Origin: Amylostereum areolatum
Lineage: Eukaryota > Basidiomycota > Agaricomycetes > Russulales > Stereaceae
NCBI GenBank assembly: GCA_012932865.1
Contig: SAXG01000047.1
Location: 292,984 to 356,983, forward strand
Direction of reading: 5' to 3'
Length of the DNA: 64,000 bases
The position numbers were made by a program, and so were the translations under genes. The notes under the pieces are model-generated. The model did not search any database. It was not told where the DNA came from and saw only the letters and a program-made list of their open reading frames with translations. This document shows, one piece after another, positions 1 through 64,000 of the stretch (position 1 is the stretch's first letter; every line of letters starts with the position of its first letter).

Positions 1-410
1 CCAGCTTGTTGTACCTTGGCTTTCTCCCGACCTCCGTGTGCGCTCTCCTGACCTCGCCGAGCGCGTGCTCGAGGAAAACAGGGACGTTCACGACAAATTG
101 AAGACGAAGATTTTGCAGGAGATTCTGGACCACCTGCGGCGTCTGGAGAAGGAGGAGAACGAGCGAAGGGCCAAGGAATGGTGGAATAGGACTCATGCTC
201 GTTTAGCGTCTCAAAGCACCACTGGGTCCTGTGAAGGCTTGGTCAGTGACATGAAGACGACATCAGCTGACGAAGGTGCGTTGTCCCTCTCGCGCGTTGG
301 GGATGCTACCTAGTACTCATACTCGCTTAGATGCAGCGGTGGCAGAAGCTAAGGCGGCGATCAAGGCTGAAACACTTGAAGACCACATGGCCGGCACACC
401 GAAAGAGTAG
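1..410 (+). CDS. Deaminase-family gene, 3' end only (copy F)
   Basis: The window opens inside this gene. Frame 2 reads from the edge (PWLSPDLRVRSPDL) to about 275, where GAAG|GTGCGT is a good donor. An intron of 55 nt ends at 330 (CGCTTAG) and the last exon runs to TAG at 408-410. The visible part is the charged, helical tail that follows the deaminase domain in the related gene at 15039-17096 (same VAPWLFPDLRVRSPDLAERVLEEN context, same LSSQSTTGS segment). The catalytic motifs lie off the window. The 3' flank also resembles the flank after 17096, so these two genes are sister copies. It is read toward the 3' end of the Cdc20-like gene at 1012-2359. Splicing is inferred. Confidence 0.6.
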
Positions 411-1011
411 CATGTTGTCGTCATCTTCTCGTTCGTGCGAGGCTTTTCGTCCTTCACAACATATGTATATATTCGTACACCCACGTCGCGGAAACGCGTA
501 TACATGATGCATCGTCGTCGATTCCCGGTCGTACGCAGGGGATACTATTGTCCGCTTCCTCGATCGCGGAACCAGCCCTATACGTGCACTTGTGCGGGCG
601 TCGCTCGGCAAGAGAGAGAGCATTCGCATGCCACCCGCAAAGTGAAACAGGACGTGAAAGGGAGGGGGCATAAGAACGAATTAAATCAAGAGGGGACGCG
701 AGATCGAGAACAGCCCTTTCGTAGACAAACCTATGTAGGGTACATAGGGACTTGGCATCCAATGGACGCTCAGCGCTCAGCACTCACAGATCCTGGGGCG
801 TTGACACTTGGCGATCCGTTCGTAAATGAGGGAATACACATTGCATCGTCAAGTACTCGTACAACAAGGTGTTCTCGCCCACAAGACCAAGTACACACAA
901 CAAAGCCCGAGGTGTCACAACACAAGTCCCCCATCCCTCGTTCAAAACCGTCCACATAGTACGAACGTCCGCCCGTCCCACCCAATCCAAGCCCGCGCAC
1001 GCCGCACCGCG
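411..1011. other. Convergent intergenic spacer
   Basis: No supported gene. The first 100 bases resemble the 3' flank after 17096; bases of about 780-990 are the 3' flank of the Cdc20-like family, matching in reverse complement the sequence after 22031 and 30505 (shared words such as the CAAGTACACACAACAAAGCCC stretch). Several ORFs of 60-190 codons here overlap one another on both strands and show no family features. Confidence 0.5.
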
Positions 1012-2359
1012 CTACCGAATCCCACACGGGCCCTCGGTCATGCTCCGCTGCCGTCGCAGCTCCTTCTTCTTCCCCCACACGTCCCAGATCTTCACCATCT
1101 TCTCCCCGGGTACCGCAAACGCGACCTTCAGCCCGCTGGGACTGATCGCGCTCCAGAGCACAGCGTCCGTCGCGGGGTACGCGGTCCCGACGTGCCCGAG
1201 GCTGGGGAACGCGAGTACGGACACCGCGTTCGCGGCCAGCGACGGGTGCGACGCCGCGGGGTTGAATCCCCCCAGGCCCGACGCGACGTCGGCGGCGGGC
1301 GCGCGCACGGCGCCGTGCGTCGCGAGCACCTCCTTGCACTGCTGCGACCACTGCAGCGACGTGACCTGCGTGTTGAGCTCCAGCCGGTCCGTCGCGAGCG
1401 GGATGGGGGACGTCTCGTTAATGTTCAAGAGCCGGATCGTGCCCGACCCGTCCGCCGCGGCGTCGCCGGAAGACAGCGTTTTGAGGGACCACGGACACCA
1501 TGCAAGAACCTGCGCGGAGAAAATGAGAACAATTAGAAGGGGGGTGGGCTGGCAGGGGGAGTAAAGGCACCTTGACAGCGCCGACGTGCTGCATCTTGCG
1601 GCGCCGCTGGACGAGGTCGCCGACGTCGAGGGGAACGGTCGGGTTCTGGCGCGAGTCCCAGGCAAGGACGACGCCAGACTCGGCCGCGCTCGCGAGCACG
1701 CGGTGGTCGTGGTTCCAGGCGAGGGCGGTGATCCGGGCCTGGTGGCGGGTCACCCGCTTGTTCTGCTCCTTCATCGCGCGCGCGTCGCGGATTCGCGTGT
1801 TGAAGTGGCGGATCGTACCCTTCTCGCCGCCGACCGTGAGCACGGGCCCCGCGAACCGCAGGGCGGTGGCGGGCTTGGTGTACCAGTTCATGATCATCTT
1901 CTTGGAGGGGATGTCCCAGAGCTGGATGAGGCCCCCGGACGTCGCGACCGCGACCACGTTCGGCATCTCCGTGTCGCCGCACTCGATCATGCGCAGGTGG
2001 CCGTGGTGGACCTTGAGCTTGACGAGGACCGCGACGTCGTCGGTGCCGCCGGTGGTGGCGAGGCTCTTGACGTGCACGCGGTCGCCGCGGCCGAAAACGA
2101 GGGTGTTGTACGATGTCCAGGCGAGGGGCGCGGTCGGGCCGAGGACGTCGTCGGTGTGGCCTTGGAAGGGGACGTTCGCTTTGGTTTCGTGTAGGTGGAA
2201 TTTGGCGGAGGTTTCGGAGGGCGGGAGCTGGGTGAAGGAGATGGAGAGAGCGGGGGAGGCGGAGCGGACGGAGACGTCGGCCGGGTGGAGGAAGGGTGTG
2301 ATACCGCGGGAGGGGGTCGGGGGCGCGGACATGAGGCTGATGGAGGAGGCTCTGCTCAT
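1012..2359 (-). CDS. Divergent Cdc20/Fizzy-type WD40 protein, short copy (A')
   Basis: Two exons (2359-1571 and 1509-1012) around a 61-nt GT-AG intron give 428 aa. The protein is a WD40 propeller of the Cdc20/Cdh1 class: LIQLWDIPSKK, ITALAWNHDHRVLASA, LAWCPWSLKTLSSG, TSLQWSQQCKEVLATHG and VKIWDVWGKK lie in the family's order, and the chain ends in Ile-Arg, the tail Cdc20/Cdh1 proteins use to dock on the anaphase-promoting complex (family knowledge). Blade 5 reads RLLNIN where the paralogue has RLWNIN. In the paralogue at 20252-22031 two more exons precede this one; here the matching upstream sequence (about 2400-2600) shifts frame and stops, so I start at the Met at 2359. It lies head to head with the deaminase gene at 2858. 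Function as an APC/C adaptor is inference. Confidence 0.68.
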
Positions 2360-2857
2360 GGATTGGCGGGAGCGATGGCGGTGGATCGTGCGCGGTCGAC
2401 TCGGCGAGCGGTCGAACTAAAAAAACGAAATAACATGAGAGCGTGCAAGTACCACAGAAAACGCCTGCGTACAATAGCGGCCGCTATTTCGACGGCGGGG
2501 CAGAGCTCGTCGCCATCGTCTGCGTCGAACGAGGGCGTTTTCCGCTGGGCTCGCCAACAAGTGTGACGCTATCGCCGGCGGTCGTCAATTGAGAGTGGAA
2601 AATGCGATCGGGGACACACTGGGGTGGCGGCGGCTGGCGGCGGACGACGGACGACGGTTGACGGTCAGTCTGCGGGTATGTGCAAAGAAGTAACGCAGAG
2701 GGCCGCGCAAGGCCGCGCAGCGTGGATTGTGGGAACGTGGGTTTGAACCCTAACCCTAACCATACCCTCTCAGATCTCAAGTTCAACCGACGTTCAACGT
2801 TCAACGCCCGTATCCTCAAAATCTCTCGATGCTCTCCGTATTTCTAACATATAACCT
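2360..2857. promoter_or_regulatory. Shared 5' region of a divergent gene pair
   Basis: About 500 bp separate the two start codons. The left half is relict 5' exon sequence of the Cdc20-like gene (a TTTTTTAG acceptor near 2413, then sequence matching exon 2 of the paralogue but with a frame change). The right half is purine/pyrimidine-skewed and carries a short telomere-like run at 2746-2761. The same layout recurs in reverse at 33347-33860, and in diverged form at 24897-25450 and 29140-29560. Any shared promoter function is inferred from position only. Confidence 0.45.
2746..2761. repeat. Interstitial telomere-like repeat
   Basis: Reads AACCCTAACCCTAACC, two and a half CCCTAA units, about 100 bp upstream of the deaminase ATG. 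The related 5' region at 33443-33452 keeps only one unit (GGTTAGGGTT on the plus strand). Fungal telomeres commonly use TTAGGG, but this run is too short to be a telomere. Confidence 0.6.
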
Positions 2858-4869
2858 ATGATTCCCTCTCCCCCCTCCCCCAATCCTCTCGACGTCAACG
2901 TTCTCGCCGCCCTCATCGGCGGTCTAATCGAGAATAACACCAAAAACGCACGCAGGGAAGGTCAGCCTCCCGACAAGAGTGAAGAGGCTTTCTCCCGCCA
3001 GGCCATCATTCTTGACAGTCTGGCACATCTGTCCATCTGCAATCAGCAAAAGCAGGTCGTTGCAATTGCTGTCGATATCCACGGCGCAGGCGCGCACCTG
3101 TACGTGGCCGAGAATGGCGCGGTGGACAAGCGAGTGGTCCCGATCCTTCACGATATCATCTCGACCCTAAAATCCGTCAGGGACCTCGCTCAAGCCAATC
3201 CCAACATCGACTTGAGCCGTTCTTCTCGCTCCAAGGTCTATTATCGTATCTACGCAGTTGGACCATCTGGACCCGCACAGTATCTTACCGAATTGGAGAT
3301 TAGGCTGGTCAAACACTCCTGGTACAAGATCAAACGGCGCCTTCAAAAGCGCTACGATCCGTTCATCACGTTCATGAAGGAGGTCCAGGGCACCCCACGG
3401 GACGACCTTGCTTGGGACCAAGACGACCGCGTCAATTTTGCAGCCTTACAGTCCGGTCCCCATCGGAAACGCCTCGATTCCATCTACTCTGTTGTGGTCG
3501 CGATGCAAGAAGTGCTTACGGAGGGGCCTCCGACCGACGGGCGAGGAGGGGTGATATTGGCCTACACTCGGCAGTTGCATTTCGAATTCAAAGACCTCCT
3601 TGGCCACGTAAAGAAACGCCGCTTTCCCCACTCCTTTTTTTTTGCATGCGAAAGCTACCTGGCGCTCAGAGGCATGGGTGAGCGATCATATTACTGCCCG
3701 CGACAGCCGTGGTTCTCACAGACTCTCAGAGCAACAGCTGCCGATGGAACGATGGTTAACCAAGCTCGTCGCCGTACACGTTCATTTTCTTCGTGTGGTG
3801 AACTTGGTCGGTTCCGTTCACTTGGCCCCTTTACTCGACAACGTCAAGATCAGTACCGTTCCTCCAAGCACGTCTACTCTCGAGATCAAGGTGGACTACG
3901 AGAGGCTGCAGGATGTCGCGCGTGCGGCAGGATGGAATCGACGCCCAGACCCGCCCAAATCATCTACTGAAGAGGAGGACCCTGCAGTCAGCTTATTACC
4001 GAACGACCCCCTCCGTGTCTTCCTCGGAGAGCTGGACCATCGTCTTCCTCGTCCTCCGAACGCCAAGCAGCCCACGGCTTCCGTCCCGATGTCGCGTACG
4101 TCGATGGACTGCTTCAATTGAGACTCTCGTTTCTGACGTATACCATCTCTTCAGGCTCTCCGGACGTTCAAGTTGTCGTACGCACCTACAAGGATGTTAA
4201 CGTTCACTGCGAATGCTCCCTTCTCGTATATCTTCACCAGCACTCCATCGCCCACATCCCGTACATCGGAGTCTCAAAGCTGTCCTGCTACCTCTGCAAC
4301 GCGTACATCTCCGCCCATTCGCAATCGACCAGCTTCCCGGTTACGACGCTGGGCTGTCACAGCCAGGTTGCCGCGCCTTGGATCTGCCCCCCTACCGCCT
4401 CTGCCGACGTGAAGGAGAGATTGACAAAAGTGATCCTGGAGAAGTTGGCTCGTTATTTGTCCGAGATCGACAAGGAGCTGCAGGAGGCCAGGTTGCGGGC
4501 TCGTAAAGCGTCGCAAAGCACGGTTGAGTCGTCTGATGACGAAGAGAGCGGAGAAGACTCGGAGGTGTTGGCAGACGACCCTGGTATGCTTATTACTTCT
4601 GTCGCGGCGTCTCCGGTTCGCTGAGTGAGCTTGCTCGTATAGGTGGGCTCCTACTCGATTCGATGGCACTCTGGGAGAGGGAAAAAGAACAATTGGCGGC
4701 GGAGGCGGAAACCAAAGCTGCGGGGAAAGCTCAGACACGGGAGAAAGACGAGCAGAAGGCCAAGTTCAAGGCAGAGCCTAAGGCGAAGGGAGATCCGGCG
4801 CAGGCTGCCGGAGAGGCTGACGAGGACGCGGTTGAATACGGTGGTCCGCTCCTCACGGGTGTTGAGTAG
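2858..4869 (+). CDS. OTT_1508-like deaminase family protein (copy A)
   Basis: Four exons (2858-3677, 3730-4095, 4155-4583, 4643-4869) joined by GT-AG introns of 52, 59 and 59 nt give about 613 aa; all three junctions keep phase 1. Residues 1-270 are helical with no motif I know. The C-terminal half has a zinc-deaminase signature: HCE at about 413-415 and CYLC at about 440-443, in the context VNVHCECSLL...GVSKLSCYLC. That spacing and context match the OTT_1508-like branch of the deaminase superfamily, a family known from bacteria and expanded in fungi. The end is a Lys/Glu/Ala-rich coiled tail. Substrate unknown. It is head to head with the Cdc20-like gene at 1012-2359 and almost identical to the gene at 31347-33346. 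The frame after exon 1 depends on splicing, which I inferred. Confidence 0.72.
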
Positions 4870-5216
4870 GGTATTTTGCGGCCGTCCTGGCCATCTGGCT
4901 ACTCTAACGTTTGCGCATGTGTACGATATTCCTAGCAAAGTACTACTGGTGCTGTACCTTTCTTATTCCTGTCAGATCCTCCCGGCGCGACTCATTCGTA
5001 TGACGGTTTCCACAACTGAACGCTATTCCCCCAGCAGCTAGCACGGAACGGACCATGCTTGGGACCGCTCGTGGACCTTCAAACCAAATATACAAAGTAA
5101 TAAAGCTCACTGTAGTTACTATACAAATGAATGAACTTGTATTAGCGTAAGAGCTATGTTTAGGTATTACATCAAAAGTCTGTATGTCAAGATTATAAAG
5201 AAAAAAGGGTTGTAGA
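4870..5216. other. Spacer downstream of deaminase copy A
   Basis: Nothing coding is supported. The first 100 bases resemble the 3' flanks of the other deaminase genes (GGCCGTCCTGGCCATCTGG also follows the genes at 22873 and 31347). Confidence 0.45.
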
Positions 5217-5392
5217 AGATCTTGAGTCTTCTCGGACGCGTCACCAGACAGGATGGCAGCCTGGACGGCAGCGCCGTACGCAATGGTCTCGTCAGGGTTG
5301 ATGCTCTTGTTGGACTCCTTGCCATTGAAGAAGTCGGATGCGAGCTTGAACGTGCGGGGATGCAAGTGGAGCTGCCGACGAAGACAATCTCG
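5217..5392 (-). pseudogene. Hsp70 fragment
   Basis: Reading the minus strand from about 5392, the peptide [13 protein letters not shown] is followed in another frame by [20 protein letters not shown], then [20 protein letters not shown] and KTQDLL. This is the highly conserved end of the Hsp70 ATPase domain (normally EIVLVGGSTRIP...[31 protein letters not shown]). There is a frameshift after the STCIP segment, and homology stops right after KTQDLLQ. Only about 60 of 640 residues remain, so this is a broken fragment, not a gene. Confidence 0.8.
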
Positions 5393-6044
5393 CGGAGGAC
5401 AAGAAATGGTTCAAGAAAGTGGCGATTTGGAGTGGGGAAGGAGTGCGCGAGACCGGTTCGACACGACGACCCGAGAGATTGGTGAAATCACTAGAACATG
5501 AAAATTCGCGGGAGGAGAGGATACGACGACCCGGCGGGGGGGACACGCGAAAAGGAAAGGGTACAATCTAGAAACCCGAGTCAAGTTGGCGAGCGCGCGA
5601 GAATGGGATACGGCGCCCTCAGAGACGGGTGAGTATATGAGAGGATATGATGACATGGTTACTCACGTTCGGAGGTGGAAGAGGCCTACGGAAAAGTACA
5701 GCGCAGGGGGTTACGGCAACGACTGGATGTCACGGAACGGAAGCCTAGTGAGTGGTCGGCCGTGGTTTTGATACCCCATGGTGTTTTGTACGCGACGTGC
5801 ATCGTTCTTGTCATGCGCACGAGCCCACGTTGTCTTACGAACACGGCCAGTCTTCTCGGCTTGATTGATGTCGTCCACAAGCAGGCTGACGTCCTTGCCG
5901 ACGTCCCGAGATGCGAAGCTCTTGAGCCAGAGCTTGCTGGCGTGTGGCTGCTTCAGCTGATCGCGCAAAATGTCCGCGCCGCGCTCGAGGTCGTTTGCAC
6001 GCTTTGAGAGACCTCCAATGAGGTTTTCAACCTGAATAAAGTCA
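5393..6044. other. Region with one possible exon
   Basis: Mostly unassigned. On the minus strand about 5790-6033 an open segment beginning VENLIGGLSKRANDLERGAD looks protein-like (helical, charged) and is preceded by a plausible intron end (CTGACTTTATTCAG). It may continue a short exon beyond the inserted element (minus strand about 6990-6950, read MGTTTTDLTKR or ESHGHYHNGSDEE). I do not recognise the product. Confidence 0.3.
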
Positions 6045-6052
6045 GCTACACC

Positions 6053-6904
6053 TAGGCAGGGACACGGGTCTGCCGACCCGTGGCGGGTCACGGGTACGGG
6101 TCACGCGGGTACGGGTGCGGGTCGGCCTGTCGAAACCCGGGGCCTCCCGCGGGTACCCGTGCTGACCCGTCCGGTTTTCTGGCCCATTTTTGGAGCTTCT
6201 TTTCGCTTATTTTGCTTATTCCGACTCTTATATAGCTAATTCAACTCAGTTCAATTGTATTTTGTACAAAAGAAACCCCCAAATGTAAGTAAAAGTTATT
6301 TGGTAGGGTTAGGGTTAGCTGGTAGAAAAGCAAAAGCACAGCAATGTAGGTAGCAAAAGGGGTACAAGAAAAAAAAAGGGGGCACCGCATCACGAGCACC
6401 AAGCGGCGACTCGCGAGCGGCGGTGGTGGTGGGGTTGCAAAGGAAGGGGGGAGCATGCGCGGTAGGGGGAGTGCACGTGGCGGCGGCGGCGGGGCGGGCG
6501 GCGAGGCCGTTGCAAGCGGCGGGGTGTTGCGAGCGGTGGTGGGTGATGAGGGTGGATGGGTGGACGACGGCGGCGGCGGGTGGATGACGGCGGCGGGTGG
6601 ATGACGGCGGCGGGTAGACGACGATGGTGGATGATGGTGGGTGGGCGACAGCGGTGGGCGGATGACGGCGGGTGGGCGACGGCGGCGGGTGGACGATGGT
6701 GGGTGGGCGACGGTGGCGGGTAGACGGCGGCGGATGGCGTGCGGGGGGTGTGGGCCATGAGTGTTGGTGGTAGATGGGTGCGGGTTTCCCGCGGGAGTAC
6801 CCGGACCCGCAGCAAACCCGGACCCATGAGAACGGGTACGGATTTTGGCGGGACGGGTGCGGGTCGGCTTCCGGGACCCGCGGGAGTACCCGTGTCCCTC
6901 CCTA
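6053..6904. mobile_element. Non-autonomous hAT-like element 1
   Basis: An 852-bp element with ends TAGGCAGGGACACGGGT and, inverted, TAGGGAGGGACACGGGT, flanked by the exact 8-bp duplication GCTACACC (6045-6052 and 6905-6912). An 8-bp target duplication with TIRs starting TAGG is the hAT pattern. Both subterminal regions are packed with ACCCGT/ACGGGT units (6060-6170 and 6778-6895). The middle holds a GGCGGC/GGATGACGGCGG simple repeat (about 6410-6760) and a telomere-like TAGGGTTAGGGTTAG at 6304-6318. No transposase is encoded; the long minus-strand Pro/His/Arg ORF here is a product of the simple repeat. Confidence 0.85.
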
Positions 6905-7773
6905 GCTACACCACTCTTGAAGACATGGCAGACGAGCACGCACCTCTTCGTCAGATCCGTTGTGGTAGTGCCCATGAGACTCCTTGTAGTCACACCATCA
7001 TCCCTCGTTCTTACCCTTCCGATACGCCAAATTCATCTTCAACACCTACGCCTCCCTTTTCGTTCTGAGCACTCCCGAACGGATTTGCGCGCGCACCACG
7101 TGACCCGCGGGGCCCCTCGTGTAGATCAGCGCGCGCTTCGGCGCACTCACTCCTGCACTCTTCCCACAGCTTCCTCGTTCCCCCATCCCACCTCACCTAC
7201 TCCAACATCTGCACCCTCACCGCGCTGTACACACGCCGTGTCCAGCCGACAAGACTGCACATCGAGGCCCGCACAGCCCGTGGACGAGGTGGAAGGAGAA
7301 AGGAACGGTATTGGCTCCTCCCGCTTTTTGCTCCCGTCGACGTTGGGTGCCCGCCGTCTTTGTTCCCCCCACCGTACGCCCTCTTTTCCGTCTCGCCATT
7401 TCTCCACCGTTCGTTCCCACAACCCTGATCATTACCTCTCGCCTCCAACTTTCCTTATTCTCTACGTGTTCCTCCTCGTCCTTCCACCCGTCCCGCACTC
7501 CCCTGCCGCCAACCTACCAACATCCCCGACCTGATTGCCGAGCACGCGGCATCTCGGGAGCTAGGGACGCGGACCGCCACGTGCGACGACGACAGACGGA
7601 GAGCCTGAGCACCTCCTGACGTCCTCTGCCTGGTCAGCGGAGTGTCGCTCGCACGTGGACGACCGTCAATAGTCCCGACGTCTCTTGTTCCCTGAATTCG
7701 TGCTCTCGATGTTTTGCGAGGGCGTCCCAGTCGAACCCCCCCTCCATTAACGCTGCACACCCCGTCGTCTCCC
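6905..7773. other. Unassigned stretch between hAT element 1 and the gypsy wreck
   Basis: C- and T-rich on the plus strand. Overlapping ORFs of 60-230 codons exist on both strands but are low-complexity (Pro/Ser/Arg) and share no features with known families. Apart from the short possible exon near 6950-6990 I see no gene. Confidence 0.4.
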
Positions 7774-8196
7774 TGTCACAAACGCAGTTTATGAGACCAA
7801 TGGAACCGCCTAAGTCGCGACGATGGGAGGAGCAAGAGAGGTCAGATGGATTTGAGAGTGTCAGGCCTAGGGTAGTGCAACGTGCGCTATAGTACCGTAT
7901 GACGAGATGGACAGTCTAGGGAAAAGGGAAGAGAAACACTGTCCTTATATACAAGTGGGGACGATGGTGCGATGCGATGCGATAGTGGTGCGAGCGGGGG
8001 GAACAATAAGAAAGGAGTCATGGGGCGGAGGATAAAGGTCCGGAGCAATGATGTCATAGATAAGGATGCGGAACCCCGCTCGGAAGTCCGGGCAATGACG
8101 TCGTTGAAGCATGTGATGCGAAGGAAAGTCATGTGCCGTGACACGTCGCGTGTACGGGGTCTGCAAATGAAGAGAGAAATGGAGCGATCCGTGACA
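7774..8196 (-). repeat. Gypsy-1 LTR, outer left
   Basis: Runs TGTCACAAACGC to GATCCGTGACA. It abuts a polypurine tract (minus-strand AAAGGGGGGGTAA at 8197-8209), so it is the 3' LTR of the minus-strand fragment. It shares diagnostic bases with the outer right LTR (13630-14042), for example GCGAAGGAAAG, that the two inner LTRs lack. TATATACAAG near 7949 is the TATA region in reverse. Confidence 0.85.
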
Positions 8197-9184
8197 TTAC
8201 CCCCCCTTTAAGACGCGCTTTCGCCTGGAGCGCGATGTCATCTGCAAGGGTAGATGCGAGAAAATTGTCAAAGGAGATGCCGAGGGAACGCACAGGGCGG
8301 GGCGCGTTTGGATGGCGTTTGTGGAAGGCGTCGATCATGTCGGTGACCTTTGAGAGCGAGGGGCGAGGGAGCCAGGTATTCTCGGAGTCAGGATAGCCTG
8401 CCCACTTGACGAGGTATTGTATGCCTTTCTTGTTGCGGGTTGGCTTCGAGTCGATGATGTCTTCAACGTCATATTCTTCCTTGTCATCAACGAGGTCAGG
8501 CGGCGGTTGTTCATAGTTTGGACCATGTGCCGTTGTCTCCTTGTACGCGGTGAGCAGCGAAGCATGGAAGACTGGGTGGATTCTCCACGTCTTCGGCAGC
8601 TTCAGACGGTAGTTCACTGGGCTAATAACGTCAACGATCTCGAAGGGTCGAAATCATTTGGCAGCAAGCTTAGCTTTCGGCCTCGTCGTCTTCAGGTTTT
8701 TGCCTTCGAGCCAGACCTTGTCTCCGACAGCGAACAGTGTCGATTTGCTGATCGTGTCACCATTGTAGTGCTTCATTAAGTCGGATGCGAGGGCAAGGCT
8801 GGCCTTGATCTCCTGTCGGACTTCTTCAAGTTGACGGAGGCGTTCTTCAACTGCAGGGACCTTTGAGGACGGATTTACGGATGGGTACATCTTGGGGAGG
8901 AAGCCGTAGAGGACTTCAAAGGGGGCCTTTCCAGTAGCTGCATGGGTGCGGGAGTTGTGAGAAAACTCGAAGAAGGGCAGCCACTTCACCCAGTCATCTT
9001 GACGGTAGTTGCAGAATACTCGCAGGAACTGCTCAAGGTTCTGGTTCTCGCGTTCGGTTTGGCCATCTGTCTGTGGGTGATACGCTGTGCTGAGGGCGGA
9101 CTTGATCCCGAGCTTCTCATTGAGTGTACGCATCACCTGTCCAGCAAATTGGGGTCCACGATCCGAGATGATCTTGTCCGCCAA
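8197..9184 (-). pseudogene. Gypsy-1 integrase C-terminus and chromodomain, left arm
   Basis: Minus-strand reading from 9184: ADKIISDRGPQFAG (second catalytic Asp), YHPQTDGQTEREN (catalytic Glu), then an in-frame TGA after KAKLAAK (8654), then FRPFEIVDVI and a chromodomain (YDVEDIIDSKP...IQYLVKWAGYPDSENTW). The stop sits where the related element at 37354-44871 has Arg, consistent with CGA to TGA. The integrase N-terminus is absent: at 9184 the sequence is cut by the inner LTR at the site GCCAA. This is a fragment, identical in protein to the right arm except near the LTR. Confidence 0.85.
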
Positions 9185-9604
9185 TGTCACGGATCGCTCC
9201 ATTTCTCTCTTCGTTTGCAGACCTCGTACACGCGACGTGTCACGGCACATGACTTTCCCTTGCATCACATGCTTCAACGACGTCATTGCCCGGACTTCCG
9301 AGCGGGGTTCCGCATCCTTATCTATGACATCACTGCTCCGGACCTTCGTCCTCCGCCCCATGACTCCTTTCCTATTGTTCCCCCCGCTCGCACCACTATC
9401 GCATCGCATCGCACCATCGTTCCCACTTGTATATAAGGACAGTGTTTCTCTTCCCTTTTCCCTAGACTGTCCATCTCGTCATACGGTACTGTAGCGCACG
9501 TTGCACTACCCTAGACCCCGGCACTCTCGGATCTATTTTCTTCTCGCTCCTCTCATCGTCGCGACTTAGGCGGTTCATCGGTCTCATAAACTGCGTTTCT
9601 GACA
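9185..9604 (+). repeat. Gypsy-1 LTR, inner left
   Basis: Runs TGTCACGGATCG to GTTTCTGACA, 420 bp, with TTGTATATAAGG near 9427 as a TATA box. It differs from the inner right LTR (12222-12641, opposite strand) at only about two positions. On its left is GCCAA, the same target word found at the inner right LTR; on its right it joins the 5' ORF remnant. Confidence 0.85.
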
Positions 9605-10095
9605 CCTGGACAGTCTACCCCTACGCCTACCTCGCACCCCTCTCTCCATCTACCTCTGCCGTCTCTACGACGTTAAAAACTCCCACCACGGACCTCCTGA
9701 ACGCACCGGTTTTCCTCCCGTTCAACGGAAAGCCGATCACCCCCCGCGACGACGCACCACTCCCCTACCCTTGGTCCGACGCCGTCACCGTCAACTGCCT
9801 CGTCCCCCATACAGAACCTCTGCAAGAAAGATCCCTGGACCGCGCACGGCCTCAACTTCCGCATCTTCGAGTGGAGGTGGCACAAGGATCACGGTACTGT
9901 CGTCCTCGCCCTATACGTCCGGATCACTACGTGCATCAACGTAGATCTCGAACACCTTGAATTCACCCTCCACGCCCCCACCTACCACACATACCTCATC
10001 CAGGACGCCCCCAACCCGATCCTCCAAACCAGTTTCACCTCCGTCTCCCAGTTTAACCGTCGGACCCCCGAATCCACCCCGCCACCAGTCCTCCG
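9605..10095 (+). pseudogene. Gypsy-1 5' ORF remnant
   Basis: Broken coding sequence with pieces such as LNAPVFLPFNGKPITP and DLEHLEFTLHAPTYHTYLIQ, ending in a Pro-rich stretch (TPESTPPPVLRPT). The layout matches the small ORF ahead of gag in gypsy-3 (38285-38686, ending HRLLTPGNTPSPTPEPE). The sequence then jumps to the protease-RT linker of pol, so gag and protease, about 2 kb, are deleted. Confidence 0.5.
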
Positions 10096-12221
10096 TCCCA
10101 CAAGGCGCAAGAGCTTGCAGAGCACTCAAAGGAAAATGCACGCCCGCAAACCTTTGAAGACTTGGTTCCCCCTCCATACCGCGACTTTGCACCCGTATTC
10201 GACAAGAAAACCTCTGAACGACTACCCAACCGACGACCATGGGATCATGCCATCGACATGAAGGACGGCTTCGAACCCAAGCCGTGCAAGATCTATCCGC
10301 TCTCCCCCTCCGAGCAGATCGAGCTCAATACCTTCCTCGATGACCACCTGAAGAAGGGCTACATTCGCCCATCAAAATCGCCGCAGGCAAGTCCGTTCTT
10401 CTTCGTCAAAAAGAAGGATGGGAAGCTGCGGCCTGTACAGGACTATCGAGAGCTGAACAAGGGTACCATCAAGAACGAGTACCCCTTGCCGCTGATCTCA
10501 GAAATTGTCGACCGCCTCAAAGGTGCAAAGATCTTCTCCAAGATGGACGTCCGCTGGGGGTACAACAACGTCCGCATCAAGGAAGGCGACGAGTGGAAGG
10601 CTGCGTTCAAGACGAATCGTGGCCTCTTTGAACCTACGGTGATGTTCTTCGGCCTTATGAACTCCCCCGCGACGTTCCAGGCAATGATGAACGAACTTTT
10701 CAAGGACCTTATCGACTCGGGCAAAGTCATCATCTACATGGACGACATCCTCGTATTCACTCGAACTATGGAGGAACATCGTGCCATAGTGCGACAGGTT
10801 CTCCAACGCCTACAAGACAATGACCTGTTCCTTAAGCCAGAGAAATGTGTCTTCGAGCAGGACTCCGTTGAATACCTCGGACTCATTATCTCACACGACA
10901 AGATCGCCATGGACCCCGTCAAGGTAGCTGGTATCCAGGACTGGCCGACACCCCGGACGGTCAAGGATGTACAATCCTTCCTCGGATTTGGTAATTTCTA
11001 CCGACGCTTCATCAAGGATTTCTCCAAGATCGCACGACCTCTGTTCGACCTGACAAAGAAGGACTGCACATGGAATTGGTCGACGGAATGCCAGACGGCG
11101 TTTAACGCACTTAAAGCTGCGTTCACCTCCTCCCCTGTCTTAGTTATGCCTGATCCAAGGAAACCCTACCTCGTCGAAGTTGACGCCTCGGACTTTGCTA
11201 CTGGAGGTATACTCTCGCAGAAAAGCAACGACGGTCACTGGCATCCAGTGGTGTATCTGTCCAAGGCCCTGTCCGAACCGGAACGCAACTACGACATCTA
11301 CGACAAGGAGCTACTCGCAATCATCCATGCGCTCGAAGCCTGGCGCCACTACCTCGAAGGCGCCCCCGACACCGTCGAAATCTGGACAGATCACAAGAAC
11401 CTGGAGCACTTCAAGACGGCACAGAAGCTGAGCCGCCGACAGGCACGTTGGGCTCTATTTCTCACTCGATTTGACTTCGCGCTCGTTCACAAACCAGGAG
11501 TATCCCATCGCCCAGACCCAATGTCCCGACGACCTGATCACAAGCAGGGCCTTGAGAACGACAACAAGGAGCGTATCTTGCTCGACCCCAAGTACTTCCA
11601 GATACGTGCAACAAGGCCAGGAGCAGTAACCTCCCTCGGCAATGTCGAACTCCGACGACGTATCCGCAACTGCAAGACCAAGGACATCGAGGTCGTTCAA
11701 GCTCTGGATGCCATCTTACGGAACGGACCACGTACACTCGTCAAGAACCTTCAAGAGTGGAACTACGAAGAAGGCCTGGTCCTGTTTAGAGGAAAGGTAT
11801 ATGTCCCTGCAGACGACGAGTTGCGACGCGACATTGTCAAAATGTACCATGAATCGCCCCTGGCTGGACACCCTGGTCGCTTCAAGACTTACGAACTTGT
11901 GAGTCGTGAATATTGGTGGCCTGGCATGTCTGTCTTCGTCCGCGACTTTGTAGCAGGATGCGCAACCTGCCAGTCGACGAAGACGCGGAGCAGCCGACCC
12001 CACGTTGACATGATCCCGAACGAAGTACCTGATCGACCATTTGGCGTCATCTCTACCGACTTCATTGTCGAGCTCCCTGACTGCGAAGGCTATAACGCCA
12101 TCAACGTCGTGGTCGATCGCCTCACCAAGATGGTGGTTACCACCCCATGTACAACGAAGATCACCAGCGATGGCACGGCCGACATTCTCTTCGATAAGGT
12201 ATACCGACATTACGGCTTGGC
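10096..12221 (+). pseudogene. Gypsy-1 pol: RT, RNase H, integrase N-terminus
   Basis: One open frame. In order: the protease-RT linker (AQELAEHSKENARPQTFEDL), reverse transcriptase with LRPVQDYRELN and the catalytic YMDDILVF, RNase H (VEVDASDFATGG, YDKELLAIIHALEAWRHYL, IWTDHKNLEHF), the H2C2 zinc-binding motif of integrase (GHPGRFKTYELVSREYWWPG...CATCQ), and the first catalytic Asp of integrase (STDFIVELP). It is cut at YRHYGLAV by the inner right LTR; the frame resumes at 12642. Protease and gag are missing. It cannot mobilise itself. Confidence 0.9.
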
Positions 12222-12641
12222 TGTCAGAAACGCAGTTTATGAGACCGATGAACCGCCTAAGTCGCGACGATGAGAGGAGCGAGAAGAAAATAGATTCGAG
12301 AGTGCCGGGGTCTAGGGTAGTGCAACGTGCGCTACAGTACCGTATGACGAGATGGACAGTCTAGGGAAAAGGGAAGAGAAACACTGTCCTTATATACAAG
12401 TGGGAACGATGGTGCGATGTGATGCGATAGTGGTGCGAGCGGGGGGAACAATAGGAAAGGAGTCATGGGGCGGAGGACGAAGGTCCGGAGCAGTGATGTC
12501 ATAGATAAGGATGCGGAACCCCGCTCGGAAGTCCGGGCAATGACGTCGTTGAAGCATGTGATGCAAGGGAAAGTCATGTGCCGTGACACGTCGCGTGTAC
12601 GAGGTCTGCAAACGAAGAGAGAAATGGAGCGATCCGTGACA
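12222..12641 (-). repeat. Gypsy-1 solo LTR inside integrase, inner right
   Basis: 420 bp from TGTCAGAAACGC to GATCCGTGACA, flanked by the exact 5-bp duplication TTGGC (12217-12221, 12642-12646). It interrupts integrase in the opposite orientation. A solo LTR with intact target duplication means a full insertion followed by LTR-LTR recombination. Confidence 0.88.
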
Positions 12642-13697
12642 TTGGCGGACAAGATCATCTCGGATCGTGGACCCCAATTTGCTGGACAGGTGATGCGTAC
12701 ACTCAATGAGAAGCTCGGGATCAAGTCCGCCCTCAGCACAGCGTATCACCCACAGACAGATGGCCAAACCGAACGCGAGAACCAGAACCTTGAGCAGTTC
12801 CTGCGAGTATTCTGCAACTACCGTCAAGATGACTGGGTGAAGTGGCTGCCCTTCTTCGAGTTTTCTCACAACTCCCGCACCCATGCAGCTACTGGAAAGG
12901 CCCCCTTTGAAGTCCTCTACGGCTTCCTCCCCAAGATGTACCCATCCGTAAATCCGTCCTCAAAGGTCCCTGCAGTTGAAGAACGCCTCCGTCAACTTGA
13001 AGAAGTCCGACAGGAGATCAAGGCCAGCCTTGCCCTCGCATCCGACTTAATGAAGCACTACAATGGTGACACGATCAGCAAATCGACACTGTTCGCTGTC
13101 GGAGACAAGGTCTGGCTCGAAGGCAAAAACCTGAAGACGACGAGGCCGAAAGCTAAGCTTGCTGCCAAATGATTTCGACCCTTCGAGATCGTTGATGTTA
13201 TTAGCCCAGTGAACTACCGTCTGAAGCTGCCGAAGACGTGGAGAATCCACCCAGTCTTCCATGCTTCGCTGCTCACCGCGTACAAGGAGACAACGGCACA
13301 TGGTCCAAACTATGAACAACCGCCGCCTGACCTCGTTGATGACAAGGAAGAATATGACGTTGAAGACATCATCGACTCGAAGCCAACCCGCAACAAGAAA
13401 GGCATACAATACCTCGTCAAGTGGGCAGGCTATCCTGACTCCGAGAATACCTGGCTCCCTCGCCCCTCGCTCTCAAAGGTCACCGACATGATCGACGCCT
13501 TCCACAAACGCCATCCAAACGCGCCCCGCCCTGTGCGTTCCCTCGGCATCTCCTTTGACAATTTTCTCGCATCTACCCTTGCAGATGACATCGCGCTCCA
13601 GGCGAAAGCGCGTCTTAAAGGGGGGGTAATGTCACGGATCGCTCCATTTCTCTCTTCATTTGCAGACCCCGTACACGCGACGCGTCACGGCACATGA
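12642..13697 (+). pseudogene. Gypsy-1 integrase C-terminus and chromodomain, right arm
   Basis: Continues the integrase after the solo LTR: ADKIISDRGPQF, YHPQTDGQTEREN, then an in-frame TGA at about 13170 followed by FRPFEIV, and a C-terminal chromodomain (EDIIDSKPTRNKKGIQYLVK, WAGYPDSENTW). Chromodomains target chromoviruses to histone marks such as H3K9me (family knowledge). The frame runs a little into the LTR after a polypurine tract (AAAGGGGGGGTAA). Confidence 0.88.
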
Positions 13698-14042
13698 CTT
13701 TCCTTCGCATCACATGCTTCAACGATGTCATTGCCCGGACTTCCGAGCGGGGTTCCGCATCCTTATCTATGACATCATTGCTCTGGACCTTCGTCCTCCA
13801 CCCCATGACTCCTTTCTTATTGTTCCCCCGCTCGCACCACTATCGCATCGCATCGCACCATCGTACCCACTTGTATATAAGGACAGTGTTTCTTTTCCCT
13901 CTTCCCTAGACTGTCCATCTCGTCATACGGTACTGTAGCGCACGTTGCACTACCCTAGACCCCGGCTCTATCGTTTCTTCTTGCTCCTCCCATTGTCGCG
14001 ACTTAGGCGGTTCCATCGGTCTCATAAACTGCGTTTCTGACA
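13630..14042 (+). repeat. Gypsy-1 LTR, outer right
   Basis: 413 bp, TGTCACGGATCG to GTTTCTGACA, directly after the polypurine tract, so it is the 3' LTR of the plus-strand part. It carries the outer-type diagnostic bases shared with 7774-8196 and lacks about 20 bp near its end compared with that copy. Confidence 0.85.
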
Positions 14043-14251
14043 TCATCCTCACAGACGACCCACGGATTGTAGGTGTACCCACATTTCTCAATTCATCTTC
14101 TATACTAGCATCTAGGAAGTTGCACTCGCCTTTGGTGTGACGGTGTACTGAGGTCTCAGGACGGTGTGTCGTCGCTAGCGGCCAGGAACGAAGGCAACTA
14201 TGGAGGATTACATAAGAACTTACTAACTTTCCAATTGGCCCACCCCGAGTC
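14043..14251. other. Spacer between gypsy-1 and hAT element 2
   Basis: No gene or repeat recognised. Ends with the target word CCCGAGTC (14244-14251). Confidence 0.4.
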
Positions 14252-14993
14252 TAGTGTACCGTGAAAAAAGGACTTTTTTAACTAATCTTCTTTAACGGTT
14301 TATAAACATGGTTCATAAACACGTTCATAAATGACCCTGCAAAATCCATGGTTCAAAAACCTTTTTGAACAGGCACCCTTCCCGACCTCGGGGCGCGGCG
14401 GGATGTCCGAGTCAAGTAGCAGCCATCCACCAATACCCAGCGACCCCCCGTATTATTTCCAATGTATGACAGATAGATCAGTATAAAGCTAACACGGTTA
14501 CCATGTCCGATTCGGAGCCTGACGAGTTGGGAGACGAGTTGGTGGGAGAGGTAGTCGAGCATGACATGGATTGGGAGGATGCGGATAGGGACGAAGTGGA
14601 TAACGCAAGGGGATTGATTGTGCCGACCGAGGAAGAGCTCACTGCGCATGAGGGTGGCCCCCTCGTGGCTGAAGCTTGAAGACTTGGTGGAGGGCGGGGA
14701 GTCAGAGACCCCGCTCTTGCTTGATTACCTCTCACCCGAAGCCCGGGGCCTGCGCGTTCCTGCCGCTGCTCGTGGTCCGACCACCTCCGTACCAACAGCA
14801 GTATCGACCTCGAATGTGGCTCAGGAGGCTTTAGAATGGGTTTTTACGGGTTCCCACTAGGTTAAATCACGCTCAATTTTCTGTGTTAAAAAAGCTATAT
14901 TAACGGTTAATATAGCGTGTTAATTGGCCTATCGCGGGGCACTCCGTTCATGAACAGGTTAAAGAACGTTTTTGTTTTTTTAACGGTACACTA
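14252..14993. mobile_element. Non-autonomous hAT-like element 2
   Basis: 742 bp with inverted ends TAGTGTACCGTGAAAAAA and (reverse) TAGTGTACCGTTAAAAAA, and the exact 8-bp duplication CCCGAGTC at 14244-14251 and 14994-15001. Ends of the TAGNG type and an 8-bp duplication indicate hAT. Inside is one short acidic ORF (14503-14679) followed in another frame by a Leu/Pro/Ala-rich stretch to 14860, possibly a remnant of the parental element's coding region. It sits about 45 bp ahead of the ATG of the deaminase gene at 15039. Confidence 0.85.
14503..14679 (+). CDS. Small acidic ORF in hAT element 2
   Basis: 58 codons from ATG (CACGGTTACCATGTCC context) to TGA; begins MSDSEPDELGDELVGEVVEH and stays strongly acidic. 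A second open stretch to 14860 continues in another frame (LEDLVEGGESETPLLLDYL). It could be the start of a deleted transposase or captured host sequence. No family recognised. Confidence 0.35.
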   Translation: MSDSEPDELGDELVGEVVEHDMDWEDADRDEVDNARGLIVPTEEELTAHEGGPLVAEA

Positions 14994-15038
14994 CCCGAGT
15001 CCTTCCCGTCCGTCGCGTTTTTGCTCGTCACTAATAAC

Positions 15039-17096
15039 ATGCCTACTCTTTCCAGAAACGCTGACACACTGGATGTCAACCTGGTGGCTGCCCTTTCCTG
15101 CGGATTCGATGAACCTCACACCGCCAAAGATCGACGCCGCGCCGGACAACCCCTGAACGACATCGCTCTCGCTCGTCAGGCCAAAGTCCTCGACAGCCTT
15201 GCCTACCTATCCGTTTGGAAGGAGAGAAGACAAGTCGTCGCTGTAGCCTCCGTTCTACAAACACGGGACGAAACGAAGAACTTCGAACTTCACGTCGCGG
15301 AAAACAACGGCAGGGTGGACGATCAGGTCGTGCGCGCCCTTCACGATATCCTCACTACACTCGCGGAGGTCAGGCGCCTTTCCCGGGGCGTTGGTGTCGT
15401 AACCTCCCCTCCTAACGTGGATTCCATGGAAGCCGTCCGGGGCCCGGATACGACGGCCACGGACAGGCTTCACCTCTTGGAACACAGGTTGATACAGCAC
15501 GCTTGGTCGAGGATGAAGCACCGCTTCGACAAGCACCGCGACGCCTTCGTCGCGCTCATGGAGGACGTCCAGGGTCTCCCTGCCAATCAAGTTGAACTCT
15601 CCTCAAATTTTACACACATCAGTCGCAGTATACTTACTCTCCGGTCTCCAGTCGGGGGAAAGCCGAGAACGCCTCAATCGCATCCACGCCACCGTAGTCG
15701 ACATGGACGACGCCTTTCGCTGGGAATCTCCTACCGCATCGAATGACACGGCGGAAATGATCAAGGTTTGCATGGTGTTGTTACACAACGAAGTCAAGCC
15801 TCTCCTCGATGCATGGGAGAAGAATCTGGACGACCCCACCAACCTCTTCGCCAACTGCGATGAATACCTTCGGTCTACGAACAGGCGTAAGTGATGGCTA
15901 CAGGACCTGCGATGCTAGTCGTGCTCATCGTGTCTTCTGAGTCAGGACTGTCCTGTGGCCGGTGGATCTCCAAGATTATATCAACGCATGTCCATTTTCT
16001 TCGGGTCGCAAGCATGGCTAGCTTCAATCGCTGGTCGTCGTTCCTCGACCACGCCGTACCCATCGTCCCTGTTCCAGGAGACAGCCGCGATTTCCGAATG
16101 GAAGTCACGCGAGATACGCTACGGACGGTTGCGCATGCGGCAGGATGGCCCACAGGAAGGTCCGAAGGTGTTCGGTGGAAAAGGCCATGGGCGTTCCGGA
16201 AAACTAGGAGCAGAGGCAGATGAAGGATCTCAGGCCGACGACCCTGGAACGGCCGCGAGCTCCGTGCTATCAGAGGACGAAGAACCTCTAGTCAAGCGTG
16301 CGTCGATTGAAGACATCGTGATCGACGACTTTTTCAACGAGCTCGACCTGTTCCTCCCGCCACGTCCGTCAAAGCCTTTGCTTGATTCGCTACAGAAGAC
16401 TTCTACCGCGTCTGGGAGGCCCGCGGCCTTGCACGAGTCTACGATATCTGTCGGTGAGCCAAGTAGTTTTCTCCCCATCATGCACCCTCTGATATCTTAT
16501 TTTCTCCAGAATGCATCACACGCGTCAACGAAGCCCACGTCCACTGCGAATGTGCGCTGCTCGCCGATCTGCACGGCCGTCACTTCGTCCCCTACATAGG
16601 CGTCTCAAAACTCCCTTGCAACCTCTGCAATATGTACTTCTCTGCGTACTCGGAGGTGATGGGCACGTCGATCGCGACTCAGGGCTATCACAGCCAGCCT
16701 CTCGTTGCACCGTGGCTTTTCCCCGACCTCCGTGTGCGCTCTCCTGACCTCGCCGAGCGCGTGCTCGAGGAAAACAGGGGCGTCCAGCACAAGTTGAAGG
16801 CGAGGCTTTTGCCGAAGATTTTGGACCACCTACGGCATCTGGAAGAGGAGGCAAATCGGCTGCGCTTTGGAACTCATGCTCGTCTATCGTCTCAAAGCAC
16901 CACTGGGTCCGATGATGGCTTGGTGGAGGACTTAGCGATGATATCCGCTATTTCCCGTGCGTTTTCTCTCGCGTGGGATGGTGCTATGTACCCAGTAACT
17001 TATGTTCGCTTAGGCAAACGGGCAGCCGAACTCAAGGCGCACAGGGCTCAGGTCCTCCAAGTCCAACGAGATCAGACTGGCACGCCAACAGGGTAG
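15039..17096 (+). CDS. OTT_1508-like deaminase family protein, divergent copy (E)
   Basis: Starts MPTLSRNADTLDVNLVAALS, matching the N-terminus of the other copies (LDVNxLAAL). It needs several splices: a possible short intron around 15566-15615, a clear one 15887-15945 (GTAAGT donor), a change of frame near 16150-16210 that may be an intron or a frameshift, a clear one before 16511 (TTTTCTCCAG) and one near 16957-17012. The catalytic region is intact: AHVHCECALLADLHGRHFVP followed by PYIGVSKLPCNLCNMYF, i.e. HCE and PCxxC. The C-tail resembles the fragment at 1-410. Because one frame change is unexplained, the gene may be damaged. hAT element 2 lies in its immediate upstream region. Confidence 0.58.
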
Positions 17097-17697
17097 CGTG
17101 CTCTCGTCGTCTTTTCGCTCATGCGAGGCTTTTCGTTCCTCACAACATACTATGTATGCGTGTACGCGAGTCCCCACGTTGTGGAACTGTGCCATATGCA
17201 CTTATGCAGCTTCCACGATCGCGAGGCCAGCCCTATATGTGCGCTCCTGCGGGCCCTCGGTCAGTCGACGAGAGGGGGAGCATTCGCATTCCACCCGCAA
17301 CTGTGCAAATCCTACTCGTACAAGGCGCCATCGACAGCGCGCGGCCCCGGATCCATGGACACAAGAGACAAACAAAACAAAAACAAAAACACGAAGAGCG
17401 GACGCGCGGACGCGTATGAGGGAAGCGAAACCGCACGTAAAAGGAAAGGGGTGGACGAAGCTGAACGAAAGAAACGCCGTGAGAGTCCGAGAGGGGTAGA
17501 AAAAAGAGCGCGGCCACGCTGTGGCGATCGCGGGTCGAAAAAAGAACGAAAACAGGGAAAGCGCTACAGCGAAAGAGAACAAAACAAAAACAGAAAGCAC
17601 GAAACGGTCCGCACGCCCAAGGCGTCCTGCCTAACAACCACCGGCGCCGAACGATCCACCAAGTGGAGGTGTGGGGCGCGGCGGGCTAAATACGCCA
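17097..17697. other. Convergent spacer
   Basis: 3' flank of the deaminase gene (similar to 411-500), then a purine-rich stretch (about 17370-17600, AAACAAAAACAAAAAC and AAAAGAGCG). No gene supported. Confidence 0.45.
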
Positions 17698-19235
17698 CTA
17701 TAACGCCCGCCCTATCGGTATAGGCTTCAGGTTCGGGCCCCAGTCCCAGACGTCCGGAGTGGGCGTGCGCCGTGTATTGTCGACCATGAGCGGACCGCGC
17801 GCGAAGGGGTCCGTTAGATTGGTCGGGGACACGCCAAACGACATGCCGGTGCCGCCGCCTGGCGGGCCTGCCCCGCTATACCCGCTCTCAAGGTCAATGA
17901 GCGGCCCCGTGTGAGCGACGCTCACGGGGAGCCTCGCGGCCTCGGGTTGAGACATGTTCATGCTCGTCAGGGTGCCGATGGCCTCGTCGGGCGGCTCGGA
18001 CTGGATGGGCAGCGAGATGTTGCGCTGGTGGCTCTGCCAGGGATGGGCGGCGTCGGAGGTGTTGTTGACGATGGAGAAGGAGGTGGGGTCCGGGTCCGGG
18101 TTGGTGGAGAAGAGCCGGCCGCGGAGGAGGCGCGCGCGCCAGGCGTTGCTCTGCTTGCGCGAGCGGTGGCGGATGTAGATGACGCCGCAGATGAGGGCGA
18201 GCATGAGCACGCCGAGCGCGCTGGTGATGCCTGCGATCATGGGAACGTTGGCCTTGCTCCTGAGGCGTGCGATCGGGGGTTAGGCACAAATAACGAGACG
18301 AAGAGAGGGACGCACTGGGACTCGTCGCTGTTGGGGAGGAAGTTGACGTTCGGGGTGCCGGAGGCGGTGGGCGCGGTGCTGGTTTGCGCGAGGCTGGAGG
18401 TGGCGGCACGGAGGGTGGAGGTGGCGGCGAAGGGCTGGATGCTGGAAGAGGACGAGAGCACCGCGACGTTGGTGAAGGGCGAGAAGAATCTACGGATGGT
18501 GTCAAAGCTGAAGGCGGCCGGACGGGATCGTGAGAGAGCTCACGAGGAGGCGGTCGACGATCGCGGGGCTTGCGAAGCAGGGGCGGGAGAGAGCTGTTGC
18601 GCTGGCGAAGATGTCGACGTCGCGACGACCACCTCCGTCCGTCGGGAGGTGGAGGTGGAAAAATCGGCACGTGTGCTTTGTTGCCCGTCGTCGGTTGTTG
18701 CGGAGGAGGAAGAGAGATCGGTCGAGGCGGAGGCGGTCGAAGCAGGGGCCGTGGATGTGGTGGTGCTTGATTCGGTCGAGACGCTTGTGGTGGTTGTCAC
18801 CGCCGACGTTGTCGTTCGCACGAGCGTGGATGCCGTCGTATCCAGGGAGGTGACCGTGGACGCCATCGTATCAAGGGAGGTGGAGCCGGAGACACGTCCC
18901 GAGTCTGAAGCTGTAGTCGACGTGGTGAGGCTGACAGGGATGGGCGTCAGAACGCGCTGATACGTGGACGGAAGGGCGCGCACGTACTTGGAGAGAACGG
19001 GGGACGATGTGAGGGAAGCTGTGGAGGCAGAGAAAGTGGCGGAGAGAGCGGTGGCCGATGAGGTGGTCGATGAAACGAAAGAGGATGAGGATACGGTGGA
19101 AGACGAGAGGGTAGAGAGCGGGGAGGTAAGTACGACCACCGAGGAGCTCGAGGTCGGAAGATGGAAAGACTGCGTTGAGAGTTGAGAAGAGGCGGATTGC
19201 GTTCTACCGAGATGGATGGTCAGCAAAGACCGCAT
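17698..19235 (-). CDS. Mucin-like single-pass membrane protein
   Basis: A Ser/Thr-dominated ectodomain of about 330 residues (TTTSAVTTTTSVSTESSTTT and similar) precedes a transmembrane helix (MIAGITSALGVLMLALICGV), a basic stop-transfer segment (RHRSRKQ) and a cytoplasmic tail of about 150 residues ending PIPIGRAL. This architecture is typical of fungal wall sensors and mucins (Mid2/Wsc-like), with O-mannosylation expected. A 56-nt intron (18260-18315) is clear. An in-frame TGA at 18540-18542 lies in a 36-nt GT-AG segment (18508-18543) that is either a very short intron or a nonsense codon. The N-terminus is uncertain: the Met at 19235 is the last plausible one, no clean signal peptide follows it, and upstream exons to about 19800 are possible. 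Confidence 0.6.
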
Positions 19236-20251
19236 ATATGCCGGATGCCGCTCACTGTGTGGTGGTCCTGCAATGCGCACACGAGCTGGTCGGCATCTCT
19301 CTGCAAGAAACAAACGAAAGACGCACGTTACACCTACAAACGCACGGTCAATCTGGGTACGATGAGCGAAAAGATAAGACGCACTGGTTGAGTTGGAGAC
19401 CTCCTCCGCCTGTCGCAGCCGAAACTTGAGCACGCCCATGGTGGTGGCTCTCTTGCCAAACCCTGTCCCAGCAGGCGTCGCCGACAAAGATTTCTGGTAT
19501 GTGTGAATTGAGTAGAAGATGCAGCTATCCGGTAGCGTCGAGAGCTCTCCTGGAGCGCGTACACCTGGCCGAGCGGTGAGCTGACGCTAAGAGACGAGGA
19601 CAGGGAGGACGTACATGTCGCCTTGGGGGCTCAAGGGAAAAGCAAGAGGCAGCGCACACAGCAGCAGGCTATGTATCACGACCGATGGAGCTGGAGGTGT
19701 ACCAGCCGCATCCACGGTCTCGCTAGGCGTCGTCCTAGCAACGGGTTTCTCCGGTCTCGATGCCGCGAACAGAGCCTGTTTTCCCTTCCTCACACCGTCA
19801 GTCGCAACAAGCAAAGTGCAGTGAGAGCGCGACGCACGATTCCTTGCCCAAAAAAATAGGTTCGGTTCTTGGAATACGAAGTCAGGAAGGGTAAGTACGA
19901 ACGTTCAAATGAAGCGTCGACGGAAACCGTAGCTATGCAGTCACGTGCACTCAAGCAGCCAAACAACGCGTCAACAACGCGTCTCGAATTTTGCTACTTA
20001 TAACATCAGACACGATCAACCCCTCCTCTTCTTCCCCCCCTCTCCCCCCTCTCGCCGCCCTGCTCGACGGTGGAGAGCGCTCAAAACGGCGACGCGAGAC
20101 GGGTCCAAGGCCGCTCCGTCGCCGGCCGTGGCGCCGAGGAACAATGCGCCAGGAAAGATCCCGGCTCGACGCCTTACATAATCCTTGTTTTAAAGGACGC
20201 TTGGGCCGGCGCCGCCCACGCACTTTCGCTTTCCCCTCCACGTCGTCCACC
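19236..20251. other. Divergent 5' region of the mucin-like and Cdc20-like genes
   Basis: Probably holds 5' exons of the membrane protein (a hydrophobic minus-strand segment VVIHSLLLCALPLAFPLSPQ near 19620-19690 could be its signal peptide) and the promoter of the gene at 20252. A GC-rich pyrimidine tract sits at 20020-20060. Nothing else identified. Confidence 0.4.
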
Positions 20252-22031
20252 ATGTCCGCGCCGTCCTCCCAGGCATCGACGGTCATCGACGACGAGTACG
20301 TTCCTCGTCTCTTCTGAGCTCTGCAAACACTGACCATCGCTCGTCGCCACCCAGCACATCGCAGATCGCGTTTTCCAGCTCCCAGTCGACGACCGCCAGC
20401 GACGGCGGCACGCTCGTGGGCGAGCCCAGCCGAAAACGCGCGCTCACCCCCACCGTGGACGACGACGACGACGTTTGGTCCGATTACAAGCGTCCTCGCC
20501 GAGGCGAGGAGGAACTCGCCTTCAACCTCTCCCTCCCCGAGATCTTCAACGACAATGGCCCCGCCGTGGGAATGGCCGCCGCCATCGTGCGTACGCTTTC
20601 ATTGCGTCCGACGACGGCAAATTCTCATTCTAGTCCGTGTTCCAGTTCGACCGCTCGCCGAACCGACCGCGCACGATCCACCGCCATCGTTCCCGCCCAT
20701 CCATGAGCAGGGCCTCCTCCATCAGCCTCATGTCCGCGCCCCCGACCCCCTCCCGCGGCATCACCCCCTTCTTCCTGCCCGCCGACGTCTCCACCCGCTC
20801 CGCCTCCCCTGCCCTCTCCTTCACCCAGCTCCCGCCCTCCGAATCCTCCGCCAAGTTCCACCTCCGCGAAACCAAGGCGAGCGTCCCCTTCCAAGGCCAC
20901 CTCGACGACGTCCTCGGCCCGACCTCGCCCCTCGCCTGGACGCCCAACAACGCCCTCGTCTTCGGCCGCGGCGACCGCGTGCACGTCAAAAACCTCGCCA
21001 CCACCGGCACCGACGACGTCGCCGTCCTCGTCAAGCTCAAGGACCACCACGGCCACCTGCGCCTGCTCGAGTGCGGCGACGACGAGATGCCGAACGTCGT
21101 CGCCGTCGCGACCTCCAAGGGCCTCATCCAGCTCTGGGACATCCCCTCCAAGAAGATGGTCATGAACTGGTACACCAAGCCCGTCTCCGCCCTCCGCTTC
21201 GCGGGGCCCATCCTCAGCGTCGGCGGCGAGAAGGGCACCATCCGCCACTTTGACACCCGCATCCGCGACGCCCGCGCGATGAAGGAGCAGACCAAGCGCG
21301 TCACCCGCCACCAGGCCCGCATCACCGCCCTCGCCTGGAACCACGACAACCGCGTGCTCGCCAGCGCCGACGAGTCCGGCGCCATCCTCGCCTGGGACTC
21401 GCGCCAGAGCCCCCTCGTGCCCCTCGACGTCGGCGACCTCGTCCAGCGCCGCCGCAAGATGCAGCACGCCGGCGCCGTCAAGGTGCCTTTTTCTCCCGTC
21501 GTCTCGCTCCCCTCCGTGCTGACCCCTTCCCCCCAGGCCCTCGCGTGGTGTCCGTGGTCCCTCAAAACCCTCTCCTCCGGCGACGCCGCCGCGGACGGCT
21601 CGGGCACGATCCGGCTCTGGAACATCAACGAGACGTCCCCGAAACCGCTCGCGACCGACCGGCTCGAGCTCAACACGCACGTCACCTCCCTCCAGTGGTC
21701 GCAGCAGTGCAGGGAGGTCCTGGCCACGCACGGCGCCGTGCGCCCGCCCCCCGCCTCCGACGCCGGGTCCGGGGGATTCAACCCCGCCGCGTCGCACCCG
21801 TCGCTGGCCGCGAACGCGGTCTCCGTGCTCGCGTTCCCCAGCCTCGCGCACGTCGCGACCGCGTACCTCGCCGCGGACGCCGTGCTCGGGAGCGCGATCA
21901 GCCCCAGCGGGCTTAAGGTCGCGTTTGCGATACCCGGGGAAAAGATGGTCAAGATCTGGGACGTGTGGGGGAAGAAGAAGGAGGTGCGCCGACAGCGGAG
22001 CATGACGGAGGGTCCGTGTGGGATTCGGTAG
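20252..22031 (+). CDS. Divergent Cdc20/Fizzy-type WD40 protein, full-length copy (H)
   Basis: Four exons (20252-20295, 20355-20586, 20634-21482, 21537-22031) give about 539 aa; donors GTACGT, GTGCGT and GTGCCT, all joins in frame. The N-terminal 165 residues are low-complexity and acidic/basic (TPTVDDDDDVWSDYKRPRRG). A seven-bladed WD40 part follows: LAWTPNNALVFGRGDRVHVK, GLIQLWDIPSKKMV, ITALAWNHDNRVLASADESG, VKALAWCPWSLKTLSSGDAA, IRLWNINETS, TSLQWSQQCREVLATHG, AISPSGLKVAFAIPGEKMVK. The chain ends GPCGIR, an Ile-Arg tail as in APC/C activators. A canonical C-box (DRFIPxR) is not seen; FDRSPNRPR is the nearest. This is the only family member here with the whole N-terminus open. Probably an APC/C-linked adaptor, perhaps meiotic; that is inference. 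Confidence 0.78.
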
Positions 22032-22872
22032 CATCGGGTGCAGGGACAATGAGGATGGGTCGTAGTGCGGGGATGTACTTCGAGGACGATGGCCGGGGAG
22101 GGGGGGCTTTGTTGTGATACCTTGGGCTTTGTTGTGTGTACTTGGTCGTATTGTGGGCGAGAGCGCTTTGTTGTAGGAGTACTGGCAATGCAATGTGTGC
22201 TCGGCCTTATCTGTGTATGCATCGACGTAGTATGCATCGACGTAAGGTGATAGGCCACCCTCCCTCGGGCGCGGCTGTCTTTCCGTTCACACACATGCCG
22301 CAGGTCTCCTGGCACCGTCCATGGGCGTCCCCAACGGCGAGGCGGGAAAACTTGTCTTCATGACTTCCTCATTGACATAGCTACAACATCCGCACCCCTA
22401 GGCCTCGAACGCGGTGATTCTCCTCTTTAGATCTATGCTATATTTATTCCACCCTCAATGATATTTATCCCTGCGTCCGAAAGTGCACATTCGTATGTCA
22501 CTATTTGCTTCGAACTTCATTGCAAGTGAGGCCAGTCTCCCCGAAGTAGACGGAACGGTAATCCATCTTTCAACACCATGTCAGGCCCAGCGCGTCCCAG
22601 CTCGCGTTTTAACTCTCAATCAACGATCGCCAGCGACAGCGGGACGCTCGCCGGCGTCGCACGGTCTAATCGAGATGGGTAGATGCGATTTGCGTGCGTG
22701 CTCCCGCTTAGTACTAGTACTCACTGGTGTGGCAACCGTCACACGAATGAGTCGCGCCGGGAGGATCCGACAGGAATAAGAAAGGTACAGCACCAGTAGT
22801 ACTTTGTTATCAATACCGTACACATGCGCAAGCTTTAGAGTAGCCAGATGGCCAGGACGGCCGCAAAATACC
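22032..22872. repeat. 3' spacer block, duplicated at 30506-31346
   Basis: From about 22053 to 22790 this spacer is essentially identical to 30527-31263, including the short duplicated word TATGCATCGACGTA. Identity falls off on both sides. It separates convergent genes (Cdc20-like on the left, deaminase on the right). No coding content is supported. Confidence 0.8.
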
Positions 22873-24896
22873 CTACTCAACGTCCGTGGGGAGCGGACCA
22901 CCGTATTCAACCGAGTCCTCGTCAGCCTCTCCGTCAGCCTGCGCCGGATCTCTCTTCTCCTTAGGCTCTGCCTTGAACTTGGCCTTCTGCTCTTCTTTCT
23001 CCCGTGTCTGAGCTTTCCCCGCAGCTTTCCCTGCCGCCTCCGCCTCCAGTTCTTCCATTTCCTGAGCCCGGATGGCTATCCCCGTAATTAGGAGGCTTTC
23101 TGTACAAACAAGTCCGCTCAGCACACCGGAGACGTCGCGACAGAAGGAATAAGCATACCGCTAAGCATAACGCGGTCGTCTACCGACACCTTTATTTTAC
23201 TCTCCTCGTCATCAGACGACCCAACGGTGCTTTGCGACGCCTTTCGAGCCCGCGACCTGGCCTCCTGCAACTCCTTGTCGATATCGGACAAATAACGAGC
23301 CAACTTGTCCAGGATCACTTTTGTCAATCTCTCCTTCACGTCGGCAGAGGCGGTAGGGGGGCAGATCCAAGGCGCGGCAACCTGGCTGTGACAGCCCAGC
23401 GTCGTAACCGGGAAGCTGGTCGATTCCGAAAAGGCCGAGATGTACGCAGTGCACAGGTAGCAGGACAGCTTTGAGACTCCGATATACGGGGTGGGGGTGA
23501 TGGAGTGCTGGTGAAGATATGCAAGAAGGGAGCATTCGCAGTGAACGTTAACATCCTTGTAGGTGCGTGCGACAACTTCAACGTCCGGAGAACCTGAAGA
23601 GAGGGTATACGTCAGGAACGAGAGTCTCGATTGAAGCGGTCCATCGACGTACTCGACGTCGGGACGGCAGCCGTGGGCTGCTTGGCGTTCGGAGGACGAG
23701 GAGGACGATGGTCCAGCTCTCCGAGGAAGACACGGAGGGGATCCTTCGGCAATACGCTAACGGCAGGGTCCTCCTCTTCAGTAGATGATTTGGGCGGGTC
23801 CGGGCGTGGCTTCCACCCTGCCGCACGCGCGACATCCTGAAGCCTCTCGTAGTCCACCTTGATCTCGAGAGTAGACGTGCTCGGAGGAACGATACTGATA
23901 TTGACGTTGTCGAGGAAAGGGGCCAGCGTAACGGAACCGACCAAGTTCACCACGCGAAGAAAATGAACGTGCACGGCGACGAGCTTGGTTAGCCATCGTT
24001 CCATCGGCAGCTGTTGCTCTGAGAGTCTGTGAGAACCACGGCTGTCGCGGGCAGTGATATGATCGCTCACCCATGCCTCTGAGCGCCAGGTAGGTTTCGC
24101 ATGCAATGAAAAAGGAGTGGGGGAAAGGGTGTTTCTTTGCGTGGTCAAGGAGGTCTTCGAATTCGGTATGCAACCTCTGAATGTAGGCCAATATCACTAC
24201 CCCTCCACCGCCGGTCGGAGGCCCCTCCGTCAACGTTTTTTGCATCTTGACCACAATCGAGTGGATGAAATCGAGGCGTTCCCGATGGGGCCCGGACTGT
24301 AAGGCTGCAAAATTGTCGCGGTCGTATTGGTCCCAAGCAAGGTCGTCCCGTGGGGTGCCCCGAACCTCGTTCATGAACGTGATGAACGGATCGTGGCGCT
24401 TTTGAAGGCGCCGTTTGATCTTGTACCAGGAGTGTTTGACCAGCCTAATCTCCAATTTCGTAAGCTCTTGTTGCGCGGGCTCGCGTTTCCCCTTAATAGC
24501 GAAGATGCGATCCCAGACGGAGCGCCGGGCAGGGGAACGACCCAAGTCGATGTTGGGATTGGCTTGGGCGAGGTCCTTGACGGTTTTGAGGGTGGAGACG
24601 ATATCGTGAAGGATCGGGACCACTCGCTTGTCCACCGCGCCATTCTCGGCCACGTACAGGTGCGCGCCTGCGCCGTTGATATCGACAGCGATTGCAACGA
24701 CCTGCTTCTCCTGATTGCAGATGGACAGGTTTGCCAGACTGTCAAGGATGACAGCCTGGCGGGAGAGAGTCTCTTTACTCTCGTCGGGATGGCCTCCCCT
24801 GCGTGCGTCTTTGGTGTTATTCTCGTTCAGACCGCCGATGAGGGCGGCAAGGAAGTTGACGTCGAGAGGATCGGTCGAGGGGGGAGAAGACGCCAT
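22873..24896 (-). CDS. OTT_1508-like deaminase family protein (copy B)
   Basis: Same four-exon plan as the gene at 2858-4869, read on the minus strand from ATG at 24896 (MASSPPSTDPLDVNFLAALI) to TAG at 22873. Introns use GTGAGC...CTCTCAG, GTACGTCG...CTCTTCAG and GTATGC...ACAG. The catalytic part reads VNVHCECSLLAYLHQHS and SKLSCYLCTAY. The tail is a Lys/Glu/Ala coiled segment ending GGPLPTDVE. No stop or frameshift was found once introns are removed. It is head to head with the broken Cdc20-like copy at 25186-26392 and tail to tail with the intact one at 20252-22031. Confidence 0.72.
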
Positions 24897-25185
24897 GGGT
24901 GATATGTCGGAAATACGGAGGCCAGCAAGAGAGTTTGAGGATACGGGCGTTGAACGTCGGTTGAGATCTGAGAGGGTGAAAGCGTTGAACGTTGAACAAC
25001 AGACTCAGAGTACGCCACAACGAGTCCTCACGCGCACGGCATAGTATCACGTGCACCTCAACCACGTTCCCACAATTCAATAATAATATTCACGCTTTAC
25101 GGTCCTCTGCGTTACTTGTTTCCACAGAGACCCGCAGACTGACCGTCGAGCCGCCAGCCGCCGCCACCTCAGTGCGTCCCCGATC
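24897..25185. promoter_or_regulatory. Shared 5' region, pair B
   Basis: Short region between a deaminase ATG and the relict 5' exons of a Cdc20-like copy. Similar in layout to 2360-2857, but the telomere-like word is absent. Contains CAATTCAATAATAATATTCACG, an AT-rich island, near 25075. Confidence 0.35.
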
Positions 25186-26392
25186 GCATTTTCCACTCTC
25201 AATCGACGACCGCCGGCGACTAACTTACGGCACACTCGTTGCCGAGCCCAGCGGCCTCAGCGGAAAACGCCCTCGTTCGACGCAGACGATGGCGACGAGC
25301 TCTGCCCCGCCGTCGGAATAGCGGTCGCTATCGTAAGCACGCTTGTTCGCGCTATTTGTACGCTCTCTAATCGTTCCGTTTTTTAGTTCGACCGCTCGCC
25401 GAGTCGACCGCGCACGATCCCCCGCCAACGCTCCCGCCAGTCCATGAGCAGAGACTCCTCTATCAACCTCATGTCTGCGCCCTAGACCCCCTCCCGCGGC
25501 ATCACCTCCTTTCTCTACCCGCGAAATTCCACCTACGCGAAACCAAGGCGAACGTCCCCTTCCAAGGCTACACCGACGACGTCCTCGGCCCAACCGCTCC
25601 CCTCGCCTGGACATCGAACAACACCCTCATTTTCGGCCGCTGCGACCGCGTGCACGTCAAGAGCCTCGCCACCACCGGCGGCACCGACGACGTCGCGGGT
25701 TCTTGTCAAGCTCAAGGACCACCACGGCCACCTGCGCATGATCGAGTGCGGCGACGCGGAGATGTCGAACGTGGTCGCGGTCGCGACGTCCGGGGGCCTC
25801 ATCCAGCTCTGGGACATCCCGTCCAAGAAGATGATCATGAACTGGTCCACCAAGCCCGCCACCGCCCTGCGGTTCGCGGGGCCCGTGCTCACGGTCGGCG
25901 GCGAGAAGGGCACGATCCGCCACTTCGACACGCGGATCCGCGACGCGCCCAGGCCCGGATCACCGCCCTCGCCTGGAACCACGACCACCGCGTGCTCGCG
26001 AGCGCGGACGAGTCCGGCGTCATCCTCGCCTGGGACTCGCGCCAAAACCCGACCGTGCTCCTCGATGTCGGCGACCTCGTCCAGCGGCGCCGCAAGATGC
26101 AGCACGTCGGCGCTGTCAAGGTGCTTTTATTCCCCCTGCCAGCCCGCCCCCCTTCTGACTGTTTTCTGTTTTCTTTCTCCCCGCGCAGGCCCTTGCATGG
26201 TGTCCGTGGTCCCTCAAAACGCTGTCCTCCGGCGACGCCGCGGCGGACGGGTCGGGCACGATCCGGCTCTAGAACATCAATGAGTTGTCCCCCATCCCGC
26301 TCGCGACGGACCGGCTGGAGCTTAACACGCAGGTCACGTCGCTGCAGTGTTCTCAACAGTGCAAGGAGGTGCTAGCACGGTGCGGGGATGTA
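25186..26392 (+). pseudogene. Broken Cdc20-like copy (C')
   Basis: Clear homologue of the gene at 20252-22031, with many lesions: relict 5' exons out of frame; a stop soon after the family's MSRASS start (TAG at about 25481); loss of the segment between the TPF and KFHLRETK motifs; one extra base near 25697 (GTCGCGGGTTCTTGTC); loss of the RAMKEQNKRV segment near 25950; a Trp to TAG change at about 26269 in the RLWNIN motif; and truncation near 26380 where the frame jumps into 3' flank. The C-terminal Ile-Arg tail is gone. The intron near 26121-26188 is still recognisable. Confidence 0.85.
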
Positions 26393-27143
26393 CTTCGAGG
26401 ACGATGGCCGAGGGGCGTTGTGATTCCTTGGGCTTTGTTGTGTGTACTCGGTCCTGTTGTGGGCGAGAGCGCTTTGTTGTACGAGTACTGGTAACGCAAT
26501 GTGTGCACCGCCTTATCTGTGTATGCATCGACGTAGGGTGGTAGGCCACCCTTTCTCGGGCGCGGCTATCTTTCCGTTCACACACATGCAGGTCTCGCCT
26601 TCGCTGGCGCCGTTCACGGTGTCCTCCAATGACGAGGCGCCTTCGCGATGGCTGGCGTAGGTATATCGTTCGTATAGCCTTCCCGGGCGGATTCGACAGA
26701 GTAATCGGGAGAACGAGACTCGGACATTTCATACTTGTTCCAGAGTAATACTAGGCAGACGAAATACTCCGTCTTCACCCGCGAGCGCGTCCCAGATCGT
26801 GTTTTCCAACTCTCAATCGACGACCGTTTGTGACAGCGCGACGCTCGTCGGCGACTCTGAGCCCAGCGGCCCCCGTCCTACCTATTCCGTGGATGTCGTA
26901 CAGTCTGCATAATCGTGATTAGAAGTTGAAGGGTCGGCTGGTGGAGTATATGCCTTCCGTGCATGCACCTGCTCAGTACTCACGGGACGCAACCCGAGTG
27001 AGTCGCGCCGGGAGCTGTCCAAATATGAGAAAGATATGTCGGATTGTTTTGTGCTCGAGGAGTATTCTACTATCAATATCGTACGCATGCGCCTGTGAGG
27101 CAAGCATAAGAGTAGCCAGATGGTCGGGACGCAAAATGCCCTA
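26393..27143. other. Spacer between array units
   Basis: 3' flank of the Cdc20-like family (GTGCGGGGATGTACTTCGAGG, TGTGTATGCATCGACGTA), diverged from the 22032 and 30506 blocks. A relict 5' exon-like word (GTTTTCCAACTCTCAATCGACGACC) recurs near 26800, suggesting a further vanished copy. No gene. Confidence 0.45.
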
Positions 27144-29139
27144 CTAGACGTCCAGGAGGAACAGATGACCGTCCTCAACTGAATCCTCGTCGGCCCTTCC
27201 GTCGGCCTGCGCCGCATCTCTGTTCGCTTCAGCCTCTGCCTTGGATGTGGACTTCTGCTTTGCTTTCGCCTGTGTCTGAGCTTTCCCCGCAGCTTTGGCC
27301 TCCGCCTCCGCCTTCCGTTCTGCCAGTTCTATTGACTGATTGGCCTTCGCCCTAGCTATCAGTTGGTCTGTACAAACAGGGCCACTTAGTACACCGGAGA
27401 CGTCGCGACAAGGGCAAAAAGCATACCGCCGCGACTCAACATCAGCTCTCTACTTCGAATCCCGGTGCCACTAGACGACCCGACGGTGCTTTGCGACGCG
27501 TTCCGAGCCCGCGACCTGGCCTCTTGCAGTTCGTTGTCCACCTCGGACAAATGGCGAAATAACTTTTCCAGAACGACCTTTGTCAATCTCTCCTTCACGT
27601 CTGCAGAGGAGGTGGGGGGGCAGACCCAAGGCGCGGCAACCTGGCTGTGGCAGCCCCGCGTCGTAACCGGGAATCGGGTGGATTGGGAATGACACGAAAT
27701 GTACGCGTTGCAGAGGTAGCAGGACAGCTTCGAGACCCCAATGTACGGGATTGGGATGATAGAACCCTGGTGAAGGTATGCAAGGAGTGAACATTCGCAG
27801 TGGACCTTGACGTCCTTGTAGGTGCGTATAACAATGTCCGGGGGGCCTAAGGAGATAGTATATGTCAGAAAGAGAATCGCTACAAACGGTCCATCGACGT
27901 ACTCGATGTCGGGACGGGAGCCGCGGTCTGCTCAGCGTTCGTAGAACGAGGAAGGCGTTGGTCCAGCTCTCCGAAGAAGACACGAAGGGGATCGTTCGGT
28001 AATATGCTGTCCGCGGGATCCTCCTCTTCAGAGGATGATGTGGGCGAATCCGGGCGTGGCTTCCACCCTGCGGCACGGGCAACAGCTTGTAGTCTCTCGT
28101 AGTCCACCTTGATCTCGACATCAGACGTGCATGGAGGAACAGTAAAGATCGTGACGTTGTCGAGGAAATGGGCTAGCTTATTAGATCCGACCAAGTTCAC
28201 CACGTTAAGAAAATGGATGTGCACGGAGATGAGCTTGTGCAACCATCGCTTCATCGGGAGCTGTTGATCTGAGAGTCTGTGAGAACCATGGTTGTCGCGC
28301 TCAATGAAATGTCGCTCACCCTTGCCTCTGCACTTTAGATAGCTATCGCATGCCATGAAAAAGGGGTGGGGATCAGAGTTTTTCGTCCAGTCACCAAGGA
28401 ATGTTATGAGTTCGGTATACAACTTTGTAGTGTAGCCCGCGATGAGCTGCGCCCCAGATTCGACCAGAGGATCCGTTTTGAACCTATCTTCCATTGGGAC
28501 CACGAACGAGTGAACGAGATCGAGGACTGTCCGGTTGGTCCCTGACTGCAAGGCTGCCCAACGCCAGCGGTCCTCCTTGGCCACTGGCACACGAAGGGCG
28601 TCCGGCGAGGTGCTCCGAACCTCATCTATGAACTCTATAAACGCATCGTAGCGCTTGTGAAGGCGCCGCTTGAGCTTGGACCAGTTGTGTTTGACCAATC
28701 TAACCTCCAAGTTCGTAAGCTCGTCTGCCGGTGGAGAGTTTGGGTCGACTGTGTAAATATCGTCGAAGAGGGTGGGAGGAGAAGCTTGTAGGTCAATGTT
28801 GGGACTGGCTCGAGCGAGGTCTCTGACGGATTTGAGGGTGGAGATGAGATCCTGAAGGATCGGAACCACTCGCTTGTCCACCGCGCCGTTTTCGGCCACG
28901 TAGAGGTGCACGCCCGCGCTGTGCATTTCGGCGGCGATTGCGACGACCTGCTTTTCCCGATTGCAGATGGAAAGATGCGCTAAACTGTCCAGGATAGGGG
29001 CCTCGCGGGCAAGAAGTCCTGTACTTTTGTCGGGCAGACCTTCCCTGCGTGCGTCTTGGGTGTTATTCTCGTTCAGACTGCTAAGGAGGGCGGCGAGGAA
29101 GTTGACGTCGAGATTGAGGGAGGGGGAAGAGGAGGCCAT
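27144..29139 (-). CDS. OTT_1508-like deaminase family protein (copy C)
   Basis: ATG at 29139 (MASSSPSLNLDVNFLAALLS), same intron positions as its paralogues. The first intron here (51 nt, GTGAGCGACA...CTCTCAG) happens to stay open, so the frame reads through it. Catalytic motifs by alignment: VKVHCECSLLAYLHQGS with CYLC in SKLSCYLCNAYISCH. The tail exon reads QLIARAKANQSIELAERKAE and ends LFLLDV with TAG at 27144, a different end from the other copies. The most diverged of the three array members but fully open. Head to head with the Cdc20-like remnant at 29350-30505. Confidence 0.72.
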
Positions 29140-29349
29140 AGGTGATATGTTGGATATATGGGAGCAACGAGAGCTTTTGAGGACACGGACGTGGAGCGTC
29201 GATGTTGGGAGGGTGACAGTGTTGAACGTTGAATAATGAATTATGTATAACGAAACGACGCCACAGCTGCGGTTGTTATGGTATGTTTGGGCAGTATCAC
29301 GTGCACAGACGCTTTTGCAGAGACCCGCAGACTGACCATCGTCACGCCA
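29140..29349. promoter_or_regulatory. Shared 5' region, pair C
   Basis: About 200 bp between the deaminase ATG and relict exon sequence of the Cdc20-like copy. No specific element recognised beyond conserved words near TGAACGTTGAA. Confidence 0.3.
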
Positions 29350-30505
29350 CGCCAGCGCGTCCCGGATCGCGTTTTCCAACTCTCAATCGACGGCCAGCAA
29401 CAGCGGCACCCTCGTCAGCGAGCTGAATTATGCGGAGGATGTCGACGAGATCTGCCCCGCCGTCGGAATGGCGGCCCCCCCTCGTACGCACGCTTTCTTC
29501 GTGCGCTTTACGCGCTCTCATCTTATTTCGTTCTTTTTAGTTCAACCGCTCGCCGAGTCGACAGCGCACGATCCAACCAAGGCACCTGGGGAACGTCAGG
29601 GAACGTCCCCTTCCAAGGCCACATCGACAACGTCCTCAGCCCGACCGCTCCCTTCACCTAAACGTCGAACAACACCCTCGTTTTCGGCCGCGGCGACCGC
29701 GTGCACGTCAAGGCCACTTCGACACGCGGATCCGCGACGCGCGCACGATGAAGGAGCAGAACAAGCGGGTGACCCGCCACCAGGCCCGGATCACCGCCCT
29801 CGCCTGGAACCACGACCACCGCGTGCTCGCGAGCGCGGACGAGTCCGGCGTCGTCCTCGCCTGGGACTCGCGCCAGAACCCGACCGTGCCCCTCGACGTC
29901 GGCGACCTCGTCCAGCGGCGCCGCAAGATGCAGCACGTCGGCGCTGTCAAGGTGCCTTTATTCCCCCTGCCAGCCCGCCCCCCTTCTGACTGTTTTCTGT
30001 TTTCTTTCTCTCCGCGCAGGCCCTTGCATGGTGTCCGTGGTCCCTCAGAACGCTGTCCTCCGGCGACGCCGCGGCGGACGGGTCGGGCACGATCCGGCTC
30101 TGGAACATCAACGAGACGTCCCCCATCCCACTCGCGACGGACCGGCTGGAGCTCAACACGCAGGTCACGTCGCTGCAGTGGTCGCAGCAGTGCAAGGGGG
30201 TGCTCGCGACGCACGGCGCCGTGCGCGCGCCTTTCGCCGACGCAGGGGGATTCAACCCCGCGGCGTCGCATCCGCCGCTGGCCGCGAACGCAGTGTCCGT
30301 GCTCGCGTTCCCTAGCCTCGGGCACGTCGCGACCGCGTACCCGGCGGCGGACGCGGTGCTCAGGAGCGCGATCAGCCCGAGCGGACTCAAGGTCGCGTTT
30401 GCGGTACCCGGGGAGAAGATGGTGAAGATCTGGGACGTGTGGGGGAAGAAGAAGGAGGTGCGCCGGCAGCGGAGCATGACCGAGGGTCCGTGCGGGATTC
30501 GGTAG
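29350..30505 (+). pseudogene. Broken Cdc20-like copy (D')
   Basis: 5' exon relics are out of frame; the first WD40 segment has a TAA where relatives read LAWTSN (about 29659); then an internal deletion joins DRVHVK straight to HFDTRIRDAR near 29712, removing about two propeller blades. From 29748 (MKEQNKRVTRHQARI) the rest is open across the usual intron (about 29952-30019) and ends GPCGIR at 30505, so a C-terminal five-blade product with the Ile-Arg tail could still be made. I call it a pseudogene because the propeller is incomplete. Confidence 0.8.
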
Positions 30506-31346
30506 CATCGGGTGCAGGGACGATGAGGATGGGCGGTAGTGCGGGGATGTACTTCGAGGACGATGGCCGGGGAGGGGGGGCTTTGTTGTGATACCTTGGG
30601 CTTTGTTGTGTGTACTTGGTCGTATTGTGGGCGAGAGCGCTTTGTTGTAGGAGTACTGGCAATGCAATGTGTGCTCGGCCTTATCTGTGTATGCATCGAC
30701 GTAGTATGCATCGACGTAAGGTGATAGGCCACCCTCCCTCGGGCGCGGCTGTCTTTCCGTTCACACACATGCCGCAGGTCTCCTGGCACCGTCCATGGGC
30801 GTCCCCAACGGCGAGGCGGGAAAACTTGTCTTCATGACTTCCTCATTGACATAGCTACAACATCCGCACCCCTAGGCCTCGAACGCGGTGATTCTCCTCT
30901 TTAGATCTATGCTATATTTATTCCACCCTCAATGATATTTATCCCTGCGTCCGAAAGTGCACATTCGTATGTCACTATTTGCTTCGAACTTCATTGCAAG
31001 TGAGGCCAGTCTCCCCGAAGTAGACGGAACGGTAATCCATCTTTCAACACCATGTCAGGCCCAGCGCGTCCCAGCTCGCGTTTTAACTCTCAATCAACGA
31101 TCGCCAGCGACAGCGGGACGCTCGCCGGCGTCGCACGGTCTAATCGAGATGGGTAGATGCGATTTGCGTGCGTGCTCCCGCTTAGTACTAGTACTCACTG
31201 GTGTGGCAACCGTCACACGAATGAGTCGCGCCGGGAGGATCCGACAGGAATAAGAAAGATACAGCTCCAGTAGTACTTTGCTAGGAATATCGTACACATG
31301 CGCAAACGTTAGAGTAGCCAGATGGCCAGGACGGCCGCAAAATACC
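30506..31346. repeat. 3' spacer block, duplicate of 22032-22872
   Basis: Nearly identical to 22053-22790 from about 30527 to 31263, then diverges at the same relative point (AAGAAAGATACAGCTCC here, AAGAAAGGTACAGCACC there). Lies between convergent genes. No coding content supported. Confidence 0.8.
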
Positions 31347-33346
31347 CTACTCGACACCCGTGAGGAGCGGACCACCGTATTCAACCGCGTCCTCGTCAGC
31401 CTCTCCGGCAGCCTGCGCCGGATCTCCCTTCGCCTTAGGCTTGAACTTGGCCTTCTGCTCGTCTTTCTCCCGTGTCTGAGCTTTCCCCGCAGCTTTGGTT
31501 TCCGCTTCCGCCGCCAATTGTTCTTTTTCCCTTGCGAAGAGCGCTAACGAATCGATTAGGAGCTGACCTATACAAGCAAGCTCACTCAGCGAACCGGAGA
31601 CGCCGCAACAGAAGTAATAAGCATACCACGGCGTTCTACCGGCACGTGCGAGTCTTCTTCGTCATCAGACTCATCCGTGCTTTGCGACGCTTTACGAGCC
31701 CGCAACCTGGCCTCCTGCAGCTCCTTGTCGATCTCGGACAAATAACGAGCCAACTTCTCCAGGATCACTTTTGTCAATCTCTCCTTCACGTCGGCAGAGG
31801 CGGTAGGGGGGCAGATCCAAGGCGCGGCAACCTGGCTGTGACAGCCCAGCGTCGTGACCGGGAAGCTGGTCGATTGCGAATGGGCGGAAATGTACGCGTT
31901 GCAGAGGTAGCAGGACAGCTTTGAGACTCCGATGTACGGGATGTGGGCGATGGAGTGCTGGTGAAGATATACGAGAAGGGAGCATTCGCAGTGAACGTTA
32001 ACATCCTTGTAGGTGCGTACGACAACTTGAAGGTCCGGAGAACCTGAAGAGATGGTATACGTCAGGAACGAGAGTCTCAATTGAAGCAGTCCATCGACGT
32101 ACTCGACGTCGGAACTGCAGCCGTGGGCTGCTTGGCGTTCGGAGGACGAGGAAGACGATGGTCCAGCTCTCCGAGGAAGACACGGAGGGGGTCGTTCGGT
32201 AATAAGCTAACCGCACGGTCCTCCTCTTCAGTAGATGATTTGGGCGGGTCTGGGCGTCGATTCCATCCTGCCGCACGCGCGACATCCTGCAGCCTCTCGT
32301 AGTCTACCTTGATCTCGAGAGTAGACGTGCTTGGAGGAACGGTACTGATCTTGACGTTGTCGAGTAAAGGGGCCAAGTGAACGGAACCGACCAAGTTCAC
32401 CACACGAAGAAAATGAACGTGCACGGCGACGAGCTTGGTTAACCATCGTTCCATCGGCAGCTGTTGCTCTGAGAGTCTGTGAGAACCACGGCTGTCGCGG
32501 GCAGTAATATGATCGCTCACCCATGCCTCTGAGCGCCAGGTAGCTTTCGCATGCCAAAAAAAAGGTGTGGGGAAAGCGGCGTTTCTTTGCGTGGTCAAGG
32601 AGGTCTTGGAATTCGAAATGCAACTCCTCAATGTAGGCCAATATCACCCCTCCTCGCCCGTCAGTCGGAGGCCCCCCGGGCCCCGTAAACACTTCTTGCA
32701 TCGCGACCACAACAGAGTAGATGGAATCGAGGAGTTTCCGATGGGGACCGGACTGTAAGGCTGCAAAATTGACGCGGTCGTATTGGTCCCAAGCAAGGTC
32801 GTCCCGTGGGGTGCCCTGAACCTCCTTCATGAACGTGATGAACGGATCGTAGCGCTTTTGAAGGCGCCGTTTGATCTTGTACCAGGAGTGTTTGACCAGC
32901 CTAATCTTCAATTCGGTAAGATACTGTGCGGGTTCAGATCGTTCGACTGCGTAGATACGATAATAGACCTTGGAGTGAGCAGAACGGCTCAAGTCGATGT
33001 TGGGATCGGCTTGAGCGAGGTCCCTGACGGACTTGAGGGTCGAGATGATATCGTGAAGGATCGGGACCACTCGCTTGTCCACCGCGCCGTTCTCGGCCAC
33101 GTACAGGTGCGCGCCTGCGCCGTGGATATCGACAGCGATTGCAACGACCTGCTTCTGCTGATTGCAGATGGACAGATGTGCCAGACTGTCAAGAATGATG
33201 GCCTGGCGGGAGAAAGCCTCTTCACTCTTGTCGGGAGGCTGACCTTCCCTGCGTGCGTTTTTGGTGTTATTCTCGATTAGACCGCCGATGAGGGCGGCGA
33301 GAACGTTGACGTCGAGAGGATTGGGGGAGGGGGGAGAGGGAATCAT
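31347..33346 (-). CDS. OTT_1508-like deaminase family protein (copy D)
   Basis: ATG at 33346 (MIPSPPSPNPLDVNVLAALI), stop at 31347. Nearly identical to the gene at 2858-4869 over most of its length, including all introns; differences include ERSEPAQ for GPSGPAQ and a few residues around the acidic loop (STDESDDEEDSH). HCE and CYLC are intact. Given that closeness, the two are a recent duplicate pair in opposite orientation. Head to head with the truncated Cdc20-like copy at 33590-34399. Confidence 0.73.
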
Positions 33347-33589
33347 AGGTTATATGTTAGAAATACGGAGAGCATCGAGAGATTTTGAGGATACGGGCGT
33401 TGAACGTTGAACGTCGGTTGAACTTGAGATCTGAGAGGGTATGGTTAGGGTTCAAAACCACGTTCCCACAATCCACGCTGCGCGGCCTTGCGCGGCCCTC
33501 TGCGTTACTTCTTTGCACATACCCGCAGACTGACCGTCAACCGTCGTCCGTCGTCCGCCGCCAGCCGCCGCCACCCCAGTGCGTCCCCG
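33347..33589. promoter_or_regulatory. Shared 5' region, pair D
   Basis: Inverted near-copy of 2600-2857. The telomere-like word is a single GGTTAGGGTT (33443-33452) against two and a half units in the other copy. Also shares the GCGCGGCCTTGCGCGGCC repeat. Confidence 0.45.
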
Positions 33590-34399
33590 ATCGCATTTTC
33601 CACTCTCAATTGACGACCGCCGGCGATAGCGTCACACTTGTTGGCGAGCCCCAGCGGAAAACGCCCTCGTTCGACGCAGACGATGGCGACGAGCTCTGCC
33701 CCGCCGTCGAAATAGCGGCCGCTATTGTACGCAGGCGTTTTCTGTGGTACTTGCACGCTCTCATGTTATTTCGTTTTTTTAGTTTGACCGCTCGCCGAGT
33801 CGACCGCGCACGATCCACCGCCATCGCTCCCGCCAATCCATGAGCAGAGCCTCCTCCATCAGCCTCATGTCCGCGCCCCCGACCCCCTCCCGCGGTATCA
33901 CACCCTTTCTCTACCCGCCAAATTCCACATACACGAAACCAAGGCGAACGTCCCCTTCCAAGGCCACACCGACGACGTCCTCGGCCCAACCACTCCCCTC
34001 ACTCCCCTCGCCTGGACATCGAAGAACACCCTCGTTTTCGGCCGCGGCAATCACGTGCACGTCAAGAGCCTCGCCACCACCGGCGGCACCGACGATGTCA
34101 CGGTCCTTGTCGAGCTCAAGGACCACCACGGCCACCTGCGCATGATCGAGTGCGGCGACGCGGAGATGCCAAACGTGGTCGCGGTCGCGACGTCTGGGGG
34201 CCTCCTCCAGCTCTGGGACATCCCCTCCAAGAAGATGATCATGAATTGGTACACCAAGCCCGCCACCGCCCTGCGGTTCGCGGGGCCCGTGCTCACGGTC
34301 GGCGGCGAGAAGGGTACGATCCGCTACTTCGACACGCGAATCCGTGACGCGCGCGCGATGAAGGAGCAGAACAAGCGGGTGACCCGTCGCCCCCAGTGA
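33590..34399 (+). pseudogene. Truncated Cdc20-like copy (E')
   Basis: 5' part closely matches the copy at 1012-2359. Exon 2 relic is in frame here (LVGEPQRKTPSFDADDGDEL, then AVEIAAAIV before a GTACGC donor), thanks to one extra C relative to that copy. The MSRASSISLMSAPPTPSRG exon has a deletion and frame change after TPFLY, and the WD40 part runs from HVKSLATTGGTDDV to KEQNKRVTRR, then ends abruptly at 34399 in unrelated sequence. The last four or five blades and the Ile-Arg tail are missing. Confidence 0.82.
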
Positions 34400-35154
34400 G
34401 AAACGTAAAATTTGAGGGCGATACGGAGCGCTAGAAGGGCGCGTCCGGGAGTTTGTCTGGGATTGAGAGCGAGCAACTCGTCGTTTCCCATCATTTTTTG
34501 ATCTATGCTAATTTACGGTGTTCCTGCCCCATCCTACCGTGCAATCTATCTTATTTTCTCGATTGCGAGCGATTCCTTCACACCGGACTGAAGGAACGGA
34601 ACTGAAGTGGAGGCGTGAGAATAGCCTCTGTTAGTCTCTCCCTCACTCTCCATCTAGAGTAGGAGTCGAGATTCGGTGGACTGTACTGTACTAGTAGTAG
34701 CTGTAATCTGTAAATTAAACCAGTTATCATATCTGAAAATTTGAATTTCAACGGCAAAAACAATCCATTGATTACAGTATTGTAAGCGAAATGATAATAG
34801 AAACATTTCCATAAGCGGAAGGCCGGTGAATTAACCAAAAAATTGCTATTTTTAGTTTTAGCTCACAACTTCGGGGCCCCTGTCTGTGATTGTCAAAGCT
34901 TGTGGAGACCTTGTAAAACTGAAACTTGGTCCTCTAATCCTAGGTGAAAAGTTCACCGTACGGTGCGTATTGTGGCCTTTAGAAATATTTACAAACTTAT
35001 CCATGCGAAACATTTTTTCACTGATGTGTGCTTTCAGAGCATATCAGGAGCTTCTGAGAAAGGTCTCCTGGCGTCAGATGCTGGCTGGAATAGGTGGTGC
35101 ATGCCGATGTTGGTGTTGTCGTTGTCGTTGTCGACAAAGACGACATGACGATGG
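34400..35154. other. AT-rich stretch of unknown origin
   Basis: Base composition drops sharply (many AT runs, about 34690-35000) compared with both sides. Begins exactly where the Cdc20-like copy is cut. No TIR, LTR or protein homology that I can recognise; may be a decayed transposon or non-genic DNA brought in by the rearrangement. Confidence 0.4.
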
Positions 35155-35159
35155 GCGAG

Positions 35160-35458
35160 TGGAAGCACGAGGTGATTGCGCTACACTAAGTGTCGGAGAG
35201 GAGAATCACACGAGGTGAAAGGATCAAATCATGGGATTCAAAGGAGGAAAAAAGAGAACACTCTAGCAGGAGCAGGAGGATGAGGTATATGTATCCAAGA
35301 ACGTACGTACCAAATAGATGTAAAGAGCATCGAGTGGGAACGAAAGGGCGGTGGACGATGTGAACCTAATCGAAGATCGAGCCGAGCGAGGCCGTAAGTA
35401 AGAACATCGCGGGCCGAGAGGAGCGGGGAAAGGTGTCGTAAGTAAGCGTGAGCTTACA
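35160..35458 (-). repeat. Gypsy-2 3' LTR
   Basis: 299 bp. Differs from the partner LTR at nine positions, all transitions by my reading (for example GATC/GACC, GTGG/GCGG, CGAG/CAAG). Confidence 0.9.
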
Positions 35459-35529
35459 CTCCTCCCCCCCCGAAAAAAATGAAACCGTCAGGAGAAAGTA
35501 GGAATATAAGTAAGTAACGTAGGCCCGAG

Positions 35530-37005
35530 TCAACGCCTCCGAGCGCGGCACTTTGAAGCAGGAGAAACAGGAGAAACAGTGGAAACAGGTGGATGTACAG
35601 ACTCCCATACATCGAGAGCCTCACACTCGCTGAGCTCCCAAGCGGGCAGCCAGCGAGCGTCGTTGTTGCCCCAACCTTTCCAAACCACGAGGTATTGTCG
35701 TCCTCGGCCATGCTTGCGTTCGTCTATGATCTGGTCGATCACATACTCAAGTGAGCCATCCTCCATGATCATAGGTCCGGGTCTCGGCAGGATGTGGTCA
35801 GGAGCGATCTCGGGGTCCTGCTCACGGAGTTTGCGAAGCAGGCTGGCGTGAAAGGTCTTGAACATAGTCGGGTGGTCTGGCATGTCGAGCGTATACGTGC
35901 TCCGTGCCGGGTTTGCAACCAAGATCGTATAGGGGCCGTCGAAATGTGGCATGAACTTTGCAACGCGCTTCTTGTCCTTGTTCTTGTAGTCTCGTCGCCG
36001 GTGGAAGGTCGACAAGAGGACTGACTCGCCTTCTCGAAATCTCGGGTCCGCGTGACGGTGTTTGTTCGCTTGTGCCACCTAACCAACCTTAGATGCAAGA
36101 AGAGCATCAGCCACTTCGCCGAAATCTGCCTCCACACGACGGAGGAATCTTTCGGCGCATACAGCATCTTCGCCGAAACCTCGTACAACATCTGCGGTGT
36201 CAGGGGAGGAGAGGGAAGGAATGAGGTGCGGACTGCGGCCGAGGTGTAGTTGGAAGGGCGAGTACCCGGTCGAAGTGTTGACCGAGTTCATGAGTTGAAA
36301 ACGGACGCGGGGAAGGGCCCGAACCCAGCCGTGCTGCTGCCTGTCGACGTGGAACTGAAGGCATTGGAAGAGAGACTTGTTCGTGCGTTCTGACGATCCA
36401 TCCGTCTCAGGATGGTACGAGGATGACATCTTCAGCCTGACGCTCATAAGCCGGTGGAGTGCGGCCCAGAATTTCGAGACGAAAAGCTTGTCGCGGTCTG
36501 AAACGATTGTGGACGGGAGGCCATTTTCACAGAACCAGGAGTCGAAAAATACCGCGGCAAATGCCTCAGCAGTCATGTCCGTGTGGCAGGGAATCAAGCG
36601 TATGTCGGCTCCTGCACGGTTGGTGATGGAGGCGATGCAATTGTATCTACCTTCTTCAGGGAGTGGGCCGACAAAATCGATGGCTATATTGCTTCCTTGA
36701 GAGTCGGGAACAGGGAGTGCATGAAGAGGACCGGCAGGACGCAATGTCGTTGACTTGTTGTGTTGGCAGTTTGCGCAGCCTGAGATGTACCCAATTTCAA
36801 GCTCGGACCACATACCAGGCCAGTAATACGAGTCGCGAAGCGAGGCATAGGACTTGTCCATGCCGAAATGACCAAGCGCGTCGTGCACGAGTTCAAAAAG
36901 GGACTGGCAGAGCTTCTTCGCGTGCGGGATCACCAAACGAGTACCAATGTACAGTAGTTTGTCGGATGAGATTCGTGCACTTGGGATGCTGTCGATGTTG
37001 GATTG
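35530..37005 (-). pseudogene. Gypsy-2 integrase and chromodomain
   Basis: Reading down from 37005: linker NIDSIPSARISSDKLLYIG, H2C2 zinc site (HDALGHFGMDKSYASLRDSY, CANCQ), catalytic Asp in AIDFVGPLP, second Asp in IVSDRDKLFVSKFW, Glu in YHPETDGSSERTN. After LLASKVG there is one in-frame TAG (36076-36078), then VAQANKHRHADPRFREGESV, the GPY-type module (FDGPYTILVAN) and a chromodomain (EYVIDQIIDERKHGRGRQYL, VVWKGWG). A TAG from CAG would fit C-to-T decay. It is the 3' half of the pol reading frame that ends at 50621; the copia insertion separates them. Confidence 0.9.
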
Positions 37006-37353
37006 TGTTGAACAGACTTATCCAAGTCAGTAAGACGCTCAGTCGAAGGGATACTTCGAGTTATATATTATACCTTATCCAAGTCAGTAAGACGCTATAG
37101 TAAGGTATGTAAGCCAAAGAGAAATAGGTAGAAGGTATAAAGGATTGCTTACCTCAGTCGAAGGGATACTTCGAGTGAGGAGGCAGGACGAAATACGAGA
37201 GCCTTATATACCCAAACCGCTGTGCCATAAGAGCCAATCATAAAAGCCATAAGAAAGTGGTGCCATAGTGTAGCATAATTAATCAGTGCCAAGAGTGCGC
37301 TCAGTCATCCACCACAGCTTTCATGTGAAAGCGTACAGTAAGAATCACATGCT
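37006..37353 (-). repeat. Copia 3' LTR, distal part
   Basis: The remaining piece of this LTR is 44872-45000. Near its tip it carries a 57-bp insertion relative to the 5' LTR: the word TCCAAGTCAGTAAGACGCT occurs at 37021-37039 and again at 37078-37096, with CAGTCGAAGGGATACTTCGA between them, a word also present further inside the LTR. Confidence 0.88.
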
Positions 37354-37813
37354 TGTCATGAACGGTCTATAATTTTCTTTTTTACTTTACATCGGTTACA
37401 CGCTTTAGGACTTATTGGCTTATCACCGGTCCGGCTCCACTTCGGCCCGGACCCGGTTCATCTATATCCCACCCGGGCCCACATGACTCATCTCAGCCCG
37501 GGTCTGACTCCTTTCCCCTGACTCATGCTGTACAGTACTGACTCATGCTGTACTCTTTTACATACGACTGCTTACTTATACTTGGTCTGCTTACTGATCG
37601 CCGTGTATTGGTTGCTTATCCTAAGTCTCTCTCCTCTCATGTATATAAGGCTCCCTCTCGCTGTACATATTCCCTATCTCGAGCTAGTCAATTCTACCGA
37701 CTTTGCTTGCTTTCCCTCGTCTGTCGCCGTGTCTGATCGGCTCCCCTCTGTCGTCCTCATCTTCTAGTCAGCTGTGTCGTAACTTGGTGCTGTCGCACTA
37801 GTTGTTGCTGACA
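37354..37813 (+). repeat. Gypsy-3 5' LTR
   Basis: 460 bp with ATGTATATAAGG (near 37637) as TATA box. Followed by TAAGCTCGAGATCTG; no common tRNA-complementary primer site is obvious there. Confidence 0.93.
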
Positions 37814-38284
37814 TAAGCTCGAGATCTGTTTACTCTTGCACCACCCTACGACCGTCCCTACGTACTGTAGCATAGTAGTAGTAGTACCCGTCTGGTACTG
37901 ACCTTGTTCTTCCCCCGTGCCGCCCTAGACCGTTGCCCCCAGAGTACGCGACTCGTTACCCTGACATTGTGGTCGTGCGCACGTATACCGGTGCCGGCTT
38001 GACGTTTCCTCGAAACGTTACACCTACTCGAGACTCTCCAATACCAGGAGTTGAAAGCTCAGAGGTGACAGTAGAAGGTGCACCTTTGGTGTAGGAAACG
38101 AGTAAAAGCGGCGAAAGGAAAGCGGTTTAGGAAGTCTTTGGGCTCGTGTCCCCTAGACGAAGAGACAGCCAACAGGTCGAGAAGACTGAGGCAGACCGTC
38201 TTGCGATCTCATAACAGAACCACCTTCCCTCGACAAAATCTTCCCTTGCCGCACAGAGTAACCATTTCGACTGGGGGCTCGTGC
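37814..38284. other. Gypsy-3 leader
   Basis: Untranslated leader between LTR and first ATG. Contains a short CGAAACGTTACACC word and no protein of its own. Confidence 0.5.
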
Positions 38285-38686
38285 ATGGAAGATTGGCGCT
38301 CGCAAGTACAAGAATTCATCCCCATCAGCCACGACGCTATCATCTCCCTCATCAACGAATCTAAAGACCCTTGGGCCTGGCACAATTGGAAGGTCGCCCT
38401 CGGCGTAGAAGAACTTGAAGACTCCGTCATAGACATCCACTTCTATCGCCTCAAAATAAGCGAACAAGGAAACGGAAACCTCTACGTCTACTTCTGCCCA
38501 TACGTCACCTACCGCTACAAACTCGAGCAACCCCCAAAGTCCTTCTACGCGCCCAACGAGAAAATACCAGTGGACACTCGACACACCCACCGCCTCCTTA
38601 CACCAGGCAACACCCCCAGCCCCACACCAGAGCCAGAGGTCATCGACCTCACCCAGCCAGAGGTCATCGACCTCACCCACTTATAA
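38285..38686 (+). CDS. Gypsy-3 N-terminal gag-type ORF with tandem SUMO-interaction-like motifs
   Basis: 134 aa from ATG (MEDWRSQVQEFIPISHDAII) to TAA. It is in the same frame as gag (38993-40249), separated only by this TAA and 100 open codons, so it was probably the N-terminus of one gag protein. The end has two identical copies of PEVIDLT in a row (24-bp tandem repeat 38631-38678). VIDLT next to acidic/Ser residues is the textbook SUMO-interaction motif; after the stop comes SDSSSDSDTDVEDE, which is also typical context. The remnant at 9605-10095 is its relative. Role is inference. Confidence 0.6.
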   Translation: MEDWRSQVQEFIPISHDAIISLINESKDPWAWHNWKVALGVEELEDSVIDIHFYRLKISEQGNGNLYVYFCPYVTYRYKLEQPPKSFYAPNEKIPVDTRHTHRLLTPGNTPSPTPEPEVIDLTQPEVIDLTHL

Positions 38687-40249
38687 ACAATTCCCTCGTT
38701 CGGACTCAACGGCTCCGACTCCAGTTCTGACTCCGACACCGACGTCGAGGACGAAAACTGCTACATATATCCCCTCCCTCTAGGCTTCACTGAACAAGGA
38801 AACGACTTCTTTGTCCAACTCGGAGACACCATTGTCGAAGTCGCCTTCGTAGCAACCCAAACAAGTGGCATCAGTTGGTACTTCGTCAACGAAAGCCAAG
38901 ACGACCTCACTGAAGCCGACTTCAACCTCATCGCCGCCTCCGCCCTACCACCCGTCACCGACGAAGACTTCTCCGACCTCGACGAACCAATCATGGCTGC
39001 CCAGTGGGTCCGCACCGACCCCCAACCCCCTCTCCCCGCCGAACTTACCAACTGCACCGAAATTGGGGGAAGATGGAACATCGTCATCGGCCAAACGGGC
39101 TCTCCCATCCAACACATGAATAATGGCACCGACAATGCATGGCTCATGGAAGTAAATGGCCAATGGGTCGCCATCCCTGCCGTACTTGTTGCCGCCCTTA
39201 ACCTGCCACCCCCCACCGTCAACGTCACCGCCCCCCCCATCACCGTCAACCCCCCTGCGGTCACTGTTAGCGCCCCAGCAGCAGCAGCAGCCAGACCCCC
39301 TCGAAAGAAGGTCCACACGAAAACTCCTGAAGGCTTCTCTGGGAAACGAGAGGACTTCAACGACTGGATGCGGTCATGTGAGGAGTACATGCGAGCCGCC
39401 GAGGATGACCTCGTGACGGACAAGGACAAAGTACTCTTCATCCTCACCTACATGACAGGGGAGGCAGCACACACCTGGAAGGCCGAGTACGAAGATGCGC
39501 ACCTAGCCAATGGAGCCATGGTCGCCTGGGTGGACTTCTACAAGGCACTCAAAAGCGCGTTCACCGACGTCAATGAGCAGCACCGTGCCGCGGTCGAACT
39601 GGATGGGTTCAAACAGACAAAGGGTACCACCGCCCATGAATACTTTGCCAGGTTTGAACAACTGGCAAGGAAGGCTGGATACTCCACGGCGCAGGACCCC
39701 ATCCACCTCATGCAGCTGCTTAAGCACAACATCTACTACCGGACCATCGACTCCATCTATGACAGCGGTCATGTCCCTCAGAAATATGAGGACCTCAAGG
39801 AGCGCATCATTCTGATTGATGGACTGCGACAGGAGCGAGAGGACCTGAAAACTCAACGCAGCGGCCCCGCGCAGAACCAAAAACCCAAAGGACAAGGGTC
39901 GTCCAATGGGCAGCAAGGGGGACAGGTCCCATGGCGCCGCGACGGAACCGGCACGGTACACGGTGGCAAAGGACAGCCGATGGACGTCAACCGTGTCGAC
40001 ATTAAGGGCCGATGCTTCCGCTGTGGACAGAATGGCCACCAGGTGCGGGACTGCAGGGTGGATGTGAAGAACATCCGAGACATGTGGGGGAGGGACCGGT
40101 ACACGGAACCACCAAAGCGGGAGGCTCGAGCACAGACGTTCGAGACGCCCACCGCCTGGGCTAGGAGCCTGTCAGCCGAAGATCGGAAAAGCGTGATGGA
40201 CGCGCTTCAAGCTCAGCCGAAGGTGGAGGAGAAGAAGGAGGGTTTTTGA
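38687..40249 (+). CDS. Gypsy-3 gag
   Basis: Open from just after the TAA; first ATG at 38993 (MAAQWVRTDPQPPLP). Contains a retrotransposon gag core (EGFSGKREDFNDWMRSCEEY, ILTYMTGEAAHTWKAEYED, FYKALKSAFTDVNEQHRA, EYFARFEQLARKAGY) and a CCHC zinc knuckle (CFRCGQNGHQVRDC) near the end. Ends in TGA at 40247-40249, with pol starting in the -1 frame across the same TTTTTGA, suggesting -1 frameshifting for Gag-Pol. Confidence 0.88.
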   Translation, partial: TIPSFGLNGSDSSSDSDTDVEDENCYIYPLPLGFTEQGNDFFVQLGDTIVEVAFVATQTSGISWYFVNESQDDLTEADFNLIAASALPPVTDEDFSDLDEPIMAAQWVRTDPQPPLPAELTNCTEIGGRWNIVIGQTGSPIQHMNNGTDNAWLMEVNGQWVAIPAVLVAALNLPPPTVNVTAPPITVNPPAVTVSAPAAAAARPPRKKVHTKTPEGFSGKREDFNDWMRSCEEYMRAAEDDLVTDKDKVLFILTYMTGEAAHTWKAEYEDAHLANGAMVAWVDFYKALKSAFTDVNEQHRAAVELDGFKQTKGTTAHEYFARFEQLARKAGYSTAQDPIHLMQLLKHNIYYRTIDSIYDSGHVPQKYEDLKERIILIDGLRQEREDLKTQRSGPAQNQKPKGQGSSNGQQGGQVPWRRDGTGTVHGGKGQPMDVNRVDIKGRCFRCGQNGHQVRDCRVDVKNIRDMWGRDRYTEPPKREARAQTFETPTAWARSLSAEDRKSVMDALQAQPKVEEKKEGF

Positions 40250-43200
40250 GGGGGCTGACGATGTACACGGCATCTGAAGCCCAAGTTTCTGTTTCTCGCT
40301 CGTCTGGTTTGGTTGCGCCTCGGTGGCCTGGTTCTCGTTTACATATGCGCATTGTTGATTCGGACTGTACTACTACGGGGGATATCCCCATTATGACTTC
40401 TCTTACGGACTCTATCGGTACGGGCACGCGTCCCGTTGTTATTTTAGATACTCAGGCTTCAATTTGTGAGCCTTCGGCTTTGGATACGGCATTGGTTTCG
40501 GCTTCAGTTTTGGATACGGCTTTGGATACGGACTCGGTTTTGGATATGGACCCTGTGAAGTCAGGGACAACGCCGTGCGATGGAAGGGGCACGGCGCCCA
40601 AATCATGTTATATGGCACCTGGAACGGCTCAATGGACGCTTCGTCACTTAAGGGAAGACAAACCCAAAAGTGCGATTGCAATCCTTCACATCTGGACACA
40701 CCATCGACGTCGTGACGAGGCTACTTATGAAGCCATCAAGGAGATAACTGGCATGGAAGATGAATTAGCATGCCAAGCTCTACTAGAGCTCGCCACTCCC
40801 ATGCAGTTCATACGCTCCTCCAGCGCCAAGGCACAAACGGTCATTCCCACACAACTTGTGGTAGATTCCAAGCGCATTGTCAAAGCTCTCACACTCCTGG
40901 ACAGTGGTTGCACTGGCTCGTGTATCAACACAAAGTTTGTGCAGGAAAATCACATCCCCACGCGACGGACTGCTCGCCCAATCCCAGTACGAAATGCAGA
41001 CGGCACTCTCAATGCAGGAGGTCCCATCACGGAATATGTCACACTTCGCCTAAATATTCAAGACCATGAAGAAAACATTGACCTGGCGGTCTCCAATCTA
41101 GGAGATACGGACCTTTTCATTGGACATGAGTGGCTAAAGAAGCACAACCCTCACATCGACTGGAAATCTGGGTCAATTGAATTCGACCGATGCCCTATCA
41201 GCTGCTCTCGTCCCCCTCCCCTCCTCAATATCGATGATGATGAAGAAGAGGAGGAAGAGCCAGTCCACATGGAAAAAGACGAGCAGCTGTTTGCTTTCGA
41301 CTGGGATGGTTACAAAGCGACATACCACATCCGGACCCATGCATCGGACATTGCAATTGAAGAGCACGCTAAGAAAAAGGAACAGACCTTCTCTGAGCGA
41401 GTCCCAACGGCGTACCACAAATTCAAGGACATCTTTGACAAAGACGACTTCGACAAGCTCCCTGAGCGACGCCCATGGGACCACGCCATTGAGCTCACTC
41501 CTAACTTCAAACCGGTCGATTGCAAAGTTTACCCCCTCACATTGGACGAGCAGAAGCAACTGGACGCCTTTTTGGAAGAGAACCTGAGATCTGGCCGGAT
41601 CCAACCGTCCAAATCACCCATGGCCTCCCCATTCTTCTTCATCAAGAAAAAAGACGGCTCGTTACGCCCTGTGCAAGACTATCGAAAGCTCAATGAAATG
41701 ACAATAAAGAACTGTTACCCGCTCCCACTCATCCAAGAGTTGGTTGATAAGCTTAAGGGAGCACGGCACTTTACCAAGCTCGATGTCCGATGGGGGTACA
41801 ACAATGTTCGGATTAAAGAAGGGGACGAATGGAAAGCTGTGTTCCGCACGAACAAAGGTCTCTACGAGCCTACAGTCATGTTCTTCGGACTCACCAACTC
41901 CCCATCTACGTTCCAAGCCATGATGAATGACCTGTTCAAAGACTTGATCCACCAAGGAGTCTTGGTCGTCTATTTGGACGACATCCTCATCTTCACACAT
42001 ACGCTAGAAGAACATCGTCGGATAGTCAAGGAGGTCCTTCGGATCCTGCGAGAAAACAAACTCTATCTGAAGCCAGAAAAGTGCGAGTTTGAGAAGGCAA
42101 AAATCGAATACCTGGGCATGATTGTCGGCGGAGGAAGGGTTCGCATGGATCCAGCAAAAGTCGCGGCAATCACCAATTGGCCAGCCCCCAAAACGAAGAA
42201 ACAACTTCAATCGTTTTTGGGCTTTTGCAACTTCTACCGTCGCTTTATCAAGGACTTCAGCGGCATTGCTCACCCAATGACTAAACTCACTGGGAAGACG
42301 GAATGGGTCTGGGACACCCCACAGCAGGAGGCTTTTGAGGAACTCAAGCGACGTATAACATCGCAGCCAGTTCTAGCAATCCCTACAGACGATGGGCAGT
42401 TCCGTGTCGAGGCGGACTCCTCTGACTATGCCACGGGCGCGGTACTTTCGCAACAACAGGACAATGGCAAATGGCACCCGGTCGCCTTCCTCTCAAAGTC
42501 CCTCAGCGAAGCTGAGAGGAACTATGAGATTTATGATAAGGAATTACTGGCTATCATGACGGCGCTAGAGGAATGGAGACAATATCTCATGGGGGCACGA
42601 CAGGAGTTTGAAATCTGGTCGGATCATCGCAATCTCATGTACTTCCGCAAGGCGCAGAAGCTAAATCAGAGACAAGCACGATGGTTAACGGAGCTACAAG
42701 AGTATCATTGTACGCTACTCCACAAGCCTGGCAAAACAATGGGTAACCCGATGCTATTTCCCAACTAGCGGGCCTTGAGAAGGGGGAGAAAGACAATGAA
42801 AACATCGTCCTCCTAAAACCAGAACTCTTTCGCGCCCTCAACCATGCAGGAATCGTAACCAACGGACCTGACAATGCCTTCATTGAGCGGATTCAGGAGG
42901 CTACCTTACTCCGAGACCATGCAGTAGAACGCGCCTTAGCACTCAAAGTAAAGGGATGGCTGGAACATGCAGATGGAACGGTCACCTGGCAACACAGACT
43001 CTATGTCCCAAGAGACAAAGGACTCCGTGCAGACATCATCCAGGCTCATCATGACGGCCCGCTTGTCGGTCATCCAGGACGATACAAGACCCACGAGCTC
43101 ATCACGCGCAACTACTGGTGGCCTGCCATTAGAGATGACGTCCGGAAATATGTCGAAGGATGTGAGACCTGCCAACGTACCAAGATTAGACATGATCGTA

Positions 43201-44420
43201 TTGCCGCTCCACTCCACCCACATGACCCGCCACAAGCACCTTGGGAGCACGTATCCATTGACTTCGTCATGCCACTCCCGGTCTCGGATGGAAAAGACGC
43301 CATCTGCAATGTGAACTGCATGGGTACCAAGCAGGTTGTATTCTGGGCCACGACCAAAGACCTAACGGAAGACGAGCTTGCCTTCGAGTACCTACGAGAA
43401 GTAGTCCCCCATCATGGAATTCCTAGAAAGATTGTCAGTGACCGCGGCAGCGTCTTTGTCTCCAAGTTCACCACGGCATTGTTCCAACTGCTAGGCATTG
43501 AAGGGAATCCATCTACGGCGTACCACCCTCAGACGGACGGACAGACCGAACGCTCCAACATGACCATGGAAAACTACCTTCGCATCTTCGTCAATCAACG
43601 ACAAGACAATTGGACACGTTACCTCCCACTTGCCATGACCGCGCTCAACAACATGGTCCATAGTTCGATTGGGATGTCTCCCAACTTTGCCAACTATGGT
43701 CGGGAACTCTACCTGGGAACAAACCCTCGACGCGAGACAGACAACCCATCGGTGAACGAGTTTGCACAACGCCTGCGAGACATCTACGAGGAAGCCCGCT
43801 CTGCGCTAAAAGCAGCACAGGATGATCAAAAGCACTTTTACGATCGCAAGAAGGACGAACCAATAGATTACAAAATTGGCGACTTCGTCTGGCTGGAAGC
43901 CAAGACCAGAGATGGCCAAACCGTAATCAAAACGGCACGTCCTATGCAAAAGCTAGATGACAAGCGCTTCGGTCCTTTCGAAATCCTGGAAAAAGTCGGA
44001 GCATCGGCTTACAAGCTTCGCCTCCCTGCATCCTGGTCACAAAAACATCCGGTCTTCAACGAGTCCCTCCTATCTCCACACAACGGTCCCGCCTTTGACA
44101 ACCAGAAAGCACCTGCACCTCCACCCCCAGAGTTAGTCCAAGGAGAGGAAGTCTATGAGGTCGAAAAGATTATAGACTCCAAGAAAGTTGGTCGCGGCTT
44201 CAAGTACCTTGTCAAATGGAAAGGCTACCCAGACAATGACAATACTTGGGAACCTCTTGCCAATCTCCAGAATGCCAAGAAACGTATCGACGACTTCCAC
44301 CGCGAGCACCCGGGTGCCCCGAAACCTGCACGCCTTAATCGTTGGGAACTCCTGGCGGAAGAGGAAGTTGGATCTGATTGCGACGAGGACGTCGAATCTA
44401 AGGAAGGGGCGATGTCATGA
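40246..44420 (+). CDS. Gypsy-3 pol (protease, RT, RNase H, integrase, chromodomain), one frameshift
   Basis: In order: aspartic protease with LLDSGCTGS (Ser for the usual Thr), RT with LRPVQDYRKLN and YLDDILIF, RNase H (VEADSSDYATGAVLSQ, YDKELLAIMTALEEW, IWSDHRNLMYF), integrase with GHPGRYKTHELITRNYWWPA...CETCQ, SIDFVMPLP, IVSDRGSVFVSKF, YHPQTDGQTERSN, and a chromodomain (YEVEKIIDSKKVGRGFKYLV, KWKGYPDNDNTWEPL). Near 42749 (GGTAACCCGATGC) one base is missing relative to the expected Asn-Pro-Asp-Ala; the frame closes at 42768 and resumes in the shifted frame to TGA at 44420. Otherwise intact. Confidence 0.92.
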
Positions 44421-44871
44421 ACGGTCTATAATTTTCTTTTTTACTTTACATCGGTTACACGCTTTAGGACTTATTGGCTTATCACCGGTCCGGCTCCACT
44501 TCGGCCCGGACCCGGTTCATCTATATCCCACCCGGGCCCACGTGACTCATCTCAGCCCGGGTCTGACTCCTTTCCCCTGACTCATGCTGTACAGTACTGA
44601 CTCATGCTGTGCTCTTTTACATACGACTGCTTACTTATACTTGGTCTGCTTACTGATCGCCGTGTATTGGTTGCTTACCTAAGTCTCTCTCCTCTCATGT
44701 ATATAAGGCTCCCTCTCGCTGTACATATTCCCTATCTCGAGCTAGTCAATTCTACCGACTTTGCTTGCTTTCCCTCGTCTGTCGCCGTGTCTGATCGGCT
44801 CCCCTCTGTCGTCCTCATCTTGTAGTCAGCTGTGTCGTAACTTGGTGCTGTCGCACTAGTCGTTGCTGACA
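44413..44871 (+). repeat. Gypsy-3 3' LTR
   Basis: 459 bp, preceded by the purine tract AAGGAAGGGGCGA. Pol ends eight bases into it. Followed by ATGCT and the rest of the copia LTR (44877-45000). Confidence 0.93.
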
Positions 44872-44876
44872 ATGCT

Positions 44877-45000
44877 CCACACAGCCTCGCACAGCCGATT
44901 CCATATTGTTCCGGTTCTTCCCAGAACCTTCCGTTCCTTTCCATCACATATTACATAATGTAGTTGAAGCTAGAGATCGTCCGCATTACTATCTTCAACA
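44877..45000 (-). repeat. Copia 3' LTR, proximal part
   Basis: Starts in CCACACAGCCTCGCAC and ends TCTTCAACA, matching 50492-50615. Completes the LTR split by gypsy-3. Confidence 0.9.
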
Positions 45001-45026
45001 CTCCCACTTAATGGGATGATCGAAAG

Positions 45027-48000
45027 CTAGCAACTTTCTTTTGCTTCCACTAAACCCATCCTCCCACTCAAACGGATGTGTGTGTCATAAGGGACAGGCT
45101 TGGTCAGAGCATCTGCCACTATATCTGCTGAAGGGGCATGTACCAAGGAAACCAATCCATCATCGACACATTCCCAAATGTAATGCCAACAAATATCAGT
45201 GTGCTTTAGACTTTTGCCAGTGACAGGGTTTTGTGCGCTAATAAGTGCGCCCCGGTTGTCACCATACAAGGTAAAAGGCACTTGACTTGGGTAGCCGATC
45301 TCTTGATAGAGGTTCCTGTACCAAGCCATCTGTTTTGCCGCTTCTGCCATTGCGACGTACTCCGCTTCATGGGTAGAATGGGATATCGACTTCTGCTTCT
45401 TTGACATCCAGGCGATAGCGCCGCCGGAGTAGATGAAGACGTATGCAGATGTCGAGTGACAATTATCCCTATTCTCCGCCCAATCCGCATCAGAGAAACC
45501 AAATAGCTTGTCCTTCACTTTGCCATTGTAGCGAATGCGATAGTCCTGTGTACCAACAATGTATCACAGAACGTACTCAGATGGGCCAAAGTGGGGTTCG
45601 AGCTGAACTGTGCCAGCTGTGTGACCGCATACACAATGTCCGGACGAGAACCAATGGCAATGTACATAAGACTGCCAATGAGAGACTGGTAGTGCGTCCT
45701 AGTGTGCGGGTCTGCGTCCTCGGTTGCCTTTTCAAGGACAATACCGGATGGCAGGGGAGTGCGAGTGGGGTTCGCTTCAGACATCTCAAAACGGGCAAGC
45801 ATTTCTGCTATGTTCCGCTTTTGATCTATCTCGATTGTCTTCTGCTTTCTGTCGCGAATGATTCGAATCCCAAGGAAAGAAGACAATTCCCCCAGGTCCG
45901 TCATCTCAAACCGACTAGCGATGGCACTTTTGATGCACTTGATTTCGCTAAGCGAGTTCCCCATTAACGCCATGTCGTCGACATACAGTATCAAAATGAT
46001 GACTGTGTTCCCCTCCTGTCGACGATAGACGTATAATCCCGTGTCCGAATAAGTACGGACAAAGCCCAACTCCTTTAGGAGTGCGTCAATTACTGTGTTC
46101 CACTGCCTAGCAGCTTGTTTAAGACCATAGATGGCCTTAAGTAGTAAGACGACTTTCTCCGGATGTGCAGGATCTACGAAACCTTCCGGTTGCTCCATGT
46201 AGATTTCTTCCTCCAGTTGCCCATGCAGGAATGCCAACTTGACGTCCATGCCATGTATTTCCCAATCTTCTTGCGCGGCCAACGCAAGGCAGAAACAAAT
46301 CGTTTCAAACCGGGCAACAGGACTGAAGGTTTCCGTATAATCCTTGCCGTACTCCTGTTTGAAGCCTCTAGCGACCATGCAAGCACGAAATAGCGTGTCT
46401 GATTTACGCTTGAAGACCCATTTGCAAGTGATAACGTTTGCATCCTTGGGTCTGTCCACCAATCTCCAAGTTCCCATTTTGTCTAGTGCGTTTTTCTCAT
46501 ATTGACACGCTTCCCTCCACTGCGCCGCTTTGCGCGATGCCATTGCTTCCCCAAAAGACTGTGGGTCAGGCGATGCTGCTGTATCCAGCAAAGCCGAAAG
46601 CAAAAGCATTCCTCCCATTACGTGACGACGACCTCCTCATCTGCCCATAGTCGCATCGACCTGGCTAGACCTCCCTGCACCATACGCATTATCTGGATTG
46701 TTGTAGCGCGGGTTCAAACCTGCACGATTCCGCCGCGGCCTTTGTTCAGGCGTGACAGGCTCATGCGAAGGTGGGGAGTAGTCTGCATGTGGGGGGTTTG
46801 CCAGAGCGTCGTGGTACCGACTAGTTTGAGGAGTTTGAGGGAGCGGTGTAACTCCCACTGCAGGAGTACGCGGTGGAGTTTGTGGTGGTGAAGGGGATGG
46901 AGAAAGGGTAGTGAGGTCAGAGATGACAGACTCCGTCTCCTTGACCTCTTCCTCTTCATGCTCAGACGGTGGGGTTTCAACTTCTTCCTCACCACCGTCT
47001 TTCTTTTCTTCGTCTGCTGCAGGACCAGGATCGGCTTGAGTAGGTGCCGATGGTCGAGCGTGACGATGCTTCTCAGGAATTTCAACATCTGGAACTAAAT
47101 CTTCCAGACGCACAACAGGTGGCGGCTGAACCGGAGCTGGCAAACTCGGTTTTGCCGGGAAAGAGGTTTCGTCAAAGTCTACCTCGCCGTAGGCAGCGAT
47201 GACCATGGTTCTCTTTTCCTTTACCCACAACCGATACCCACTGGCACCGGGTTTATAGCCAATGAACGTCGCAGGGAATGTCTTTCCTTGTAGCTTGTGA
47301 TGTTTGTCCTTGACTATGAATGCCTTAGCAGCGCAACCAAATACCCTAAGGTACGTGACATTGGGAATATCCTTTCCCTTTGTCCAGCGCTCAAGTGGAG
47401 TGTGCCACTGTTGGATCCGAGTTGGTGTACGATTGTAGATGTGGACAGCAGCTTCGACTGCATACTGCCAGAATCCTAAGCTAAGGCCAGCATGGTGAAG
47501 CATAGCCATCGCCTTTTCAAGGATCGTACGATTGAATCGTTCCGCTCGTCCATTAAGTTGTGGCGTGTACGGCACAGACATGTGATGTTCTATTCCCAGT
47601 TCTTTGAACCGATCCTCAAGTTCCCAGCTAGTGAACTCCCCTCCATGATCGGAGTGGAAGATTCCTATCTTTTCGCCCGTCTGATTTTCGGCCCACACTC
47701 TGAAGTGCTCGAACACTTTCACGAACTCGCTTTTTGCCTTCAGATAGTAGATAGCACCGAAAGACGAACTATCGTCGAGGAACGTAGCCATATAGGTATT
47801 TCCTTGGATCGATTTTATACGCATGGGTCCTGCTAGGTCAGAATGAATCTTTCTCAACACCCGCATAGCGCGTTTCTCTGAAACCGGGAATGTTTGATGT
47901 GTTGACTTTCCCATCTGACAACCATGGCAGTGATCAGAGGGACAAGATGCTGGGTCAACGTGCACTCCTTTGACAATGTCTGGTGTTAACTTTGTGAGTG

Positions 48001-49450
48001 TACCATGAGAGACGTGTCCAAATCGTTGGTGCATAATGTCTGCCGTAGTCATTTTGACCTTTTCCGCTTTCACCGAGTTGACCATTACTGTGGGCGCAGG
48101 GTGTAACGTGATCCAGTATACATTTTCCTGCTTTGTGACGTGCCCCACAGTAGTGTCTCCCTTTGAAATGGTGCGTCTGCCAGACCCACGGAGTTCAATG
48201 GTGAAACCCCGTTCCTCAAGCATGCCGACCGAAATGAACCGGTGCATAGCGAGAGGGGCATGGAGGACCTTGTTCAGGGTAACCTCCATTCGTTTCCCTT
48301 CAACAACAGAGACCGCGCGCACCGTGCCAACGCCTATATAGGTCATCTGGCCGCCATTTCCGAGTGTTATTGGACGCGAGTCCTTTAACGGTGTGTACGA
48401 CTCGAAATCGCCTCGATGCGGGGTTACATGTTGTGAACAGCCAGAATCCAACATCCAACGGGTGTGCCCAGGGGCGATATACCAGGAAACCTTCATGTCA
48501 TTGGCGTCCGAAGATGAAGACGCCTGCAAGGTATTTACAGTAGGTCCCCCGCCACCGCCCCCTCCACCTTTCTTCTTCGCCTCTTCCTCATCCTTCTTGT
48601 GCTTGCAACATTCAGCCCTTTTGTGGCCAGGCTTGTCGCAGTAGTAACATTTGAGGTCCTTGTTGTTTTTCTTCTGCGCAGATGACGACGATGAGAATCC
48701 TCCTCCCTTTCCTTTTCCTCCTGCCTTGGAGAACGCGAGGGTAGCGACTTTACTCTTGCGACGAGACTCCTCCTCAATGATGTGAATGAAAATATCTTCA
48801 GAATTCGCCTTGGTGATGTCAGGGAAGGAGTTGAGGATGACAGGAACTAACTCCTGGAAGGAGTCAGGGAGAGCCTTGAGGACGACGAAGGCGTGGAACA
48901 TGTCGGATAGTCCGAGACCATTATCGCCTAGGATATTGTACTCCTCTGTCATCTTGTCGATTTGAGGACAAAGGGGCTCTGACTCGGAGAGGCGATGTTG
49001 TTGGTAGAGATCGAAGCTGGTGAATGCGGTCATGATGCCAGGTCTGGAGTAGATCCCCTCCAGGACCTCCCAGGCGCCATAGGACAATGTGCAGTACTCT
49101 ATCTTGCTGCGCACAGCAGTGACGCAAGCAAGCTTGAGAAGACCGAAGGCTGCATCATCATCATCTTCCCAGTCTCCTCTGACTTCATTGTAGTCTTTGC
49201 CAGAGAGAGTGGAGAGTTCCAACTTGGGCGCTGATGTAATTTGGATGGTAAGTTCACCCTTGGCTTCCGCATCCTTCTTCTTCTTTTCGAAGCCAGTGAT
49301 CTCTGTGCTCGTCGAGGGACAAGGCTTCTGGCCATTGACGATGCGCCACAGTTTCCTGCTCTGCAGCAGGTCCTGCATGTTGCGCGACCAGGATTTCCAG
49401 TTCGTCGCATCAAGTTTGACGAAGCTGGAAGGGAGCGAGTTTGAAGACAT
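45027..49450 (-). pseudogene. Copia gag-pol polyprotein
   Basis: Begins MSSNSLPSSFVKLDATNWKS (gag, Met at 49450). Then CCHC knuckle CYYCDKPGHKRAEC, a poly-Gly run, protease MLDSGCSQHVTPH, integrase zinc site (HQRFGHVSHGTL...CHGCQ) with catalytic IHSDLAGP, FHSDHGGEF and NGRAERFNRTILEK, RT with FKQEYGKDYTETFSPVARFE and YVDDMALMG, and RNase H (GFSDADWAENRDN, HEAEYVAMAEAAKQ, GDNRGALISAQNP). Domain order INT-RT-RH is that of Ty1/copia. Lesions: an in-frame TGA at about 46634-46636 between integrase and RT, and a frameshift near 45580, where the frame carrying RYIVGTQDYRIRYNGKVKDK takes over. Probably not autonomous. Confidence 0.92.
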
Positions 49451-50188
49451 GATAAGTCTTGGTGGCGATAATCTGGGTTGAGGAGCGGTCAGACCCAGAT
49501 CCCCAAAGTCGCAAAGAGGCAGCAACCCTCCCCTGTGTCTGTACTCTAAACCAGAAACCCAAAGGTTCCTGCTCTGCCTCGACGTCCATGCGCACCTATA
49601 GTACTTGTATGAACAGTTATAGTATGTGATGCGCAGTTGTAACAGGTGCTCCAGGGTGGATTGACTACCTCCCTCTGGATTGGGACACCTAAACCGGTCC
49701 GCACTTAAGGGCACCAGCCAACCGTTCACAAGCACCTATAGTGTCACGCTAGGCTCCCCCAGCGCTTGCCTAATTACCTAAGTATAGTAATTATGTACTG
49801 GCTTAGCGACGACACGAGCGTCGCCAGAGGCCCTTCCTGCCAGCTTCCTCAAGTGAGGTCACTTGGTTTCAGGGTGCTACGACACTACACGTCCTAAGAC
49901 GTCTTCAGGGCGGCTGGGAACAAAACACCCGCATGCAACCTGGGTAAGTAAAAGACCATGCCCCTAATGGGCCAAACTGTATCGTAGCGCGCAGAGGGAT
50001 GGATGACTAGAGGACTCGCAATGGCTTCTGCCCGCTTCAGGGCTCCCTCGCCGTGCTCGTGTTACCCCTTCAGGGTGAGGACACAATGCAAGGCCCGGGG
50101 CCAAGCAAATTGGGGAGCGAGTGGGACTAATGAAAGTTACTCACCTTTGAAGAACTTTGTACGACTTGAGGGTTAGATAGATAGGCCA
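49451..50188. other. Copia 5' leader
   Basis: Untranslated leader (minus strand 50188 to 49451). The open frame upstream of the gag Met continues to 49735 but lacks gag features. No other gene. Confidence 0.5.
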
Positions 50189-50200
50189 GGGCCCATAACC
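50189..50200 (-). other. Copia primer-binding site
   Basis: Minus strand reads GGTTATGGGCCC immediately after the 5' LTR end CAACA. Drosophila copia has the same word there, pairing with the anticodon arm of initiator tRNA-Met (a half-tRNA primer). The complement GGGCCCATAACC contains the CAT anticodon. Confidence 0.75.
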
Positions 50201-50615
50201 TGTTGAACAGACTTATACAAGTCAGTAAGACGCTATAGTAAGGTATGTAAGCCAAAGAGAAATAGGTAGAAGGTATAAAGGATTGCTTACCTCAGTCGAA
50301 GGGATACTTCGAGTGAGGAGGCAGGACGAAATACGAGAGCCTTATATACCCAAACCGCTGTGCCATAAGAGCCAATCATAAAAGCCGTAAGAAAGTGGTG
50401 CCATAGTGTAGCATAATTAATCAGTGCCAAGAGTGCGCTCAGTCATCCACCACAGCTTTCATGTGAAAGCGTACAGTAAGAATCACATGCTTCACACAGC
50501 CTCGCACAGCCGATTCCATATTGTTCCGGTTCTTCCCAGAACCTTCCGTTCCTTTCCATCACATATTACATAATGTAGTTGAAGCTAGAGATCGTCCGCA
50601 TTACTATCTTCAACA
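50201..50615 (-). repeat. Copia 5' LTR
   Basis: 415 bp, TGTTGAACAGAC to ATCTTCAACA on the plus strand. Differs from the split LTR at few positions apart from the 57-bp insertion in the latter. Confidence 0.92.
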
Positions 50616-50620
50616 GATTG

Positions 50621-53482
50621 CAGTTTGACGCAGAAAGGATTGAGGGTGTACCCTTCACGGACATCAGCCAGGAAGTTCTCGTCTGGGCCCACCGCAAGCG
50701 TTGATGCGCAAGCGTAAGCCTTCGCAATGTTGGGGTCCTGGAAAACTGGCATGGCCAGAGCGGCTGCCGCAATTATTGGATTGGCAGTGTCGCCCTCCGA
50801 AACCTCGAGGCGTGAGAGGGCATCGGCGACTGGGTTGTCGACCCCAGGAACGTACTTGATGTCGGACACATAATCAGCCATGAGTTCCTGCCAATGTGCT
50901 TGTCGGTGAGACAGATTGCGTTGTGTCATGAAATGTTCGAGAGTCTTGTGGTCGGTGCGCACAATGAATTCGGAACCTGCGAGGTCGACACGCCACTTCT
51001 TCATCGCGATGACAATCGCAAACAGCTCCTTGTCGTGTACCGGGTAATTGAGTTCGGCTCCTTTGAATGCGTAGGAGTCGAAAGCAACCGGATGCGCAGA
51101 CTCCCAGGTCAATCCCCACGAAATGACTGCACCTGCACGGAAATCACTGGCATCAGTTGTAACGAAGATCTTGTTCTTGCTGGGTGCCTTGTGGTTGATG
51201 GTGGTGAGACAGTCCCGGCTGATGACGAGAGCCTTGATGGCCTCGAAGGCAGCCTGGTGGTTGGCCTGCCAAGGGGGGAAATGTTTGTCACAGTCCTTGT
51301 GCGTGAGCGGTGTCAGGCTGCGTGTATGTTCCGCTAGTGCTGGCAGGAACGAGGCGAGGTAGCGGACGAGGCCGAGGAAGGCGCGCACATCCTTTGCGCA
51401 CTTTGGAACCGGCCACTCTTCGATCCGGGATGCTTTCGCACGGTCGGCTTGTATCCCGTCGTGTGATATGTGGTGGCCAAGGAAATGCAACTCATCGCAG
51501 AACAGCAACGTCTTCTTCAGTGACACGAAAAGGGAGGCTCCTTGGAGGGTGTCCAAAACAGCTTGTATATTCTTGCAGTGTTCCGCTAGGGTCTGAGACC
51601 AGATGATGATGTCGTCCAGATAGATGTGGCAAATCTTGCCTATTAGGTGCCTCAAGGCTATTGTCATGCGCCGCTGGTGTGTTGCAGGTGCGTTCCGACC
51701 GCCCATTGGCATGACCATCCATTCATACAGGCCGAAGGGCATTGTAACCGCTGTGAGGTGGATGTCGTCCAGGTGCACCCGAGTCTGGAAAAATGAGTTT
51801 GTCATGTCCATCTTCCCCCAGAACTGTCCTTTTGCGCAATCTGCGAGGATGTTGTCAATTCGAGGGAGTGGATGCTGGTCCGGGACCGTGTTTGCGTTAA
51901 GGTGTTGATAGTTGTTTACCCAGCAGGGTAGGACAGTAGGGTCAGACTTGGGTATGATGAAGGTGGGTGAAGCGAAAGGGGAAGAGGAAGGGTGGATACA
52001 GCCGGCCTCAAGGTGCTGGTCGAGGAGTGTGCACCATGCTTCACGGTACTTCCGTGGGCAGGCATACTGGCGAAGCTTGATTGTCTTTGTCGCGTCCTTT
52101 AGTTTGATCCGATGGTATACATTTGTCGGTAGACTCTCAACCGGCGGGATGTCCGCTGGGAAAAGGTCCGCATTCTTTGACTTCATTGAACGGTCCAGCT
52201 CGGCATATTGGTCGAGGTGGGTTAGCCTCTCGAGGCGTTGTTGTACAGCGGCCGCGACATTCTTTGGTAGTGACATGGGCAGTCCAAGTTGAAGTGAGGG
52301 GCCAAGACGCAGGATTTCGTCAGCCACATTGCAAAGGTCTGCACGCACACGCTGTGACAGCAGACGTCCCGACGACAGGCGCAAAGAGTGCCTACGCTCC
52401 GCGGGGGAAGGAACAATGGGGTTAGGAACCGGAATCGCAGGATCAAGGAGGCTGTATCTCTTCTCGGGCACGTAGACTGTCCTGGTGCTTGCCGAAATGA
52501 CAATTTTATTATGGGCGAGCCATAGTAGGCCAAGGAGAACTGGGAATGCAAGGGAAGGGACAACGAGAGTGCGGAAAACACGAGGGTGATAGGAGCCGTC
52601 CAATGATTCTAAGTGCAGTTTAACATATTCGGTGGCAACCAATGAGGAAGGACGGGATGGAGAAGGAAACAATGATGCTGGAGCTGATGATGCAGGGGAC
52701 GAGGAAGGTAAGGTAATGGAGGGATCTGAGCCACCGCTGAACGCCGACCCTAAATCTATAGGCTTCGTGAGCTTGAGTCGACGGCATCCTGCTTTGTCGG
52801 CCGTGCTTGCGCGGATGAGTACTACCTGTGAGCCGTCATTGATTAGCGCACAGCCAGTTATCCGGGTTGTATCGCCACAGATAGCACAGTGCCAGAGCAG
52901 GGGAGGGGCAATCAACGGTGCCTCGTCTCTATCGGGCAGGGGCGCATTGGGTACGCCCACCGAAGCCGCGACTACTACAGCAGACATCAGGACAGGGTGG
53001 AGGGGAGACAGGGTAGAGGGACGGGCAGGGAAGGGACTGGTGATGGGCGGACAGGCGACGTACTCCTCATAATAAGCTTGGTCGGAGCCGGAGTCAGGAC
53101 TGTCGTCAAGCGCGGCCCACCGAACGTAGTCCTCGGTGGCACTTGGAAGGACACTCGGTTCACGCTTGGTGACGGTGGAAGCGATCGCGCGCTCCTTCCC
53201 CTTGCTTAATGACGATGAAGCTGAACAGTCATGCCTAGCTTTGGCAACCACGGTGGTATTCTCGTTGATGGTGGGGCATTCTGCATTGGTGAGGGGGTTG
53301 TCCTTGCCACGGGGGCAGCCGTCGTGCATGTGGCCCGCATAATATTGCCGGCAACTGTAGCAACCGAGGTGCTCCCGAAGGATCCGGCGTTCATTGTTGG
53401 TGAGTTGGTCGGGGAAGCGGCGGATGGTGGATGATGATGATGAAGGTGTTCCGTTGGCGGTGTACACCCGAGGAGTGTTCAT
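50621..53482 (-). pseudogene. Gypsy-2 pol, protease to RNase H
   Basis: An open frame of about 950 codons. A zinc-knuckle-like cluster (CYSCRQYYAGHMHDGC) lies at the start, then a protease-like segment with ALINDGSQVVLI (Asn-Asp-Gly-Ser rather than DTG/DSG), RT with YLDDIIIWS, RNase H (VTTDASDFRAGAVISWG, VHDKELFAIVIAMKKWR, VRTDHKTLEHFM). Ends only because copia cuts it at CVKLQS; the same frame continues in gypsy-2 integrase at 37005. In itself undamaged, but it is split from its integrase by 13.6 kb. Confidence 0.9.
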
Positions 53483-54790
53483 GTGTTGCAGAAGGGACGG
53501 CTTCGACTTTTGTTGCTGCTGCAGCTCACTTGCGCATTCCAGTTTCTCCTAGACCCGGTCCGCATCGAGGGCCTTGACTCCGATGACCCAGTCATCGTAC
53601 GAGGCAATCACCAGACCACTGTTTTTGGGCGCTTGATGTGGAGAATTGGGTTCAGACCACCAGAGAGGACCGTTCGCAGCGCTTCGTCCCCTAGGAAGAA
53701 GGGAGTGGGGGCAAGGTAGGCCTTGATAGACTCCACGGTGAAACGAGCGGCTGTCGCCTTGTCAAAGGTGGTGAATCTGTTGCTGCATGTCGAAGGCCCA
53801 GGTGGGACCGAGCAAGCATACACGGATGGCAGCCATGAACGTGACAAACGAGTAGTCGACGATCTCAATCTTGTTCATGCGGATCCAGTTCCTGATACAA
53901 GGGTTCTGGAAACTGCTGAGGAGTTCGACGACCTGTAGCTCCGGGCGCGAGAAGATGCCGAGGTTGCGGAAAAGGCAGCGGCATTCTTCCTCGAAATCAT
54001 CGAGGATGGCAATCGTGAAGACCCCGTCATTGTTGAGGGTGGGTGCGTCCTTGTTCCGGGTTGCCGTGATCGACGCCAGGCGGCCTTGTGTGTTTGAAGC
54101 CATTTTTTGAAAGATGAGGCGGGAAGGGGCATCGTCATCGTCCGAGGATTCGACTTGGTGAGGAGTGTGAACCGGGGATGGAGAACGAGACGGTTCTGGG
54201 GTAGGGGAGAATGCAGGGGAAGGTGAGGGCGAAGGTGAAGGCAACGGTGAAGGCAACGGTGAAGGCAACGGTGAAGGAGAAGGCAAAAGGATGGGAGGTA
54301 GGCAAAAGGTGGGGGCAGAGGGAGAAGATGGTGTCAACGCCCTTGAGATGGATGACAAGGCGTAATCTAAAAGCGAGACGAGGAGTGGCCAGTCTGTGGC
54401 GTCAGCTGCTTCGTCCAAAGGAGCCTTGGTGGTGTCCTCGGGGGCTGCTTTCGGACAGGCGGGGGTTGAAGCTGAGAGATCGGATAAATGCGTCGAGGAA
54501 GCTCGTGAGGCCCGTCCAGATGCAGGTGCCGAGGAGGGGGATTCCGGGCTAACCAGGCGAGAAGGGGACCCAGAAAGGCCAGATGCGAATGCTTCGTTGA
54601 GGACAGACAAGCTGGGAGTGGCAACCAGCTGGGAAGAGTCAGACAGCGCCGGGGAAATGACGACCGGTGACAGGATGAAAGCAGAAGAGCCGGAACGGGT
54701 GGTGGGCGCAATGTCGGGCGACTGGGTGCACGCTCTGGTGGCGGGACTGGAGGAACACACATTTGGAGGTGGGCTGGAGGGCGCGCGTCA
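53483..54790 (-). pseudogene. Gypsy-2 gag
   Basis: Ser/Pro-rich N-terminal half with tandem LPSP units (about 54200-54290), then a gag-like core (GVFTIAILDDFEEECRCLFR, VTFMAAIRVCLLGPTWAFDM). Frame changes at about 53765 (after QQQIHH; the other frame continues FDKATAARFTVESIKAYLAP) and back near 53610, and TAG at about 53550. No good ATG remains: a TGA sits just upstream of the open stretch. Confidence 0.7.
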
Positions 54791-54800
54791 GCAGCGGAGC

Positions 54801-55403
54801 ATCAGGAAAAACCTCCCTTACTAAAAATCTACTAATTAGAGGGGGACCTTCCTAATTCCCTGTTCCTGCTGCCAACCTGCAAGGCACTACATCGACGTAG
54901 GTCCCTATCACCCTTCCGGCCTCAACTATGTATTTGAAGTGCAAATATGAGGTCTGTCACGGTTCGCCCTTTTGCTCCGCTTTTTCCTTGCTTTCTCGCG
55001 CTATCTGATCTCACACCTGTGGATCAATCCCCTTTGATGGCATCGCTGATGTGCCCCTTGGTCTGTGCACATCCCCTCCCTAGTATATATAGCTGGCCTG
55101 CATGTATCTAGTTCCTTAGTCTTTCCTCCTAGTCTTTACCGGCTTAGAGTGCAATGTACTGTTCTCCCTTTGTTCCCTGATTCCCCCTTCCTCTGAGCCA
55201 CTGCCTGTGTCGCGACTTAGAAGGCTATTGGATGCATTCCTTAGTCGGTCGTTCTTGACAAGGTCAATGTCGACGACGGTGCATCGAAATGTGCTCGGGG
55301 TTTTGTGAGAATAGAGCCCATTAGTTCACTTTAGGAAGGTCCCCCTCTAACTAGCGCCAATTTGCTCGATTTGTTGATTTTAGTAAGGGAGGTTTTTCCT
55401 GAT
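54801..55403. mobile_element. Small TIR element (MITE-like) in gypsy-2 leader
   Basis: Inverted ends ATCAGGAAAAACCTCCCTTA at 54801 and, reversed, at 55403, followed on both sides by a second shared inverted block AGAGGGGGACCTTCCTAA (left about 54837, right about 55335). Flanks are GAGC on both sides (54797-54800, 55401-55404 with one-base ambiguity), a possible 4-bp duplication. About 290 bp without its nested solo LTR. No coding capacity; superfamily not assigned. Confidence 0.75.
54955..55260 (+). repeat. Solo LTR inside the TIR element
   Basis: 306 bp, TGTCACGGTTCG to CGTTCTTGACA, with duplication AGGTC at 54950-54954 and 55261-55265. TAGTATATATAGC near 55080 is a TATA box. Shares GTCGCGACTTAG near its end with the gypsy-1 LTRs, so a related family. 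Confidence 0.88.
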
Positions 55404-55530
55404 GAGCTGGAGGACATGTGTTAGCATTAGGACTGGACAACTGGCGACAACTGGTGGAGGTGCGAGCGAGCGCGGAGGGAGATGTAAGAGTAAAAAAATT
55501 GATTTGGTAGATTTCAAAAAAAAAAAAAAG

Positions 55531-55829
55531 TGGAAGCACGAGGTGATTGCGCTACACTAAGTGTCGGAGAGGAGAATCACACGAGGTGAAAGGACCAAAT
55601 CGTGGGATTCAAAGGAGGAAAAAAGAGAACACTCTAGCAGGAGCGGGAGGACGAGGTATATGTATCCGAGAACATACGTACCAAATAGATGTAAAGAGCA
55701 TCGAGCGGGAACGAAAGGGCGGTGGACGATGTGAACCTAATCGAAGATCGAGCCGAGCAAGGCCGTAAGTAAGAACGTCGCGGGCCGAGAGGAGCGGGGA
55801 AAGGTGTCGTAAGTAAGCGTGAGCTTACA
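55531..55829 (-). repeat. Gypsy-2 5' LTR
   Basis: 299 bp; preceded on the plus strand by a 14-base A run (element side). Its partner is 35160-35458. Confidence 0.9.
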
Positions 55830-56008
55830 GCGAGGCTAAGCGGACTCCGGAGAATTGGCGAAACAATGTGATCGTGGGTAAATGGATCATGTGATGTTGT
55901 AGACGCCCACGCGTGAACAGCCGCGACCGCGGGTCTTGTCTTTCCAGTGATCCCATCATCAACCATCTCGCTTTCCGTCTCCTGCCCGCGCTCCCTCCAA
56001 CGCACCCA

Positions 56009-59000
56009 AATGGACTCCGTGGAGCAATATTATCGCGAGAAAGACGAGCGATGGGCGCTTCCAGATGAAGACTGGGACGACTACCTCTGTCGTAGACAGC
56101 AATCTTCAACTATGAGCGGGTGTGTTCTTCAGTCGGCACATGGCTCGTTCGTGGCTCATGCGCGATGGGGCAGCATTGATGCTTTCTCGTCGAATCCCTT
56201 TGAGCAACCTGTCGCCCGTCCTAACCCAACCCCCGCAGCAAGGGAGGACGTCGCGCTTCAACTGGTCGAAGGGCGAGTCACTTTCAGTAGACTCGCTCGT
56301 CCAACTGCACTCACCCTGTTTACCTTTAGTCCATCTTCAGTTCGCAGGAGTATGAAACATGAGATTACTCCCATTTCAAGAGATCCCCCCGAACCCGGCC
56401 TATCCAAACGAAACAGCGCGGAGCAAGAGGGGACGAGCGCGCCGTTGGACACGCGTGCTACGAAGAAGAGAAGGGTGGAAGAGCCATCAACCAGTGCGTC
56501 ACACTCAAATACCTGGTACCCTGACCTCCTCTGACTCCGCGAATGTTCAGTCCAGCAACCCGCATCCAATCGCGGTGCTCCTTCACGAACGCACGCCTCT
56601 CCCACTTCCCGTCAGTTTCAACCAGCAACGCCACACGACGGCGACGGCGAACCCTCCTCCCCGTCCCCGCCTCTCAACCCGACGTCTACGTCTCCTATAG
56701 TGGCCTTTACCTCTTCCCCCGCTGCCGATAATGCCGGCTCCTCTCCTCCATCGGCAGCAGCCCGCCCGCGCACGCCGAGCTCTCCCATACAGGATGTGTC
56801 CGCCTTCACCGACCCGCCTCATCGCCGCACTCCTCCCCGAAAGCGCCCACGACTCGTAGAAACAAGCACGATCACCACCCCCGGCAACGCATCCGTTCTC
56901 CCCGTGCCGGTGCCCGCCCCAGGCCCTTCCCGCCAACAGTTCAAAGCCATGCGCATGCGTCCGCCGCCCCCGCCCCCCGCCGCACCCAAAGTCGCGAAGA
57001 CGAAGAGCAAAAGCAAGGCCAAGGAGAAGCCCGAACCGCGCACGCCGGTGCAGTTCGCGCGGGAGCTCGCGGAGAGGCCCGTGCCGAGCAGCACGGCGCC
57101 CATCCTGAAGGGGTTCAAGATCTTCTACGTCGGAGGGGATCCCCGCTCGGCGATCGCGTCGACGCGCAACCGGATGAGCTACGTGCGTCGCTTTTCGTCT
57201 TCTCCCCCTTCCCGCGTCCGCCCGCCGCCAATGTGCTGAACGTACCCGCCATCGTGCAGATCCACGCGCGTGGCGGGACGGTCGTGCCCGAGTTCGACCC
57301 CGCGGAGGTGACCCACATCATCAGCGCGACGAACGAGCGCATCACCCTGCACGCGCTCGGCCTCGAAAAGCTGGACGACATCCCGGAGCACATCCCTGTG
57401 CTCAATTGGGACTGGGTCCTCTCCGCGAAGCGCGTGCGCGAGGCCGACGGGAGCGTGCGCACGAAGATGGACCACGAGTTCATGCACGCCTGTTTTGCCA
57501 AACGCATCCCGCCTGTGAAGAACGACATGGGCCCGCCGAAGGACAAAGGGAAGCGGAAAGACGACGAGGGCGGGGGAGGAGGGGCCCGGCGCGCTTCGTG
57601 AGTGCATATAGTCTGCTATGTAATAGGGAGCACCGTTGAGTCGATGATGGTATTCGTTTAGCTCGTCGGGGTCGGTCGCTCCCCAACCGCGTAAACCAGG
57701 TGATCCGCTAGCAGAGTTTGAAGATTTGGCAAAGGCAGAATTGGCCGCTGAGGTACTTGCTGCATTCTCCCATCAAATGCCTTCACTCACCCCGTCCGCT
57801 CCCCTTCCATACTTAGTCCGCTGAAGTCGCCACGGCCACATCTATTTCACTTTCGTCGAAGAACCCAAAGTTGAAGGCACGTCCACCTTCCTCCTGAATA
57901 AATGCGTTTTTTTTGAACGGACATATGCATATAGGGGTTCTTATGCGACCGTCCCGCCGAGTCCGCAAAAGTGGACGAGTGCGTCAACCAAGATGTCATC
58001 GACAAGGTAACCACGCTACCTCTCGTTCAGGCGAGAGATCGCTCATGAATGTGTGTGCAATTCAAGCTGAGCGAGCTCACGGAGCTGCATCGCGCCAAGC
58101 AATCCGACGACGACAAGTGGAGGGTGTTCTCGTACTCGAAAGGTCCATCCTCGTTTCCCGTCGTCGCGCGTGCGCTGATTTCCCTCCCCTCGTCCTACGT
58201 CAGCCATCCGTGCCCTCAAAGCCTATCCGCACCGTATCACGTCGGAGAAGCAAGCGCGGTCGATCAACGGGGTGGGCGACAAGACCGCCACCAAGGTAGG
58301 CTTTTCCAGCCTCGACGCGACGCGTGGCCGTTTTCCTGCTTCAGCTGAACGACGCGCGCGACGGCCGCCCAGATCATGGAAATCATTAATACGGGGGAGC
58401 TGCGCCGGATCGCGGCGGAACGCACCGAGGACGTCCAAGTCGCCAAAGTGTTGAGCGGAATCTACGGCGTTGGCACGTATCCCCCCCCTTCGGGCTTGCT
58501 GCTCCTTCCGCGGGATATTGACGACGGACGTGCAGGACCGCAAGTCGCTTACTCGTGGTACCGCGCCGGGTGCCGCACGCTGGACGACGTGCGCGATCGC
58601 AAAGGCGGGATCAAGCTGTCGAGCGTGCAAGAAATCGGACTGGAGTTCTACGACGGTGCGCTGCTCCCCATTCTCCGGAGACGGCGAGGAAACGCTGACT
58701 GGGCTCCCGTGTCGCAACAGACATCAACACCCGCATGCCGCGCGACGAAGCAAGAGCGATCTTCGACGCCATCAAGCCTATAGGTGAGGCCTCCATGCAC
58801 GCGCATGCGGTGCAGGCCGGATATATCTGACATCTGAAACCCCACAGCGCTGTCTCTGGACGCGGATCTGTTTATAGAGATCATGGGAAGCTATCGCAGG
58901 TACGAGATCCGCACGCAGTTCTCGGCGTAGTGTTCTGTTCATGCTCGGACCGTGTACTGTAGGGGCAAGTCGACGTGCGGCGACATCGACGTCCTCATCA

Positions 59001-61862
59001 CGCGCCCGACAAATGGCGGCAAAACGCACGCGGGTTCGTGCTTCGCCTTTTTCGTTTCATGCGCATTTACGACAATACGTATCGGACGCTTGCAGGCGTT
59101 TTGTACGACTTGCTCGAGCGGCTCCACGCGACGGGGATCCTCACCGAAGACCTGTCCATCCCCTCTGATTTCGACGACCTGGAGTGCGTGTATCGCGGGG
59201 CTATGCCTGCGCCCCTTCGTCCCGGGCGAGGACGCGTCGTCGAAGCGTCTGAGACGTAGGATCGGTCAGTCTCCCCCTGTCCGCCTACACCGCGAATCAC
59301 CCGGCGCCTGACTACTACCGTCGATGCCACAGACATCCTGACGGTTCCCTGGGAAAGCCGCGGCGCGGCGCTAATCTACTACACCGTGCGTCATCTCCCG
59401 CCCCACCGTATTTCATCATCTGACGGGGGATCCAGGGAGACGATATTGTGGGTTTTTTGCGCGCCGTGCGGACGGGACGTGTGTGCGTGTGTGTATGTGT
59501 GTGCTGATGCGTGATTCGTGGTTGTGCGCGCAGTTCAACCGGTCGATGCGGCTGAAGGCGCAGAAGATGGGGTACTCGCTGAACCAGCGCGGGCTCTACG
59601 ATGGTGTCATCCGTTCCGCCGAGAACAGGACCGTCAAGCTTCATCCTGGTGAGTACGCCCACTGTGTTTAGCCCCCCCAATACGGTACTCTTTCGCCCAA
59701 TTTCTCTCTTTTTCTTCTTATTCTTTTCCCAACTTTTTCTCTCGTGATACTCGCCCCGGGCGCATTGTGTGCGCACCTTCCACGCGTTCGCATCTGGGTG
59801 ATGCAACCGAGGATCCGGATCCGGACTCGCACAGCCCTCCAACCCCAACGCCTGCCGTCCTCGTCCCCTCGACGTTCGACGAGGAGGATCCCAAGGACCA
59901 CGCGCACGCCACTAGATGCGCGGGCCTACACCAGCCCACGGTCGTGGTTCGAATGAGCAGCTTCCAAGCTCCGGCCCAGGACCTGGCGCACCGCCTTGCT
60001 TTGCGTTTGACAGGCGGGCGTCGATGCGATCTGGCGCCGCGCCACGCCGCGCCTTGGGGACCCCGATCCCGAGATGGCAGAAACCTTAGAGGGGGGGCGG
60101 CGGCGCCCCCGGTTTCCCGTTCCGGCGAAGGGAGGGGAGAGGGGGGCATCGGGGATGGGATCGCGTCTTTCGGATCTGGCGGCTCCCCGCGCGTTCGATG
60201 GCAGGGTTTGGGTGGCGCGGAGGCGTGTGCTTGTCCTGGGATTCGTCCGGCGGTGCAAGGTGCGGTCCAGGGTCCTTGCCGGCGTTTGCCGCGGGTTCCG
60301 TTTCCCTGCTCGAAGTCGCGCTCGCCGCTTCGCCACATCCACCGAGCTCGGCACTTTCGTTCGCGCACACCTTCTCCCCCCCCTCGACCGAGCGGGGAAC
60401 GGGCCCGGCATCGCGGCCATGCGTCACTCTTACCAACGCATCGGCAACGTTTTCTGCGCACCTCCCCCCCTCACGCCGACGTCATATTTTCCCCCTCGCG
60501 TTCGAGAGGGTGCTGCTGCTGCCTCCTTTGCCACGATGCGTGACGGGGCGCGCACAAGTCCGAGGCGGTTTATCACGCCCCGTTATCGACATCCGATGGT
60601 GTCTCCTTTCCAATTCATCTCCCGCATCCGTCACACACACACCAGCTCCTATGTTTGGGCCCGTGTGCCCCCCCCCCCTCTTGTCCGAAAATGTCAAAAC
60701 GGGTCCGCGTATACGGACGGGGACGAGGTCTCCAGGCCACGGCAGTCGTTCTTCCCAACCGCGCGGGCGTTCGTGACCCCTGCCGTCTGAACGTCTGGTC
60801 TGGACGCTCCTTCGGACCTTTCCTATCGACGCATGATACACGTGATTCGCGCGCGAGCTCGTCGTCGGGCGCCTGATAGGAGACCCCACCCCACCTCGCA
60901 GCGCGTCTTTTTGTGCGGGAGGGGCGCGGTCTTTCAGCGTCTGCACGGCGGTCGACGGGGGAATGGCAGCACGACTCGAGTCGAAGGTTCGCGCGCGGGA
61001 CGGACGCGCCGAGGGATAGATGACATCATCGTTGGACGACCGGCAGGCTGCAGCGCCGCGCGCACGGCCCCTCCCCCTCGCGGCGGGTTCCCGGAATGGA
61101 AGTTGACGCGTGGCGAGCGGGCGGGATTTGGGTTTGGGAGGACAGGCGGGGCGATTTGGGACTCAGCGGCGCGCGGTTCTGGTGAGATGCCGGCGGACAT
61201 GCCCTAGGGACGGGGAGATGGAAGCTCGGGTCTGAGTTTCGGGGCGCGGAGAGAAGAAGCAGGTCATAACGGGCCGGGGGGACGTTCTGATGGGCTGGGA
61301 TGAGGAGGGCGGGACGCGTTGGGGAGGGTGATGGCGGGGCGATGGGACGAGGAGGAGATGGGGAGATGGCGGGGCTGTGCATTGACTGCGTAGCGCACGG
61401 TGGCGAGGGTTTTTTTGTGTCGATGTCGAGGACGATGGGGCGGGATGAGGCCGAGGACGAGCGGCACGGCCACCGAGAGATGGGTCAGGGTGTTGATATG
61501 GGCCCCCCCACCGGGTGTTGTACTCGGGGGCACACGCCTCCCCCTGTATCTGGGCGAGGGAATCAGACATCACATCATCCCTGCGCGCAAGGCGTCCCAC
61601 CCAGCCCGCTGGCCCCCCCTCCCTCGACTCTGGCATTATCCTCGCATCGATCCATCCAGACGCCCGTGGAGGACCCGTCCACATCACCCGCGTCCCCACT
61701 CGCGGTTTTCCTTCTTGCCTGATTCGCTCCGCTTCCTTGTTTTTCACTTCTTCTTTTTGATTGTATTCGTGCGGGGTTGGGTTGAATCACGCTCACACGC
61801 CCTTGCATTCCCAGGACACATCGTCGCGTCGGCGTCGGAGGCAGAGATCTTCGAGAGGCTCG
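56009..61862 (+). CDS. POL4: Family X DNA polymerase (Pol lambda/Pol4 type)
   Basis: N-terminal part is low-complexity with a basic cluster (ATKKRRVEE). A BRCT domain lies at about 57090-57520 (LKGFKIFYVGGD, THIISATNERITLHALGLEK, VLNWDWVLSAKRV). The 8-kDa dRP-lyase domain follows (ELTELHRAKQSDDDKWRVFS, YSKAIRALKAYP), with a helix-hairpin-helix (INGVGDKTATK), then the palm: IMGSYRRGKSTCGDIDVL carries the two catalytic Asp, RRIDILTVPWESRG the third, FNRSMRLKAQKMGYSLNQRG the thumb. Fills short gaps in end joining and base-excision repair (family knowledge). Introns mostly 50-75 nt; one 12-nt exon at 59436-59447; one 2166-nt intron 59649-61814; last seen exon 61815-61862 (GHIVASASEAEIFERLG). One G too many near 59197 breaks the frame. 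Start at 56009 (MDSVEQYYREKDERWALPDE) and the first exons are uncertain; the final exon was not found. Confidence 0.82.
59436..59447 (+). other. 12-nt microexon of the family X polymerase gene
   Basis: GGAGACGATATT encodes GDDI. It is bounded by ...TCTGACGGGGGATCCAG and GTGGGTTTT... Including it gives ALIYYT-GDDI-FNRSMR, which matches the conserved Pol X motif (YFTGSAHFNRSM in human Pol lambda); skipping it removes four residues of a conserved turn without changing frame. Confidence 0.72.
59649..61814. other. 2.2-kb insertion-like intron in the polymerase gene
   Basis: Phases on both sides agree (CCTG|GTGAGT ... CCCAG|GACAC), so it is spliced as one intron, 30 to 40 times longer than its neighbours. 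GC-rich, with long overlapping ORFs on both strands that look like composition artefacts. No LTR or terminal inverted repeat found; ACGCCC occurs near both ends (59655, 61798) but without repeats next to it. Origin unknown. Confidence 0.5.
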
Positions 61863-62721
61863 GTGCGTCCCGTTCCCCAGTTCCCAATTCTGCCCCCACC
61901 CCTTCTTTCGCACCTTCATGGCTCTATGGGCTACTTGGTCCTCGGACTCGTCGTCGAACCGTCGACGGTTTCGCGCGGGGTAATCGCCGCTGGTGGCCGC
62001 CCCGGGCGCTCCCAGGGCGTTGCCGCGTGCGTATCGCCATTGCTCGGACCGGGGCCCTGCCCGCCGGCTTCCATTTTACGCTGACCGGCAGCCACGTTAT
62101 TGTTGGATCCTTGGGCCTATTGTGTGCGCGCCCTCCGACTTCCCCCCCGTGCGCGTCTCAGTCCTGCGGCGGCCTGCTTAGTTGTGCTCTTTGTCTCCGT
62201 CGTCGTCGCTAACGCCGTCGGCTTATTCTTTTTCTCGGGGTGTGTGGGGGGCGTGTCAGAGCCGTAGACGATTGCAGATGACCCGTGTGGGTGGAGACGA
62301 GTGGAGCGAATCTGGCCGAGTGTGCGGATGGTGCGGAGGACTATTTACGTATGACAGTGTGTTGAACGATGTGGATAGGGGCACGGGGCAAGAATCCTTG
62401 GTGCAACGGGCTGTGCGGCGATGAGGAGGTAAGGGTAATATGGAGGCTACTTGAGCTAGATGACCGATGGAGGATGGAGGGTGGGGGGAGTAATGTCTTA
62501 AAAAGGCACGTGTCCAATACAGTCATGCGCCGGAGCTACGTGGAAGTGTGCCTGTGAATGAGTGCACACGAAGTGCGTCCAGCGTGAACTGACTCGTCTG
62601 GGCTATGCTTTTGTGGGCCGGCTCGGCGCGCGCGTGCTGTTAAGTCTGGCTCGCCTAGCCGCGTCCGAGAAACTGGCGCCTTTTTGACACGCCCCCCACC
62701 GCCCCGCTCCCCGCCTAGACC
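61863..62721. other. Region after the last recognised polymerase exon
   Basis: The expected C-terminal end of family X polymerases (xGVPWQEPxER) was not found in any frame. A donor-like GGTGCGTCC follows the exon at 61863. Otherwise no gene recognised. Confidence 0.4.
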
Positions 62722-63136
62722 ATGGACGTGCCTCGCTCACCACTCCCTGTCCTCCAGCAGCCCGAAACGCATTATCCCAGGAATGTGTGGGCTGAGGTCT
62801 GCGGTTATGATATGCCTACCCGCTCCTCTCCCCGCACTCCGCGGCCGCACCCGCCCCGAGAGAGCATCGCACGCTCCGCCCCCGCATCCGGTCCCTATCC
62901 CACGTTCGTACCAATGAGATAGCTCAGCCGATCCCGCAATGCCACATATGTATTACCCCGCAGCTCCGGCCATCGTGGGCAACTCCGCGTCATCTTACAA
63001 TGCAGTGCACCACGGACCTCAACTTGCCTCAGAAGAACACCTTCCCCCATATCGGAACCCGCCACGCCAACATCAAATGCCCTACGGTCGCCCCCCAGTT
63101 TCCCATCACAGCCCTCGTTTTGGACACAAAAGTTAA
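62722..63136 (+). CDS. Hypothetical Pro/His/Tyr-rich protein, two frames
   Basis: ATG at 62722 opens 66 codons (MDVPRSPLPVLQQPETHYPR, NVWAEVCGYDMPTRSSP) ending at 62922. From 62939 a second frame continues with the same composition (MPHMYYPAAPAIVGN, PPYRNPPRQHQMPYGRPPVS) to 63136. The two could be one protein joined by a frameshift or unusual splice, such as the disordered N-terminus of a regulator. No domain is visible and no intron of normal size fits. Confidence 0.3.
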
Positions 63137-64000
63137 ATGCGCGTCTCCCCATCCACGGGCGGGGGATAAGCAGAGCGCACCTCCGGCCCTCCAGCCCCCT
63201 CCCCACCTGTAACACGATGGTGCCCCCTCGACGCCTCGATGCTCACCCCCGCCTGCTTCCACTCTGATACCCTCCAAAATCCGTATTACTCTCTCATGTC
63301 TCGCGAACCTCGCCAATCCCGACGATGATACGGAGCTGCACTGAGGAAGGTGCGGTTGGCGGTGTCCCCTAGCCGTCCGTCATTCATTTCTATTTCTCTA
63401 TATCTTCCGCTTCCGCATCACCGAGCCACAGCCACGGCACGCTAAAGGACGGGCAATACGCGGTGCATCGACCGGCGCATCCCGTGTCCTTTCCACCGAA
63501 TCACGCTGTACCATTTGCAGTGACTCGACAGAACGAAGAATCGCGACGGCACGGGCTGTTCGTGCTTGTATACCCAAGTCGTACATTGATCGTCGCGGCA
63601 GACCAGGGGTCGTATGACGGATTGAGCTAGAGCTGCTTGTTCGAGGTCAGGTCGTAGCGGGTGGTGGTGCTTCTTTTTTCTCCCTTTTCGCTGTCGAGGC
63701 GTTCGCTGTGCAAGGGGGGGGTATACGGGTAGATAGGTTAGTGGTGGTCCTGTGATCAACCTAACGAACAGTCCCGAGTGTGCTGGGTAAGGTTATACAG
63801 GAGAAGCGACCACGCCACACACAGGGGGGAGGTGCGAATCAAGTCTGTATTACCCGGTCGGCCGGTGCACCCGGCAGGCTACATCCATGGAATCACCTAA
63901 TCAATTGTCAGCCACTGTTCCCTATGTGCTTGCGCGCCTAGCCGTTGCCCTCCGCTGGCGAGATCACCCTCCTGCACAGGTGTCCTATCCACTTCGTCTC
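63137..64000. other. No supported gene
   Basis: Short overlapping ORFs only. I see no RNA gene, repeat or family motif. Confidence 0.4.

Follow-up and report, generated by a model that had tools for sequence, protein, structure and literature searches.

Gene content of the locus

The window, which is the whole stretch of 64,000 nucleotides of Amylostereum areolatum DNA analysed in this study, lies at the end of contig C125 (assembly of 57.1 Mb in 182 contigs). The head-to-head juxtaposition of a deaminase gene and a WD40 copy was confirmed at four sites (A, B, C and D). As the original prediction had claimed, these juxtapositions are real, the WD40 copies are related to Cdc20/Fizzy, and duplication links the pairs (A and D are 96% alike, as an inverted copy). 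The features of the locus are as follows.

1012-2359, minus strand: WD40 copy A, 5'-truncated; frame over exons 3-4 open, starting at an internal Met; Ile-Arg end
2858-4869, plus strand: deaminase A, 613 aa, PF14441 at aa 412-474, open; spliced model with exons 2858-3677, 3730-4095, 4155-4583 and 4643-4869
15039-17096, plus strand: deaminase F, of a separate sub-family (~52% identical to A in nucleotides), with no head-to-head WD40 copy
20252-22031, plus strand: WD40 gene E, 535 aa, sole full-length WD40 copy in the window, C-terminal Ile-Arg; four-exon model (20252-20295, 20355-20586, 20646-21482, 21537-22031)
22061-22784: direct-repeat copy 1, ~725 bp
22586-22656, plus strand: WD40 exon-2 relic, 3' side of deaminase B
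22874-24896, minus strand: deaminase B, 617 aa, open
25159-26376, plus strand: WD40 pseudogene B, frameshifted, with TAG at E codons 125 and 399 and three losses (70, 37 and 307 nt)
26770-26854, plus strand: WD40 exon-2 relic, 3' side of deaminase C
27144-29139, minus strand: deaminase C, 609 aa, open and the most divergent among A-D
29345-30505, plus strand: WD40 pseudogene C, Trp190 replaced by TAA, losses of 159 and 253 nt
30535-31259: direct-repeat copy 2, ~725 bp
31060-31130, plus strand: WD40 exon-2 relic, 3' side of deaminase D
31348-33346, minus strand: deaminase D, 609 aa, open; counterpart on contig C120 99.9% identical
33566-34386, plus strand: WD40 pseudogene D, frameshifted and without roughly the final 560 nt of its coding sequence

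Beyond the pairs, the window holds the full-length unpaired gene E, deaminase F and a partial deaminase at its left edge. The starts of the paired genes had been described as lying 200-500 bp apart; the gap was found to hold the decayed exon 2 of the WD40 copy, hence this spacing is not a distance between two native starts. Telomere-like CCCTAA units are seen in the gap of pair A (2748-2760, about two units) and of pair D (33442-33452, one to two units), and these may be due to chance. Positions 7774-14042 form a retroelement region, Gypsy-like by eye, with an inverted duplication of 1.8 kb (98%) and repeats of 0.42 kb that are ~93.6% alike.

Deaminase and WD40 families in the genome

The paired genes were predicted to be of zinc-deaminase type, and this holds for all four copies, each of which carries the zinc/catalytic motifs HxE and CxxC as HCE and CYLC. 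Their family is that of the OTT_1508-like deaminases (PF14441), with 54.8 bits on the copy A protein against a curated cut-off of 27, and the genome search scored A, B, C and D at 59.1, 58.3, 61.5 and 59.1 bits. The reading frames of eight related copies were compared. A, B, C, D and the counterparts on contigs C119 (A2) and C120 (D2) are open over 609-617 residues, and the two broken ones, on C13 and C56, both sit away from the locus. In the C56 copy (L040, 4250-6700) HCG replaces HCE, so that the catalytic Glu is lost along with the frame; it is a dead relative of the deaminases in the window.

The overall dN/dS between the deaminase copies is ~0.5, which is weak constraint outside the core, and in the motif-bearing block (codons 400-500) the comparison of A with C gives dN 0.10 and dS 0.62. 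The best protein relative is an Amylostereum chailletii protein (78% identity over 89%), and an alignment-based homologue search returned the same ten deaminases as the first homologue search. With P0036 as the query, the structure model of the deaminase (pLDDT 68.5) found nothing in the PDB at E 0.001.

Gene E carries a Fizzy-type propeller by fold and by sequence, although the WD40_CDC20-Fz family (PF24807) scores 163.7 bits on it, below the curated 200. The closest solved-structure sequence is of Cdc20/Cdh1 type (a CDC20 structure, E 2.5e-22), and the first 28 PDB rows of a Foldseek search are Cdc20, Cdh1 and Slp1 entries or APC/C complexes holding them; the model used (pLDDT 75.3) covers the frame 20703-22031, which lacks the first exons and reads through the last intron. 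Like the Cdc20/Cdh1 coactivators, E ends in Ile-Arg, as do 23 of 30 homologues; the other seven end otherwise, and two of these are named partial by the source. The C-box of the APC/C coactivators is given as DR[F/Y]IPxR in the available text of PMC5717348; unlike the coactivators, neither E nor any of the 30 homologues (P0001-P0030, some of them short or partial) matched even a looser form of this pattern.

Stronger Fizzy-type matches than E were found elsewhere in the genome, on C144 and C97 among the matches listed. Given these matches, the missing C-box and the PF24807 score below cut-off, E is a conserved, divergent Fizzy-like protein and probably not the main Cdc20 or Cdh1. Its family, with a C-terminal Ile-Arg and no C-box, is possibly an unusual family of APC/C coactivators or inhibitors. 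The best protein relatives of E come from Dentipellis, Artomyces, Vararia, Hericium and Auriscalpium, which are genera of the Russulales, and no Amylostereum entry was present among the 35 WD40 homologues retrieved. E is not head to head with any deaminase; the open frames upstream of it lie on the opposite strand (17698-19439, minus strand; the frame 18540-19439 has no Pfam match), so its divergent neighbour is not a deaminase. A further Fizzy-like WD40 gene occurs on both contigs, ~38 kb to the left of the window on C125 (L035, C125:254086-255125) and at C119:201515-202554.

The genome searches give best candidates, and the counts here are those of the matches listed. For the deaminase there are 23 (22 above the cut-off), of which ten are on C125, C119 and C120 and 13 on other contigs. 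The E protein has 25, of which 19 are near copies (at least 64% identity), all at the locus on C125, C119 and C120, and the remaining six, on C119, C125 and C97, are Fizzy-like and distant. The contigs that carry the 13 remaining deaminase matches have no near WD40 copy listed, and among the matches listed the adjacency of the two families occurs at one locus only in this genome.

The dispersed OTT_1508 copies (such as those on C13, C56, C66, C108, C12 and C178) have the PF14441 domain in common with the window pairs and, unlike these, no adjoining WD40 propeller copy. A common neighbour for the other deaminases was sought by cross-comparison of the open reading frames within ~5 kb on each side at 12 loci (13 matches), and none was found. 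Shared flanks were limited to loci that are near-identical duplicates (L036/L037, which have a CHAT-domain gene, and L042/L043), to related deaminase loci (L038/L040, with common unidentified flanking DNA; L039/L044) and to retrotransposon sequence; the Pfam scan covered nine frames from these other loci (one being the C113 deaminase itself) and one from the window. Contig C66 has two near-identical inverted segments (L036, 725600-735500; L037, 854800-864700), both of which carry an OTT_1508 deaminase together with a CHAT-domain gene, the CHAT call being made by Pfam on L036 and the L037 frame being 98.6% identical. In L036 an F-box-like gene is head to head with the deaminase. A weak generic WD40 match (34.6 bits) is listed ~6.6 kb from the deaminase at C66:730537, beyond the ~5 kb flank.

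Truncation, decay and mosaic history of the pairs

In comparison to E, all six paired WD40 copies (A, B, C, D, A2 and D2) lack exon 1 and have a common 81-nt deletion in exon 2, which makes it probable that they descend from one truncated copy. None of the six has a complete frame with the N-terminal region. The partner had been predicted to be of Cdc20/Fizzy type; the derivation from a Cdc20/Fizzy-like WD40 gene is borne out, and none of the four paired copies in the window is complete. Further damage is present in B, C, D and D2. In B, codon 399 is changed from Trp (TGG) to TAG and codon 125 has TAG in place of Pro (codon numbering of E); two more stops, at codons 4-5, were excluded from the count since they fall within the unaligned stretch of exon 1. 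The singleton changes are biased towards C>T and G>A (23 of 57 in B, 18 of 37 in C and 34 of 75 in D), the reverse changes being fewer (14, 8 and 8), which would be as in decay. A leans likewise (44 of 115, against 24 reverse). Mutation of the WD40 neighbour by the deaminase was also considered and rejected, A>G not being in excess (B 7, C 3, D 6).

The WD40 pieces are found on both sides of three deaminases. Relics of exon 2 of 71-85 bp lie 3' of deaminases B, C and D (E 1e-12), in the orientation of the WD40 copy at the 5' side, and a 65-bp relic lies beside the dispersed C13 deaminase (E 2e-14), whose frame, like that of C56, is broken. No relic was found beside deaminase A or in 9.9 kb around C56, and no insertion boundary was identified. 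With pieces of the same exon on both sides, it is as if the deaminase had been set into a broken WD40 copy; a deaminase lineage may thus have entered such a copy and carried the WD40 sequence along.

The pairs were proposed to have been copied as a unit. This agrees with the synonymous distances for A, B and D and less so with those for C. The dS values of the deaminases are 0.19 (A-B), 0.51 (A-C) and 0.06 (A-D), and those of the WD40 copies are 0.135, 0.125 and 0.205, the last being probably inflated by the shifted 3' end of D. As deaminase C is far more diverged than its WD40 neighbour, unit copying would need conversion or re-pairing for C. The 3' tail of WD40 C is identical to that of E over ~725 bp. 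The history is thus mosaic, in that deaminase C is older than the split of its WD40 neighbour, and with such discordant ages a single ancestral unit is insufficient.

Contig C119 aligns with positions 1-6840 of the window, its main block being 98.9% alike over 6,160 columns, and C120 aligns with 14996-41583 as two blocks; between 6.8 and 15.0 kb only short repeats were matched in the compared C119/C120 sequence. From the identity and order of these matches, C119 and C120 are taken as the putative other haplotype. C120 runs through E and its 3' tail directly into deaminase D, with 8.47 kb containing pairs B and C missing, and its junction has ~725 bp identical to both direct-repeat copies. Unequal exchange between these repeats would explain the difference, and an assembly jump between them in C120 could mimic it.

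Among the meanings that had been offered for the pairing, hitchhiking fits best, with WD40 partners that are truncated and mostly broken beside deaminases that are open. We consider it quite probable that the locus is an expanding family of OLD-type deaminases with hitchhiking WD40 remnants. A broken duplicate of E would have taken up, within its 5' part and in reverse orientation, a deaminase lineage of the OTT_1508-like kind. Segmental duplication, inversion and unequal exchange would then have multiplied the deaminase, while the WD40 remnants would have travelled with its copies and decayed. The product retained would be the deaminase, whose most likely role is A-to-I editing of RNA as in OLD, and its copy number would still differ between the two haplotypes.

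Alternative readings and biological meaning

WD40 copy A could count against the hitchhiking reading. It is the only paired copy with an open propeller, its exon 1 being absent and its exon 2 decayed, and it is the sole one that could still yield a propeller protein. In A and its C119 counterpart exons 3-4 are open across the whole propeller with the Ile-Arg end kept. Over 202 columns invariant in five orthologues, A and E depart in 35 each (one in each being an artefact of the first column), hence A decays no faster than E at these columns. It could therefore be a working truncated gene, whose propeller, ending in Ile-Arg and lacking an N-terminus, would compete for the APC/C. However, the native first exon is missing, the Trp of RLWNI is changed to Leu on both contigs, and four of the five amino-acid differences between the alleles fall on the orthologue-invariant columns, the C125 allele alone departing in three of these. 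The A-E dN/dS of 0.24 may come from constraint that acts solely on the E branch. We regard a new gene at A as improbable, though it fares best among the alternatives.

A functional divergent pair would join the deaminase as effector and the Cdc20-like protein as adaptor under a shared promoter, be it as toxin and antidote, as a drive element or as effector and degradation adaptor. The four tight head-to-head copies and the open propeller of A with its Ile-Arg end speak for such a pair. It is rejected on account of the truncation of the WD40 partners and the further damage in most of them: over the two putative haplotypes, none of six is full length and four are disrupted further, whereas all six paired deaminases are open. 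Further, the full-length gene E is not the head-to-head partner, and 13 of the 23 deaminase matches listed have no near WD40 copy on their contigs. The same counts leave the proposals of a co-regulated effector with its degradation adaptor and of a poison-antidote locus unsupported, and we hold a functional pair to be very unlikely.

The original prediction also knew of no described system that links the two families. No description of a deaminase-Cdc20 pair was found in the literature searched; for the OTT_1508 family, however, a neighbour-gene system exists. This is the OLD-ZAO module of Neurospora crassa, reportedly the work of Honda, Yokoyama and Suzuki in 2025. According to the available parts of PMC12754623 and PMC13327615, its OTT_1508 deaminase edits the transcript of the genomic neighbour at a premature UAG; deaminases of this kind edit RNA in the virus response of a fungus other than the present one, and the part of PMC11169179 at hand names CHE1 as the Fusarium zao homologue. 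As far as these texts go, the present locus resembles OLD-ZAO in having an OTT_1508-like deaminase with HxE...CxxC, an adjoining partner gene and duplication of the pair. It differs in the partner, which is a decayed Cdc20-like WD40 copy whereas ZAO is a zinc-finger factor, in lacking a frame that is intact but for one editable stop, and in that most of the deaminase matches listed lie away from any near WD40 copy. A six-frame pattern scan of 17 sources gave no C2H2 match in the window and one CCCH match at 40971, away from the pairs; four C2H2-like matches were at other loci (two in L041, one each in L044 and L046). With neither a zinc-finger partner nor an intact frame holding a single UAG, membership in OLD-ZAO was rejected.

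A related reading has a premature UAG in the WD40 transcript as the editing target of the neighbouring deaminase; it is about as unlikely as the functional pair. The deaminase domain is the same as that of OLD, and the TAG at Trp399 of B (its A at 26271) has U before A and is predicted in a hairpin loop at all three window sizes, a site type described for OLD in the part of the literature available. However, the TAG at Pro125 of B has its A predicted paired at all three sizes, B has frameshifts and the 307-nt loss, the stop of C is a TAA, and A and D have no in-frame stop, so editing would not restore a full protein; the partner is also not a zinc-finger gene. No editable premature UAG in an intact frame was found, the one at Trp399 of B lying in a broken copy and A, C and D being without an in-frame UAG, and for a gene in decay one TGG to TAG substitution is nothing unusual. 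Slightly less probable still is that remnant transcripts made from a shared promoter, for instance that of B with its UAG hairpin, serve as substrates or sensors of OLD-type editing, with the propeller of A blocking the APC/C upon deaminase induction. Least probable is an assembly artefact of the repeat-rich contig end, to which the identical ~725-bp repeats and the position of the window at a contig end could point, since A and D have counterparts on separate contigs (98.3% on C119, 99.9% on C120) and deaminases B and C are ~11-25% from A and D, too much for sequencing error.

Hence, the hitchhiking reading is retained. The deaminases are the living part of the locus and the WD40 partners are hitchhiking remnants, in a juxtaposition that is real and mostly block-duplicated; the conspicuous pairing seems to be a side effect of duplication and not a two-gene machine. 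If this is true, a tempting and probably false two-gene system is removed and a useful system is left, and it is a caution that a repeated head-to-head geometry can stem from one gene lying inside the duplicated, broken copy of another. The significance is modest and lies mainly in the expansion of a copy-number-variable OLD-type deaminase in a basidiomycete, whose locus holds ten OTT_1508-deaminase matches over two haplotype-like sets of contigs, with copy number varying across the ~725-bp repeats.
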